Positions 1 through 64,000 of a stretch of 64,000 nt of DNA are shown here, piece after piece. A program made the position numbers and the translations under genes. The first letter of the stretch is position 1; each line of letters opens with the position of its first letter. The notes beneath the pieces are model-generated. The model was not told the origin of the DNA. It searched no databases and worked only from the letters and a program-made list of their open reading frames with translations. The DNA comes from Closterium sp. NIES-65 (taxonomy: Eukaryota; Streptophyta; Zygnematophyceae; Desmidiales; Closteriaceae): positions 2,913,001-2,977,000 of the forward strand of contig CANXME010000532.1 of assembly GCA_948144175.1 (NCBI GenBank), read 5' to 3'.

Positions 1-445
1 ATTTAGAAGGTGGGAGAGTGTAAGGATTTACAAATCCTTACTGAGGCACTCGTTAGCGAAGCCATCCCGAGGGTCACGCGACGAACCTGTCCTTCCTATT
101 TCGTCGCACTGAACCACTCCCGAGTTGGCCTCCGCTCCAATCGCAACCATCACCGAGCCATCCTCGCCCAACCTCTCCGCCTAGCTAGGACCCCCTATTT
201 AGTCGTGCCTTTCTCATTGTATCGTCATTCAGTAATTCAGTAATCAGTCATTCTCGTTATTCGTTTTACTGCGCACTCTGCAAGTTCATTCATAACAGTT
301 ACGGTTGACATATATATTGGCATAAGAATACGACATTGAACCCGCGGGTTTCGGAGGGTTTTTTGGCCTGGTCAGCCGGGAATTTCCGGGGGCCCGGAGG
401 GATTCCGCGGGTTTTTCGTTTTGCCTCGATTCCCTTTGCGCCAGG
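1..445. other. Left-edge intergenic segment, no gene recognised
   Basis: No family is recognisable in any frame. Bases 22-39 form a small hairpin (AAGGATTT, 3-nt loop, AAATCCTT). The short open frame at 10-243 has no recognisable motif. This may be the tail of an upstream gene or plain spacer. Confidence 0.4.
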
Positions 446-495
446 GCGGGCGGGGCGGCATGTGATGACGTCACCCGTGTGTATATAATAGGGAA
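446..495 (+). promoter_or_regulatory. Putative core promoter: GC box, TGACGTCA site, TATA box
   Basis: A GC-box-like run (about 446-458) is followed by a perfect TGACGTCA (466-473, bZIP/CRE-type site) and by TATATAATA (482-490). The spacing fits a class II promoter starting near 510-520. Nearest gene downstream is Z1, whose first usable ATG is at 976/979, so a 5' leader of about 450 nt, perhaps with an intron, would be needed. Assignment to Z1 is inference. Confidence 0.45.
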
Positions 496-975
496 TTCTC
501 GTCCCAGCTTTTGCTGGCAAGAGGGGTGCGAATTTCGAAAATTGCGCGATTTGCCACGGCCGTTCGCCTCGAACAGACAGAAACGGTCCCGTTTCTTTCC
601 CATCAGCGTTCTTATCGTTTCCCGCTAGAGTGCGAGGGGGAGGGGGAGAATATATGTTAGAGAGGAGGGGCATATCGGGAGAGTGCGGGGTCATGTTTGA
701 TGCACGGCGCGGTGCGTGGTCGCACGAGCGGGAATCTTGGGGAGCCTAAACAATCGAACGAGCGGGATTCTAGTGCAGAGCGGCGTAGCGGAGGCGATTA
801 AACCGCGCCAGTGTGATAGTAACACGCTTTTTATGCGGGAAAATATTTTCACAGTGTAGTTGACTGGTGATCGACTCGCAAGTCACCTCGGGAAATAGCA
901 AATCACGTCTAGTAGGGTGCTAGGCTGCTTGCGAGAGGGCGGGAATTACTCCCACGTGGAACGGACGGCAGATTC

Positions 976-1916
976 GTGATGGACTCGCGGCGGGATGCAA
1001 GCGAAATTCCAACGGGCATCGGCGCGGCTGTCGTACCACGCGATTCCCTTCCAACGGGCATCAGCGTGATTCTCGGACTTGAGAATTCGCGGAACGCCCC
1101 CCCGCCTCTGCGACGCTACGCGCGGCGGTTCTCGCCTCGCCTGGCGCAGCGGAATCGCGCGGAGCTTCCGCCTGTTCCTGCGCAGAGGCGGAATGCGAGG
1201 GGGGTTGTGCCGGTTTGGCCCGTCCTGCACGGTCCGCCCGTTCCGCCTGTTCCCGCGCGGGGGGATGGCGCGGAGGCTGCGGTTGAAGGCGCGCGGGCGG
1301 AAGAGGTTCCGCGGGTTGGGGGAGCAGCAGGGGAAGCTGGGCAGGGGGGAGGGGAAGAGGGGAGGGATACGGTGGAAACAGGGGGATGCCGCGGGGGAGG
1401 TGGCAGGAGGGGGTTATGGGGTGGTGGGAGGGTGGGAGGAGTGCTGGCGGGTGATGGTGGTGGGATGGGGGAGGGTCGAATGGGAATTGGGGAAGAGGTG
1501 CGGGAGGGGGGAGAGGTGGGGGAAGATGGGGATGGGGATGAGGGCAATGTGGAGTGGGTAGGAGAGGACGAGGAGGGTGTTTGGGAAGTGACAGTGGGGG
1601 AGAGCAGAGATTTTGATGGTAAAGTGTGTGATATTAATGAGTTCCTCTGTAAAAGTGGGGAGGAGAGGGAAAAACGTACACGGCCGACAAGGGAGGTGGA
1701 GGGTCAGGAGGGAGAGAGGGGGGCAGGTAAGGTGAAGAAGAGGAAGCCAAAGGGGAAGGGGAAGGAGAGTGGGGAGGGAAGGAGAAGGAGAAAGGGGAGA
1801 GGAAGGGGAAGAAGGAGAGGGGGAGGGTTGGGCATGACTACACGTGTAAGGAGTGTGGAAAGGCGTTTCCTCTGTCAGCAAGGTTATGGAATCACATGGC
1901 TACCCACTCAAAGAAG
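976..1916 (+). CDS. Z1 exon 1: acidic N-terminus and first C2H2 finger
   Basis: ATGs at 976 and 979 open a frame with a box shared with Z2 (ARRFSP..AQRN.AELPPVP), then a Gly/Glu-rich stretch with VEWVGEDEE, also present in Z3, and DINEF, matched by DINEL in Z2. The finger (CKECGKAF ... NHMATHSKK, about 1833-1916) is in a different frame from the N-terminus. The likely end is unusual: AAGAAG is followed by GCGTGT, whereas the paralogs have GT, so a GC donor or a decayed site is possible. Confidence 0.5.
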
Positions 1917-4900
1917 GCGTGTGTGCTTCCCTCCCTCACTCCATCACTCACTCACTCACTCACTCACTCGCACACTCACTCACTCTCTCCCTTCAACTCA
2001 CACTTTCCCACTCGTTTAATTCTCGTTCAGTCCCCTCCATCCCTTCTTGCCTCGTCCTTAGCAGTTCGTCTGTCCACATGCCAATTCCCAAGGAAGCAGC
2101 ATCCGAGGAAGCAGCAGTGCGGTCGAATAGGTGCGAGCTGTTTCTCTACAATTCCTTTTTCCGTCCCTTCAATGCCCCGTCCACTGCAGTTCGTCTGTCC
2201 ACATGCCAACTGCCAAAAGGCTTTCGCATTCAAGTACAAGTTGAAGGATCATCTTCTCCTTCACAACTCCAATGCCCCCCAGGTGAGCTTCTCTCACTCC
2301 TTCTCTCCTTCCAAATCCCATTCCTCCCTCTTCCCCCCCCTCTCCCCCCTTCCTCTCCCCCCTCTGTCCCCTTCCTCTCCCCCCTCTCCCCCCTTCCTCT
2401 CCCCCCTCTGTCCCCTTCCTCTCCCCCCTCTCCCCTCTTCCCCTGCCCCCTTCTCCGTTTCCACAAGTTGACAACCCCAGCATCTTCCCCAATGCCCCCC
2501 AAGTAAGCTGCCCTCGTTCTCTCCCCCTCTTTTTTTTTTTTTTCCTTTTTCCTCTTCCTCTCCTCTGGCTCCCTCATAATCCTTGTCCACTTCCCCGTCC
2601 CCTTCAAAAATTGTGGCTCCCTTTTGTTTTCCTTCGCTCCCTCATAATCCTTTCCTTTTTCCTTTCCCAGCATTTTCCTTTTTCCTCTTCCTCTCCTCTC
2701 GCTCCCTTATAATCCTTGTCCACTTCCCCGTCCCCTTCAAGAATTGCGGCTTGTATGTGCCCTCCCTGTTAGCTATCCCCGGCCGCACCCCCCCCGCAAT
2801 CACCAGCACCCATGCCCTATCCCCACTGCCCGTGGACATTCAGTCGTCGAGGCAACATGGTGCGGCATGCAAAGATGCTGCATTGGGGCTTTATCAAGGT
2901 GTCTTGTGTTTCCTCTCCCTGTTTTCTATCCCCACCCCCCACCTCCCACCACCAAACCACCAGCACCCATGCCCTCATCCCCTCTGCTCTTGGACATTCA
3001 GTCGTCGAGGCAACATGGTGCGGCATGCAAAGATGCTGCATTGTGAGGAGTGTGGGATTGCGTTTTCTCAAAAGCCAAAGTTCAAGAAACACATGGCCAC
3101 CCACTCAAAGCAGGTGTGTTTCCCTCACTCTCTCACTCACTCACTCGCTCCCTCATTCACCCTCTCACTCTCTCTCTCCCGCACTCACTCTCTCACTCTC
3201 TCACTCTCCCACTCTCCCACTCACTCACTCATTAAATCTCTCGCTCTCTCGACCACTCACTCACTTTGCTCGCTCATTTGCTCACACACTCATTCATCCT
3301 CTCCCTTTCTCACACACCCTCTGGGCGCCTTGTCTGTGATCCTGGCTCGACATGTTTTCCTGTCTGTCTTACCCTCGTCCCCTCGTCCGCATGTTCCCTC
3401 ATTGCCTCATCGCTTCCACTGCATCAGTTGGTGTGTCCGTCCGCATGAAAATGGGTCAAAGAATAGGCGCAAATGTTCTTGCTTCCTTCCCTCGTCCACT
3501 GCAGTTCGTGTGTCCTCATGAAAATTGCCCAAAGGCATTCGCACTCAACTGCTGGTTGACGAGGCACCTTCTAGTGCACAACCCTAATGCCCCCCGGGTA
3601 AGTTTTCCTCTCTCATTCTCTCCTCCTCGCTCCCCACCTCCCTCTCCATTCCCCTTTTCTCCTTGCGGCTCCCCCCTGCCCCCGTTCCTCTTCTCCCTAT
3701 TTCCTTTCCTCGTCCCCCTGTTCCCTTTCCTCTCCCTTTTCCTCCTCTCTCGCTCCTCCTCTTTCTCTCCTCTCACTCCCTCCTTGTCCTCGTCCCCTTC
3801 CACCATCCCTCCCTGTCCATATTGCATCTTCCCATCCCATCCCCTTTGCTTTCTTCACCCGTCCTCCCTCTCTCGCCTCTCCTACGATGTCGTCAACTTC
3901 TCTTGAGCTCTGCTTCTGCTTCTATCAAGGAGACATGGAGTTTACTGCCGTCAGCAGTCCCATTGGCCTGATTGCAAGGAAGCAGCTTCGAGGTGACTCT
4001 TAAGCGACTGAAAAACTGTCGTCAGCAGTCTGATTGGTCTAATTGCAAGGATGCCACGATGCGGTCTAATTGGTGCTGTTCAATTCTCCGCTACCTGTTC
4101 TCTTCCCCACCCCCACTCTCTCCGGTATTCACCAGCACCCGTGTCCTCATCCCCATTGCTTTTGAGGCGCCTCAAAAGCACCCATGCCCTCATCCCCATT
4201 GCTCTCGGACCTTCAAGCGTCGAGACCACATGATGCATCATGCAAGGAAGCAGCATGCAAGGGTGCTGCATTGTGCCTTATTCAGGGCGTCTTGAGTTTC
4301 CTCTCCCTGTTTTCTCTTCCCACCCCCCACCCCCCCCCCCCCCTTTAATCACCAGCACCCATGCCCTCATCCCCTCTGCTCTCGGACCTTCAAGCGTCGA
4401 GACCACATGTTGCATCATGCAAGGAAGCAGCATTGCGGAGAGGGGGGAAGAGGGGAGAAGCTGCAGCGTGCAAGGAAGCAGCGTTGTCAGGAGGGGGGGA
4501 ATGGGGGCATGGCACGGCTTGTAGGTACGCAGCATTGCACGGAAAGGGGGAGTGGAGGGAGGGTGATTGGTGTGTCTGGTGGGGTGGTGGGGAGCGGGGG
4601 TTGGGTAAAGAGTGTGCATGAGGGGAAGAAGGGGAAAAGGGCGGATGGGGGAGAGGTGGGGAGGCATGGAGACGAGAAGGAGGGTGATTTTTTCAGTAAG
4701 GGAGAGGGAAGGAGGGAGGAGGAGGAGAAGGGCAAAGAGGCGAGGGGGGAAGAGAGGGAAGGAGAGGGAAGGAAGGGGGAGGAGAGGGAAGAAGAGGGGA
4801 GGAGGGGGGAGGAGAGGAAGGAGGAGGCGAGGAGGGAGGAAGAGGCGAGGAGGGAGGAAGAGAGGGAAGAGGGAACGAGGGGGGATGAGAGGGGCGAACA

Positions 4901-6940
4901 GGGAAAGAGGGAGGAGGAGAGGAACGAGGAGGCTTTTAGGCAGGAAGGGGGGCGTGAAGGTGAGGAGAGAACGAGTGCAGTGAGGGGCAAAGAGGGAAGG
5001 AGCGGGGAGGAGAGGGACGAAGAGGGAATGGGAGGGAAGGAGAGAGATGAAGGAGGAAGGGGAGGGGAGGAGAGGGATGAAGGAGGAAGGGGAGGGGAGG
5101 AAAGAGATGAAGGAGGAAGGGGAGGGGAGGAAAGAGATGAAGGAGGAAGGGGAGGGGAGGAAAGAGATGAAGGAGGAAGGGGAGGGGAGGAAAGAGATGA
5201 AGGAGGAAGGGGAGGGGAGGAGAGGGACGAAGAGGAGGATCCCCTACCCTTTCTTCAAAGGTGTGGCCATGTGGAGAGCAGCGTGGGAAGGGCAGTGACA
5301 CAGCTTCAAGAAGGTTTTGGCACGGCTGGGGGAGGGACGGGGGAGGAGGGAGCAGATGCTACGAGGGATGAAGAGGAAAGGAGAGGGGACGAGAGGAATG
5401 AAGAGCAGGAATTAGTACCTCATCGGCTCCCTTCTAAGGGGGAGGGAAATGATTGTGGAGGGCGGTGGGGAGAGGAAGGGGCACCCCAATTCCAATTCCT
5501 TCCTCCCAGGGGGGAGGTCCGCATGGGGGAGGCAGTGATGCTGCCGTCTCAAGGGGAGGGAAGCGCGGCTGGAGGAGGAAGAGCGGAGGGAGAGGCTGGG
5601 GCCGAGAGTGGAGAGGAGAGGTGGCAGCCTGGGGGGGAGCGGGGAGGAGTGCGCGTGGAGGATGGAAGGGGGAGGGGGGAGCTTCTGGGGATGGTGGGGG
5701 AGGGCATAAGTGTGAGGTGAAGGAAGAGGAGGAGGATGGGTGTGACGTGGATGGTCGAGGTGAAGTGGGGAAGGGGAAGGAAGTGAGGGAAAATGGGGCT
5801 GGGTGTGAGTCGGTTCAAAGCATTCGAGAGCGGTGGAGGAGCAACGAGCGTGCAGAGCGTGCAGCAACGAGTGAGGCCCGTAGAAGAGGGTTGCTTCGAA
5901 AGGAAGCAGTGAGGAGAAAGCGAAAGCCTGTTGGAGGAGTCGTTGATGGGGAGAGAGGCATTGGGAGTGGGGGAGCTGGTTACAGGAGAAAGCGAAGGCG
6001 TGTTGGAGAAGTCATTGAGGGGGAGGGCGCTGGTTACAGGAGAGGCTACCTGAAAAATCACCTGAGGCAGCAGAAGAGGTACCTGAGCACGAAGGTGCAT
6101 CATTTTGTGGGGAGGAAGGGGCGGCGATGCAAGCTGAGGAATCACCTGAAGGCAACAGAGAAGAAGCACCTGAGGAGGAAGGATTTTCTCCTGAAGGAGG
6201 AAGAGGTCCATCTGAGCCAGAGGGAGGAACACCTGGACAAACAGAAAGAGCACCTGAGACAGCAGGGGGGCCATATTAGAGAACAGAAGGAGCAGCAAGA
6301 GTTGCACCTGAGACAACAGGAGGAGCATCTGAAGCAACAGAACGAGCATCTGAGGCAGCAGGAGGACCATTTGAGGGAACAAAAGGAGCAGCAAGAGTTA
6401 CACCTGAGGCAGCAGGAGGAGCAACTGAAGGAACAGGACGAGCACCTGAGACAGAAAGAGGCTCAGATAAGAGAACAGAGGGAGCAACAAGAGTTGCACC
6501 TGAGGCAGCAGGAGGAGCACCTGAGGCAGCAAGAGGAGCACCTGAATGACAGGGAAAACCACCTGAAACGAAAAAGGCAGCACCTGGAGCTTCAGGTTAG
6601 GTGCACACGAAGACGGAGGGATCGCCTGAATCGTTGCTCTGTACGTTCTCGGGGTTCGGGAAAGGAGGCGGTGGTGAGTGGTGCAGAGAGAGACATGCAA
6701 ATTCGGAGGGATCGCCTGCGTCGTCGCTCTGTGCGTTCTCGTGGTTCGCGGAGGGAGGTGGTGGTGAGTGGTGCAGAGGGGCGCACTCAGATTCGGAGGG
6801 ATCGCCTGATTCGTCGTTCTGTACATTCTCGTGGCTCGAGAATAGGGGTTGGGATGGGTGATATGGAGGGGGTGGGGTTGGCGGGGGATGGAGGGAGGCG
6901 AGGAGTGGTGAAGGATGAGAGAGAAGAGTGGTTGGGGTGA
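976..6940 (+). CDS. Z1 locus: multi-exon C2H2 zinc-finger / coiled-coil protein
   Basis: Gene-level call; exons are given separately. Order: acidic Gly/Glu-rich N-terminus ending in a C2H2 finger (about 976-1916), 31-residue finger exon (2190-2282), double-finger exon (2964-3113), 31-residue finger exon (3505-3597), long last exon with one finger, charged repeats and coiled coil (4356-6940). Z2 has the same order. Likely a nuclear nucleic-acid-binding protein that self-associates through the coil; no binding specificity can be read. Oddities: the N-terminal frame and the first finger are one frame apart near 1720-1830, and the last exon changes frame near 5690-5715. Both breaks lie in G-rich runs, so Z1 is either a young pseudogene or carries sequence errors. 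Several dead finger exons lie in its introns. Confidence 0.6.
1917..2189 (+). other. Z1 intron 1 with (CTCA)n tract and a dead finger exon
   Basis: Starts with a CTCA-rich microsatellite (about 1930-1990). Near 2059-2130 lies a degenerate copy of the next exon: it opens like the 'FVCPH' exon after a CAG, then loses the reading frame. The functional acceptor is the CAG at 2187-2189. Confidence 0.5.
2190..2282 (+). CDS. Z1 exon 2: single C2H2 finger exon (31 aa)
   Basis: Flanked by CAG (acceptor) and GTGAGC (donor). 93 nt, phase 0, encoding FVCPHANCQKAF...KLKDHLLLHNSNAPQ. Finger pattern C-x4-C-x12-H-x4-H if the second His is the LLLH one. This 31-residue exon type recurs in Z1, Z3 and Z4, and as a longer form in Z2. 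Confidence 0.75.
2283..2963 (+). other. Z1 intron 2 with duplicated pyrimidine blocks and a broken finger exon
   Basis: Holds C/T-rich minisatellites (about 2330-2440) and a duplicated block around 2535-2620 and 2640-2740 (shared 'ataatccttgtccacttcc' phrase). At about 2805-2890 sits a copy of the next exon with one base missing in the 'CCTCATCCCCACTGC' stretch, which throws the finger out of frame. Confidence 0.5.
2964..3113 (+). CDS. Z1 exon 3: two adjacent C2H2 fingers (50 aa)
   Basis: CAG acceptor before 2964 and CAG/GTGTGT at the end; 150 nt, phase 0. It encodes HPCPHPLCSWTF...NMVRHAKMLH directly followed by CEECGIAFSQKPKFKKHMATHSKQ, both with intact C2H2 ligands. In Z2 the equivalent two fingers are kept but separated by about 250 residues of charged linker, so the spacing between them is evolutionarily plastic. 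Confidence 0.75.
3114..3504 (+). other. Z1 intron 3: long CTCA/CTCT tract and a dead finger exon
   Basis: Opens with about 180 nt of CTCA/CTCT repeats right behind the 'MATHSKQ' exon. Around 3385-3475 is a degenerate copy of the 31-aa finger exon (GTGTGTCCGTCCGCATG after a CATCAG). The functional acceptor is CTGCAG at 3499-3504. Confidence 0.5.
3505..3597 (+). CDS. Z1 exon 4: single C2H2 finger exon (31 aa)
   Basis: CTGCAG acceptor and GTAAGT donor; 93 nt, phase 0. Encodes FVCPHENCPKAFALNCWLTRHLLVHNPNAPR. Same exon class as 2190-2282 and as the finger exons of Z3. Confidence 0.75.
3598..4355 (+). other. Z1 intron 4 with an extra finger exon copy and a palindrome seam
   Basis: A C/T-rich intron followed by an extra 'HPCPHPHC' finger copy at 4179-4266 with intact C2H2 ligands (HARKQH end) but no clear donor and a stop about 40 residues later. 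Its acceptor side was rebuilt by a palindromic insertion (4160-4177) between two 24-nt copies of the exon start. Probably a skipped or dead exon. Confidence 0.5.
4160..4177. repeat. Palindrome seam P1 (GGCGCC form)
   Basis: TTTTGAGGCGCCTCAAAA, perfect 18-bp palindrome, between 4136-4159 and 4179-4202, two copies of the same 24-nt finger-exon start (22 of 24 identical). Confidence 0.85.
4356..6940 (+). CDS. Z1 last exon: finger, charged repeats, heptad coiled coil
   Basis: Begins after ACCAG at 4351-4355 with HPCPHPLCSRTF...HMLHHARKQH (C2H2). Then comes Glu/Arg/Gly-rich sequence with six copies of a 30-bp repeat (5041-5220; ERDEGGRGGE). After a frame change near 5690-5715 there is a box conserved with Z2 and Z3 (HHFVGR..RRCKLR, then HLKATEK, about 6095-6165) and about 15 heptads of the EEHLRQQ type (about 6200-6590): a long charged coiled coil. 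The C-terminal end repeats a 'QIRRDRL.RRSV.SRGS' unit three times (about 6610-6850). Stop at 6938-6940. The coil would mediate self- or partner association. Confidence 0.65.
5041..5220 (+). repeat. 30-bp coding minisatellite in Z1, 6 copies
   Basis: Six near-identical 30-bp units, encoding ERDEGGRGGE. Only this paralog has this unit. It lies between the finger and the coiled coil. Confidence 0.85.
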
Positions 6941-7814
6941 ATGATGGAGGGAGTGGAGGGGGGGGGGTGTGGTATAGGGTGGAGGAAGGGAGGGGGATGG
7001 AGAAGGATGCGGAGAGAAGGGAGGAGTGGTGAGTGGAGGGGGAGGAGGTGGTGGTGCGGGTGACTAGACGGGGGGAAGGGAAGGGAAGGAGAAGAGAGGA
7101 GGGAGCATGGTCCCGGGGAAGAAAAGGGAGAGGTTGCAGGATGGCTGGAGGAACTAATTGTCAGGTATTGGAAGATCTTTGTACAGTATAACATCAGGGA
7201 GGGATCAGTGAGGAGATATCCATACATGCAGTCATGATTGGGATTGGAGAAGCCGGGCATCCATAGGAGGAGTTCGTTACTCTATGTTTGTGCTTTGGCA
7301 ATGCACTACAAGGAGTGCTCCCGGTGCACTGCGTGTTAGTTTCTAGACATCTCAGCTCAACGTATCAAAACCCTTTTGTCATCATGGAACGCTCCTAGTG
7401 TATTGCATCTTGTACAGGAGGTTGTGTGGCCTGATCTGTTATTCTTTGCTTCTTTAGTGCCTGGATAATTTCGCTCTTGAAAATGCTAAATCTTACTATG
7501 AGCTAGTTTAAGTGATGTAGGTACTGTAGCTCGAATTTCATCCTCTCAAAAGGTTCAGACTGTTTGAAAAGAGTTTGTATATGTATCTGTACCAAATGCT
7601 TTTGCGAATGTTTTCTACCCCAGCAATTTCTAACGCGGGGTAGCCAATGTCGCAACTATTATTGGGCGCCAATTTCGTATCACTCGCGTTCCGCCCAGTT
7701 TCTATGCTCAACGCAACGGATACTTCTAGTTGCGCTGCGGGCAGCTTGAACGGGTTAGGTCTTGGATTGGAAGTGCAACGGGACATAAATGTGATTGTCA
7801 GGAGTATAGCGCGT
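6941..7814. other. Z1 downstream / intergenic
   Basis: Purine-rich to about 7150, then mixed composition. No gene seen; the short open frames have no recognisable motif. No clear AATAAA poly(A) signal was found by eye. Confidence 0.4.
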
Positions 7815-8055
7815 AAGCGGATAGAGTATGCGCTGCATTGCGCGGGCCAGGTATAGCGCGCGGTGTGATATTACTTTACTCTTAGTAACGAGGCGCCGTT
7901 TCGGGTGTGATAGAGTATGCGCTGCATTGCGCGGGGCTAGGTATAGCGCGCGCGTGTGATAGTACGAAACCGTTAGTAAGGTGGCGCCACTGCGGGTGTA
8001 ATAAGAATATATAGTACACTGCGGATGTGATAGAGTATATACGCTGCGCCGTTCC
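7815..8055 (+). repeat. About 90-bp tandem repeat upstream of Z2
   Basis: The phrase 'gatagagtatgcgctgcatt', followed by 'gcgcggg', 'aggtatagcgcgcg' and 'gtgtgata', occurs at about 7819-7872 and 7908-7965. A third, partial unit leads to 'gtgatagagtatatacgctg' near 8027-8046. An AT-rich 'ataagaatatatag' (8001-8014) could act as a TATA element for Z2. Confidence 0.6.
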
Positions 8056-8074
8056 GCATCGCCCCGTCAATACC

Positions 8075-8200
8075 GCATTGCTGCGCCGTTCCGCGTTGCT
8101 GCGCCGTTCCGCATTGCTGCGCAGTTCCGCATTGCTGCGCCGTTCCGCGTTGCTGCGCCGTTCCGCGTTGCTGCGCCGTTCCTCATTGCTGCGCCGTTCC
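8075..8200 (+). repeat. 18-bp tandem repeat, 7 copies, in the Z2 upstream region
   Basis: Seven direct copies of a unit like gcgttgctgcgccgttcc, with A/G and C/A variants. The reverse complement of its core (gcgcagcgga) occurs in the N-terminal coding parts of Z1 (about 1145) and Z2 (about 8401). It could be leader DNA or a regulatory array. Confidence 0.75.
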
Positions 8201-8280
8201 GCATCGCCCCGACGGTACCGCCCCACGCCAATCCGCGAGAGTAAGTTTACGTCTGGTAGGGTGATAGCGATACATCGGAA

Positions 8281-9246
8281 ATGGACTTGCGGGACTGCAT
8301 GCGCCTTATAACGGGTACATGCGGGTCACTTGCGCGCGAGAATCCGCGGGACGGCCCGCCGCATTTCCGGTGCTACGCGCGGCGATTCTCGCCTTGTCCG
8401 GCGCAGCGGAATGGCGCGGAGCTTCCGCCCGTTCCGCAAATTCCCGCGCAGCGGCGGGATGTCGCGGCGGCTCTGCCCGTTCCCGCGCAGGGGAGTGACG
8501 CGGAGCTTTCGCCAGAAGCCGCGCAGGCGGAACGGGTTCCGCGGGTTGGGAAAGAAGAGGTTGAGGGTGGGCAGGGGGAAGGGGCAAAGGGGAGGGATGT
8601 GGCGGAAGAAGGGGGAAGCTCGGGGGAGGGGGGAGGTGGGGGCGAGGGTGGGAGTCTATGGGGCGGTGAGACAGGGGGAGCGGTGATGGGGGGAATTGGT
8701 GGTAGAACGGGGGAAGGTCACACATGGGTTTGGAGGTTAGATGGAGGAGGGGGATGGGCGAAAGGGTTACAGGTGGGGGAAAGGCAAGCTGTGGGAACGG
8801 GGGAAGAGGTGCGAGAGGGGGAAGAGGTGCGGGAGGAGGTGCTGGAGGGGGAAAAGGTGCGGGACGGGGAAGAGGTGAATGAAGATGGGGATGGGGAGGA
8901 GTGTGAAGTGGTTTGTGTGGGGGAATGTGGGGGGGGCGAGGGGAAGTGTGAGGGAGGAGAAGATGATGTGACGGAAGTTCCAATCTGGATATTAACAGAG
9001 GACAATAGGTGGCGGGATATTAACGAATTATCTGGTGAAAGTGGGAAGGAGAAAGAAGACTTGACGGGGGAAGGGGGGAGAGTGAGAGATAGGGGGGAAG
9101 AAAAGGTGGACGAGGAGAGGGGGGAGGGGGGGCATGAGAAGCAGCATACTTGCAAGGCATGTGGGAAGGCTTTTGATCGGCGGGCAAGGTTAAAGGAGCA
9201 CGTGGCCTCTCACTCACTCACACGCCCACTCTCCCATCCTAAACAG
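8281..9246 (+). CDS. Z2 exon 1: acidic N-terminus and first C2H2 finger
   Basis: ATG at 8281; 322 codons. Shares ARRFSP..AQRN.AELPPVP with Z1, then Glu/Gly-rich sequence and DINEL. Ends with HTCKACGKAFDRRARLKEHV plus ASH and a tail SLTRPLSHPKQ that is itself coded by the start of a CTCA repeat, then CAG/GTGCGT. So here part of the repeat that is intronic in the paralogs has been kept in the exon. Confidence 0.7.
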
Positions 9247-12200
9247 GTGCGTTTTCCTTGTTCACGCGTCCACTCACTCAACTCGCCCCCTCACTCACGC
9301 GCGCACTCACCCACGCTCCCCCTCATGCGCTCACTCGCTCGCCCACTGAACTCAACGCTCTCGTTCACGCGGACGCTAACGTTTCTCCAGGTTTCTGCCA
9401 GCTCTATTTTTGAGACGTCTCAAAGTCTCTGGTGCCAGCTCTACCCTTACCCCTCGTCTTCCCCCCTCTTGCTCTCTCTGCAGTAGCGGTCGCTTGTGTG
9501 CCCGCATGTGAGTTGCCAAGAATCACCAGCTAACCCAAGCACCTTCTTGTGCCTACGGTACCTCCCCCACTTGCCGCCTGCCCCTCTGCCCACGATTGCG
9601 CCTCACGCCCCTTTCTGCAGCGGCGGCCGTTTGTGTGCCCGCACACGAGTTGCCGCAGGGTGTTCGCCTAGAAATGTTGCGAGACGCCTCATAACAAACT
9701 TGTTCCCTTCCCTCATTGCGCCTCATGCCCCCTCCCTTGTGCTCTGCAGCGGCGGCCGTTTGTGTGCCCGCATGTGGGTTGCCACAAGGCGTTCCCCAGA
9801 AGCTCCAAGCTAACAAGGCACCTTATAGCGCATGACCCCAATGCTCCTCGGGTGAGGCTTTTTCTGTTTCGCAAGCGGGGTGGTTTCCTCTGGACTCTTA
9901 GCAAACAACATGGGTGAGGCAATTTCGTTTTGCAAGTCCTTGTTGAGGATTCTCAAAAGCGACCACCAACGACTACCGTGTTTTGAGTCGACTCATATCG
10001 CGACTCATGTCCCGCGAATTATGTCCGAAGAATTCTCAAAAGCGACCACCAATCCAGTGACTACCGGCTAGCTAGGCACCTTGCTGGGTTTCCCAGGTTC
10101 ACAGGTTCACCTCAGAGGCAAGGGAAGCTCACCTGGGAGGAGGACCCTGTTGCTCCCCAGGAGACACAATTTTCAAACAGCAGCAGGGACGTAAAGCTAG
10201 GTGTAAAGCAAGAAGAACAACAGCTAGTATGTACTTTCTTTGTAAAATCAAGTGCTCGAGGAGCTTAGATCCCACTTTAGTTGAGTCCCCTTTCATGCCC
10301 TGCCTTGATCCTCCCTTTTCCCGCACTTCTCCCCCATCCCGCTCGCCAATCTATAACACCGTGCTCTCATCCCATCCGCATTGCTCCCAAACCTTCAAGT
10401 GGCAAGATGCACTGTTGCATGCAAGCATGCATGCAGAATGCATGGGTAAGTAACGCACCCATATCGTTTCAGCATGCAAGCACGCAGCACTTGCGGCTTT
10501 GATTGATGTGCCCTGTATCTCCTCTCCCTGTTTTCTCCCCCACCCGCTCACCCCCGGCCGATCCCCAGCTCACATGCCCTCATCATCCCCACTGTCTCCG
10601 AGCCTTCAAGTACCAAGATGCCCTGGCGTTCCATGTACGGACGTGCAGCTTGGTTTATCCTCTCCCTGTTCTCTTCCCCACCCGCACACCCTCAATCAAT
10701 CCACCAGCTCCCGTGCCCTCACCATCCCCACTGTCTCCGAGCCTTCAAGTACCGAGACGCCCTGGCGTTCCATGTGAGGACAGAGCACGCCGGGGAATGG
10801 GGGACTAGGGGGTGGGTGGTTGGTGTTTCGCGTGAGGGGGTGGGGAGTGTGGGCGGGGTAAGCATTGAGCAGAAGAAGTGGGGAAAGAAGGGAAAGAGAG
10901 CGAATAGGGGAGTGGTGGGGAGGCGTCATCCTGTGAGAGAGGCGGTAGAAGGGGGGAAGGAGAGGGGGGAAGGGGAGGGAGAGAGAGGGGAGGAGAGGGA
11001 AGGAGAGAAAAGGAATGGTGAGGAGATGGGTGAAGAGGGAAGGACCGTGGGGGAGAGGAATGAAGAGGCGAGGGATGACGAAGAGAGAGGAAGGAGAGGG
11101 GAGGAGAGGTATGAAGAGGCGAGGGATGACGAAGAGAGAGGAAGGAGAGGGGAGGAGAGGAATGAAGAGGCAGGATTGACCCATCGCCTTCCTTGCAGGC
11201 ATGGCAGCTTGGGAAGGCCACTGGGCCAGCCGCAGGAGGAGGGCCGTGGGGCTGGAGCAAGGAGGGGGGAAGCGGAGGAGGGAACGCAGTCCTTGCTAGG
11301 CTATACGGGCAGCATCAGAAGGGTTGTGATGCCGCTTCAAGGGGAGGGCAGCGGTGGAGGAGGAGGAAGGGAGACAGAGCAGGCAGCAGCAGAGCAGGAA
11401 GCAGCAACTCGATCCTTACGTGAAAAGGAGGGCAGCATGGAAAGTGCAGAGGTCCAGCTTCAAGGGGAGGTCAGCAGTGGTGAAGGAGGGAGGGGGACGG
11501 AGAAAAGTCCAAGGACCCAGTCCTTCATGTGTAAGGAGTGTGAGAAGACGTTTTCTCGCAGGGAAGTGTTCAGGAAACACATGGCCACTCACTCGAAGCA
11601 GGTGTTTTTTGCTCATTCCCCCACTCACTCACTAGCTCAGTCGTCACTCTCTTACTCACTCCCTCGCTTCCTCAGTCCCTCACTCCCAAATGCTGCATGC
11701 GTTTGGTGACTGCTCTACCCGTTGCCAACGCTCGTCCTCTCTTTCTCTCGTCCACTCTTTCCCTCGTCCTCTCTTCTCTCCCACGTATCGCCGCTTCTGC
11801 GTCAGAGTTTGCCCATTCACGCGCATCCTTCCAGTGGATTCACCGGCCAGTGAAATCGCTCAAGTCACTTGTTCTCTCTGCCTGGCTGTTCCTCTGCCCC
11901 TGCCCTCATTTCTCTCCCTCCTCTCCCTCACTGCTCATGTTGTTGCAGAGGTCGTTGGTGTGTCCAAAGTCTCTTTTGAGAAGGCGTTTGTGCAAAAGTG
12001 ATTTCGTGTGTCCAAAGCCTGACTGCAACAAGGTGTTTGCAACAAATTATCGCTTACAGAGGCACTTAAACGTGCACGACCTCAATGCTCCCCGGGTGGG
12101 TTCCCCCTTGCCTTTTCGAGTCTATAAACCCAAAAATGTGAGTCACCTCGTTCGCCAAAAATTACCAGCTAACGAGGCTCTTGAATGGGCACAGCGCCAA

Positions 12201-14699
12201 TGCTCCTCGGGGTCCCCTTGCTCTTCCCCCTCCACTTCCCATTCCGCTCCCTTTTCTACCTTCTCCCTTCTATCCTCCGTTTTCCCACCATACTCCTTCC
12301 TTGTTCCTCCTCTTCCTCTTTCTCAACCTCCGTGCATCCTCTTGGGCTCTGTACCCAAGAGGAAGCAAGAGGAAGGACCTCTTGGGCTCCTTCCGCTCCT
12401 TAACTGCCGTACCCCATTCCATAATCTCGTATCCCATTCCCTCTGTATTTTTAGATTTTTCAAAGAAAAGAGAATTAAAAAAACTCTTCTCCCAATCCAT
12501 AATATCGTCTTCACCCGTCCTCTCTCACTCGCGCCTCTACAACACCTCACTGACCTTCTTGGTGGTATGCGTCTTCTTGTTCCACTTGAGTTTCTAGGAA
12601 GTTCTTCCGTTTCGTCCCTTCAGATGCTTCAGCGTTTTCGTCAGTTGCTTAAGCAATGTCTTCAGGCGTGCAGCCGTTACACTACGAGCCTAGACTGGAT
12701 CCTTGAGACTTTGAGTGCTGTAGGCGTTTTCCAAAAATATATATGTTCTCAAATGAAACAGGTTAGCTGTGTTCTCCCTGTTGGTTGTATTGTGCTTTCT
12801 CAATGGTTTGGGTGTCCTCTCCCCATCCCTGCCGCAATCACAAAACCACCAGTGCCCTTGCACTTCCCTCCAACCCCCCCCTTCCCTCCAACCCCCCCAA
12901 ACCCCCAGCACCCGTGCCCTCATCCCCACTGCTTTCGAACCTTCAAGCGCCCAGACTACATGGTGCGACATTCTAGAATGAAGCATTGCACAGAGAGGGG
13001 GAGAGGAGGAGAGAGGCTGCAGCATGCAAGGAATCAACGTTGCGGGGAGGCAAGGAGGGACGAAGAGGGAAGGAGGGAGGAGAGGGACGAAGAGGGAAGG
13101 AGGGAGGAGAGGGACGAAGAGGGAAGGAGGGAGGAGAGGGACGAAGAGGGAAGGAGGGAGGAGAGGGACGAAGAGGGAAGGAGGGAGGAGAGGAACGAAG
13201 AGGGAAGGAGGGAGGAGGAGAGGGACGAAGAGGGAAGGAGGGAGGAGGAGCGGGACGAAGAGGGAAGGAGGGAGGAGAGGAACGAAGAGGGAAGGAGGGA
13301 GGAGGAGAGGGACGAAGAGGGAAGGAGGGAGGAGGGGCGGGGCGAAGAGTGGTGGGTGCCACATGCCTTCCCACTCAGAAGCAGGGAAAACGTGGCAAGG
13401 GCAGAGAGCCGCGTGGGGGAGAGCAGCGTGGAAAGGGCTGTGATCCCGCTCGAGGAAGAGAGCGTTGCAGTTGGAGAAGGGAGGGGGGAAGAGGAAAGAG
13501 AATCCTGGAGAAAGGGCAGCGTTGGGGAGGCAGTGGTGATGCAGCTTGAAGAGGGGTTCGGCACGGTTGGAGACGGAGTGGGGATAGAAGAAGGAGCAAC
13601 ACCATTGCTTCCACCCAGGGGGGAGGGCAGTGTTGGGGAGGCAGCGGTGATGCAGCTTGAGGAGGGGTTGGGCACGGTTGGAGAAGGTAGGAGGGAGGAG
13701 GGAGCAGATGCTGTGATGGAGGACGAGGCTGGAGTGAACCATTCCCGCCCTGCCCATTCCCTTGTTGCCAAGGTGGGTAGGGCAGTGGTGCAGGCGCAAG
13801 GGGAGGGCAACATGATTGGGGGAGGGAAAGGAGCGGGGGGGGTTGCTGGGGTCAGCGAGGGGAAGAATCAGTGTGGGGAACAGGAGGAGGATGGGTGTGA
13901 GGAGTATGGTCGAGATGGAGTGGGGAAGGGTGAGGAAGCGGGGGATGATTTGTGGATAGAAACGGAAATAGGGGAGAGAGTAGAGGAAAGGGGAATACGG
14001 GAGAAAGAAGTGGGAGGAGGATACGGAGAGAGCGAGATAGAGGGCATCGATGGAAGGAAGGAGGAAGATGCGGCGGGTGAGAAAAAGGTGCGCACGAGCG
14101 TGCTCGAGTGGCGGAAGAGGAAGAACCATGGTGCAGCAAGAGTTGGAGCATCCAGACAGGAGGGGTTTACAAGGAGAGAAGTGATGAGAAAGAGAAGGTG
14201 TGCTAGAGGAGGTGCTGAGGGGGAGGGTATTAATTCCAGGAAAATCCACGTGAGAAGCCACCTGAAAAGCCACCTGAAGGGGCACAAGAGATACCTGGCC
14301 ACGAAGGTGCATCTGATTGTTGGGAGGAGAGGTCGCCGATGCAAGCTGAGGAAACACCTGAAGGCAACAGAGAAACAGTTGAGGCAGAAGGAGATGCTCT
14401 TGAAGGAGGAAGAGGCCCACCTGAGGCAGAGGGGCGAGCACCTGAAGCAACAGGAAGAGCACCTGATGCAGCAAGAGCTGCACCTGAAGCAGCAGCGAGA
14501 ACTCCTGAAGCAGCAGCATGAGCACCTGGACGATCAGGAAAAGCACCTGAAGCGTAAGATGCAGCACCTGGAGCTTCAGGTGAGACGCACACAGATTCGG
14601 AAGGATTGTCTGAATCGTTCCTCTGTAGCTCCTCGTGTGTTTAAAAAAGAGGTGGTGATGAGTGGTGCGGAGGGATGGAGGACGGTTGAGGATGGTTGA
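8281..14699 (+). CDS. Z2 locus: multi-exon C2H2 zinc-finger / coiled-coil protein
   Basis: Best-preserved paralog. Proposed exons: 8281-9246, 9750-9851, 10708-11601, 11949-12095, 12909-14699; each is in frame and phase 0 with GT-AG borders. Fingers: CKACGKAF; FVCPHVGC; LPCPHHPHC, 250-residue linker, then CKECEKTF; FVCPKPDC; HPCPHPHC. A charged 9-residue repeat and a heptad coiled coil follow. Order matches Z1 finger for finger. Probably a nuclear protein that binds nucleic acid through the fingers and associates through the coil; the target is unknown. Dead finger exons lie at about 9489, 9620, 10361, 10569 and 12105-12200. The PAT/Ngaro element begins about 560 bp downstream. Confidence 0.7.
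9247..9749 (+). other. Z2 intron 1 with CTCA tract, palindrome seam and two dead finger exons
   Basis: CTCA/CTCG-rich opening (9265-9370), a 16-bp palindrome (9409-9424) between two 'tgccagctcta' copies, then two degenerate copies of the next exon (starts near 9489 and 9620; each opens 'cgg.cgcttgtgtgcccgca' or similar). The copies are spaced by about 130 nt, so the exon was duplicated in tandem twice. Confidence 0.55.
9409..9424. repeat. Palindrome seam P2 (GACGTC form)
   Basis: TTTGAGACGTCTCAAA, perfect 16-bp palindrome, between two copies of tgccagctcta. Confidence 0.8.
9750..9851 (+). CDS. Z2 exon 2: C2H2 finger exon (34 aa)
   Basis: CTGCAG acceptor, GTGAGG donor, 102 nt, phase 0: RRPFVCPHVGCHKAF...KLTRHLIAHDPNAPR. 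Third and only intact copy of a tandemly tripled exon. Confidence 0.7.
9852..10707 (+). other. Z2 intron 2 with palindromes and decayed finger exons
   Basis: Holds a palindrome cluster (9943-10043) inside a duplication of 'attctcaaaagcgaccacca', a frame-broken 'HC.QTFKW' finger copy (10361-10440), and a finger copy at 10569-10650 whose last His is replaced by Cys (HVRTCSL). No other gene is seen. Confidence 0.5.
9943..10043. repeat. Palindrome seam P3 (GTCGAC form) in a duplication
   Basis: TGAGTCGACTCA at 9984-9995, between two copies of attctcaaaagcgaccacca (9949-9968 and 10032-10051). A looser version, TTGAGGATTCTCAAAAG, lies at 9943-9959. Confidence 0.7.
10708..11601 (+). CDS. Z2 exon 3: finger, 250-aa charged linker, second finger
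   Basis: CACCAG acceptor, CAG/GTGTTT donor; 894 nt, phase 0. LPCPHHPHCLRAF...HVRTEH, a Glu/Arg-rich linker with two 48-bp repeats (EARDDEERGRRGEER, about 11065-11160), then FMCKECEKTFSRREVFRKHMATHSKQ. It corresponds to the 150-nt double-finger exon of Z1; the linker contains blocks similar to the last exons (LLGYTGSIRR also occurs in Z3), so linker material has moved between positions. Confidence 0.7.
11602..11948 (+). other. Z2 intron 3
   Basis: CTCA-rich at its start, then C/T-rich; ends in TTGTTGCAG (acceptor at 11946-11948). Nothing else seen. Confidence 0.55.
11949..12095 (+). CDS. Z2 exon 4: C2H2 finger exon (49 aa)
   Basis: TTGTTGCAG acceptor, GTGGGT donor; 147 nt, phase 0. Contains SLVCPKS...KSDFVCPKPDCNKVFATNYRLQRHLNVHDLNAPR. 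The first half is a decayed repeat of the second (SLVCPKS..RRRLC), so it is a partial internal duplication with one intact finger. Confidence 0.65.
12096..12908 (+). other. Z2 intron 4 with a decayed finger copy
   Basis: Bases 12105-12210 repeat the exon-4 frame with changes ('cgccaaaaattaccagctaacgagg', 'caatgctcctcgg'). The rest is C/T-rich with AT-rich islands. The frame happens to stay open through this intron, so retention cannot be excluded from sequence alone. Confidence 0.5.
12909..14699 (+). CDS. Z2 last exon: finger, charged repeats, heptad coiled coil
   Basis: Starts after CCCAG with HPCPHPHCFRTF...YMVRHSRMKH. Then about ten copies of a 27-30 bp repeat (13051-13330; GRREERDEE), an acidic region with repeated 'GEAVVMQLEEG.GTVG' units, the conserved box HLIVGRRGRRCKLRKHLKATEK (about 14310-14370, written here in parts HLIVGRRGRR / CKLRKHLKATEK), then heptads EEHLRQ.GEHLKQQ (about 14390-14580). 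Stop at 14697-14699. The coil is shorter than in Z1. Confidence 0.7.
   Translation, partial: HPCPHPHCFRTFKRPDYMVRHSRMKHCTERGRGGERLQHARNQRCGEARRDEEGRREERDEEGRREERDEEGRREERDEEGRREERDEEGRREERNEEGRREEERDEEGRREEERDEEGRREERNEEGRREEERDEEGRREEGRGEEWWVPHAFPLRSRENVARAESRVGESSVERAVIPLEEESVAVGEGRGEEERESWRKGSVGEAVVMQLEEGFGTVGDGVGIEEGATPLLPPRGEGSVGEAAVMQLEEGLGTVGEGRREEGADAVMEDEAGVNHSRPAHSLVAKVGRAVVQAQGEGNMIGGGKGAGGVAGVSEGKNQCGEQEEDGCEEYGRDGVGKGEEAGDDLWIETEIGERVEERGIREKEVGGGYGESEIEGIDGRKEEDAAGEKKVRTSVLEWRKRKNHGAARVGASRQEGFTRREVMRKRRCARGGAEGEGINSRKIHVRSHLKSHLKGHKRYLATKVHLIVGRRGRRCKLRKHLKATEKQLRQKEMLLKEEEAHLRQRGEHLKQQEEHLMQQELHLKQQRELLKQQHEHLDDQEKHLKRKMQHLELQVRRTQIRKDCLNRSSVAPRVFKKEVVMSGAEGWRTVEDG
13051..13330 (+). 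repeat. 27-30 bp coding minisatellite in Z2
   Basis: About ten units of 'gacgaagagggaaggaggga' followed by 'ggagagg', with 3-bp length variants that keep the frame. Encodes Arg/Glu/Asp-rich repeats. A different unit from Z1 and Z3 at the same place in the protein. Confidence 0.85.
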
Positions 14700-15259
14700 A
14701 GGAGAGGAAGAGCGGTAGCTGTGAGTGGTGTGGAAGGAGGAAGAGTGGTGGAGAATGGAGGGAGAGGAGCAGGTGTGGTGAAGGATGAGATAGAACCAGT
14801 GGGGTGGTTAAAGATGGAGAGAGGGGAGAGGGGGTGGTGAGGGATGGAGGTGAAACATGGAGAGAGGAGGATCGTGAACAGAGGGACAGGAGGCAAGGCG
14901 GTGAATGATGAATTGACAGGAGGGAGGGGGGGTGAAGGATGAAGAGATTGGAGGTGGGGTTCGGGGTGCAACTGACAGAGGGAGAACAAGGGGACAAGCA
15001 GAAGAAGCACCACTGCCACATGCGGCACGCCCCACCCCGGCATAACCAAATGATGACTTGTGAGCTGACTGCGATCTCTTATCACTACGCTCATGCCGGC
15101 TCTACTGCATGGGTGGAACAGCTGAAAGGGTGCATGCAGAGGGAGAAGCACCCCCGTACTTGCCCCACCCCGGCATAACCAAGTGATGACTTTTGGGTTG
15201 ACGAAATCGTGCATAGCCAAAAGTTGTGGTCTTGAAATACTCAAGTATCACACTATATT
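14700..15259. other. Z2 downstream region with a 133-bp duplication
   Basis: The 30-bp phrase starting 'ccccaccccggcataaccaa' occurs at 15030-15059 and 15163-15192. No gene seen. The PAT/Ngaro element begins at about 15260. Confidence 0.6.
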
Positions 15260-15435
15260 ATAATTTTTAAAAGTGTAACACTTTTTCAAATTTCGTATTG
15301 TGAAAGCAATGACGTGGCCAACGCAGCAAAGGTAGCGGCTCGACGCTACTCACCCCTCTTTTGCCTACAAAAGAGGAACGTGATTTCAGTAGCTCCACCC
15401 ACGTTCTTCATTTCCAATTTCTAGTTTTACTTTCC
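15260..15435 (+). repeat. A1 split direct repeat
   Basis: Nearly identical to A2 from ataatttttaaaagtgtaac to agttttactttcc. It carries a weakened TATA region (cctacaaaagagg; A2 has cctataaaagagg), which suggests the repeat holds the element's promoter. Confidence 0.85.
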
Positions 15436-15531
15436 TAGTTCTCATTCATCCTGGCGAGGACACAGTCCCTCCCGCGGTTCAAGTCCCCGTCAACTCTTCT
15501 TACCGACATTCTTCAACACAACCTCGCGAGT

Positions 15532-16719
15532 GTGGCTCCCGCCAACACTACACTTAATCGAGAGGCGGAAAAGACGACTACTCGGGGTAATACTTCGGAG
15601 CACGCGAACGCGCCCGGGGCTCCCGACCGCCGCGGAAAACGCCCTGCTGAGGACAATTTCGGCGAGGGCCCCTCAGGAGTCGAAGTTCTGCTCGGGAGCA
15701 ACTCCCGAGCCCCCTCTGAAGAAGCACGCGCAACTGTGAAACAGTCGCGCATGCCCCTTGCTGACGAGCGCGTGGCTGCCAGGCAGCCGCGCGGTCCGGT
15801 CAAGTCAACGGGGGCTGACGCGGACGGCGACGCTGGTCAGCCGGGGCCCACTCTGCAGAAGCGGCAGAAAGCAGCGGCCTCAGCAGAAACCGCCCCATTC
15901 AACCCCCTCGCGTCCCTCACTGCGCAGCAAATGCAAGCGCTGCTCTCGATGTTACAGCAGAACGCGGCGGTTACAATCGCAACTTCATCCGACTACATTT
16001 CAACACCTGCAAAAAATGAAAATCAGAAGGAAGTCACCGCCCCTCGCACCAACAAGGCGGCTCGCGTCAACGAGACCACTTCCGCACCACTTCCCGCGCC
16101 CGCACCTGCGCTGATCGCCGCTCAAGACGACAGCGACGACTCAGAGAACGAAGATGGTGAGGCCCCCAACAACATTACCCGCCGTCGTATTATTGCACCC
16201 GCACCCTCCCTCCCACCCCTCCACCTCACACCCGCATCCACCACATTTATGCGCAAAGGTGTGCGCGATCAGGCGGAGCTCTTTTCTACCATCTAGGCGC
16301 ACCTGAAGCACGTCAATTTCAAGCTCCAGCACGGCGACATAGAAAGCGCCCTCACCAACGTCGCGGAAATCGAGACGCTCATCCACAAGCGCTTCGAAGT
16401 CCTATTGGTGGCGGACGAGGCGGGGTTCGAAGCTGCCGATCGTTTTCAGCTGTACCAGTCCAAGAGCGTTTTGACCTCACGCTCGTACAAGCTCGCCGTC
16501 GCCGATGTGGCGGCTCTCGAACGCGCACGGGCCGGCTACACTCGCGGCAACCGCATGCCCACCCGAGATGGCGACACGGAAGGCAAGGGCATGCCGCCCG
16601 CAAGCTACCACGAACCCCGCTTCAAAGGGGTGTGCTTCCGCTGCGGCCAGCCCGGCCATATGGCGAATGCTTGCCCCATGGGAGGGCGAGGCACTAAAGG
16701 CCCCTCACCCGTGGTGTGA
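15532..16719 (+). pseudogene. PAT/Ngaro element gag-like protein with CCHC zinc knuckle
   Basis: One frame from 15532 to the stop at 16717-16719, interrupted by one in-frame TAG (16294-16296). Residues 1-254 are Ala/Pro/Thr-rich; the part after the stop has a helical region (HVNFKLQHGDIESALTNVAE) and a classic knuckle C-F-R-C-G-Q-P-G-H-M-A-N-A-C (CX2CX4HX4C, about 16630-16671). Such a protein packages the element RNA. An ATG choice is uncertain; 15532 is the first in frame. Inactive because of the stop, unless read through. Confidence 0.75.
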
Positions 16720-17460
<741 letters not shown>

Positions 17461-17596
17461 TGTTGAGATTAGAGAGAGAGAATGAATGCACTATGAAATG
17501 AAACGAGTACAAGTACCAACCCTAATTGGGTTGTACCCCCTATGGGCTACCCCACTACAGCCTAAATATATGCATCAGCAATATAATCATCTGACA
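17461..17596 (-). repeat. C1 3' LTR (left copy)
   Basis: 136 bp, TG...CA; differs from the right copy at two sites (ctatggg / ctttggg and ccactac / ccagtac). Confidence 0.9.
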
Positions 17597-17816
17597 CACC
17601 CCCATAGGCAAAGTGGGGGAGAGCAAGGGGTCACAAGACCAGTCAAGCAAAGCGAAGCAAAGCAAAGCAAGCTCAGGGTGGATCTCAAGGATACCACACA
17701 AATTCCGAGCACAAGGTCAAGGCCACAAGGCCAGTTCACATGCAGCAGAGCATATATATATAACAGTGCTAAACAAGCAAGAGCAAGGATATATATATGC
17801 AGCAGTACAAGCAAGG

Positions 17817-20800
17817 TCAAGAGGTAAGCAAGTGAGGCCCAGTGGGCACAAGGCCTAGCAGAGTGCAAAAGCGCTGATGGTCACGAGGCGGAAGTGCCTT
17901 GGTGAACACATCAGCAGTGTTGGCCTCAGTGGCCACGAAACGCAGGCAAAGCTGACCACGCTGCTGCAGCTCTCGAGCAAGGAAGTAGCGCAGAGCAATG
18001 TGCTTCGTCCTGTGCTCCAGTCTGTGCTCCTGACACAAGGCAATGGTTGCCTTGTTGTCGACGTACAGCACTGGAGGAGAACGAGGCCGCTCTCCAAGGT
18101 CAGTCAGCAGGTAGGTGAGCCAGCGTAGCTCCTGGGCAGCCATGGCCGTGGCGTAGATCTCAGCCTCACAGCTGGAGCTGAGAACCGAAGAAGAGCGAGT
18201 AGAGCGCCAAGAGACAGAGCCAGAGCCAAGACTGAAGGTGTAACCCTGAGACGACCTCTGAGTAGCCTGGTCGTCAGCCCAAGAAGCGTCCGAGTGCCCA
18301 GTGAGCACAGGCCGCTCACGCCCTCCAAGCACTAGCCCCATGCCCGACGTACTGCACAAGTAGCGCAACACCCTCTTAGCTGCATCCATGTGCTCCTTCC
18401 GGTGACGGCCGGGAGCAACATAGCGTGCTAAGATGCTGAGAGGGTATGCGAGGTCAGGTCGAGTGCAGGTCATCAGGTACATGAGGCAGCCCACAAGCTC
18501 TGGATACGGACCACTCGACTCTACGGACTCATCCGAAGGCAGAGCTGAGAGCGAGTGTCCCGTAGGCAGAGGAGTGGACTGAGGCGAGGAGTACGTGAAG
18601 CCGAAGCGCTGAAGGACCTGCTGCACCATGTGTGACTGAGTCAGGGTAATGGTGCGGCGTGCTCTGTCCCGGGTGATCCGCAAGCCAAGATAGCTTGTCA
18701 GTTCACCCAGGTCTGTGCACGTGTGTCTCTTCTGCAGCTCGGACTTCACGTGGGCGAGTGCGGCAGTGTCCGCAGTGGCAAAGACCAAGTCGTCGACGTA
18801 CACGAGGATGTAGAACAGCGGCAGCGAGGTGTCGGTGCGCAAAAACAGCGACGGGTCAGCAGTAGAAGGAGCAAACCCAAGAGCCGCAAGTGTAGTCCTC
18901 AGTGTGTCGTGCCACTCACGTGGCGCCTGGCGGAGACCGTAGACTGGCCGCCGGAGGCTCCACTGGGTACCAGGAGGGAACGACCCAGTGAAGCCAGGAG
19001 GGCGGCGCAGCCAGATCTCCTCGTGCAGGCGGCCCTGCAGGAAAGCAGTGCTGAAGTCAAGAGAGTGTAGCTCGTAGTCACGTTGAGCAGCGACGTGCAG
19101 TAGAACCCGAAGAGTGGTCATCTTCGGGGTAGGGGAGAAGGTCTGAAAGAAGTCAACTCCCTGTCGCTGACTGAAGCCACGAGCCACGTAGCGCGCCTTG
19201 AAGACAGGCGGAGAACCCGGCGGCCGCTTCACCCTGAAGATCCACATGCCACTGACAATGTTCGCCCCAGGAGGGGGAACAGCGTCAACGTAGGTGCCTG
19301 TGGACTTCCAGGAAGCCATCTTTGCGTCCATGGCTGACTGCCACTGAGAGGAGTAGGGACCGGCCATCGCCTCTGCGTAAGAGCGTGGGGTCGGGATGTC
19401 TAGAGCATCCGGGTCTCCCTCAGGGGCAAAAAACATGGACACGAGATGGGGCAAAGCGGCGGCAAAGCACTGGAACTCCTCCTGCCTGTCCTCAAGGACG
19501 TCCGTGCCAAGAGCACAGTCACCCCCGACGGACGGAAGACAGGCAGACGCAGACGCAGCAGACGCACACGCAGCAGACGCAGACTCAGCAGACTCAGCAA
19601 CAAGACTGGCAGCGTATTCTAGACGACACGCAGCAGCAAAGTCGACCAGCTCAGCAACTAGGGCAGACGCAGCAGCGGACTCAAAGGAAGGGTCAGTGAC
19701 AAGAGAAGCAAGAAGACGCGTGACAGTAGGACTGGCAACACGGCGAGAGTCCGACTCCGGGTTAGCAAGTGTAGGAAGAGAAGACTGAGGAGGAGAAGGC
19801 AAAGGGGCACGCAGAGGAGCAGTGGACGGACGCAGAGACATCTGGTATAGGCCAGGGACAGGAGGAGGACGCTGACGCGAACCGCGACCACTAGGGCGAG
19901 CAGCTCGGACTGGCGACGTAGGGCGGGACGCAGGCTCACGACGCTCAGCAAGACCTCCAGTAGGACCAGTGTAGGGAGAAGGAGAAGGCAGGGGAGAGGC
20001 GGGCTGTAACTGTGACTGCGACGGGACAGGCTCTGGACACTCTACGGGAGGTGAAGGACCAGTGGAAGGCGGGAGACCAAGAACCTGCTGAAGGAGCGGA
20101 ACGAAGTACGGCCGAGGCCGCGCAGCACCGCCAGAGATAGCAAGGACAGCACCAACACCTCCAGAGGCAGCACCAGTACTAGTAGCAGCTCCAACACCAG
20201 CACCTCCAGCAGCGCCAGAAGTACCCTCAGTAGGACCGACAGTCGTAGTCTCAGCGCCAGCACCCGCAGCAGCTCCAGCTCCAGAGGCAACCCCCGGCAC
20301 GGCAGCTCCAGTACTCTCAGTAGGAGCACCTCCGGGACCCGTGGTACCAGCTCCCTCGGCAGCAACAGAACCTCCAGCACCCGCAGCACCCCCAGCTCCA
20401 GCAGCTCGCCTCCAGCGCCGGGCAAACCACTCACGCAGCTCCAGAGGAGAGAGCGGCTCGCGGCGCGAAGAACGGTCCAGAGAACCACCAGGAACAGAAG
20501 CAGCAGGCGCAGCACTCCCAGACGCAGTACCCCTAGGCTCAGCACCCCCAGGCTCAGCACTCCCAGTCTCAACACCCCCATTCTCAGCACCCCCAGTCTC
20601 AGCATCCCCAGGCTCAGCACCCCGAGGCTCCGCACCCGCAGCAGCACAAGAGTCACCAGTGACCTCGACAGGCTCGACCGCGTCTACCTGAGACACACCT
20701 GAAGGGGCAGGACCCTGAGGGGGGAGGGGGTCTACCGGGGGGGGACCTGGGACCAAGAAGAGGGGCGGCGGGGGGAGGGACGGAGTGCGGTAGGGGAAGA

Positions 20801-22232
20801 GCCGGTAGAAGGGAACCGACTCGTCGAACGTGACGTCCTGGGAGGACAGAACACGACGAGAGGTGGGGTGGTAAAACTACCACCCAGGTGCGTCAGTGGG
20901 GAAACCCAGGAAGACGCAAAGAGCAGCACGAGGGGACAGCTTGTCCGCAGACAAGTCGCGGACAAACGCCCGAGATCCCCAGACACGGAACGCCGACGCA
21001 TCGCCAACCTTCCCCGTCCACAGCAAAGCTGGGGAGGTCTCCGGTCTGGAGACCCTGGGCTGAAGGTTGATCTGATGCGCGGCGTACCGAACCGCAAACG
21101 GCCACAGAAAATGGGGGGCAGCCGCATGCACCATGGACGTACGGGCGACGTCCATGACAATGCCGATGCGGCGCTCAGCAATCCCATTCTGCTGTGGAGA
21201 GTCCGGAAGTGTGAAGGTCTGGCGGATGCCTCGTGCTCGACAGTAGGCTCGCAGAAGGCCGGAGGAGAACTCTCCGGCTCTGTCCGAGTGCAGACGCAAA
21301 ACAGGAAAGTCCGAGCCGAAGCTCCGCCTGAGCTGGAGACGAGCTGCACGGATCCAGTCGATCAACACCTCAGTGACCTCACCCTTGCTGCGCAAGGGGA
21401 AGACTGTGGTGTAACGCGATTAGTCGTCAACCACCAGCAGGAAGTAGCATTCGTGACCCTGTCCACGGACGCGGGCTGGGCCCCACACGTCCATGTGAAG
21501 CGTGTGCATCGGGGCCTCCGTCGGAGGAAACGGGGAGGAGTGAGGGGTAGCCCGCAGGCGACCCTCGACACAGGGGACACAGGGAGGGCCAGGCCCCAGA
21601 GGAAGGGGAGGGAGGGACCGGGGAAGGCCAGAGACAAGAAGGCGAGAGGCCATGCCCCGGAGACGAGGCAGGGAGGGGTGACCCATCCTGTGGTGCCACA
21701 GGAGGGTCTCGTGGGACAGGAGGCGACACGAGCAGGGGGCAGACTCAGGACCAGACCTGGACACTGCAGCAAACACCTGACCCGACGCAGCTACCTGACC
21801 AGACGCAGGAGGAGGAGACGGAACAGTGAGTGTGTACAGGCTCGACCCCGGCCCACGTGTGAACGTGGTCAAGTGTCGACCCGTGTCCGCGTCCGTGCAG
21901 TGGGTGTCCCGTCGGCGTGCAGGGGTGAACTGGTCAACCCCTGCATCCTGTAGGTCAGCACCCGCCACCAAGTTCGTAGAGAACGAGGGGAGGTAGAGAC
22001 CGGACAGGGAGCCAGACGGGACCGCAGGGCACGGAAGGAGAGTGGAGTAGCGAGCCAGAACAGGACCCCCAGAGGGGTCCGCCAGGGAGACTGCCACAGG
22101 CCGACTAAGCGGCGTGAGTGTGGTGCGGTCTCGAAAGAAGGAGCGAGACGCTCCTGAGTCAAGAGTGAAGGTGAGAGAGGGCGGAGCCGACGCTGTACCT
22201 GAGAGAGCAGACTCACCAGCACCTGGGGACAC
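17817..22232 (-). pseudogene. C1 pol: protease, integrase, reverse transcriptase, RNase H
   Basis: One frame with in-frame stops at about 21420 (Tyr codon TAC to TAA by comparison with C3) and 20877 (Gln CAG to TAG). Reading down the minus strand: protease DSGAS (about 22150), pre-integrase H-H-C-C zinc region (CVPCVEG), integrase HMDVWGP, HSDRAGEF, GIAERR (the D,D,E residues), an Ala/Gly/Pro linker with RREPLSPLELREWFA, RT with LDFSTAFLQG and YVDD (about 18790), RNase H with ASWADD, SCEAEIYA, LYVDNKA and NTADVFTKAL. Domain order PR-IN-RT-RH marks Ty1/copia. The zinc-knuckle part seen in C2 and C3 is missing. Confidence 0.85.
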
Positions 22233-22585
22233 AGACTCACCTCCACTCCCACCACCACCGCCGCTGCCGCCCCCGCCTCCACTGCCGCCGCTGACACCTC
22301 CACTCCCGCCACCACTCCCGCTACCACCCTCACCTCCTCCGCTGCCTCCACCGCCGCCTCCACCGCCCCCGCCGCCTCCCCCACCGCCCCTGCCCCCCTT
22401 GCCCTTGCCAGAGCGACGTCTCCTGCTGGGGGCAGACGCCGCACCGACCGACTCAAAACCAACGAGGTTGGCCGTAGCAGCAGAGGGGACAGAGGGCAGG
22501 AGGGGGGAGGGGGAACACCCCTCAAAGATGGGGGTGCGCGGGTCACCACGAGAGGCCCCTACAGTGAGAATGCTCTTCTCGGCTG

Positions 22586-23230
22586 CTAGGAGGGACTTCT
22601 TGAGGAGGTCAACAGTGAGAGTGGTGGGGCAGACTGAGAGTAAGTCGTCCCTGACTCCGCGAAGGGAGTCAGGGAGGCGGGTGACAATGTAGTAGAGAGT
22701 GAAGTACTGGGGGGGGGGGGGTTCTTGGTGCAGAACTCAGCAGGAAGCGCAGCGCGGAAGCGAGCGTCACTAGTGCGCAGGTGGGTAATGAGGTCGGCGA
22801 CTGTGGCAAAAGAAGCAAGGTCGGGAAAGAGGTACGGTAGCATGAGGCGGCTCAGTGCAGCAGTGGCAGGGGTGGAGTAGCGTGCAATAACGGCGTCGTA
22901 CAAGGTCTGAGCACTCTTGTACGACCCAAAGTGTGCACGCTCAGAGGGAGGGAGGTGGCGACGCACAGCAAGACGTGCAGCAGCATCGCGTGTGGCCCAC
23001 TGTGAGCGAACAGTGGCATCCTCAGTAGCAGCAGGGGCGGGAGAGGCACCAGAAGTGAGATCAAAGAGAGAGAGGCCGTCAGCTCTGTTGCACTGTAGGA
23101 AAAGCAGTAGGTCGTCTACCCACACGTCAAAGTCGATGGCTCTGCCCTCAGCGTCAAAGGTGAGGACACTGGGGGTAGCCATGACAGCAGTAGGGTGAGG
23201 GCAGTGCGCAGAGTAAAGCTCAGTGCTCAC
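22586..23230 (-). pseudogene. C1 gag N-terminal region
   Basis: Starts MATPSVLTFDAEGRAIDFDV, followed by WVDDLLLFLQ; this matches copia-type gag (retrotransposon gag, UBN2-like) in layout, with YKSAQTLYDAVIARY. The frame is lost at a run of 13 C on the coding strand (22709-22721); the expected continuation (FTLYYIVTRLPDSLR) is in the pol frame. Some earlier Met is possible, but the MATPSVL start is shared with C2. Confidence 0.75.
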
Positions 23231-24051
23231 CAGACAGGGCAGTGCAGGCAGCTCGGGCGGCTCGGGCGGCTCAGGCGGCTCGGGCGGCTCGGGCGGCTCG
23301 GCGGCTCGGCTGCTGGGCGGCTCGGGCGGCTCGGCGGCTCGGGCGGCTCGGGCGGCTCGGGCGGCTCGGCTGCTGGGGCGGCTCGGCTGCTGGGGCGGCT
23401 CGGCTGCTGGGGCGGCTCGGCTGCTGGGGCGGCTCGGCTGCTGCGGCGGCTCTGCTGCTGGGGCGGCTCGGCTGCTGGGGCGGCGCAGTTGCTGGGGCGG
23501 CGGGGCCGGGAGATGCAGCCGCTGGGCCGGGAGATGCAGTGGCGGGGCCGTCAGGGGTAGTGGCGGGGCCGATAGGTGCAGTGGCGGGGCCGTCAGAGGG
23601 GACGGCGGGGCCGTCAGGTGCAGCGGCGGGGCCGTCGGAGGGGACGGCGGGGCCGTCAGGTGCAGCGGTGGGGCCGACAGAAAGGGACGGCGGGGCCGTC
23701 AGAAGGGGACGGCGGGGCCGTCAGGTGCAGCTGCGGGGCCGGCAGCGGCAACGTCGGGGCCTGCAAAGGCAGGCGATGAGGCCGCGTGGGCGGCGCTAGG
23801 GGGCCGCGAGGGCGGCGCGACGCAGGAGAGCCGCGAGGGCGGCGCGACGCGGCCGTAAGGCCAGCGCGACGTGGCCCAGGCCGCGCGCGCGAAAAAAAGG
23901 GTCGCGCGCGCGACTCGCGGGGGCCACAAGGGCAGCGCGAGAAGGAGTGGGGGGAGTGCGCTTCGGGGAGAGAAGGGCGCGCTCCGGGCAGCGAAAAATT
24001 CGTGGGTGGGCCCTTAAAAAATGGTCCTTAGGAAGGACCCGCTCTATACCA
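23231..24051 (-). repeat. C1 5' untranslated GC-rich minisatellites
   Basis: Between LTR and gag lie irregular repeats of 'gggcggctc', 'ggctgctggg' and 'gccgtca' type on the plus strand. No coding evidence. Similar GC-rich leaders occur in C2, C3, N1 and N2. Confidence 0.65.
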
Positions 24052-24187
24052 TGTTGAGATTAGAGAGAGAGAATGAATGCACTATGAAATGAAACGAGTA
24101 CAAGTACCAACCCTAATTGGGTTGTACCCCCTTTGGGCTACCCCAGTACAGCCTAAATATATGCATCAGCAATATAATCATCTGACA
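24052..24187 (-). repeat. C1 5' LTR (right copy)
   Basis: 136 bp; directly next to the primer binding site (ctctatacca on the plus strand, 24042-24051). Confidence 0.9.
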
Positions 24188-25875
<1,688 letters not shown>

Positions 25876-26004
25876 TGTCAAAATTAGAAGAAAGAAAGAG
25901 GGTTGAACTAGCAGGAATGGGGATACAAATAGCAAACCCTAGAAGGGTTGTACTCGCTATAGAGCACCCCACTACAGGCTAGAACATAAGATGACATTTT
26001 GACA
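25876..26004 (-). repeat. N1 left LTR
   Basis: 129 bp, TG...CA; several differences and one indel against the right LTR. Confidence 0.85.
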
Positions 26005-26819
26005 CACCCCCATAGCCAAAGTGGGGTGTAATCAGCAGAGCAAGCAAAGCAGTACAAGCTCAGGGTGGATCACAATGTCACCACACATTCTGAGCACAAG
26101 TTCAAGACGCAATAGTTTAAAGTTAACAATTATGAGCAAAGCTAGAGGCTATCGAAGAGGGCAAGTGAGGAGGAGGAGGCGGGAGTGAGAGGAAAGGAGA
26201 TAGGAGGCGACGGATGAAGCTGCAGACACACGGGCAATAGGAGGCAGACTGGCACAGCGGCTACCGGACGAAGCCCCCGGACTACAGGGGTAACTGGCCA
26301 CGCGGCTAAAGTAGCGGCAGACGAGCAACGGACCCACGGGCGGCTGGCACAGCTGGCTACGACTGAGCTACCGGACGAAGTCCCCGGACTACAGGTGCTG
26401 CTAGCGACACAGCGGCATCCTTCGTTCAGCTCCCCAAACAGTCTCACCCCCCCTTGCACACACCCCCTACTGCACCCCTAGGGTCACTCACACCCCACCC
26501 CCTAGCACGACTCCATCGACTCCCACACACCCACCCCCCTCAGCGGCAGCTGCAGCAGTGGGAGACAGAGAAGGAGGAGGAGCAGGGAAGACCACACACC
26601 CGCCACCCCCATACTCGCCACCCCCATAGGGAGGTTACGGGGGAGGGGGGGCGGGGGGGGGGGGGGGGGGGGGGGGGAGCCGACGCGCGGCCTCCTAGGG
26701 CGCCAAGACAGGCAGCAGAAGGGGGGCGGCGCTCGCCCCCCTCCCCGCAAGCGGCCCCCGAGGGTCGCCTCGACAGGCGACGGGAAAAGGGGCCGCAGGC
26801 GGGGCAGGGGCCGGGACAG

Positions 26820-27150
26820 CGGCATGGGGCCGGGACGGGCGGCGCACGGGCGGCGACGGGCCGGGGCAGGTGGCGCACTGGCGGCGACGGGCCGGGGCAG
26901 CAGCGCGGGGCCGGGACGGACAGCGCACGGGCGGCGACGGGCCGGGGCTGACGGCGCACGGGCGTCGACGAGCCGGGGCAGGTGGCGCACTGGCGGCGAC
27001 GGGCCGGGGCAGCTGCGCGGGGCCGGGACGGACGGCGCACGGGCGGCGACGGGCCGGGGCTGACGGCGCACGGGCGTCGACGAGCCGGGGCAGCGGCGCA
27101 CGGGCGTCCACGGGCCGAGGCAGCGGCGCGGGGCCGGCGCGCGGGTCCCC
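26820..27150 (-). repeat. N1 internal GC-rich tandem repeat
   Basis: Repeats of 'gacgggccggggc', 'ggcggcgcacgggcg' and related words in a higher-order unit of about 110 bp (two near-identical copies, about 26865-26975 and 26975-27085). No coding evidence; long open frames here come from lack of A/T. Confidence 0.75.
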
Positions 27151-27350
27151 GTCGCCCGTCGCAGCGCCTCCCGTGGGCGGCGCGCCGAGCGACGAGGCAG
27201 AAGCGCGCCGCGCGCCTCGGGGCGCACAGCGGGCAGAGAACCGCCGCGCGCCTCGGGGCGCACGGCGGGAAGAAAAAGCTGCAGCGGAAGCGAGGAGGTG
27301 GTAACCCACCCACAGGATCGATCCGAGGGGATCGACCTGCTCTGATAGCA

Positions 27351-27480
27351 TGTCAAAATTAGAAAGAGAGAAGGAGGGTTGAACTAGCAGGAATGGGGAT
27401 ACAAATAGAAAACCCTAGAAGGGTTGTACTCGCTATAGAGCACCCCACTACAGGCTAGAACATAAGATGACATTCTGACA
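27351..27480 (-). repeat. N1 right LTR (5' LTR)
   Basis: 130 bp, next to the primer binding site at about 27335-27350 and followed by ggggg (27481-27485). Confidence 0.85.
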
Positions 27481-28047
27481 GGGGGCGCACTCAGTGACTC
27501 GTGTGTTTGCCACTTAGAACTGGATTTGATAGAGTGGACCTCTTTTTTAAAGTTAACAGATTGTATTGTTTCATGTGCTAGTTGATTATTCAAAGACTTT
27601 GCTATTGACTTCCCCCCCATGCTAGGCAAGGGATGCCGTAGCCTAGTTTTTGGGTCGTTAACTATCACGCATTTGTATGATATACTGGTGTGGTGCATTT
27701 CAACATATCATATGCATACAAAAGCATTTTCATGCATATATGTGTATTAGGTATGCACGATATATCATGTCTCATCATTACAATCATTTAAGCATGCGTG
27801 GCGTGTAATTCATTACTAGTATTCATAACATTTATTACATGCAATTATCACAATAACATCAAACATTAACAGATATAATACAAACACTATACGGTAGCAT
27901 TTACGCACATAATTACTACAAAGACTGCTATCTACATGCACAATGGGAATGGTGGTACTGTAGCTTACGGATCTTATTTTCATGTTTTATTAAAAAAAAT
28001 AAAAATAAAAACTGTCAAAATCGATCGTAAAGGGTTGCTTCGCAACC

Positions 28048-28097
<50 letters not shown>

Positions 28098-28290
28098 AGA
28101 CCCTCATCCCGGCCAAGAGGCCCGCCTAAGGATGCGCGGCAGCCCGTAGGGGATCGTTAAAAAAAAAAAAAAAAAAAAAAGAGGAGACAAGGAAGGTTGA
28201 GCAATACCTTATTCATAAGCCCACGGGTCGTCCCCATGACCAAAAGGCTAATCACCTAATACACCCTACCCCGGCTGCCCCCAACGTGCA
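27481..28290. other. AT-rich segment, hairpin, two poly(A) runs
   Basis: AT-rich without genes to about 28030; then the hairpin gggttgc-ttc-gcaaccc (28032-28048), a poly(A) run of about 45 nt, GC-rich sequence and a second poly(A) (about 28159-28180). The hairpin is the inverted counterpart of that at 17268-17282. The RT frame begins shortly after. Confidence 0.5.
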
Positions 28291-30179
28291 GTGGCAGACG
28301 ACAAGTGGCAAGATGTGGAGTGGGACCCGTACGAGAACGCGGTCACGGACGGCACGGTAAAGGTCATGCGCAACCGATTGCGGAACCAACTCCACTGGTG
28401 GATATTGTGGTGCGACAACAGTTTCATAATCTCAATTATTGCTATGGGTTATTGGCTGCCTTGGAAGAACACCGAACCGCCACCCTTTGAAACCGCAAAC
28501 CACGCAGGTGTCCACGCACACACGACGTTCACTCGTGAGGCCATTCGCGATTTAATCACATCAGGCGCGGCAATGAAGGTCTCCTCGCGGACCGCGCTCT
28601 CGTGCATAAGTCCACTCAACGTGGTGGAACAACGCGACAAATGCCGCCTCATCCTCGACCTACGCAAGGTCAATCAACAACTTCAAGTTCCCAAATTCAA
28701 GTACGAAGATTTAAATCGGGTCTCAGAGATCATTAGACGCAACGACTGACTGTTCACCATCGACCTCAAATCGGGTTACCACCACGTCGAGATGCACCCC
28801 TCATGCTAGAAGTTCCTACGCTTCCATTTTGAAGGCGAGTTCTACTGCTTTCGAGCTCTGCCGTTCGGATTGGCAACAACACCTTTCGTCTTCACTCAGC
28901 TGATCAAGCAATTGGCCAAACGCTGACGTGCACGTGGCGTGCGTGTAGTACCATATGTCGACGACATGCTATTCCTCTGTGACTCCGCAGAGCAAGCGCG
29001 CAAGACATGCACAGAGGTTCTACACGATCTGGGGATGGCAGGTTTTGTGATCAACGAGAAGAAATCGCGCCTCCAGCCGGCCCATCAAATACGGTTTTTG
29101 GGGATGGAGCTTAACACGAAGTGCGGCACGTTCAGCATCGGGTCCGAACGGTGGGCAAAGTTCCTGGAAACGCTCAACACGCTTATCTGCAAAGGGCAAC
29201 GCGGCCAACAAGTCCCAATTCGGCAAGTCGCTAGTATCACCGGAATGTTGAGCTCCATGTCCCTAGCATTGGGCACGACAGCAAGCGCCTTCAGCCACGA
29301 GCTGCTACATTTGATCGAGGCAGCGGCGTCTTGGCACTCAAGGATCCGGCTACCACGGGCCGCCATCGAGGAGCTCATTTTTTAGCAACTGCACTTTGAC
29401 CAATTTAACGGCGCCCCGTTTCACCTAAGCCATCAATTCGATGCTGTGATCCACGTCGACGCGAGCGCTCACAGCTGGGGCGCCATCCTCACAAAGTCTG
29501 CCGACGATTCGTACGAGGCAAGCGCCAGTATGCCAAGTGAGCTCCTCCCAACCTCAAGCACTCAAAGGGAGCTCGAGGGAGTCCTATGGGCGCTGCAGAC
29601 ATTTGCGGCCCACATCACCAATGGCCATGTCTTGGTCCGCGTGGACAACCAAGGAGACATGTTCATCTTGCGCAAAGGGGGGTCCAGCCAACCCCGGCTG
29701 ACACTGACATGTCAAGCGGTCATACAGTTCTGCCTCAAGAACCACACACGTCTGGCGATCGAATGGATCCCAAGTGAGCTAAATGCCCACGCGGACGAAC
29801 TGTCCAAAATCCAGGACCATGACGACTACTCTCTGCAAATGCCATGGTTTCTCCTACTGTAGCGTCGATGGGGTCCCCATACGATCAACCTTTTCGCGAA
29901 CGCCAGCAACAAGAAGCTGCAACGATTTTGCTCCAAAATACCGCACCCAAGCGCTACCGCAATCGACGCGTTCTCGATCTCATGGACAGGCGAGCGCTGC
30001 TTCACATTTCCGCCCCCCGGCTTGATCCCGGCCACGCTTTCTCACGCCAGGCGCACACAAGCCGAGTTGACACTTGTTGTCCCTGAGTGGCCGGGAGCAG
30101 CATGGTGGCCGCTGCTGGAACCCTCCCCACAAACATGGGCCCCAGAAGTGATCGCATGCTTGCGTCTCGCTCAAGGAAG
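28291..30179 (+). pseudogene. PAT/Ngaro element reverse transcriptase and RNase H
   Basis: A single frame with five in-frame stops and no shift. Motifs: LILDLRKVNQQ (RT box 1-2), FTIDLKSGYHHVEMHP, FRALPFGLATTPFVFTQL, VVPYVDDMLFL (catalytic YVDD, about 28957-28990), FLGMELN, then RNase H-like HVDASAHSWGAIL (about 29450), ELEGVLWALQ, VRVDNQGD and AIEWIPSELNAHADELS, then WGPHTINLFAN typical of this group. Stops at 28747 (TGA), 28805-28809 region (TAG), 28924 (TGA), 29383 (TAG) and 29860 (TAG). At least four sit where related elements have Trp. C2 inserted at 30180 before the recombinase. Confidence 0.85.
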
Positions 30180-30312
30180 TGAGGAAATTAGAACGAGAAT
30201 GAAAATGAACTATGAATGAAGTGGGTACAAGTACTAACCCGAATTGGGTTGTACCCCCTATGGGATACCCCACTATAGCCTACACAACAGCATAAGCTAT
30301 AATGTTCTGACA
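30180..30312 (-). repeat. C2 3' LTR (left copy)
   Basis: 133 bp; contains acccgaattggg where the other copy has accctaattggg. Confidence 0.9.
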
Positions 30313-30524
30313 CACCCCCATAGGCAAAGTGGGGGAGAGCAAGGTGTCACAAGACTAGTCAAACAAAGCAAAGCAAAGCAAGCTCAGGGTGGATCACAAC
30401 GTCACCACACAGTCCGAGCACAAGGTCAAGGCCACAAGGCCAGTTCACATGCAAGAGTACACAAATATTTATAAAGCTAGACAAGCAAGAGCAGGTATAT
30501 ATATATGTGACAGTACAAGCAAGG

Positions 30525-33500
30525 TCAAGAGGAGAGCAAGTGAGGCAAGACGGGCACAAGACCCAGCTGAGTGCACAAGCGCTGATGATCACAAGGCCCA
30601 AGTGCCTTGGTGAAGACATCAGCAGTGTTGGCCTCAGAGGCCACGTACGCAAGTCGCAACTGTCCACGCTGCTGTAGCTCACAAGCAAGGAAGTAGCGGA
30701 GAGCAATGTGCTTTGTTCTGTGCTCCAGTCGCTGCTCTCGACACAAGGCCAGCATGGCCTTGTTGTCTACGTACAGGACTGGAGGAGAACGAGGCTGCTC
30801 TCCAAGGTCGGTCAGCACATAGGTGAGCCAGCGAAGCTCCTGTGCAGCCATGGCCCCAGCGTAGATCTCAGCCTCACAACTGGAGCCTAGAACAAAAGAC
30901 GAGCGAGTAGCCCGCCACGAAACAGAGCCGGAACCAAGGCTGAAGGTGTAACCCTGTGACGACCGCTGCGTAGCCTGGTCGTCAGCCCAAGAAGCGTCCG
31001 CGTGCCCAGTGAGGACCACTAGACTCCGCCCTCCAAGCACTAGCCCCATGCCCGACGTACTGCACAAGTAGCGCAACACCCTCTTTGCTGCAGCCATGTG
31101 CTCTGGTCGGTGTCTCCCAGGAGCAACATAGCGTGCGAGAATGCTAAGAGGGTATGCAAGGTCAGGTCGTGTGCAGGTCATCAGGTACATGAGGCAGCCA
31201 ACAAGCTCTGGGTACGGGCCACTCGACTCTACGGACTCATCCGAAGGCAGAGCTCAGAGTGAGTGGCGAGTAGACAGAGGAGTGGCCTGAGGCGAGGAGT
31301 ACGTGAAGCCGAAGCGCTGAAGGACCTGCTGCACCATGTGTGACTGAGTCAGGGTAATTGTGCGGCGTGCTCTGTCCCGGGTGATCTGCAAGCCAAGGTA
31401 GCTGCGCAGTTCACCCAGGTCAGTGCACGTGTGTCTCTTCTGCAGCTCGGACTTCACGTAGGCGAGTCCAGCAGTGTCAGCTGTGGCAAAGACCAAGTCG
31501 TCGACGTACACGAGGATGTAGAACGGCGGTAGAGAGGTGTCGGTGCGCAGAAACAGCGACGGGTCGGCAGTAGAAGGAGCAAACCCAAGTGCCGCCAGCG
31601 TAGTCCTCAGTGTGTCGTGCCACTCACGTGGCGCCTGGCGGAGACCGTAGACTGGACGCCGGAGACTCCACTGGGTACCAGGAGGGAAAGACCCAGTGAA
31701 GCAAGGTGGGCGACGCAGCCAGATCTCCTCGTGCAGGCTGCCCTGCAAGAAAGCTGTGCTGAAGTCGAGAGAGTGCAACTCGTAGTCACGGTGAGCAGCA
31801 ACGTGCAGCAGTACCCGAAGAGTGGTCATCTTCGGGGTGGGGGAGAAGGTCTGAAAGTAGTCAACTCCCTGCCGCTGGCTGAAGCCACGAGCCACGTAAC
31901 GCGCCTTGAAGACAGGCGGAGAACCCGGCGGCCGCTTCACCCCGAAGATCCACATGCCACTCACGATGTTCGCCCCACGAGGGGGGACAGCGTCAACGTA
32001 GGTGCCTGTGGACTTCCAGGAAGCCATCTCTGCATCCATAGCTGCCTGCCACTGAGAGGAGTAGGGACCCTCTATCGCCTCCGCGTAAGTGCGCGGAGTC
32101 GGGATGTTAAGTGCATCCGGTTCTCCCTCAGGGGTAAGCAGTACAGACACGAGATGAGGTGAAGCAGCTGCAAGACATTGGAACTCCTCCTGCCTGTCCT
32201 CCAGGACGTCCGTGCCAAGGGCACACTCATCCCCGACGGACGGAGGACAGGCAGACTCAGACTCAACGACAAGACTAGCAGCGTAGTCTAGGCGTCAGCG
32301 AGCAGCAAAGTCGACGAGCTCAGCAACTAGGGCAGACGCAGCAGTGGACTCAAAAGAAGGGTCAGTGACGACAATAGCAAGGAGACGCGTGACAGTAGGA
32401 CTGGCAGCACGAAGAGAGTCCGACTCCGGGTCCGCAAGAGCAGGAAGAGAGGACTCAGGAGGAGAAGGCAAAGGGGCACGCAGAGGAGCAGTGGACGGAC
32501 GAAGAGACATCGGGTGCGTGCCAGGGACAGGAGGAGGACGCTGACGCGAACTGCGACCACTAGTGCGAGCAGCACGGACAGGCGACGCAGGGCAAGACGC
32601 CGGCTCACGACGCTCAGCAAGACCTCCAGTAGGACCTGTGTAGGGAGAAGGAGCAGGTAAAGGGGAGGTAGGCTGCAACTGTAACTGTGACGGGATAGGC
32701 TGTGGACACTCTAAGGGAGGAGGAGGATCAGTAGAAGGTGGAAGACCAAGAACCTGCTGCAGGAGTGGAACGAAGTACGGTCGAGGCCGCGTGGCGACGC
32801 CAGAAGCAGCAGGGACAGCACCAGTACCCTCAGCAGGAGCACCCGCTCCAGCAGCACCACCAGCAGCTCTAGAACCTCCAGCAGCACCAGGAGCACCCCA
32901 AGCAGGACCGCCAGCGGTAGTCTCAGCGCCAACACCCTCAGCAGCACCAGCTCCAGTCGAACCCGCAGGTCCAGCAGCTCCAGTACTCCTAGTACGAGCA
33001 CCTCCGGGACCCGCGACCGCAGCACCCTCAGCAGCCGAAGAACGTTCAGCACCAGTAGTACGACGCCAGCGCCGGGCAAACCACTCGCGCAGCTCCTGCG
33101 GAGAGAGTGGCTCCCGGCGAGACGAAGCACCCGGAGAACCTCCATGCGGAGCACCTCCAGGCTCAGCACCCCCCGGCTCAGCAACCCCAGGCTCAGCACC
33201 CCCAGGCTTAGCAACCCCAAGCGTAGTACCCCCAGGCTCAGCACCCCCAGGCTCAGCACCCCCAGACGTAGCACCCCCAGACGTAGCACCCCCAGGCTCA
33301 GCACCCCCAGACGTAGTACCCCCAGGCTAAGCACCCCCAGGTCCAGCACCCCCAGGCTCAGCACCCCCAGCAGCACCAGAGTCACCAGTGACCTCAACTG
33401 GCTCGACTGCGTCTACCTGGGACACACATGAAGGGGCAGAACCCTGAGGGGGAAGGGGGTCTACCTGGGGGGGACCTGGTACCAGGAAGAGCGGGGGTGG

Positions 33501-36059
33501 GGGGAGGGACGGAGTGCGGTAGGGGAAGATGCGGTAGTAGGGGACCGACTCGTCAAACGTGACGTCCTGGGAGGAGAGAACACGTCGAGAGGTGGGGTGG
33601 TAGAACTGCCACCGAGGCGCGTCAGGGGGGAACCCCTGGAAGACGCAAGGAGCAGCACGAGGGGACAGCTTGTCCGCAGACAAGTCGCGGACAAACGCCC
33701 GAGATCCCCAGACCCGGAACGCCGACGCATCGCCAACCTTCCCCGTCCACAGCAAGGCTGGGGAGGTCTCCGGCCTAGAGACCCTGGGGTGGAGGTTGAT
33801 CTGATGCGCCGCGTACCTCACCGCAAACGGCCACAGAAAATGGGGGGCAGCCGCATGCATCATAGACGTACGAGCGACGTCCATGACCATGCCAATGCGG
33901 CGCTCAGCAATCCCATTTTGCTGCGGGGATTCCGGAAGCGTGAAGGTCTAACGGATGCCTCGTGCTCGACAGTTGGCTCTCAGAAGGTCAGAGGAAAACT
34001 CTACGCCTCTGACCGAGTGCAGACGCAGAACAAGAAAGTCCGAGCCAAAGCTCTGCCTGAGCTAGAGACGAGCTGCGCGGATCCAGTCGATCAGCACCGC
34101 AGTGACATCACCCTTGCGGTGCAAGGGGAAGACTGCGGTGTAACGCGAGTAGTCGTCAACCACCAACAGGAAGTAGCGCTCGTGACCGAGTCCACGGACG
34201 CGGGCAGGGCCCCACACGTCCATGTGAAGCGTCTGCAACGGAGCCTCTGTCGGAGGAAACTGGGAGGAGTGAGGGGCAGCACGCTGGCGCCCCTCGACAC
34301 AGGGGACACAGGTAGGGCCAGGGCCCTGAGGAAGGGGAGGGAGGGACCGGGGGAGACCAGACAGAAGAAGACGAGAGGCCATGCCTCTGAGCCGAAGTAG
34401 AGAGGGGTGGCCAAGGTGGTGGTGCCAGAGGAGAGTCTCGTGAGAAAGAAGACGACACGAACAGGGGGCAGACTCAGGACCAGACCTGGACGCCGCATCA
34501 AACACCTGACCCGACGCAGCTACCCTACGAGACTCAGCAACTGGAGGAGACGCAGTGGTCAGAATGTACAGGCTCGACCCCGGCTGACGGGTGAACGTAG
34601 CCAGGTGTCGGCCTGTGCTAGCCTCTGTGCAGTGTGTCACCCAGTGACGCGCAGGAGTGAGCTGGTGGACACCCGCATCCTGTAGGTCAGCACCACTCAC
34701 CAGGTTCGTCGAGAACGAGGGAAGGTAGAGACCAGACAGGGTGCCAGAGGGAGCCGCCGGACACGGGAGGACTGTGGAGAAGCGAGACAGTACAGGACCC
34801 CCAGAGGGGTCAGCCAGAGACACCGCAACCGGCCGACTAAGCGGCGTGAGTGTGGTGCGGTCCCGAAAGAAGGAGCGAGATGCCCCAGAGTCAAGGGTGA
34901 AGGTGAGGGAGGCTGAAGCCGACGTAGTACCTGAGAGCGCAGACTCACCAGTACCTGAGGACGCAGACACACTAGCACCTAGAGCAGCAGCGTCGCAAGC
35001 ACCTAGGGCAGCAGCCGCACCAGTACCTAGAGCAGCAGTCTCAATGCCCGGATCGGGCGGGAAACACCGGTAACAGTCACCCTCATCACTAATAGACACA
35101 GCATACATGGCAGAGAGGATAGCATCAAAGTCAAGATCAAAGATGGCAACACCCGCCCTAGACAGCTCGCCCCAGCGAGGGATCTCTGAGGCCTCCGGGA
35201 ACTGGTGACGCCACGCGTCCGTCAGGCGGCCAAAGCAGCGCTGGGTGGGGTGCGCATCCCCACACTGCTCACCCGCACGGTCGCCAGTGCGCAGGACGTA
35301 GGTGCACGGACCAAAACCCCCACCCCGCTGGCGTGCAGTGTACCACTCAGGGAGCTGCTGAGGGGACAGGGTCTCACGACCGCGCTGCTGCTGCTGGCGC
35401 GAGCCACCACCGGAGCCACTCCTCTGCGAAGAGCCGCGACCAGCTCCACCGCCACCCCCACCGCCTCCGCCGCCTCCGCCTCCTCCGCTACTGCCGCCGC
35501 CCACGCCGCCGCCTCCACTGCCGCCTTTTCCGCCACCTCCGCTCCCACCGCCACCGCCGCCGCCGCCTCCGCCTCCACTGCCCCCACCGACCCCCCCACC
35601 CCCACCTCCACTCCCACCGCCACCCCCACTCCCCCCACCGCCTCCACCTCCACCTCCACCGCCCGCTCCTCTAGCTTCCTTGCCCCGCTTGCCCTTGCCA
35701 GGGCGGCGTCTCCCGCTAGGGGCAGACGCCGCACCGACCGACTCAAGACCAAGGAGGTCGGCCGCAACAGCAGAGGCAACAGAGGGCAGCAGGGGGGAGG
35801 GGGAACACCCCTCAAAGATGGGGGTGCGCGGGTCACCTCGAGAGGCTCCTACAGCGACTATGCTCTTCTCTATCGCGAGGAGGGCCTTCTCGAGGAGGTC
35901 GACAGTGAGTGTGGTGGGACAGACTGAGAGAAAGTGGTCCCTGACTACTCGAAGGGAGTCAGGGAGGCGAGTGACTATGAAGTAGAGAGTGATATACATT
36001 GGGGGGGGGGTCCGTGGCGCAGAAGTCAGGAGGAAGTGCAGCGCGGTAGCGAGTGTCAC
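30525..36059 (-). pseudogene. C2 gag knuckle and pol, interrupted by stops
   Basis: All segments are in one frame; compared with C3, stops replace codons near 34062 (CTC-TAG-CTC), 33950 (CAG to TAG), 33327, 32295 (TGT to TGA) and 31254 (TCA to TGA). Domains as in C1 plus a gag part: RETLSPQQLPEWY, then C-x14-C-x3-H-x4-C (CTYVLRTGDRAGEQCGDAHP, then TQRC), DAWRHQF, protease LDSGASRSFF (about 34890), integrase, RT with YVDD (about 31505) and RNase H. Non-functional as it stands. Confidence 0.85.
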
Positions 36060-36165
36060 TAGTGCAGAGGTGCGTAATGAGGTCAGCTACGGTGGGAAAG
36101 GCAGCAAGGTCAGGGAAGAGGTACGGTAGCATGAGACGGCTCAGTGCAGCAGTGGCAGGGGAGGA

Positions 36166-36471
36166 TTAGCGCGCGACTACAGCGTCGTACAAGGTCTGAG
36201 CACTCTTGTACTGACTAAAGTGCGCACGCTCGGAGGTAGGGAGGTGGCGACGCACAGCAAGACGTGCAGCAGCGTCGCGCGTGGCCCACTGGGAGCGAAC
36301 AGTGGCGTCAGCATCAGCAGCAGGGGAAGGGGAAGCGCCAGAGGTGAGGTCAAAGAGAGAGAGGCCGTCTGCCCTATCGCACTGTAAGAACAGCTGCAGG
36401 TCGTCTACCCAGACCTCAAAGTCAATGGCCCGACCCTCAACGTCAAAACTGAGGACACTAGGGGTAGCCAT
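36166..36471 (-). pseudogene. C2 gag N-terminal fragment
   Basis: MATPSVLSFDVEGRAIDFEV, then WVDDLQLFLQ; ends early at a TAA where C1 has a Tyr codon (ARYSTP). The rest of gag is followed by a run of 10 C on the coding strand (36001-36010), where the frame changes, as in C1. Confidence 0.75.
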
Positions 36472-36539
36472 GACGACAGACGACTAACAGTGCAAACAGT
36501 AGGGAGAGGGCAGTGCAGGAGAAAAGGCGCTGTGCTCAC

Positions 36540-37507
36540 CAGACTGGGCAGCTCGGGCGTTCCGAAAGTAGGGCAGCTCAGCGGCTCAGCGGCTCGGCTG
36601 CTGGGCGGCTCGGCGGCTCGGCTGCTGGGCTGCTCGGCGGCTCGGCTGCTGGGCGGCTCGGCGGCTCGGCTGCTGGGCGGCTCGGCTGCTGGGCGGCTCG
36701 GCTGCTGGGCGGCTTGGCTGCAGGGCAGTTCGGCTGCTTGGCGGCTCTGCTGTTGGGCGGCTCGGCTGTAGGGCGGCTCGGGTGCAGGGCGGCTCGGCTG
36801 CTCGGCGGCTCTGCTGCTGGGCGGCTCGGCTGCTCTGCGGCCGGGCGGCTCGGCGGCTGTAGGTAGGGCGGCGGGTGGGCCGCAGGTAGGGCGGCGGGTC
36901 GGCCGCAGGTAGGGCGGCGGGTGGCCGCAGGTAGGGCGGCGGGTAGGGCCACAGGTAGGGCTGCGGGTTGGCCGCAGGTAGGGCGGCGGGTTGGCCGCAG
37001 GTAGGGCGGCGGGTAGGGCCGCAGGTAGGGCGGCGGGTAGGGCCGCAGGTAGGGCGGCGGGTTGGCCGCAGGTAGGGCGGCGGGTAGGGCCGCAGGTAGG
37101 GCGGCGGGTAGGGCCGCAGGTAGGGCGGCGAGCAGGCTGTGCGGCGGCGGGCCGGAACAGGCGGCGCGGGGCCGGGACGGGCGGCGCGCGGGCGTTGTCG
37201 AGCCGGGACGGGCGGCGCGAGGGCGTCGCCGGGCCGGGACGGGCGGCGCTAGGGCCGCTGGGACGGGCTTCGGGGCCGCAGCGAAGGGCGGCGGGGCCGC
37301 AGCGAAGGGCTGCGGGGCCGCAGCGAAGGGCGGCGGAGCCGCAGCGAAGGGCGGCGGGGCCGCAGGTAGGGCGTGGGGAGGCCGCTAGGGCGGCTCGACG
37401 ACGTGAGAGCCCGGAGCGCGACTCGGGCTGAGCGCGCTTCGGGCAGGAAAAAAATCGATGTGGTGGGCCCTAGGCACAGTTCCCACGGGGGAACCTGCTC
37501 GATACCA
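36540..37507 (-). repeat. C2 5' leader: GC-rich minisatellites
   Basis: Two repeat families on the plus strand: 'ggcggctcggctgctgg' (36580-36850) and 'gcaggtagggcggcgggt' (36860-37130). No coding evidence; long frames reflect the repeats. Confidence 0.75.
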
Positions 37508-37640
37508 TGAGGAAATTAGAACGAGAATGAAAATGAACTATGAATGAAGTGGGTACAAGTACTAACCCTAATTGGGTTGTACCCCCTATGGGATACCCCA
37601 CTATAGCCTACACAACAGCATAAGCTATAATGTTCTGACA
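37508..37640 (-). repeat. C2 5' LTR (right copy)
   Basis: 133 bp, preceded by the primer site (cgatacca on the plus strand) and followed by agaag. Confidence 0.9.
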
Positions 37641-37645
37641 AGAAG

Positions 37646-38455
37646 CCAATGCCTTCGTCCTGGCTCGCACGCAACGGCATTCTCCGGACTCGGCCTGCCA
37701 CATAGCCCAATCATTGCCTTGCGTGTAAAATACAACATGTAACTGATATTCGAGTTAAATCTTTCAGGATTGCTGACCAAGCTTCAAAAGAAATTGTTAC
37801 GAGTTATCACGCATGTTCACGCGCCGTCCACGATCGAGACATACCAGCCATATTAGCTCAAGTTTCGCAACTTCTGCACTCAAGTCAAGTTGGTATTTCT
37901 GCCAGCAACGGACCTCACGCTGGCACTCCACCTTGTCCACGCGCTGAACAACAAGGCCATCATATCAGCGATCAGCCTCACATGCTCCGCCGTGGGCTTC
38001 GCACATCGGATGATCGGAGAGGCATCCCCAGCGAACGGTCCGTTCACGCCGCAAGTACGAGAGTTTGCTAAGCGACATGGCCCCCGCCCGACAAGGACCA
38101 AGGAACCCGTGTCACTCCATCAGGTGCACAACATGGCACGACCCTTCCTGGAGTCAACGGTGCCGGCGGAATATCAGAAAGGCTTGATACCTCTCTTGAT
38201 GTTCGCAGCATTCATGCGCTACTCCGATTTGATATCCCTCCAATGGAATGACATCCAGTTCGAAGGGGCGGCAATGTGGCTCCTAATCCCGTACTCCAAG
38301 ACGGACCAGGAAGGCAAGGGCACGTGGATCCCGGTCGCGGCGACGGCAGGGCCTTACTGCGCAGTGAGATGCACACGGGAGTTCATTCGCCTCGCAGGCC
38401 TCGCGAATACGCCACACGTGCCACTGATCCGGGTGTTCAACAAAGGGGCACAAGC
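37646..38455 (+). pseudogene. PAT/Ngaro element tyrosine recombinase, N-terminal part
   Basis: After removal of C2 the frame continues from the RT/RNase H part. Stops occur near 37740 (TAA) and 37855 (TAG, in TYQPY-stop-LKFRNFC). From 37890 the core is open: LHLVHALNNKAIISAI, then FMRYSDLISLQW with the first catalytic Arg (codon 38217-38219), and IPYSKTDQEGKG with the catalytic Lys. N2 inserted at 38456 and cut the gene before the second catalytic cluster. The protein would insert the circular cDNA of the element. Confidence 0.85.
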
Positions 38456-38585
38456 TGTGTAAAATTTAGAAGAGAGAAGAGGATTGCACTAGCAAGAATG
38501 GGGATACAAATAGCAAACCCTAGAAGGGTTGTACTCGCTATAGAGCACCCCACTACAGGCTAGAGCATAAGATAACATTCTGACA
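38456..38585 (-). repeat. N2 left LTR
   Basis: 130 bp, identical to the right copy by eye. Confidence 0.9.
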
Positions 38586-39272
38586 CACCCCCATAGCCAA
38601 AGTGGGGTGTAATCAGTAGAGCAAGCAAAGCAGTACAAGCTCAGGGTGGATCACAATGTCACCACACATTCTGAGCACAAGTTCAAGAAGCAATAGTTTA
38701 AAGTTCACAATTACGAGCAAAGCTAGTGGTAGTCACAACGGGCAAGTGAGGAGGAGGAGAGAAAGTGAGAGGAGAGGAGATAGGAGGCGACGGCTGAAGC
38801 TGCAGACACACGGGCAACAGGAGGCAGACTGGCACAGCGGCTACCGGGCGAAGCCCCCGGAATACTGGAGTAACTGGCCCCGCGGCTAAAGTAGCGGCAG
38901 ACGAGCAACGAACCCTTGGGCGGCTGGCACAGTTGGCTTCGACAGGGCTACCGGGCGAAGTCCCCGGAATACAGGTGCTGCTGGCGACACGACGGCAACC
39001 TCCATGCAGCTTCCCCAGACTATCCCACTCCCCCTGGCACACACCCGCTGCTACACCGCTAGCTCCACTCCCACGCACCCCCCTTAAACCCTAAACCCCA
39101 GTCTCCCACTCATCCACCCCCCTCAGCGACAGCTGCAGCAGTGGGAGACGAAGGAGGAGGAGGAGCAAAGGGAGGAATGCACAACTGCCACCCCCATACT
39201 CGCCACCCCCTTCTCGCCACCCCCCAAACCCTAACACCGGCAGGGCGGGATGGCGGGTAGGGAGGGTACGGG

Positions 39273-39314
<42 letters not shown>

Positions 39315-39861
39315 CGACGCGCGGCCTTCTAGGGCGCCAAAACAGGCGGCAGAAGGGGCGGTGCTCGCCCCCCTCCCCCAGGTAGTCCCTCCCGTCGCCT
39401 GTCGAGGCGACCCTCGGGGGCCGCGTGGGGCCGGTGCACGTGCCCTCGGTGCGCCGCGACGGGCGACGCAGCATGGCCGGGGCGAGGCCGGTCCCGGCGC
39501 AGCCCGTACGAGCCGCGCGCTGCCTGTACGGGCGGCGCGCAGGCCACGACGGGCGACGGGGGGCGACGCGCGGGTCCCCGTCGCCCGTCGCAACGCCTCC
39601 CGAGGGCGACGCGCCGAGGGACGGGGCAGAAGCCTGCCGCGCGCCTCGGGGCGCACAGCGGGCAGAGAACCGCCGCGCGCCTCGGGGCGCACGGCGCGCA
39701 GAAAACCGCCGCGCGCCTCGGGGCGCACGGCGGGAAGAAAAAGTGCCGCACGCCAAGGGGCGTGCGGCTCAGTGAGTAGAGTAGGTAGTTGCAGCGGAAG
39801 CTAGGAGGTGGTAAGTCCACCCACAGGATCGATCCAAGTGGACCGACCTGCTCTGATAGCA

Positions 39862-39991
39862 TGTGTAAAATTTAGAAGAGAGAAGAGGATTGCACTAGCA
39901 AGAATGGGGATACAAATAGCAAACCCTAGAAGGGTTGTACTCGCTATAGAGCACCCCACTACAGGCTAGAGCATAAGATAACATTCTGACA
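39862..39991 (-). repeat. N2 right LTR (5' LTR)
   Basis: 130 bp, next to the primer site at about 39846-39861. Confidence 0.9.
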
Positions 39992-39996
39992 CAAGC

Positions 39997-40289
39997 CTCG
40001 CCGCATGACAAATCGCCTTCGTTTACAACCATCTGGAGCTGGTGCCTCGAGGCTTGTAAGAAGGCAGGGCTGGATGCCACGCACATCGGAACACACTTTC
40101 CGCAAGGGCGCAGCAACAGCAGCAGCTGCCTTAGGCATCCCCGACCGGCTCTTCAAACGAATGGGCCGATGGCGAAGCGACGGCGCGAAGGACCTCTACG
40201 TCACTATCGCCCAAGACCAACTCATCGACCTCTCCACCCAGCTGAAGGACACCTCCACCGCCCCATCGCCTATTAGCCACCAGCAGTGA
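39997..40289 (+). pseudogene. PAT/Ngaro element tyrosine recombinase, C-terminal part
   Basis: Continues the recombinase after N2: WSWCLEACKKAGLDATHIGT, then a shift of frame near 40094, then TFRKGAATAAAALGIPDRLF, KRMGRWRSDGAKDLYV. It holds the second catalytic Arg (H-x-F-R box), the His/Trp position (GRW) and the nucleophile Tyr (DLYV). The shift falls exactly in the HSFR box and would inactivate the enzyme. Stop at 40287-40289. Confidence 0.8.
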
Positions 40290-40332
40290 TTGGAGAGGCA
40301 CCGCCGACCCATAATGCACTTGCCTCAAAAGA

Positions 40333-40377
40333 CCCATTTGGAATGAAGCACGCTGCATTTGCAAGATGGACTAAGCA
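40333..40377 (+). repeat. B1 split direct repeat
   Basis: 45 bp (cccatttggaatgaagcacg...) repeated as B2 at 47520-47565 with one clear difference (gcattt / gccttt). Confidence 0.85.
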
Positions 40378-40549
40378 ATAATTTTTAAAAGTGTAACACT
40401 TTTTCAATTTTCGTATTGTGAAAGCGATGACGTGGCCAACGCAGCAAAGGTAGCAGCTCGACGCTACTCACCCCTCTTTTGCCTATAAAAGAGGAACGTG
40501 ATTTCAGTAGCTCCACCCACGTTCTTCATTTCCAATTTCTAGTTTTACT
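40378..40549 (+). repeat. A2 split direct repeat, cut by C3
   Basis: Copy of A1 with an intact TATA-like cctataaaagagg (about 40483-40495). C3 inserted near its end; the last bases continue at 47467-47470. Confidence 0.85.
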
Positions 40550-40681
40550 TGTGAGAATAAGCGAACAGGAATGAATGAACTAGCAGTGAAATGAGTACAA
40601 GTAGGAAACCCTAGAATTGTGTACCCCCTATAGGCTAACCCACTGTAGCCTACACAAGCATAACATATATAATGTTTGACA
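40550..40681 (-). repeat. C3 3' LTR (left copy)
   Basis: 132 bp, TG...CA, identical to the right copy; followed by the polypurine tract region (acacccccataggcaaag on the plus strand). Confidence 0.92.
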
Positions 40682-40887
40682 CACCCCCATAGGCAAAGTG
40701 GGGGAGAACAAGGGGTCACAAGACCAGTCAAGCAAAGCAAAGCAAGCTCAGGGTGGATCACAAAGTCACCACACAGTCCGAGCACAAGAGCAGGGCCAGA
40801 GGCCAGTTCACATGCAGGAGTACAGACATATATATAAAACTAGACAAGCAAGAGCAGGTATATATATATGTCACAGTACAAGTGAAG

Positions 40888-43800
40888 TCAAGAGGAGAGC
40901 AAGTGAGGCAAGACAGGCACAAGACCCAGCTGGGTGCAAAAGCGCTGATGGTCACAAGGCGCGAGTGCCTTGGTGAACACATCAGCAGTGTTGGCCTCAG
41001 AGGCCACGTACGCAAGTCGCATCTGACCACGCTGCTGCAGCTCACGAGCAAGAAAGTAGCGGAGAGCAATGTGCTTCGTTCTGTGCTCCAAGCGCTGCTC
41101 TCGACACAAGGCCAGCATGGCCTTGTTGTCTACGTATAGCACTGAAGGAGAACGAGGCGGCTCTCCAAGGTCAGTCAGTAGGTAGGTGAGCCAGCGAAGC
41201 TCCTGTGCAGCCATGGCCCCGGCGTAGATCTCAGCCTCACAACTGGAGCCGAGAACCGAAGACGAGCGAGTAGACCGCCACGAGACAGAGCCGGAACCAA
41301 GGCTGAAGGTGTAACCCTGTGACGACCGCTGCGTAGCCTGGTCGTCAGCCCAAGAAGCGTCCGCGTGGCCGGTAAGGACCACTGGACTCCGCCCTCCAAG
41401 CACAAGCCCCATGCCCGACGTACTACACAGGTAGCGCAATACCCTCTTCGCTGCAGCCATGTGCTCTGGTCTGTGTCTCCCAGGAGCAACATAGCGTGCA
41501 AGAATGCTCAGAGGATATGCAAGGTCAGGTCGTGTGCAGGTCATCAGGTACATGAGGCAGCCAACAAGCTCTGCATACGGACCACTCGACTCTACGGACT
41601 CATCCGAAGGCAGAGCTGAGAGTGAGTGGCGAGTAGGCAGAGGAGTGGCCTGAGGCGAGGAGTACGTGAAGCCGAAGCGCTGAAGGACCTGCTGCACCAT
41701 GTGTGACTGAGTCAAGGTAATGGTGCGGCGTGCTCTGTCCCGAGTGATCTGCAAGCCAAGGTAGCTGCGCAGTTCACCCAGGTCTGTGCACGTGTGTCTC
41801 TTCAGTAGTTCGGACTTCACGTAGGCGAGTCCAGCAGTGTCCGCTGTGGCAAAGACCAAGTCGTCGACGTACACGAGGATGTAGAACGGCGGCAGTGAAG
41901 TGTCGGTGCGCAGAAACAGCGACGGGTCAGCAGTAGAAGGAGCAAACCCAAGAGCCGCAAGCGTAGTCCTCAGTGTGTCGTGCCACTCACGCGGTGCCTG
42001 GCGGAGACCGTAGACTGGCCGTCGGAGGCTCCACTGGGTGCCAGGAGGGAAAGTCCCAGTGAAGCCAGGTGGACGGCGCAGCCAGATCTCCTCGTGCAGG
42101 CTACCCTGCAGGAACGCAGTGCTGAAGTCGAGAGAGTGAAGCTCGTAGTCGCGCTGAGCGGCTATGTGCAGCAGCACCCGAAGAGTGGTCATCTTCGGGG
42201 TGGGAGAGAAGGTCTGAAAGTAGTCAACTCCCTGCCGCTGACTGAAGCCACGAGCAACGTACCGCGCCTTGAAGACAGGTGGAGAGCCCGGCGGCCGCTT
42301 CACCCGGAAGATCCACATGCCACTGACGATGTTCGCCCCAGGAGGGGGAACTGCGTCAACGTAGGTGCCTGTGGACTTCCAGGAAGCCATCTCTGCATCC
42401 ATAGCTGCCTGCCACTGAGAGGAGTAGGGACCCTCTACGGCCTCCGCGTAAGAACGCGGAGTCGGGATGTCAAGTGCATCCGGGTCTCCCTCAGGGGCAA
42501 GCAGTACAGACGCGAGATGAGGTGAAGCAGCCGCTAGACACTGTAACTCCTCATGTCTGTCCTCTAGGACGTCCGTGCCAAGAGCACACTCACCCCCGAC
42601 GGACGGAGGACAGACAGACGCAGACTCAGCAACAAGACTAGCAGCGTAGTCTAGACGACAGCGAGCAGCAAAGTCGTCGAGCTCAGCGACAAGAGCAGAC
42701 GCAGCAGTGGACTCAAAAGAGGGGTCAGTGACGACAGTAGCAAGCAGACGCGTGACAGTAGGACTGGCAGCACGAAGGGAGTCCGACTCAGGGTCGGCAA
42801 GCGCAGGAAGAGAGGACTCAGGAGGAGAAGGCAAAGGGGCACGCAGAGGAGCAGTGGACGGACGCAGAGACATCCGGTGCGTGCCAGGGACAGGAGGAGG
42901 ACGCTGACGCGAACCGCGACCACTAGTGCGAGCAGCACGAACAGGCGACGCGGGACGAGACGCAGGCTCACAACGCTCAGCAAGACCTCCAGTAGGACCA
43001 TTGTAAGGAGAGGGAGCAGGCAGAGGAGAGGAAGGCTCCAACAGTGACTGCGACTGGACAGGCTGTGGACACTCTACCGAAGGAGAAAGACCAAGAACCT
43101 GCTGTAGGAGCGGAACGAAGTACGGCCGAGGCCGCGCGGCAGCTCCAGACTCAGCAGGGACAGCACCAGCATCCTCAGCGACAGCACCAGCGCCACCCAC
43201 ACCTCCAGCGGCAGGACCAACAGCAGTAGGCTCAGCACCAACGCCCTCAGCACCTCCAGCTCCAGGAGGACCCGCAGGTCCAGCAGCTCCGGGACTGGCA
43301 GCACCCGCACCCTCGACGGTCGAAGAAGCTCCAGCTCCAGCTCCAGCAGCACCTCCAGACTCAGCAGCACGCCTCCAGCGGCGAGCGTACCACTCGCGCA
43401 GCTCCTGTAGAGAGAGGGGCTCCCGGCGAGACGCAGCAGCAGGAGAAACCCCAGGCTCAGCAGCTCCAGACGCAGCAGGGACAGCACCAGCGCCCTCAGA
43501 GACAGCACCAGCGCCACCCACACCTCCAGCGGCAGGACCAACAGCAGCAGGCTCAGCACCAACGCCCTCAGCAGCTCCAGCTCCAGGAGGACCCGCAGGT
43601 CCAGTAGCTCCGGGACCGGCAGCACCCGCACCCTCGACGGTCGAAGAAGCTCCAGCTCCAGCTCCAGCAGCACCTCCAGACTCAGCAGCACGCCTCCAGC
43701 GGCGAGCGAACCACTCGCGCAGCTCCTGTGGAGAGAGGGGCTCCCGGCGAGACGCAGCAGCAGGAGAAACCCCAGGCTCAGCAGCTCCAGACGCAGCACC

Positions 43801-46203
43801 CCCAGGCTCAGCAGCTCCCGACCCAGCACCCCCAGACCCATCACCTCCAGGCAGAGCACCCCCCTGCTCAGCACCCCCTGGCTCCGCACTCTCCGCAGTA
43901 GCACCCGCAGGCCCAGTACCCCCAGCAGTAGCACCCCCAGGCTCAGCACCCCCGCGCACAGCACCCCCAGAGTCAGCACCCCCAGGCTCAGCACCCGCAG
44001 CAGCACCAGAGTCACCTGTAACCTCGACCGGGTCAACGGCGTCTACCTGGAACACACCTGAGGGGGCAGGAACCTGAGGGGGGAGGGGGTCTACCGGGGG
44101 GGGAACCGGTACAAGGAAGTCCGGGGGAGGGGGGAGGGAAGGAGTGCGGTAGGGGAAGAGACGGTAGAAGGGGACTGACTCGTCGAACGTGACGTCCTGG
44201 GAGGACAGAACACGACGAGAGGAGGGGTGGTAAAACTGCCACCCTGGGGCGTCAGTGGGGAAGCCAAGGAAGACACAGGGAGCAGCACGAGGGGACAGCT
44301 TGTCCGCAGACAAGTCGCGGACAAACGCCCGAGATCCCCAGACACGGAACACAGACGCATCGCCAACCTTCCCTGTCCACAGCAAGGCTGGGAACATCGC
44401 AGGCCGAGAGACCCGGGGGTGAAGGTTGAGCTGATGCGCCGCGTACCTCACCGCAAACGGCCACAGAAAATGGGGGGCAGCCGCATGCATCATGGACGTA
44501 CGAGCGACATCCATGACCATGCCAATGCGGCGCTCAGCAATCCCATTTTGCTGTGGTGAGTCCGGAAGCGTGAAGGACTGGCGGATGCCTCGCGCACGAC
44601 AGTAGGCACGCAGAAGGCCATAGGAGAACTCTCCGCCTCTGTCCGAGTGCAGACGCAGAACAGGAAAGTCCGAGCCGAAGCTCTTCCTGAGCCGGAGACG
44701 AGCCTCGCGGATCCAGTCGATCAGCACCTCAGTGACCTCACCCTTGCTGCGCAAGGGGAGGACTGTGGTGTAACGCGAGTAGTCGTCAACCACCAACAGG
44801 AAGTAGCGATCGTAATCCTGCCCACGGACAGGGGCTGGGCCCCACACATCCATGTGAAGCGTCTGCAGGGGAGCCTCTGTCGGGGGGAAGTGGGAGGAGT
44901 GAGGAGTAGCCCGGAGGCGACCCTCGACACAGGGGACACAGGAAGGTCCTGGCCCGGAGGGGAGAGGAGGGAGAGACTGGGGAAGACCAGAGACAAGGAC
45001 ACGGGAAGCCATGCTCCGAAGACGGGGCAAGGAGGGGTGGCCAAGACGGTGGTGCCACAGGAGAGTCTCGTGAGACAGGAGGCGACAAGTACAGGGGGCA
45101 GACTCAGGACCAGACCTGGACGCAGCACCAAACACCTGACCCGACGCTGCTACCTGACCGGACGCGGGGACAGGAGGAGACTCAGTGGTCAGGGTGTAGA
45201 GGCTCGACCCCGGCCGGCGCGAGAACGTGGCCAGGTGCCGGCCTGTGCGTGCGTCCGTGCAGTGGGTCACCCGCTGACTCGCAGGAGTGAACAGGTGAAC
45301 CCCCGCATCCTGTAGGTCTGCACCACTCACCAAGTTCGTCGAGAACGAGGGGAGGTACAGGCCAGACAGGGTGCCCGAGGGGGCAGCCGGACACGGGAGG
45401 ACAGTGGAGAAGTGAGCGAGGACAGGACCCCCAGAGGGGTCAGCCAGGGAGACTGCAACCGGCCGACCAAGTGGCGTGAGTGTGGTGCGGTCCCGAAAGA
45501 AGGAGCGAGAAGCCCCAGAGTCAAGTGTAAAGGTGAGGGAGGCCGAAGCCAACGCGGTACCTGAGAGCGCAGCCTCACCCGCACCTGAGGAAGCAGACTC
45601 ACTAGCACCTAGAGCAGCAGCCTCACCTGTACTTGGAGCAGGAGACTCACTAGCACCCAGAGCAGCAGCCTCACCAGTAGCTAGAGCAGCAGGTCCTATA
45701 CCTGGGTCAGGCGGGACGCACAGGTGACCTGCACGGTCAGCACTAGTAGGCAATGCATACATGGCAGTGAGAATAGCATCATAGTCAAGAGCATATATAT
45801 CTACCCTCTGCCTAAGCAACTCCACCCAGTCGGGAAGCTCAGCCTCGTCGCCAAACACGGTACGCCAGGCGTCGCTCAGACGGGCGAAGCAGCGGGACGG
45901 TGTATGACTATGTGTCCCACAAGGCTGACCAGTCCGAGTACCAGTGCGAATCACGTAAGAGCAGCGAACAGCACTGAGAGACCCTCCACTCTGAGCGTAC
46001 CACTCACGAAGCTGGCGAGGCGTGAGAGACACGCGAGAGGGTCGCGGGAGCTGCATCTGGCCGCCACCACGAGTAGAAGCAGCAGGAGTGGTAGTAGGAG
46101 TAGCGTCGCCACCCCTACAGCCCCAACCAGCGTACCACTCACGCAGCTGCTGCGGCGTGAGGGACTCACGCCGGCGTCGCTGGGGCTGCATTTGGCTCCG
46201 CAA
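40888..46203 (-). CDS. C3 gag(partial)-pol polyprotein, Ty1/copia type
   Basis: 1771 residues from ATG (complement at 46203). Order with rough residues: two LTP.QLREWYA motifs (14-25, 59-70), zinc knuckle variant CSYVIRTGTRTGQPCGTHSH, then TPSRC (about 80-106), Ala/Ser linker, protease LDSGAS (228-231), pre-integrase H-H-C-C zinc region (about 360-420), integrase with catalytic D (about 451, HMDVWGP), D (521, HSDRGGEF) and E (557, GIAERR), low-complexity PGGAEPGG linker with two more REPLS.QELREW(F/Y)A motifs, RT with STAFLQGSLHEEIWLR and YVDD (about 1447), RNase H to NTADVFTKAL near the end. Proteolysis of the polyprotein would yield the enzymes. Missing compared with C1/C2: the MATPSVL gag domain. 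Confidence 0.92.
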   Translation of the reverse strand: MRSQMQPQRRRRESLTPQQLREWYAGWGCRGGDATPTTTPAASTRGGGQMQLPRPSRVSLTPRQLREWYAQSGGSLSAVRCSYVIRTGTRTGQPCGTHSHTPSRCFARLSDAWRTVFGDEAELPDWVELLRQRVDIYALDYDAILTAMYALPTSADRAGHLCVPPDPGIGPAALATGEAAALGASESPAPSTGEAAALGASESASSGAGEAALSGTALASASLTFTLDSGASRSFFRDRTTLTPLGRPVAVSLADPSGGPVLAHFSTVLPCPAAPSGTLSGLYLPSFSTNLVSGADLQDAGVHLFTPASQRVTHCTDARTGRHLATFSRRPGSSLYTLTTESPPVPASGQVAASGQVFGAASRSGPESAPCTCRLLSHETLLWHHRLGHPSLPRLRSMASRVLVSGLPQSLPPLPSGPGPSCVPCVEGRLRATPHSSHFPPTEAPLQTLHMDVWGPAPVRGQDYDRYFLLVVDDYSRYTTVLPLRSKGEVTEVLIDWIREARLRLRKSFGSDFPVLRLHSDRGGEFSYGLLRAYCRARGIRQSFTLPDSPQQNGIAERRIGMVMDVARTSMMHAAAPHFLWPFAVRYAAHQLNLHPRVSRPAMFPALLWTGKVGDASVFRVWGSRAFVRDLSADKLSPRAAPCVFLGFPTDAPGWQFYHPSSRRVLSSQDVTFDESVPFYRLFPYRTPSLPPPPDFLVPVPPPVDPLPPQVPAPSGVFQVDAVDPVEVTGDSGAAAGAEPGGADSGGAVRGGAEPGGATAGGTGPAGATAESAEPGGAEQGGALPGGDGSGGAGSGAAEPGGAASGAAEPGVSPAAASRREPLSPQELREWFARRWRRAAESGGAAGAGAGASSTVEGAGAAGPGATGPAGPPGAGAAEGVGAEPAAVGPAAGGVGGAGAVSEGAGAVPAASGAAEPGVSPAAASRREPLSLQELREWYARRWRRAAESGGAAGAGAGASSTVEGAGAASPGAAGPAGPPGAGGAEGVGAEPTAVGPAAGGVGGAGAVAEDAGAVPAESGAAARPRPYFVPLLQQVLGLSPSVECPQPVQSQSLLEPSSPLPAPSPYNGPTGGLAERCEPASRPASPVRAARTSGRGSRQRPPPVPGTHRMSLRPSTAPLRAPLPSPPESSLPALADPESDSLRAASPTVTRLLATVVTDPSFESTAASALVAELDDFAARCRLDYAASLVAESASVCPPSVGGECALGTDVLEDRHEELQCLAAASPHLASVLLAPEGDPDALDIPTPRSYAEAVEGPYSSQWQAAMDAEMASWKSTGTYVDAVPPPGANIVSGMWIFRVKRPPGSPPVFKARYVARGFSQRQGVDYFQTFSPTPKMTTLRVLLHIAAQRDYELHSLDFSTAFLQGSLHEEIWLRRPPGFTGTFPPGTQWSLRRPVYGLRQAPREWHDTLRTTLAALGFAPSTADPSLFLRTDTSLPPFYILVYVDDLVFATADTAGLAYVKSELLKRHTCTDLGELRSYLGLQITRDRARRTITLTQSHMVQQVLQRFGFTYSSPQATPLPTRHSLSALPSDESVESSGPYAELVGCLMYLMTCTRPDLAYPLSILARYVAPGRHRPEHMAAAKRVLRYLCSTSGMGLVLGGRSPVVLTGHADASWADDQATQRSSQGYTFSLGSGSVSWRSTRSSSVLGSSCEAEIYAGAMAAQELRWLTYLLTDLGEPPRSPSVLYVDNKAMLALCREQRLEHRTKHIALRYFLARELQQRGQMRLAYVASEANTADVFTKALAPCDHQRFCTQLGLVPVLPHLLSS

Positions 46204-47329
46204 GTAGAAGCAGGAGCAGGACTAGCAGCAGGGAGGCAGGCAGCCAGGCAAGCCAAAAGGCAGGCAGGCAGGCAAGCAGGCGACGCGCAGCGTGCTAGCA
46301 GGGCAAGAGCTCACCAGTGGTGGGAAGAGTAGGTTCGGCGACTCAGCGGCTCGGCAGCTCGGCGGCTCGGCGGCTCGGGCGACTCGGGCGGCTCGGCGGC
46401 AAGGCGGCTCAGCAGCAACTGCAGCTCAGTAGCTCGGTGACTCGGCGGCTCGGCGGCAGGGCGGCTCGGCAGCAACTGCAGCTCAGCAGCTCAGCGACCC
46501 GGCGGCTCGGCGGCAGGGCGGCTCGGCTGTGGGGCGGCTCGGCTGCTGCAGTGGGAGATGAAGGAGGAGGAGAAGCAGGGGAGGCCACACACCTGCCACC
46601 CCTCTGCTGGCCTCTCCCGTCGCCTGTCGAGGCGACCTGAGGGGGCCGCTTGCGGCCCCCGAAGGAGCCGCGACGGGCGACAGGAAAAGGGGGGGTGGGT
46701 GGTGGGGGGCCGGTAGGTGCAGCGGCGGGGCCAGCAGGTGCAGTTGCGGGGCCGGTAGAAGGGGACGGCAGGAGCCGTCAGGAGGGGACGGCGGGGCCGT
46801 CAGGAAGGGACGGCGGGGCCGTCAGGAGGTGACCGGGCCGCGACGGGGGCAGGCGGCGGGGCCGCGTAAGGGCCTGGGCGGGGCCGCGACAGAGCCGTCG
46901 GCGGGGCCGCGTGAAAGCCGGGGCGGGGCCGCGTAGAAGCCGGGGCGCGGCCGCGCGAGAGCAGGCGGCGGGGCCGCGAAGGAGCCGGGGCGGGGCCGCG
47001 TGAGAGCAGGCGGCGGAGCCGCGTAAGGGCCTGGGCGGGGCCGCGACAAAGCCGTCGGCGGGGCCGCGTGAAAGCCGGGGCGGGGCCGCGTAGAAGCCGG
47101 GGCGGGGCCGCGCGAGAGCAGGCGGCGGGGCCGCGAAGGAGCCGGGGCGGGGCCGCGTGAGAGCAGGCGGCGGGGCCGCGACAGAGAGGGCGGCGGGGCC
47201 GCGTCAGTGAAGGCGGCGGGGCCGCAGGGGAAATGGCGACCCGAGGGGTCGCTAAAAAAAAGATCGCGCCTCGGGGGGCGCTTCGGTGGGCCCAAAAAAA
47301 CGGTCCGTAGAAGGACCCGCTCTATACCA
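46204..47329 (-). repeat. C3 5' leader: GC-rich minisatellites in place of gag N-terminus
   Basis: Plus-strand repeats 'gcggggccgcg' plus 'agagcaggcgg' or 'aagccggg' (46830-47220), with a higher-order duplication of about 170 bp (46850-47010 and 47030-47180). Also 'ggcggctcgg' repeats (46340-46540). No MATPSVL-type gag was found in any minus frame. Confidence 0.7.
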
Positions 47330-47461
47330 TGTGAGAATAAGCGAACAGGAATGAATGAACTAGCAGTGAAATGAGTACAAGTAGGAAACCCTAGAATTGT
47401 GTACCCCCTATAGGCTAACCCACTGTAGCCTACACAAGCATAACATATATAATGTTTGACA
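47330..47461 (-). repeat. C3 5' LTR (right copy)
   Basis: 132 bp, identical to the left copy; preceded by the primer site (ctctatacca, 47320-47329). Confidence 0.92.
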
Positions 47462-47519
47462 TTACTTTCCCACCACCCACCCCATTGTGTATCATTGATG
47501 GACGAGAACGTTGTAACTT

Positions 47520-47565
47520 CCCATTTGGAATGAAGCACGCTGCCTTTGCAAGATGGACTAAGCAA
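47520..47565 (+). repeat. B2 split direct repeat, right end of the PAT/Ngaro element
   Basis: 46 bp matching B1. The element ends at about 47565. No target duplication is expected for tyrosine-recombinase insertion, and none was seen. Confidence 0.8.
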
Positions 47566-48548
47566 AGCTTTCACAATTGATGCCTTTTTCTTTTCCCCAA
47601 TAGCTTGGGGGGCTCTTTTATGCATACGGTTGAGGGACACGAGCGAGAGAAATGTTCGCTCATTATGTGCTTCACCCTGGCTTGTAGAAATTGAACCATA
47701 TGAGCAGTAACTGAGTTCCAATTTGAGAATTTGATACCGCATGCGGTTGAGTAAATTTGACTTACGATATGTGTGTCTCTGTCGTAACTGCTTAAAAACG
47801 TATTGAATTAAACGTATTGACTTCGAGCCGGTTGAGTATGTCATGCAGCTCACTCCCCCACAAATTCTCCCTCCTGATAACTTAGCTGTACAGGAATAGC
47901 TTTTTTTCCTCTATAGTGATGCATTGGAGGAGTTTCTCTCGAGCAATGGTAATTGTGGGTCAACTAATGTCGCAGCTGTCAAGGTGGAACTTGAATTGCA
48001 GCCAACCTTGCACTACATGCGGCAATTTATCTCTCAACCAATCAGTGACCTCGTTCACATTTGCGAATAAGCGCTTACTTTGAGTGAGGTGAGGTGCCTT
48101 TAGGCTTTAGCCACTACGTAAGACGATGGATTGATGACAAGAAACGTTCGTTGGGTTGAGACACGTGGCAAATTCGGGCCAGTAGTGCTTATGAAACTCC
48201 CTTCCACGCCGAGCTACATGCATTACGAAAGGCCCAGCGCTGCGAAGCTGCTGCATGCGCCCCATTTCATTTCCTTCGACATTCAAATGTGTCGCCCTGT
48301 ATCTTCACATAGCGAATAGGTCAATCAAGTAGGTCGAGTACGCCGAGTAAACCACACGGTGGGACCGGTATAGAACGTCGAGGCGCGGACGTCCAAAAGC
48401 TCTCTGTTGTCACTTGGTATAGAGCGTAAAGGCGAGCAGGCTGCGCGGTTGTGATGTCAACGGTTGCGCACTGCGCTGTCGGGGAATAGTTTCACTTCAC
48501 GTCTAAATCAGCTTGAGTCGACTAAAGAACGGTAGTAAAAAGTGACTC
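47566..48548. other. Intergenic region upstream of Z3
   Basis: No gene recognised. A CCAAT-type word (aaccaatcag) lies near 48036-48045, and a partial copy of the palindrome (ttgagtcgactaaag) near 48513. No convincing TATA box close to the Z3 start. Confidence 0.4.
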
Positions 48549-49157
48549 GTGATTCGAGTTCAGAAGTTAACTTTCACGAATTGGCTCGAAGGTTACCCTG
48601 GGAGTAGATTAAGGACCCGTAGCGCGCTAGAGAGAGGGATGGGATCATCATTGCAACGAACACGGAAAATAAATATGATCTTGAATGATCTTGTGATGGA
48701 TAGGGACGGTGCTTTACGCTTGAAAATAAATATGAGGGCGCCTCAAGACTCGAGGGGCATCGGCAGCGGAATTGGGATGTGGCAGCGGAATTGGGATGGG
48801 GATGGGGATGGGGGCACGGTGGAGTGGGTGGGAGAGGATGAAGAGGAGGACGTCGACGGCGACGAGGAAAATGAGGATGAGGTGGAGGATGAGGTGGAGG
48901 ATGAGGTGGAGGATGAGGTGGAGGATGAGGTGGAGGATGAGGTGGAGGATGAGGTGGATGAGGAGGTGGATGAGGAGGAGAAGGATGTTTGCATTGTGAC
49001 AATGGGGGAGAACGAGAGGGGGGAGAAAAAAGGGGAAATGAAGAAGAACGAGGAGAGGCAGGGGGGGAATGAGAAGCTCTACGCCTGTGACGAGTGTGGA
49101 AAGGCGTTTCCTACACGACAGAGGTTGAAGAATCACGCGGCCACCCACTCGAAGGAG
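48549..49157 (+). CDS. Z3 exon 1: acidic N-terminus with VEDE repeat and first finger
   Basis: Includes VEWVGEDEE, shared with Z1, then seven copies of a 12-bp unit gatgaggtggag (about 48876-48960; DEVE repeat), then YACDECGKAFPTRQRLKNHA, ATHSKE. End AAGGAG/GTGCCT. The start is uncertain because the upstream part (MIRVQKLTF...) has no counterpart in the paralogs; the segment from MRAPQDS (48732) is the best supported. Confidence 0.6.
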
Positions 49158-52100
49158 GTGCCTCCCTCACTCCCTCACTCACTCACTCACTCACTCACTC
49201 ACTCACTCATTCACTCACTCACTCATTCACTCGCTCACTCACTCGCTCGCTTGCTCATTCACTCACTCACTCACTCGCGGACTCACTCACTCCCTCTCAC
49301 TCCCTTGCTCACTCACTCACTCGCTCCCTTCCCCACTCCCTCCCTCCCTCCCTCCCTCCCTCCCTCCCTCCCTCCCTCCCTCCCTCCCTCCCTCCCTCCC
49401 TCCCTCCCTCCCTCCCTCCCTCCCCCCTTCCCTCCCTTCCTCCCCCCCTCCCTCCCTCGCTCCCTCCCTCGCTCCCTCCCTCCTTCACTCCCTCGCTCAC
49501 TCATTCACTCCCTCACTCTCACACTTCACAGCCGCACGTCTCAGGTGCCTCTACCCGTTTCCCTTCATTCCATCATCGTTTTCTAATCGACTCAAAACGT
49601 AGCCTTAAGTATCCGTTGTTCTCTCCTCCCCTCCCCCCCTCCCTCTCGTACTGCCTCTCTCACTGCAGATTTTGTGTCCGCATGATAATTGCGAAAGGGC
49701 ATTCGCATTCAACTACCAGCTACAGAGGCACCTTCGCCTTCATCACAACCCCGATGCTTGCCAAGTGAGCTCTCTTCGCTCCCTCTGTCCCCCACCCTCC
49801 CCTTTCCCCCTTGCCTGCTTCCCCACCCCCCACACCCCCGCCCCCCGTTTTCCCTTTCCCTCATCATCCTTGCCTCTTCCCTCGTTTCCATTTCCGCTGC
49901 CCCTATCCGCTTCGACATTCTCTCTTTCCTATCTTTGCCCTTTCTCGTCCCTGCTGTTCACTTCTCTCATTACCTTATCCTCTTCCATCCCTTATTGCCC
50001 CCTCCACTGCATCAGTTCGTGTGTCCGCATGAAAACTGCCAAAAGGCATTCTCATCCAACCACCTGTTGAAGGAGCACATTCTTACTCACAACCCCAATG
50101 CTCCTCCCCGGGTAAGTTACCCTCGCTCTCTTCCCCTCCGCCTCCGCTTCTTTTGAGTCGACTCAAAAGCTTCCCCTCCGCCTCCGCTTCTTGTCCCGGT
50201 TCTCCCTTCCTCCTTAACTGGCACCCTGTTTTTCCGCGACTTGTTTCTCTGCTACCTGTTTTCTTCCCCCACCCCCCCCCCCTCCCCCCCCCCCCCCCCT
50301 TCCCCGCAAACATCAGCACCAATGCTCTCATCTCCACTGCCCTTGCACCTTCAAGTGCGGAGATGATATGGTGTATCATCCACGGAAACAGCGTTACAAT
50401 CCAATTGGTGTAACTTGATTCTCCTCTGCCTGTTCGCTTCCCCGCCCTCCCCTCCCCAATCACCAGCTCCCATGCTCTCATCCCCACTGCTCTCAAACCT
50501 TCAAGAATCGACGCAGCATGTTAAAGCATGCAAGGACGCAGCACAAGAAAGAGGGGGGAAGTGGGAGCAGGGTACTTGGTGTGCGTGGCGGAGCGGAGGG
50601 GAGTGAGGCGGGGGTAAAGAGGGCACATGAGGGGGACAAGGGGATGAGGGTGCACGAAGGACTGGTGGTTAGGGAGGAGAGGGAAGAAGAGGCAGTGAGA
50701 GGGAAGGAGAGGGAAGAGGAGGAAAGGAGGGGAGAGGAGAGGAGGGAAGAAGCGAGGAGGGAGGAGTGGTGGAAGGGAGCCGCGAGGAGGGTGTGGGAGA
50801 GGAGGGAAGCGGAGAGGAGGGAGGAGGAGAGGAAGGAAGCGGCAAGAAGGGAGGAGGAGATGAAGGAAGCGGCGAGGAGGGAGGAGGAGAGGAAGGAAGC
50901 GGCGAGGAGGGAGGAGGAGAGGAAGGAGGAGGAGAGGAGGGAAGCGGCGAGGAGAGAAAAGGTGAGAAAGGAAAAGGCGAGGAGGGAGGAGAAAAGGAGG
51001 GGAGAGGAAAGGAGGGAAGAGGCGAGGAGGGAGGAGGAGAGGAAGCAAGCAGCGAGGAGGGAGGAGGAGAGGAAGGAAGCGGCAATAAGGGAGGAGGAGA
51101 GGAAGCAAGCCGCGAGGAGGGAGGAGGAGAGGAAAGAAGCGGCGAGGAGGGAGGAGGAGATGAAGAGGAGGGAGGAGGAGAGGAAGGAAGCGGCAAGAAG
51201 GGAGGAGGAGAGGAAGGAAGCGGCGAGGAGGGAGGAGGAGAGGAAGGAAGCCGCGAGGAGGGAGGAGGAGAGGGAGGAAGCAGCGAGGAGGGAGGAGGAG
51301 AGGAAGAGGAGGGAGGAGGAGAGGAAGGAAGCGGCAAGAAGGGAGGAGGAGAGGAAAGAAGCGGCGAGGAGGGAGGAGGAGAGGAAGGAAGCGGCGAGGA
51401 GGGAGGAGGAGAGGAAGAGGAGGGAGGAGGAGAGGAAGGAAGCGGCAAGAAGGGAGGAGGAGAGGAAGCAAGCCGCGAGGAGGGAGGAGGTGAGGAAGGA
51501 AGCGGCGAGGAGGGAGGAGGAGAGGAAGGAAGCGGCAAGAAGGGAGGAGGAGAGGAAGGAAGCCGCGAGGAGGGAGGAGGAGAGGAAGGAAGCCGCGAGG
51601 AGGGAGGAGAGGAAGGAAGCAGCGAGGAGGGAGGAGGAGAGGAAGGAAGCGGAAAGAAGGGAGGAGGAGAGGAAGCAAGTCGCGAGGAGGGAGGAGGAGA
51701 GGAAGGAAGCGGCAAGGAGGGAGGATGAGAGTAAGGAAGCCGCAAGGAGGGAGGAGGAGAGGAAGGAAGCCGCGAGGAGGGAGGAGGAGAGGAGGGAAGA
51801 GGTTCTTAGGCAGGAATGTGAGAAGAAAACGAGTGTTGTGATAGAGAGAGATGGAAGGAGAGGCGAGGAGATGGAAGGAAAGGGGAGAAGAGGGGAGGAG
51901 AGGGATGGCGAGGAGGAAACACCCCTTTTTCTTCCTTCAGGGGAGGGCGGCATGGGAAGGGAAACGATGCAGGTTCAAGGAGAAGGCAACGCGGTCGGAG
52001 GAGGGTTGGGGACAGAGAAGAGAGCAAGAACCCAATCCTTGGCTGCAGAGGAGCGAAACACCATGGGAATGGCAGCGATGCAGCGCGATGCAGCGAAGCA

Positions 52101-53310
52101 ACAGGTGCAAAGGGAGGGCAACGCGGTTGGAGGAGAGAGGGGGAAAGAGGAGGGAGGAAATCCATCGTTACTAGGCTATACGGGCAGCATAAGAAGGCTA
52201 GCGATGCCGCTTCATGGGAAGGGCAGCGATGGTGGGGAAGGGAGGGGGACAGCGGAAGGAGTAGAGGTACCCCTTGGTGGGAATGAGGGTAGTTTGGGGA
52301 AGGCAGTGGTGCCGGTGCGAGGGGAGGGCAACGTTGGTGGAGGAGGAAGGAGGGAGGGAGAAGAGAAGAGGGAAGAGGAGGGAGAACAAGAGGAAGAAGA
52401 AGAAGAAGAAGAGGGAGAAGGAGAGGGAGAAGAGGAGGGAGATAAGGAGGGAGAGGGGGAGGGAGAGGGGGAGGGAGAGGGGGAGGGAGAGGGGGAGGGA
52501 GAGGGGGAGGGAGAGGGGGAGGGAGAACCCTCTCCCCTCTGTCCCAGGGGGGATGTCAATGTGGGGAGTTGGGGGGTGAATGAGTGTGAGGGAGAGAAGG
52601 AGGAAGATGCAGCTGAACTAGAGGAGTTCACATGCTTGCAGGAGGGGCGCAAGAGGAAAATGCATGGAGGAGGAGGTGTTGAGAGGGAAGGGGCTGGCTG
52701 CAGGACAAGGCACCTGAAAGGCCACCTGAGGGAGCAGAAGAGGTACCTGAATAGGAAGGTGCATCATTTTGTGGGGAGGAGAGACTGCCGATGCAACCTG
52801 AGGAAGCACCTGAAGGCAACAGAGAAGGAGCACCTGAGGCAGGAGGAGATTCTCCTGAAGGAGGAGGAGGCTCACCTGAGGCAGCAGGCAGTACACTTAA
52901 AGCAACAGGAGGAACACCTGCGGAAGAAAGAGCGCTTTCTGGACCAACAGAATGAGCAGCAGGATTTCTACCTGAAACAGAAAGAGCTGCTCCTGAGGGA
53001 AAAAAAGGAGCAGCAAGAGACACACTTGAAGCAGAAAGAGTTGCTCCTGAGGGAACAGCAGGAGCAGGAGGTGTTGTATCTGAAACGGAAAGAGGTGCTC
53101 CTGGAGGAACAGAAAGAGCGGCAGGAGATGCACGGGAGGCAGGAGGAGGAGCTCCTGCGGCAGCATGACGAGCACTTAAAGCAGCACCGCGAGCACCTCA
53201 ACGATCAGGAAAAACTCCTGAAGCGCAAGAGGCACCTGGGCCTTCAGGGGAGGCACACTCGGATTCAGAAGGCTCGCCTAAATGACGGCTCTGTAGGTCC
53301 TTGTGTTTGA
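48549..53310 (+). CDS. Z3 locus: multi-exon C2H2 zinc-finger / coiled-coil protein
   Basis: Proposed exons: first exon to 49157 (ATG at 48549, or later at about 48657 or 48732), 49669-49764, 50016-50111, 50467-53310, all phase 0 with GT-AG borders. Fingers: CDECGKAF; ILCPHDNC; FVCPHENC; LPCSHPHC. A decayed fifth finger lies at about 50311-50400. The C-terminus has a very long charged repeat and a coiled coil. Closest in layout to Z1. Probably nuclear and nucleic-acid-binding; partner and target unknown. No frame damage was seen, so it is the most likely intact member with Z2. Confidence 0.7.
49158..49668 (+). other. Z3 intron 1: (CTCA)n then (CTCC)n
   Basis: Long CTCA tract (49165-49320) passing into CTCC/CCTT repeats (49330-49500). 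At 49570-49582 a half palindrome (atcgactcaaaac). Acceptor CTGCAG at 49663-49668. Confidence 0.6.
49669..49764 (+). CDS. Z3 exon 2: C2H2 finger exon (32 aa)
   Basis: CTGCAG acceptor, GTGAGC donor; 96 nt, phase 0. ILCPHDNCERAFAFNYQLQR, HLRLHHNPDACQ. Confidence 0.7.
50016..50111 (+). CDS. Z3 exon 3: C2H2 finger exon (32 aa)
   Basis: CATCAG acceptor, GTAAGT donor; 96 nt, phase 0. FVCPHENCQKAFSSNHLLKE, HILTHNPNAPPR. The intron before it (49765-50015) is C/T-rich and otherwise empty. Confidence 0.72.
50112..50466 (+). other. Z3 intron with palindrome seam and a decayed finger exon
   Basis: Palindrome 50151-50168 between two identical 21-nt copies (50130-50150, 50170-50190). A decayed 'HPCPHPHC' exon (about 50311-50400) lacks the last zinc-binding His and has no donor. 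Confidence 0.6.
50151..50168. repeat. Palindrome seam P4 (GTCGAC form)
   Basis: TTTTGAGTCGACTCAAAA, perfect 18-bp palindrome, between 50130-50150 and 50170-50190, which are identical over 21 nt. Confidence 0.9.
50467..53310 (+). CDS. Z3 last exon: finger, giant charged repeat, coiled coil
   Basis: CACCAG acceptor; LPCSHPHCSQTF...SMLKHARTQH, then about 1 kb of 30-bp units coding RREEERKEAA (50750-51800), a probable single alpha-helix of alternating Arg/Glu. Blocks shared with Z2 follow (LLGYTGSIRR, PLHGKGS), then a (GEGE)n stretch (52430-52525), the conserved box VHHFVGR..CRCNLRKHLKATEK (about 52760-52830) and heptads to about 53240 (EEHLRKK, KELLLRE). Stop at 53308-53310. The long charged helix and coil together could span tens of nanometres (inference). 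Confidence 0.72.
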   Translation, partial: LPCSHPHCSQTFKNRRSMLKHARTQHKKEGGSGSRVLGVRGGAEGSEAGVKRAHEGDKGMRVHEGLVVREEREEEAVRGKEREEEERRGEERREEARREEWWKGAARRVWERREAERREEERKEAARREEEMKEAARREEERKEAARREEERKEEERREAARREKVRKEKARREEKRRGEERREEARREEERKQAARREEERKEAAIREEERKQAARREEERKEAARREEEMKRREEERKEAARREEERKEAARREEERKEAARREEEREEAARREEERKRREEERKEAARREEERKEAARREEERKEAARREEERKRREEERKEAARREEERKQAARREEVRKEAARREEERKEAARREEERKEAARREEERKEAARREERKEAARREEERKEAERREEERKQVARREEERKEAARREDESKEAARREEERKEAARREEERREEVLRQECEKKTSVVIERDGRRGEEMEGKGRRGEERDGEEETPLFLPSGEGGMGRETMQVQGEGNAVGGGLGTEKRARTQSLAAEERNTMGMAAMQRDAAKQQVQREGNAVGGERGKEEGGNPSLLGYTGSIRRLAMPLHGKGSDGGEGRGTAEGVEVPLGGNEGSLGKAVVPVRGEGNVGGGGRREGEEKREEEGEQEEEEEEEEGEGEGEEEGDKEGEGEGEGEGEGEGEGEGEGEGEGEGEPSPLCPRGDVNVGSWGVNECEGEKEEDAAELEEFTCLQEGRKRKMHGGGGVEREGAGCRTRHLKGHLREQKRYLNRKVHHFVGRRDCRCNLRKHLKATEKEHLRQEEILLKEEEAHLRQQAVHLKQQEEHLRKKERFLDQQNEQQDFYLKQKELLLREKKEQQETHLKQKELLLREQQEQEVLYLKRKEVLLEEQKERQEMHGRQEEELLRQHDEHLKQHREHLNDQEKLLKRKRHLGLQGRHTRIQKARLNDGSVGPCV
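50750..51800 (+). repeat. 30-bp coding minisatellite in Z3, about 30 copies
   Basis: Units of gaggagggaggaggagagga plus aggaagcggc, with variants and occasional 15-bp short units that keep the frame. Confidence 0.9.
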
Positions 53311-53782
53311 GAAGAGGGGGTGGGGTGAGGGTGGGGAGGGAGGGAGGATGGTGGAGGATGAAGGGAGAGGAGGGGGCGTGGTGAAGATGGAGGGGATGGA
53401 GAAGAGACGAGTTTAGTTTTAGAGGACGGGGCAGGATTATCGGGGAGTTGGTCCCAGGGAGAAAACCCTCGATGCATGTGCGGACTAAAAATTCACTGCC
53501 AATGGATGCTCCCATTCCAGGATTTTGTGCTGGAATTGATTCCTTTTCTAGTGAAGACCTTTCTGAGTCTGGTTAATTTCACTCTTGAAAGTCGAGGTAG
53601 ACTTTCGCTTTGTCTTCCGCACCTGATGGAATTTGAGCCTGAATCTTTTTCCAATGTCTTCCATCACAAGAGCAAAGAGGAAATATAGTATAAGGGGGTT
53701 ACCATACTGTATATTTTTTTCGAAGTGGCTCGTGGGTGGAAGGAAGGTCAAGACATGCTAGAGTTAAAAGTTTAGAAAGATA
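53311..53782. other. Z3 downstream region
   Basis: No gene recognised. Purine-rich start, then mixed composition. Confidence 0.4.
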
Positions 53783-54300
53783 CCGTATCGCCCCGGATAT
53801 AGGCGCCGTCCGATTAAAGGCGCCGGCGCTTCTATCTGGAGCATGGCGCTTATGGCCGGAATTCGATTACAAGCGCCCCCCCCCTGAAAATGCTTTACTT
53901 ATTATAAGCGCATGCCTAAATTTATTTTTCATTCCTGATTAAAACGGTAACGAATATTTCTAGCGAGTCACATCACATTTTCACTTTGTTTGACTTTCGC
54001 GGACCTCACTGGTTGCGCGTCCAGTCAGTATGAGCTGGCACGCGGGCAAAATGACGCGCCAAAGCTCAGTGCACCGTCAGAAATTCGCCCTCGCGCGATT
54101 CTGATTCTGGACGCTGTAAAGTCTTAATTCGGTTCAACTTACGAGACTGAAATGTACATGTTGGTGCGTTTGAATTGTATTTCTGTATTTGTCTTTATAT
54201 AAGCGCCGGCGCTTATGGCCGTTATTCAATTACAAGCGCCACCCCTAAAAAAATCGATTTTATTATAAGCGCCGCGGCGCTTATATCCGGGGCGATACGG
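53783..54300. mobile_element. MITE with TA target duplication (pogo/Tc1-mariner-like)
   Basis: Terminal inverted repeats of about 26 bp begin CCGTATCGCCCCGGATATA; left and right differ at one base. TA lies on both sides (53781-53782, 54301-54302). Inside are subterminal words ('aagcgccggcgctta', 'attcgattacaagcgcc') in both orientations. No transposase. TA duplication and end sequence suggest the Tc1/mariner-pogo group; that class assignment is inference. Confidence 0.75.
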
Positions 54301-54302
54301 TA

Positions 54303-54571
54303 AAAGCATTCTCACTTCCAACATACCGTATAACTGTACCGTGTTGGTTTGAAGGTTTTGTGTATGTCTGTAAGCTGTAGCGTATCTGCAAACTCGAGCA
54401 ACCGAACAGCACCAACTCGACTCAGTCTGCTTCCCCAGCAGCGGACTTGTGCGCGGACAGCACACATAGGCATGGGCAGAAATAGGTTGTGCGTGCAGCG
54501 CAGGCACAGCTAGGTCGCGCGTGCAGCGCAGACACACTTAGGTCGCGCGTGCAGCACCGCTATATGCGGAA
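54303..54571 (+). other. Upstream region of Z4
   Basis: Contains a triplicated phrase 'aggtcgcgcgtgcagcgca' with variants (54485-54555). No clear TATA box. Probably 5' leader or promoter of Z4. Confidence 0.4.
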
Positions 54572-55376
54572 ATGCCATCCGCGGAAGATGAAGTGGGCGG
54601 TTCGGTTCCGCAGCGGAGCACGCGGAGGTCGACGCGACTGGCGCAGGCTAGCGGAGCGGATGCATGCGGAAGGACCAGCGCGGAAGCCGGCGGTAGAATT
54701 AATGCGGAATCCGGCGGAAGGAACAGCGCGTTGATTAAGGATGGAAATGTCGGGAAGGCTCTCGCGACTAATGGCAGTGATAACAGCAGTAGCAGCGGCA
54801 GCAGCAGCTCCCGAAGCAGCTCAGAAGGTTCCATTTGCAGCAGCAAGGGATTTGTCGTGAGCAACGAGGACGAATTGTCGGATGACGACAGCATGACGTC
54901 AGTCGAGGACGAACGGTCCCCGCGGGCAGGGAGGAAAAGCTCTGGGCCGGTCAGAAAAAGCGATTGCGAGATGAAAGGGGAGGTAAAGGGAAATGAGGCT
55001 ACGATTAGGGTTAGAGGAGAGAAAAAGGGGAGAGGGAGAAGCGAAGGGGGGCAAGCAGGGGGGAAGGGAGGCGGAGAAGGGGAACGGAACGGAGCGGGAG
55101 GGGAAAAGAAATGGGGGGGGGACAAGCGGGGGGGAAAAGGCGCAGGGCGGAGGGTTGAAGGGGCTGAGCGCAGGGGGGAAGAAGGGAGATGCGCGCACAA
55201 GTGCGGGCATGGTTGGTGCCACGGGTGGGGGTGTGGGTGGGGTAGGAGAGGGAGTGACGGAGGGAATAGCGGAGGGGCTTATAGACGGTTTGGCGGAGGG
55301 AATAGCTGAGGCGCTGGGGGGGAAACGCGCAGAGGGGAAAGCGGAGGGGAGAGAGGCGAGACGAGCAGAGGGAGCA

Positions 55377-55409
<33 letters not shown>

Positions 55410-57663
55410 ACAGCGACAGAAGAAAGGGCAACAGCAGCAAAGGGGCGTGTTGATATGCAAGGGAATGAGGAAGAGGCGTCAAGAGGGGATGTAGATGGAT
55501 GGGTTGACCCTGTAGCGGAGTACATAGGATGGTCTATAACGGGGATGAGGAGGGGAGGGGGAGGGGATGCGGAAAGAGGGGAAGAGGAGGGAGGATGGGG
55601 CGAGGAGTGGGAGGAGGAAGGGGAATGGGAGGAGGAGGAGGACGAGGAGGAGAGGGAAGAGGAGGAGGGGGAAGAAGAGGGGGAAGGAGATGGGGAAGAG
55701 GAGCAGGAGAAGGAGGAGGGGGAGAGTGAGGGAAGAGAAGGACGGAAAAGGATCAGCAGCAGCAACGGGAAGCAGCGGGGAAAGGAGCAGGAGAACGACA
55801 AAGCAGCACATGAGAAAGCAACAACGAACCGTATCAGCTGCGAAAAGTGTACAGAGAGAAATAGGTGCAGGGATTGCGAGGGGTGCAAAGAGGCTAATAG
55901 TGGAGGAGAAGCAGATAAGAGGGGCGCGGCCACAGCAGGAAAGGCACGAGAAGGTCGACCAGGAGAGGCGGAAAAAGCAGCAGAAGCAGTCGATGAAACT
56001 TCATTGAATCACTTGAATGCTGCTGGTATAGGTCCCTTAGATGGGTACGCGGATGGTTTGGAAGACAACGCGGACCCCCTGGGCGGGTATATAGACCCAC
56101 TGGAGCAATATATGCTGTGGTCTGGCGTGGGGCTGGTGGGAGAGGGGGGAGGGGAGGAGGGGGAAGATACGGGGGAGGAGGTGGGGGAGGATGTGGGGGA
56201 GGAGGTAGGGGAGGTTGTGGGGCAGGCGGAGGTAGGGGCAGATGGAGAGGGGACGGTGGGGGGAGGTGTAGGGGGGAGAGGTTGGCAGAAAGGTAGGTGA
56301 AGAAGAGGGGGATGAGGTGGGGGAAGGGGAGGTGGGGGAAGAGGGGATGGAGAGGAAGGAGGTGAGTACAGGGAATGAGACGAGAGAGGTGGAGAGGCGA
56401 GATGAGGAGGGGAGAGAGGAGGAGGGGAGGCAGGAGGAGGAGAGAGGAGAGGGAGGACAAAAGGAGGGGCGAGGGGAGGGGAGGCAAGAGGAGGGGGAAG
56501 ATGAGAAGGAAGTTATTGAAGGGCGGGGTGTGAGAGAGGTTGGAGGGGAGAGGGAGGGGAAGGAAGGGAGGGGAGTGAGGGAGGTTGGAGGGGAGACGGA
56601 TGGGGGCGAAGGGAGGGGAGTGAGGGAGGTTGGAGGGGAGAGGGAGGGGGGCGAAGGGAGGGAGCAGGAGGAACGGGAGAGACATGGAGTGGGGGATGAG
56701 GGGCAGGGTGTGGAGTGTGGTGGCGGCAGAGAGAAGAATGGGCAGAATGAGAATGATAAGGAGAATGAAATTAGTGAGGCGAGAGAGGATGACGATGTGG
56801 TGGAAGTGACAGTGATGGGAAAGGGAGAGGGAAAGGGCGGTAAAGGAGGAGGGGAGGTGGGTGATGGTAGAGAGGCGAGGGAAGGCGAGGGTATGGGGCG
56901 TGATTGGGGGGAGTGTGACGTTGAGGAGTGTGAGATAGTGGAGGGGAATGTTCGGGGGAGGGATGGTGAGGGAAGGGATGTTGAAGAGAGAAGGGGAAGG
57001 CGAGTGGGTGGTGAAGTGAGAAGAGGGCGAGTGGGAGAGAAAGGCGGGAGTGGAAGGGAGAAGGGGAAGGTAACGAAGAGAGAAAGGGAGAAAAAGAGGA
57101 GTCGGAGAGGAGAAGAGAAGGCGAGGGCACATGAGGAGGAGGAGGAGGGAGAGGACGGAGGGGAGAGGGAGGAGGAAGAGGGTGAAGAGGTGGAGGAGAT
57201 TGAAATGGTGGAGGGGGGGGAGAAGGAGGAGGAGAAGAAGGTGGGGGAAGAAGAGGTGAAGGGCAGAAAGAGGGGACAAAAGCGGAGTAAGCACGAGGAG
57301 AGGGAGAATGAGGGGAATGATGAGGGTAAGGAGGATGAGGATGAGGAGGAGGAGGTGGAAGAGATAAAGGTAGAAGATATACAGGAGGACAGGAGCAAGA
57401 GGAATAAGAGGAAGCGCAAGGAGAGGCGGGGGGGAGAAAAGGAGAAGGAGGCGAGAAAGAGGTCAAAGTACCAGAAAGAAGAGGAGAAAGAGGAAGAGGA
57501 GGATTCGGGAGAGGAGGAGGAGAGTGAGAAGGAGGAAGTGGAGCAGGGCAAGGGGGGAAGGAGGTGTAAGGCGAAGGAGAAGCGGTATGAGTGTGGGCAG
57601 TGCGGCATGGCGTTCACTCGACCGGCATATGTGCGACAACACATGGCCACCCACGCGAACCAG
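54572..57663 (+). CDS. Z4 N-terminal acidic region and first finger
   Basis: Starts MPSAEDEVGGSVPQRSTRRS, then Ser- and Gly-rich sequence; second frame from about 54993 includes a repeat-rich LIDGLAEGIAEAL, an Ala tract and two 'DPL.GYIDPLEQY..W' type units (WVDPVAEYIGWSITGM near 55500; DPLGGYIDPLEQYMLWSGVG near 56080); third frame from about 56300 is Glu/Arg/Gly-rich with repeated GVREVGGERE. It ends KRYECGQCGMAFTRPAYVRQ, HMATHANQ and CAG/GTGGGC. A Cys-rich stretch CEKCTERNRCRDCEGCKE (about 55840-55895) could be another metal site. Confidence 0.5.
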
Positions 57664-60600
57664 GTGGGCTGCTCTTACTCTCCTCACTCACACTCACTCA
57701 CACTCACTCTCTTACCTGCACTCATGCTAGGTTTCTCACCCACCCGGCCATCGTATGTGAGGCAGCACTTGGCCATACTGGAGAAAGCGTAAGTGTTAGC
57801 AGATCTTCGGACATTTTCCAGTGAGCAGCGGCGCTTAGGTAAAATGTCCGAAGGTTTCTCACCCACCCGGCCATCGTATGTGAGGCAGCACTTGGCCATT
57901 CACTCCCTCCAGGGGGATTGATGCTCAGTCCGCTGGCTTTGTCCGCATGAGGAGGACTAGGAAGGCCTCACTCACTCACCCACTCAATCACTCCGGTTCT
58001 TCACCCTCCCTCGCTCGCCTTCCTACCACTCCCTGCTACCCCACCCCACCAATTGCCTTACAGCAGAAGTCGTTTGTGTGCCCACACAAGGACTGCAGAA
58101 GAGCGTTCGGGAGGAAGTACCACCTGCCTATGTTGCGCCTGACGCCCTGGAAGGGCAGCGTCCAGCGTCCGGACGTTCACGTCCGGACGCTGGACGCGTC
58201 AAATCGGTTTGACGCTGGACGTTCGGGGAAAAAAATTTCGGGCAGCCCGAAAAAAAATTCTCCTGCACGAAATTGACTCGCGATTTCATTGCGACCAGAA
58301 TTGACGATGAAATTGCCATCTGGGGGCCGCGTTTTTGACCTAAAAAACGCAACCCTCACTTATTCCCCCCTACACATTTGTACCCATCCACATCTACCTC
58401 TCCCAACCTGGTCGACCCCCAACTAAACTAGAGGACCAGATCTAGATCGACATTACACAGATCTGTTTCTCTCGACATTGTCAAGCATTCCTTACACTAG
58501 AATTCGCCAGTCACGCTACTAAGCCTTCCTAGCTAAAATTAGGTTAAGGCGATTAAGATATCATGTCAACTCCTAGTCCCGCCGGTCATTCTGTTAGTGC
58601 CTCCACGCCTTCTGGAGATTTTCAGGATTTTCTGGATATTATGGAGTATTTATAACTATAGGTGACAAATGTTAACTTCTTGCATTCTAACCCCTGCGTA
58701 TCCTTACTAGGCAGGTTTTTTTACCCCTGCCCAGAAAACATTTTTGCCCTGCCCGGACTAGCGTCAAGCGGGCGTCCAGGGCAGAGGGCACCGGGCGTCA
58801 AGCGTCTGGACGCCCCGTCCAGACGCCAGCGTAAAAAACGCCTGACGCGTCAGGCGCAACATAGCCACCTGCAGCGCCACATGCAGTCGCATGCTCCCGA
58901 CCGGGTGAGTCCCTCCCTTTCCGTGCTAGTGATGCCAACCCAATCATATGAGTCGACTCACAAGTCTCATCATTCGGGAAGAAGGAACTACCACATGCAG
59001 CCTCCCATCCCATGCCCCTGACCAGTTAAGTTCCTCCCCTTTCCATGCTACCAACGCCAACCCAATCATATGAGTCGACTCACAAGTCTCATCATTCAGG
59101 AAGAAGGAACTACCACATGCAGCCTCCCATCCCATGCCCTCGACCAGGTAAGTTCCTCCCCTTTCCATGCTACCAACGCCATCCTAATCATATGAGTCGA
59201 CTCACAAGTCTCATTGTTCAGGAGGAAGGAAGTACAACCTGCAGCGCCACATGCAGCCTCCCATCCCACGCCCCTGACCGGGCCTGTTTTTGCATCATAA
59301 GACATGCTGCGACAGGTGAGGCTGTTCCTTTTATCAATCTCCTCTCCCGATCCTCTCCTTCCTCTGCATCCCACCCCACCCGTTCCCCTGCCCGCACCCT
59401 AAGTGCGCCCAAACATTCAGCCTGCATGCCAGCATGCAGCGACACGTGAGGGTACTGTTCCCCTGATTCTGTCTCCCTCCCCAATCCTCTTTTTCCATTT
59501 TCTTTCCCTACTTCCCCCCAGTTCCCCTGCCTACACCCGCAGTGCACTCAGACGTTCAGCCTGCACGCCAGCATGCAGCGGCACGTGAGGGAGCAGCACT
59601 GGGAGGAGGAGGGCATTCGAGACCGGCTTGATCGAATCAACAGAGAGATCAAGGCGAAGCAGCAACGGCACGGGAGGGAGGTCGATGTTCTCCTGATTCT
59701 CTTGCCTCCCTCCATCTGTGCAACCCCTACATCCCCACCCTACCAGTTTCCGTGTCCGCACCCACACTGCACCCAAACATTCAGCCTGCATGCCAGCATG
59801 CAGCGGCACGTGAGGGAACAGCACTGGGAGGAGGAGGGCATCCGAGACCGGCTGGATAGAGTAAATAGAGAGAGCAAGGGGAAGCAGGAGGAGGAGGGGG
59901 GGATTGGTGATCGGTTGTGTAGGGTGAAGAGAGAGAGTAAGGGAGGGGGTGCGGAGCATAAGGTTCAGGAGAAGGTTGGGGTCCAGGAGAGAAGACAGCA
60001 GAAGGGACAGCAGAAAACAGAGGAGAAAGCACAGGGGAAGACGCAGGAAGCACAGGAGAAAATGCAGAAAGCACAGGAAATAATACAGGAGAAACCGAAG
60101 GAGAAAACGCAGGAGGAAGCGCAGGAGAAAACACAAGAGAAGGAATGTGAGAAGACAGCAGAAGCAACAGGAGGGATTGGAGGAGGGGGGAAGGAGGGGA
60201 TAGCTGGGAATGAGGAGCGGAGAGGAGGGGAGGAGGAGCAGAGAGGAAGGGAGGAGAGGAAAGCAGGGGAGGGGGAGAGGGAGGAGGAAAGGAGAGGTGG
60301 AGACGAGGGGAGAGGAGGGGAGGAGGAGAGGGAGGAGGAAAAGAGAGGTGGAGACGAGAAGAGAGGAGGTGAGGAGGAGAGGATCGCAGCAGAGGGGGGA
60401 AGGAGAGGAGGGGGAAATCAGAAGAGAGAAGGCGAGCAGGAGGAGAGAAGGGGTGATGAAGGGGCTGGAAAGGGTTTGAGTGTGATGGGGAGTGGTGAGA
60501 AGCGGTTTGACACTCAAATGTGTGATGCTGAATTGTTTGATGCTGCTGAAGCAGACAGGCAAGAATCTGCTGACGTGGAGGATAACAGAGAGATCCTTGC

Positions 60601-61003
60601 GACCAATGGGAGAGAAGGGGCGGTGCAAGGGATGCAGGGCCACCTGCAGCAACAGAAGCAGCACCTGAAGAAACACCTGGGGGTTGGTGAGGATCGCCTG
60701 GAGAAGCACCTGAAGGAGAAGGAGCAGCCTGGTATGGAGATGAAAGATCACCTGAACCAACAGAAGGAACAGCTGAGGGCAGTTAAGGAGCACTTGAGGA
60801 GGAAGGAGATTCTCCTAAAGGAGGAGGAGGATTTTCTGAGGCGGCAGCAGGAGCACCTGAGACAACAGAGGGAGCACCTGAAACAACAGAACGAGGATCT
60901 GAGGCAACGAGAGGAGCAATTAGCAAGGCAAGAGCAGCACCTGGGGGAACACCTGAGCGGGGAGCACCTGGGGGAAGAGCACCTGGGAGGACACCTGACC
61001 TGA
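54572..61003 (+). CDS. Z4 locus: C2H2 zinc-finger / coiled-coil protein, more diverged
   Basis: Parts: long acidic N-terminus (54572-57663) ending in a CGQCGMAF finger, a 31-aa finger exon split by a transposon (58067-58127 plus 58873-58904), degenerate tandem exons (58930-59300), 'CxHPxCTQTFSLHASM' finger exons (59522-59680 and from 59747), and a last part with charged sequence and coiled coil to 61003. The order matches Z1-Z3, but the RRCKLRKHLKATEK box is missing. The N-terminus uses three frames in turn (breaks near 55000 and 56290), so there are either short introns I could not place, sequence errors or decay. Function as for the paralogs. Confidence 0.55.
57664..58066 (+). other. Z4 intron 1: CTCA tract, duplicated finger relic with hairpin
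   Basis: CTCA/CACT tract at 57680-57715. Finger relic 'gtttctcacccacccggcca' is present twice (57730-57776, 57853-57899). Between the copies lies an inverted repeat CTTCGGACATTTT / AAAATGTCCGAAG (57805-57817, 57841-57853). Confidence 0.6.
58067..58904 (+). pseudogene. Z4 finger exon interrupted by a MITE
   Basis: 58067-58127 plus 58873-58904, minus one target copy, gives exactly 93 nt (31 aa): KSFVCPHKDCRRAFGRKYHL, QRHMQSHAPDR, then GTGAGT. That is the same length as the intact finger exons of Z1. The inserted 737-bp element adds stops, so the exon is dead unless the insert is skipped or removed. Confidence 0.75.
58128..58864. mobile_element. Non-autonomous DNA transposon (8-bp target duplication, hAT-like)
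   Basis: Terminal inverted repeats CTATGTTGCGCCTGACGC (58128-58145) and its exact complement (58847-58864). Target duplication ccacctgc on both sides (58120-58127, 58865-58872). Subterminal words around 'gcgtcc(a/g)gacg' repeat in both orientations near both ends. 737 bp, no transposase frame. An 8-bp duplication is typical of hAT; family assignment is inference. Confidence 0.8.
58928..59300 (+). repeat. 122-bp tandem repeat of a decayed finger exon, 3 units
   Basis: Three units with a period of exactly 122 bp, marked by TGAGTCGACTCA at 58949, 59071 and 59193. Each carries a remnant of the finger exon ('gga.gaaggaa.tac' ... 'cacatgcagcctcccatccc'). Stop codons follow, so these are probably not coding. 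Confidence 0.8.
58949..58960. repeat. Palindrome P5a (GTCGAC form), in 122-bp unit 1
   Basis: TGAGTCGACTCA; the same 12-mer recurs at 59071-59082 and 59193-59204, one per 122-bp unit. Confidence 0.85.
59522..59680 (+). CDS. Z4 finger exon, copy 1
   Basis: CCCCAG acceptor; FPCLHPQCTQTFSLHASMQR, HVREQHWEEEGIRDRLDRIN... up to GGGAGGGAG/GTCGAT. Intact C2H2 finger. A further, shorter relic of the same exon lies at about 59400-59450. Confidence 0.55.
59747..61003 (+). CDS. Z4 last exon: finger, amphipathic repeats, coiled coil
   Basis: TACCAG acceptor; FPCPHPHCTQTFSLHASMQR, HVREQH (intact C2H2), then Glu/Lys/Gln helix-like repeats (EKTQE.AQEK, 60000-60160), Gly/Glu/Arg-rich sequence (60180-60470) and heptads HLRQQREHLKQQNEDLRQRE (about 60640-60960). 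Ends GEHLGEEHLGGHLT. The frame is open back through 59573, so copy 1 and this exon may also be read without splicing. Confidence 0.6.
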   Translation, partial: FPCPHPHCTQTFSLHASMQRHVREQHWEEEGIRDRLDRVNRESKGKQEEEGGIGDRLCRVKRESKGGGAEHKVQEKVGVQERRQQKGQQKTEEKAQGKTQEAQEKMQKAQEIIQEKPKEKTQEEAQEKTQEKECEKTAEATGGIGGGGKEGIAGNEERRGGEEEQRGREERKAGEGEREEERRGGDEGRGGEEEREEEKRGGDEKRGGEEERIAAEGGRRGGGNQKREGEQEERRGDEGAGKGLSVMGSGEKRFDTQMCDAELFDAAEADRQESADVEDNREILATNGREGAVQGMQGHLQQQKQHLKKHLGVGEDRLEKHLKEKEQPGMEMKDHLNQQKEQLRAVKEHLRRKEILLKEEEDFLRRQQEHLRQQREHLKQQNEDLRQREEQLARQEQHLGEHLSGEHLGEEHLGGHLT

Positions 61004-61026
61004 GGGGGCACCTGAGGGGGAAGCAC

Positions 61027-62409
61027 GTGGGCGGGAATGGGTTGCTACTGCTGCAAGATGCAGTATGCTTAAGCTCTGGTGCTGCTGTGGGGACGACTGG
61101 TGGTGGTGTGGCGGCAGCTGATGCTGACGTGGCAGCTCGTGCTGATGTGGCAGCAACTGATGGTGATGCAGAAGTGGCTGTTTGTGATGTGGCAGGTGGC
61201 GATGCTGATATTACAGCAGCTGATGGTGATGTGGCAGAAGCTGTTGATGAGGTGGCAACCGATGCCGATGCAATGGCGACTGTTGGTACGAGTGTGGGCG
61301 GTGGGGGGACTGGTTGTGTGGCTGGTGGTGTGGCTGGTGAGGGTGCTGATGGGAGGATAAGGGAAGGCGTGAGGGAAGTGGAGGTGGCGATGCGAGGAGA
61401 AGGAGGGGGAGGGGGTGAGGGGAAGGTGGAGGTTGGCAAAGGAGCAATGGCATCAGAAGTGGCGGTTGGTACAGGAGCTGTGGCGTCAGGGGGTGGTTGT
61501 GAGGCGCCTCAAAAGTTGATGCGAGGAGAGGAGGGAAGGGGAGCGGGTCAGGGGAAGGTGGAGGTTGGCAAAGGAGCAATGGCATCAGAAGTGGCGTCAG
61601 AGGGGGTAAGGAAGTACAAGCAGGCTGGGATGATGAGCTGGAAGCGAAGGAGGTGGTGTGATAAGGACGTGGTGAGAGAGAAGCATGTGGTGAGAAGCAA
61701 GGAGATGGCGGCAGGAAAGCTGGTAAAGTGTAAGGAACGAGATGGCAAGACAAGGAAGGGACCATGTGAAGGCACTGAGGAACGAGATGGCAAGACAAGG
61801 AAGGGACCATGTGAAGGCACTGAGGAACGAGATGGCAAGACAAGGAAGGGACCATGTGAAGGCACTGAGGAACGAGATGGCAAGACAAGGAAGGGACCAT
61901 GTGAAGGCACTGAGGAACGAGATGGCAAGACAAGGAAGGGACCATGTGAAGGCACTGAGGAACGAGATGGCAAGACAAGGGAGAGGAAGCTGGAGGCATT
62001 GGGAGAAGGCAATTCAAGGAAGGGACCATGTGAAGGCACTGAGGCAAGGCACGCAGAAGGGGAAGGAGCTTCGACAGGGAGCGAAGGAGAGGGCGACACA
62101 TCAGCATCAAGTGACGGGGATGCAGCAGCAGAAAGTACAGCTGCAGCAGCAGCAGCAGCAGGGGAGGGCACGGATGGCGCAGCAGAGGGAGCAGATGGGG
62201 CCATATGTGGCTTCTGCTTTACTGCCTTCCCGTCCCTCCCTGCCTTGGAGCAGCACACACAGCAGCAGCACCGCTCCGTGCCATGCCAGCACTGCAACAA
62301 GCGCATCTCTTTCTCTCGCTTCAAGCGCCATTTGAAGGAGCAGCATGAGGTGGAGCAACGACCATCCCACCCATGCAAGGTGGATGGGTGCAGCAAGGCG
62401 TTCAGCTCT
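61027..62409 (+). CDS. Z5: finger gene with 15-aa repeats (5' part)
   Basis: ATG at 61027, only 23 bp after the Z4 stop, so it could also belong to a longer Z4 transcript. Ala/Asp/Val-rich start with repeated ADGDVA units, a duplicated block (61389-61495 and 61518-61602) and five to six copies of RDGKTRKGPCEGTEE (61735-62040), then clear fingers ICGFCFTAFPSLPALEQHTQ, QQH; VPCQHCNKRISFSRFKRHLK, EQH; and HPCKVDGCSKAFSS, which is cut by the donor GTGAGT after 62409. The finger style (HPCKVDGCSKAF) resembles TFIIIA-type fingers. Probably nucleic-acid binding. Confidence 0.6.
61500..61511. repeat. Palindrome seam P6 (GGCGCC form)
   Basis: TGAGGCGCCTCA followed by AAAG, right between the two copies of a duplicated coding block (61389-61495, 61518-61602). 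Confidence 0.8.
61735..61985 (+). repeat. 45-bp coding tandem repeat in Z5
   Basis: Five near-identical 45-bp units (RDGKTRKGPCEGTEE) plus a displaced partial unit near 62018-62043. Each unit contains one Cys. The near-identity suggests recent expansion or homogenisation. Confidence 0.9.
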
Positions 62410-63131
62410 GTGAGTCCCTCTCCCTGCCGAGCCCCCGCCGTACCAATCGCATATCCTTTTCCAGTTTCAAGCGTCATTTGAAGGAGCAGCATGAGCTGGA
62501 GCAACGACCATCCCACCCGTGCAAGGTGGATGGGTGCAGCAAGGCGTTCAGCTCTGTGATTCGCCTAGACTGCTGATGCTGTGATCCCCGCTTAAAACAC
62601 CTGCTGCTCCCTCCCTTCACCATGCAACACGGCACCCTGAGGGTGCACAACAGGGAGTGCCACAATTGTGCCACCAGCACAATCCTCCCTTTGCCTGCTC
62701 GGCCCCAGGCTGCTGTCAGTTTATGAGTCGACTCAAAAGTAGGCTCAGCCCCCGGCTGCTGTCAGCTCTTCACATACCAAGTGAACGTCTCCCTACCCTC
62801 CCTTTCTTTCTCCCTTTCCCCGCCCTCCTCCTCAGAGCAGCCCAGCAACCCGAGGTCGCACATCAGGGCGTGTCACCAGAAGGACCACCCCTTCGCCTGT
62901 TCCCTCCCACACTGCTCCCTGCGCTTCACATACCAAGTCAACCTCCCCCTACTCTCCCTTCCTTTCCCCTCTCTCACCCTCCCTCCCCCACTCCTCCTCA
63001 GTTCAGCCCAGCAACCTGAGGGCGCACATCAGGGCGTGTCACCAGAAGGACCGCCCTTTTACAAGCTCACTTATTGCATGGCCCTCTTCCTACTCTCCCT
63101 CCTCTCCCTTTCTTCCCCCCCTCCTTCCCAG
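62410..63131 (+). other. Z5 introns and decayed finger exons
   Basis: A near copy of the Z5 finger end (FKRHLKEQHELEQRPSHPCK...) lies at about 62466-62575 and ends in a stop. Further relics: FACSAPGC (62690-62719), FACSLPHCSLRFTYQVN (about 62840-62950) and a partial HIRACHQKD (63005-63060). Those at 62840 and 63003 run into pyrimidine tracts. Confidence 0.5.
62724..62735. repeat. Palindrome seam P7 (GTCGAC form)
   Basis: TGAGTCGACTCA followed by AAAG, between 62701-62719 and 62747-62765 (17 of 19 identical, around ggctgctgtcag). Confidence 0.8.
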
Positions 63132-63283
63132 AGCAGCCCAGCAACCTGAGAACGCACATTAGGGCATGCCACCAGGAGGACCGCCCCTTTGCCTGCTCCG
63201 TGCCAGGCTGCTCCCAGCGCTTTGCATACAAAGTCAACCTCTCACGGCATATTGCAGCCATACACGAGATTGCACCCGCACAG
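63132..63283 (+). CDS. Z5 finger exon (X1)
   Basis: CCCAG acceptor, CAG/GTGAGA donor; 152 nt. Gives SNLRTHIRACHQEDRPFACS, VPGCSQRFAYKVNLSRHIAA, IHEIAPAQ: the end of one finger and one full finger (C-x4-C-x12-H-x4-H). It begins in phase 1 and ends in phase 0. Confidence 0.6.
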
Positions 63284-63339
63284 GTGAGAGTGAGAGCAGT
63301 GCTGACTGTGGTATGTGCACAGGAGCTTTCAACTCCCAG

Positions 63340-63829
63340 GCTGCTCCCAGCGCTTGGCATACAAAGTCAACCTCTCACGCCACGTGGTCGCCATACACGT
63401 CCTCACTCCCGCACAGGTGAGAGCAATGCTGACTGTGTGGTGTGTTGGGGAGCGTTAGAGTGAGTGCAAACACTCGCAGGCTGCTCCCAGTGCTTTGAAT
63501 ACAAAGTCAACCTTTCACGCCACGTGGCAGCCATTCACGCACTAACACCCACACAGGTGAGAGCACGTGCTAGTGTTAGGGAGCCTTATACTGATTGCAG
63601 CCACACTCCCTGGCTGCTCCCAGTGCTTCGCATACAAAGTGAACTTCTCACGCCACGTGGCAGCCATGCACATGATAATGCCTGCACAGGTGAACGCAGT
63701 GGTGACTGTGGTGTGTGTTGGGGAGCGTTAGAGTGAGTGCAAATACTCCCAGGCTGCTCCCAGCGCCTCGCATACAAAGTCAACCTCTCGAGGCATGTGG
63801 CTGTCTTACACATGTTGACACCCGCACAG
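63340..63829 (+). repeat. Tandem array of 77-nt half-finger exons
   Basis: Four copies of exactly 77 nt at 63340-63416, 63481-63557, 63613-63689 and 63753-63829, 132-141 bp apart, each ending in a CAG/GTGA donor. Three of the four have an AG acceptor; the copy at 63613 has TG instead. Each codes GCSQ..(A/E)YKVN(L/F)S-R-HV-AIH type sequence: the second Cys and the two His of a finger, without the first Cys. All start in phase 1 and end in phase 0. Confidence 0.75.
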
Positions 63830-64000
63830 GTGAGAGCAGTGCTGAGTGGCAACAGCGGTATTTTGAGCATGAACCCGACGAGTACAAACTGAGCCTTTCA
63901 CGCCATGTTGTCACCATTAATAGGCTCGACCCCGCAGGAGTGAGAGGATGGCCACGTTCGTCTTTTGAGGAAGCTTGTAACGAGTACAAACTGGACTGCA
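63830..64000 (+). other. Right edge: further decayed half-finger copy
   Basis: 'gagtacaaactgagcctttc', then 'acgccatgttgtcaccatt' (63870-63918) resembles the 77-nt exons, but the flanking splice sites are unclear. 'gagtacaaactgga' at the very end suggests that another copy continues beyond the window. Confidence 0.5.

What the first reader, a model, noticed from the sequence alone, without database searches (positions are those of the whole stretch)
4136..62765. A family of tiny palindromes sits at the joints of local duplications
At 4160, 9409, 9984, 50151, 61500 and 62724 a perfect palindrome of 12-18 bp (core TTTTGAG-N-CG-N'-CTCAAAA) lies between two copies of a duplicated flank: 24 nt (22 identical), 11 nt, 20 nt, 21 nt (all identical), about 85-105 nt and 19 nt (17 identical). 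Three more sit in the 122-bp tandem units at 58949, 59071 and 59193. The flanks differ from site to site, so this is not one repeat copied around. Either a palindromic mini-element inserts with a target duplication of about 20-25 bp, or a repair process makes a duplication and seals it with a templated palindrome. I know of no described element with these properties.
Basis: seen in the sequence. Interest (0 to 1): 0.9.

Follow-up and report, generated by a model that had tools for sequence, protein, structure and literature searches.

The report
Tiny palindromes inserted with flank duplications
In this green-lineage nuclear genome, tens of thousands of copies of an 18-letter DNA palindrome are found, most of those examined sitting between two copies of a neighbouring stretch of very variable length, a combination that matches no mobile element I could find described.

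Summary
TTTTGAGNNNNCTCAAAA occurs 30,327 times in the 874-Mb assembly against 4 for the reversed control. Four discrete centre types make up 26,579 of these: TCGA 13,080, GCGC 5,851, ACGT 5,047, AATT 2,601; a C..G centre occurs 8 times. In 264 kb read directly, 41 of 55 loci (31 of 36 exact copies) lie between two direct copies of their flank, against 343 of 2000 random places; 39 of 53 after dropping second members of arrays. The duplication measured 16-102 nt, median 36, not a fixed 20-25. Paralogues read at five loci carry one flank copy and no palindrome. Arms match within a copy although they differ between copies: 43 of 50 listed AATT places (of 140) are perfectly symmetric, none a full hybrid. 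Best reading: a mobile palindromic mini-element entering at widely staggered breaks, both halves from one half-length template or a self-annealed oligonucleotide. The machinery is unknown. MITE, REP/RAYT and SINE readings each miss a feature tested here. Counts are raw; some contigs are identical copies.

The parts
4134..4160 (.). left copy of the duplicated flank (27 nt)
4161..4176 (.). palindrome TTTGAGGCGCCTCAAA between the copies (GCGC type; the target bases extend it to 24 bp)
4177..4203 (.). right copy of the flank, 25 of 27 identical
9396..9406 (.). left flank copy (11 nt)
9407..9432 (.). insert with palindrome TTTGAGACGTCTCAAA at 9409-9424 (ACGT type)
9433..9443 (.). right flank copy (11 of 11 identical)
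9943..9956 (.). possible decayed relative TTGAGGATTCTCAA, overlapping the next duplication
9946..9969 (.). left flank copy of the 9984 site (24 nt, 23 identical)
   Evidence: coordinates derived from its row
9970..10028 (.). 59 nt between the copies, with the TCGA-type palindrome at 9984-9995 and a degenerate tail
10029..10052 (.). right flank copy of the 9984 site
   Evidence: coordinates derived from its row
48513..48526 (.). decayed TCGA-type relative TTGAGTCGACTAAA
50130..50152 (.). left flank copy (23 nt)
50153..50169 (.). insert TTGAGTCGACTCAAAAG; with target bases a 20-bp palindrome 50150-50169
50170..50192 (.). right flank copy, 23 of 23 identical
58949..58960 (.). palindrome TGAGTCGACTCA in tandem unit 1 (122-bp units)
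59071..59082 (.). palindrome TGAGTCGACTCA in tandem unit 2
59193..59204 (.). palindrome TGAGTCGACTCA in tandem unit 3
61399..61464 (.). left flank copy (ungapped core, 66 nt)
61500..61511 (.). palindrome TGAGGCGCCTCA (GCGC type)
61531..61596 (.). right flank copy, 94% identical (purine-rich, simple sequence)
62697..62719 (.). left flank copy (23 nt)
62720..62742 (.). insert with palindrome TGAGTCGACTCA at 62724-62735 (TCGA type)
62743..62765 (.). right flank copy, 21 of 23 identical

Best explanation
A family of mobile palindromic mini-elements (18-bp core TTTTGAG-NNNN-CTCAAAA, up to about 44 bp with arms) that insert in the nuclear genome and duplicate the target in the same event. SHOWN: one sequence family in four discrete centre types; flank duplications of very variable length on both sides at most loci examined; paralogues without palindrome and with one flank copy at the five loci read; arms that match within a copy and differ between copies; tandem arrays of palindrome plus flank. 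INFERRED: the target is opened by two nicks on opposite strands, tens of bases apart; fill-in makes the two flank copies. The two ends are each extended from the same short template, an RNA or a single-stranded half-element whose copy ends in a self-complementary 4-mer (TCGA, GCGC, ACGT or AATT). The identical 3' ends anneal through that 4-mer and are sealed, so every insertion rebuilds a perfect palindrome from one half. In outcome this resembles twin-primed target-primed reverse transcription (recalled) on a very short template. Arrays arise later by slippage. The enzyme and the template were not found.
For: 30,327 exact copies against 4 in the control. Centre types TCGA/GCGC/ACGT/AATT 13,080/5,851/5,047/2,601, but 8 with C..G (control 2), of which 4 are CCGG. 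Flank duplication at 41 of 55 loci, 31 of 36 exact copies, against 343 of 2000 random places; 39 of 53 after dropping second members of arrays, 32 of 46 single-copy loci, 4 of 6 in the stretch not chosen for its copies. One flank copy and no palindrome in the paralogues read for C6_67307, C9m_1963, C532_24168 (window 4160), C9b_12172 and C6_76979. Arms match within copies at 10 of 55 loci (score 5 or more) against a permutation mean of 1.3 and a maximum of 5 in 2000. AATT type: of 50 places listed (of 140) 43 are symmetric (30 GTGAC, 12 GTTGA, 1 GTTAC), 7 asymmetric, 0 GTGAC/TCAAC hybrids. The two halves of the insert differ by 3 nt or more at 24 of 32 loci. One site carries a second head-to-tail half-unit, CGACTCAAAAGTCACCT twice. 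131 of 186 occurrences of the half motif in the sample lie in palindromes, so there is no large population of separated terminal repeats there.
Against: No template RNA, source locus, polymerase or endonuclease was identified, and apart from Y1 transposases none was searched for. No clear target consensus was seen at 32 duplication boundaries. 17% of random places also score as local direct repeats, so single weak cases are not proof, and some complex local duplications have no palindrome. 14 of 55 loci, among them 5 of 36 exact copies, show no duplication by this test. Absence of hybrid arms would also follow from insertion of a ready-made palindrome. The paralogues read are 10-28% diverged, and loss by recombination between the flank copies would look the same.
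Confidence: 0.45

Rival explanations
1. The palindrome is captured ready-made: a short double-stranded, self-annealed oligonucleotide (or a hairpin opened to a duplex) made from a few master loci is ligated by end joining into natural breaks with long overhangs, and trimming shortens its arms unevenly.
For: Same anatomy: duplication as in repair of staggered breaks (small tandem duplications at breaks with complementary 3' overhangs: passages of PMC8355091 seen), uneven insert halves at 24 of 32 loci, no full hybrid arms in 50 listed places.
Against: Needs a source of abundant oligonucleotides of four types. Does not by itself explain why arms change in step on both sides between sub-types.
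Confidence: 0.3
2. Ordinary DNA transposon or MITE with terminal inverted repeats, or the footprint left when one is cut out.
For: Inverted symmetry, direct repeats on both sides, high copy number.
Against: Duplication length varies from 11 to about 100 nt instead of being fixed. No population of separated half motifs in the sample. The insert is little more than the palindrome: 28 nt or less at 21 of 32 close-fitting loci.
Confidence: 0.08
3. The palindrome was there first, and hairpin-induced slippage duplicated its flank later.
For: Arrays of flank plus palindrome exist (for example C6:107990-108155, step 37), so such expansion does occur.
Against: Slippage would copy palindrome and flank together (D-P-D-P); the common state in the sample is D-P-D with one palindrome. 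The paralogues read have neither.
Confidence: 0.07
4. Local templated repair (snap-back) makes a new palindrome at each break.
For: Arms differ between copies and are palindromic in each.
Against: The 18-bp core is the same at about 30,000 places and 26,579 of 30,327 have one of four centres.
Confidence: 0.03
5. Library adapter or assembly artefact.
For: The centres with their flanking G and C are common restriction sites (recalled); the assembly holds identical contig copies.
Against: Flank copies differ by point mutation to varying degrees (identity 0.71-1.0); decayed centres such as TCAA and ACAT occur.
Confidence: 0.02

Closest known systems
REP / REPIN palindromes with RAYT (Y1 HUH) transposases of bacteria (PMC3116915: abstract and outline seen)
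   Same: Tiny, palindromic, non-coding, many copies, dispersed, in sequence groups.
   Different: Here a eukaryotic nucleus; flanking duplication of variable length; no Y1 transposase match (PF01797) in this assembly.
Short palindromic repeats of Volvox organelle genomes (PMC2670323: passages seen)
   Same: Short palindromes that spread in a green-lineage genome, in non-coding DNA.
   Different: Those spread in organelle DNA and are described as apparently inert in the nucleus; their loops are TTTA/TAAA; the terms 'target site' and 'duplication' do not occur in the paper's main text.
MITEs and foldback elements (recalled)
   Same: Inverted symmetry, high copy number, no coding capacity.
   Different: Fixed short target duplication and separable terminal repeats expected; here variable long duplications and almost no interior.
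Non-LTR retrotransposon products with twin priming (recalled)
   Same: Variable target duplication; two inverted cDNAs of one RNA joined inside the target.
   Different: Inserts of 16-52 nt in the 32 loci, no tail seen, both halves alike, fixed junction.
Small tandem duplications at staggered breaks, CST-Pol alpha or patch-mediated (PMC8355091: passages seen; the rice paper it cites was not held)
   Same: Tandem duplications under about 100 bp at staggered breaks.
   Different: No conserved filler described in the passages seen; here a conserved palindrome family lies between the copies.
Introner elements of Amoebophrya (PMC7789003: passages seen)
   Same: Inverted repeats of 8-20 nt and direct repeats, spread through a genome.
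   Different: Those are introns with direct repeats of 3-5 nt; here the duplications are far longer.

Membership tests
MITE / TIR DNA transposon | target duplication of fixed short length | tested here: not met
   16-102 nt, median 36, in 41 scored loci; 11 nt at window 9409
MITE / TIR DNA transposon | two separable terminal inverted repeats with an interior | tested here: not met
   in the 264-kb sample 131 of 186 half motifs lie in the fused palindrome, the other 55 against about 32 expected by chance (expectation my own estimate). A rare full-length element elsewhere is not excluded
REP/RAYT | Y1 (HUH) transposase in the genome | tested here: not met
   PF01797: 0 matches in the own assembly; rings in 5 of 14 control genomes
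REP/RAYT | short palindrome in hundreds of copies or more | tested here: met
   30,327 copies
Non-LTR retroposon (SINE-like) | target duplication of variable length | tested here: met
Non-LTR retroposon (SINE-like) | 3' tail or internal RNA-gene body | tested here: not met
   none seen on reading the 32 inserts listed; RNA families were not searched
Non-LTR retroposon (SINE-like) | dependence on a reverse transcriptase | not testable with these tools
   needs an experiment
Introner element | insert is itself spliced as an intron | tested here: inconclusive
   some copies lie at zinc-finger exon edges on reading (window 4160); no transcript data
Organelle palindromic repeat | resident in organelle DNA | not tested
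   plastid rbcL is in the assembly, but organelle contigs were not examined for the motif
Patch-mediated tandem duplication | duplication at a break with filler of varied origin | tested here: not met
   at the loci studied the filler is one conserved palindrome family

The most novel reading that the evidence does not exclude
A class of eukaryotic mobile element of oligonucleotide size, whose unit of heredity is a half-palindrome of about 9-25 nt: both ends of a staggered break are extended from one short template that ends in a self-complementary 4-mer, so each insertion regenerates a perfect palindrome and duplicates the target over a variable length.
Probability: 0.35. Interest if true: 0.95.

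Novelty: categorically new. Interest (0 to 1): 0.86.

Why it matters
If right, some 30,000 visible copies show that an 18-bp sequence can multiply in a eukaryotic nucleus without coding anything, and that each insertion also makes a local tandem duplication. That would be a large, datable record of staggered breaks and of how they are sealed, a source of new tandem repeats (arrays of these units exist), and a possible way to duplicate splice sites. It would also bear on what the smallest mobile element can be.

Tried and rejected
Prokaryote source: 8 stretches in the GTDB collection with CTTTTGAGNCGNCTCAAAAG, about chance level by my own estimate (about 4 expected); 2 of 8 have a self-complementary centre (CCGG), and no flank duplication is visible in the roughly 40 nt printed on each side. 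HUH transposase: none. Target consensus at 32 boundaries: none clear; the A/C excess at the first base of the duplication (25 of 32) may come from overlap with the AAAA arm. My first duplication tests are not the reported counts. One search had no adjacency limit (83% of 95 sites against 31% of 300 control places at score 14). One search used a complexity filter that removed long duplications (22 of 55 against 34 of 2000). let distant repeats win (25 of 55 against 263 of 2000 at gap 60, no filter). One search, with adjacency required on both sides and no gaps, is the one reported. My collapse of arrays left two second members among the 55 (C6 89606, C6 94384); without them it is 39 of 53, exact copies 30 of 35. 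First arm test permuted only within centre types, with several single-member types, and showed a weaker excess (10 of 55 against a mean of 5.3, maximum 11); permutes over all 55. Allelic empty site: the one site queried (C6:109301) had two further full-length matches, both 100% identical and so with the insertion; no empty allele was found. Of the spanning paralogue hits I read alignments for five loci; C6_45048 lies in a 28-bp satellite and says nothing; C6_93299, C6_94217, C9b_15420, C9a_5039-5087 and C532_82729 were not read. Papers: searches showed no such element; the listings are capped (9 of 9, 0, 15 of 174, 10 of 91, 12 of 165, 10 of 172, 2 of 2, 4 of 4, 6 of 19 and 10 of 202 papers shown). 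One search covered the motif letters themselves. Subscription papers are not covered.
Full report
WHAT WAS CHECKED. In the window TTGAGNCGNCTCAA with up to one mismatch has 7 matches against 0.22 expected; 0 of 100 shuffles reach 7.

WHERE IT IS. The window is part of contig C532 of an 874-Mb, 2400-contig assembly. It is eukaryotic by its look: 3 of 9 ORFs tested match C2H2 zinc fingers (E 4e-5 to 3e-4, below Pfam's cut-off), and the genes look split by GT-AG introns (read by eye). The assembly contains plastid rbcL, 20 full-length equal-scoring matches among 24. The protein read from one of them matches Rubisco chains of the PDB, best 9chz_A at 1067 bits; the table gives no organisms. Its start MSPQTETKAGAGF is, by recall, of streptophyte type. 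So this is taken as a green-lineage, probably streptophyte, nuclear genome; no species name is available.

HOW COMMON. TTGAGNCGNCTCAA: 37,342 copies against 23 for the reversed control. TTTTGAGNNNNCTCAAAA: 30,327 against 4. By centre: TCGA 13,080, GCGC 5,851, ACGT 5,047, AATT 2,601; together 26,579 of 30,327. Any C..G centre: 8 (control 2), of which 4 are CCGG. The longer form GTGACTTTTGAGTCGACTCAAAAGTCAC occurs 1,013 times. These counts are raw: one 455-bp stretch of C6 is present at 100% identity on C347 and C1658 too, so some contigs are duplicates and the true number of insertion events is lower; tandem arrays lower it further.

SAMPLE. I read 264 kb: 110 kb of C6, 50 kb of C9, 20 kb of C10, and 84 kb of C532 that includes the window. 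The C6, C9 and C10 stretches were chosen because the search listed copies there; the C532 stretch was not. The 264 kb hold 53 matches of TTGAGNCGNCTCAA. The C532 stretch alone holds 3 in 84 kb (one per 28 kb), close to the genome mean of one per 23 kb. Of 72 perfect palindromes of 14 bp or more, 54 have the family core.

FLANKING DUPLICATIONS. From 95 sites with up to 2 mismatches I kept those with at most 1 mismatch and collapsed arrays to 55 loci. A direct repeat between left and right flank, lying within 45 nt of the core on both sides and scoring 14 or more without gaps, is found at 41 of 55 loci and at 31 of 36 exact 18-mers, against 343 of 2000 random places in the same sample. The background is high because this genome is rich in tandem repeats; with a low-complexity filter the figures are 35 of 55 against 220 of 2000. 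Two of the 55 are second members of arrays; without them it is 39 of 53 (exact copies 30 of 35), for single-copy loci 32 of 46, and in the unselected C532 stretch 4 of 6. The duplicated length is 16-102 nt, median 36; identity is 0.71-1.0, with 9 of 41 at 1.0. The 14 loci that fail include several decayed copies, five exact 18-mers, and some with short repeats of 11-16 nt that miss the threshold (C9a 3295, C9a 5916, C532 29416). Seen from the other side: of 50 local direct-repeat pairs with a spacer of up to 60 nt, 13 were flagged by the script as having the palindrome in the spacer or within 20 nt of it, and at least four unflagged ones show a decayed one by eye (C6 94233, C9a 2492, C9a 4160, C9m 1933). 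Many of the others look like simple sequence or minisatellite, but at least four do not (C6 99821, C9b 16244, C9b 21386, C10 1168), so local duplications without the palindrome do exist.

EMPTY SITES. Predicted empty sites (left flank, one copy, right flank) were compared with the sample. At the five loci whose spanning paralogues I read, the paralogue has one flank copy and no palindrome: C6_67307, C9m_1963, C532_24168 (window 4160; two zinc-finger paralogues), C9b_12172 and C6_76979. Divergence is 10-28%, so this shows the likely ancestral state, not polymorphism. Loss by recombination between the two copies would leave the same trace. The other spanning hits were not read.

ANATOMY. The core is TTTTGAG, a 4-mer that is self-complementary in the four main types, CTCAAAA. 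Further out the arms differ: GTCACCT in many TCGA copies, GTCACTC or TCAACC in the AATT type, longer and varied arms in the ACGT type. Within a copy the arms match: 10 of 55 loci reach an arm score of 5 against a permutation mean of 1.3 and a maximum of 5 in 2000 permutations. Genome-wide, 140 AATT copies fit a degenerate pattern that admits two five-base arms and their mixtures, and 50 places are listed: 30 GTGAC/GTCAC, 12 GTTGA/TCAAC and 1 GTTAC/GTAAC, all perfectly symmetric, and 7 asymmetric (4 of them one tandem array on C56), none of them a full hybrid of the two main types. C6 and C347 in that list are likely duplicates of one place. With free pairing about 39% hybrids would be expected (my estimate from those frequencies). 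The two halves of the insert differ in length by 3 nt or more at 24 of 32 loci. At C9b 22026 the right side carries the half-unit CGACTCAAAAGTCACCT twice, head to tail. At C6 chunk position 95343 a 20-nt unit with one half motif is repeated in tandem. Half motifs outside palindromes number 55 of 186 occurrences, against roughly 32 expected by chance (expectation is my own estimate). So the sample shows no large population of a longer element with these as separate ends.

MECHANISM (inference). The duplicated flank and the palindrome are absent together in the paralogues read, so one event is the simplest reading. A duplication of 11 to about 100 nt means that opposite strands were opened that far apart and filled in; fixed-stagger transposases do not do this (recalled). 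A palindrome whose arms change in step, with a self-complementary centre, means that both halves come from one source. Two schemes give that: each end is extended on the same short template and the two identical ends join through their self-complementary 4-mer (preferred, 0.45), or a self-annealed duplex oligonucleotide is captured during repair (0.30). The first also accounts for uneven halves and the one second half-unit seen. Neither the template nor the enzyme is known.

COMPARISON WITH WHAT IS KNOWN. REP/REPIN palindromes (PMC3116915, abstract and outline seen) work at this size, but no Y1 transposase match was found here. Volvox organelle palindromes (PMC2670323, passages seen) lack the terms target site and duplication in that paper's main text. 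Small tandem duplications at staggered breaks (PMC8355091, passages seen) give the duplication but, in those passages, not a conserved insert. Introners of Amoebophrya (PMC7789003, passages seen) have direct repeats of 3-5 nt. Ten paper searches in the open-access library showed no described element of this kind; most listings were capped and subscription papers are not covered.

VERDICT. A real and abundant feature, best read as a mobile palindromic mini-element with long, variable target duplications. Novelty is given as categorically new because each established family of mobile element in the membership table misses at least one defining feature or could not be settled; if the machinery proves to be a LINE-type reverse transcriptase it would become an extreme variant of retroposition.

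Noticed in passing
window 54199-54216 and 54264-54285: Two other perfect palindromes, ATAAGCGCCGGCGCTTAT and TATAAGCGCCGCGGCGCTTATA, 47 bases apart; possibly ends of an unrelated inverted-repeat element.
   Followed up: no
window 58800-58860: An inverted repeat around CGTCTGGACG...CGTCCAGACG followed by the palindrome CGCCTGACGCGTCAGGCG, shortly before the 122-bp tandem units.
   Followed up: no
window 4100-4400, 10520-10775, 58900-59300: C2H2 zinc-finger genes with repeated exon pieces; on reading, the 122-bp unit looks like a zinc-finger exon piece plus intron with the palindrome inside the intron.
   Followed up: partly
whole window: Strong strand asymmetry: A 15,747 against T 11,053 and G 20,982 against C 16,218.
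   Followed up: no
own assembly, contigs C40, C75, C97, C162, C265, C824, C1848, C1961, C2174: 20 equal-scoring full-length rbcL matches, often in opposite orientations on one contig: plastid sequence present in several copies or rearranged assemblies.
   Followed up: no
own assembly, C6, C347, C1658: A 455-bp stretch is 100% identical on three contigs, so the assembly seems to hold duplicate contigs and genome-wide counts are inflated.
   Followed up: partly
C6 near 137343 (chunk position 95343): A 20-nt unit with one half motif (like GACTTTTGAGGCACTTTTGC) is repeated about eight times in tandem, with variants.
   Followed up: no
C6:109301 (C6_67307): The 60-nt duplicated flank looks on reading as if it covers an exon end with a GT splice donor, so insertion may leave splicing intact by duplicating the splice site.
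   Followed up: no
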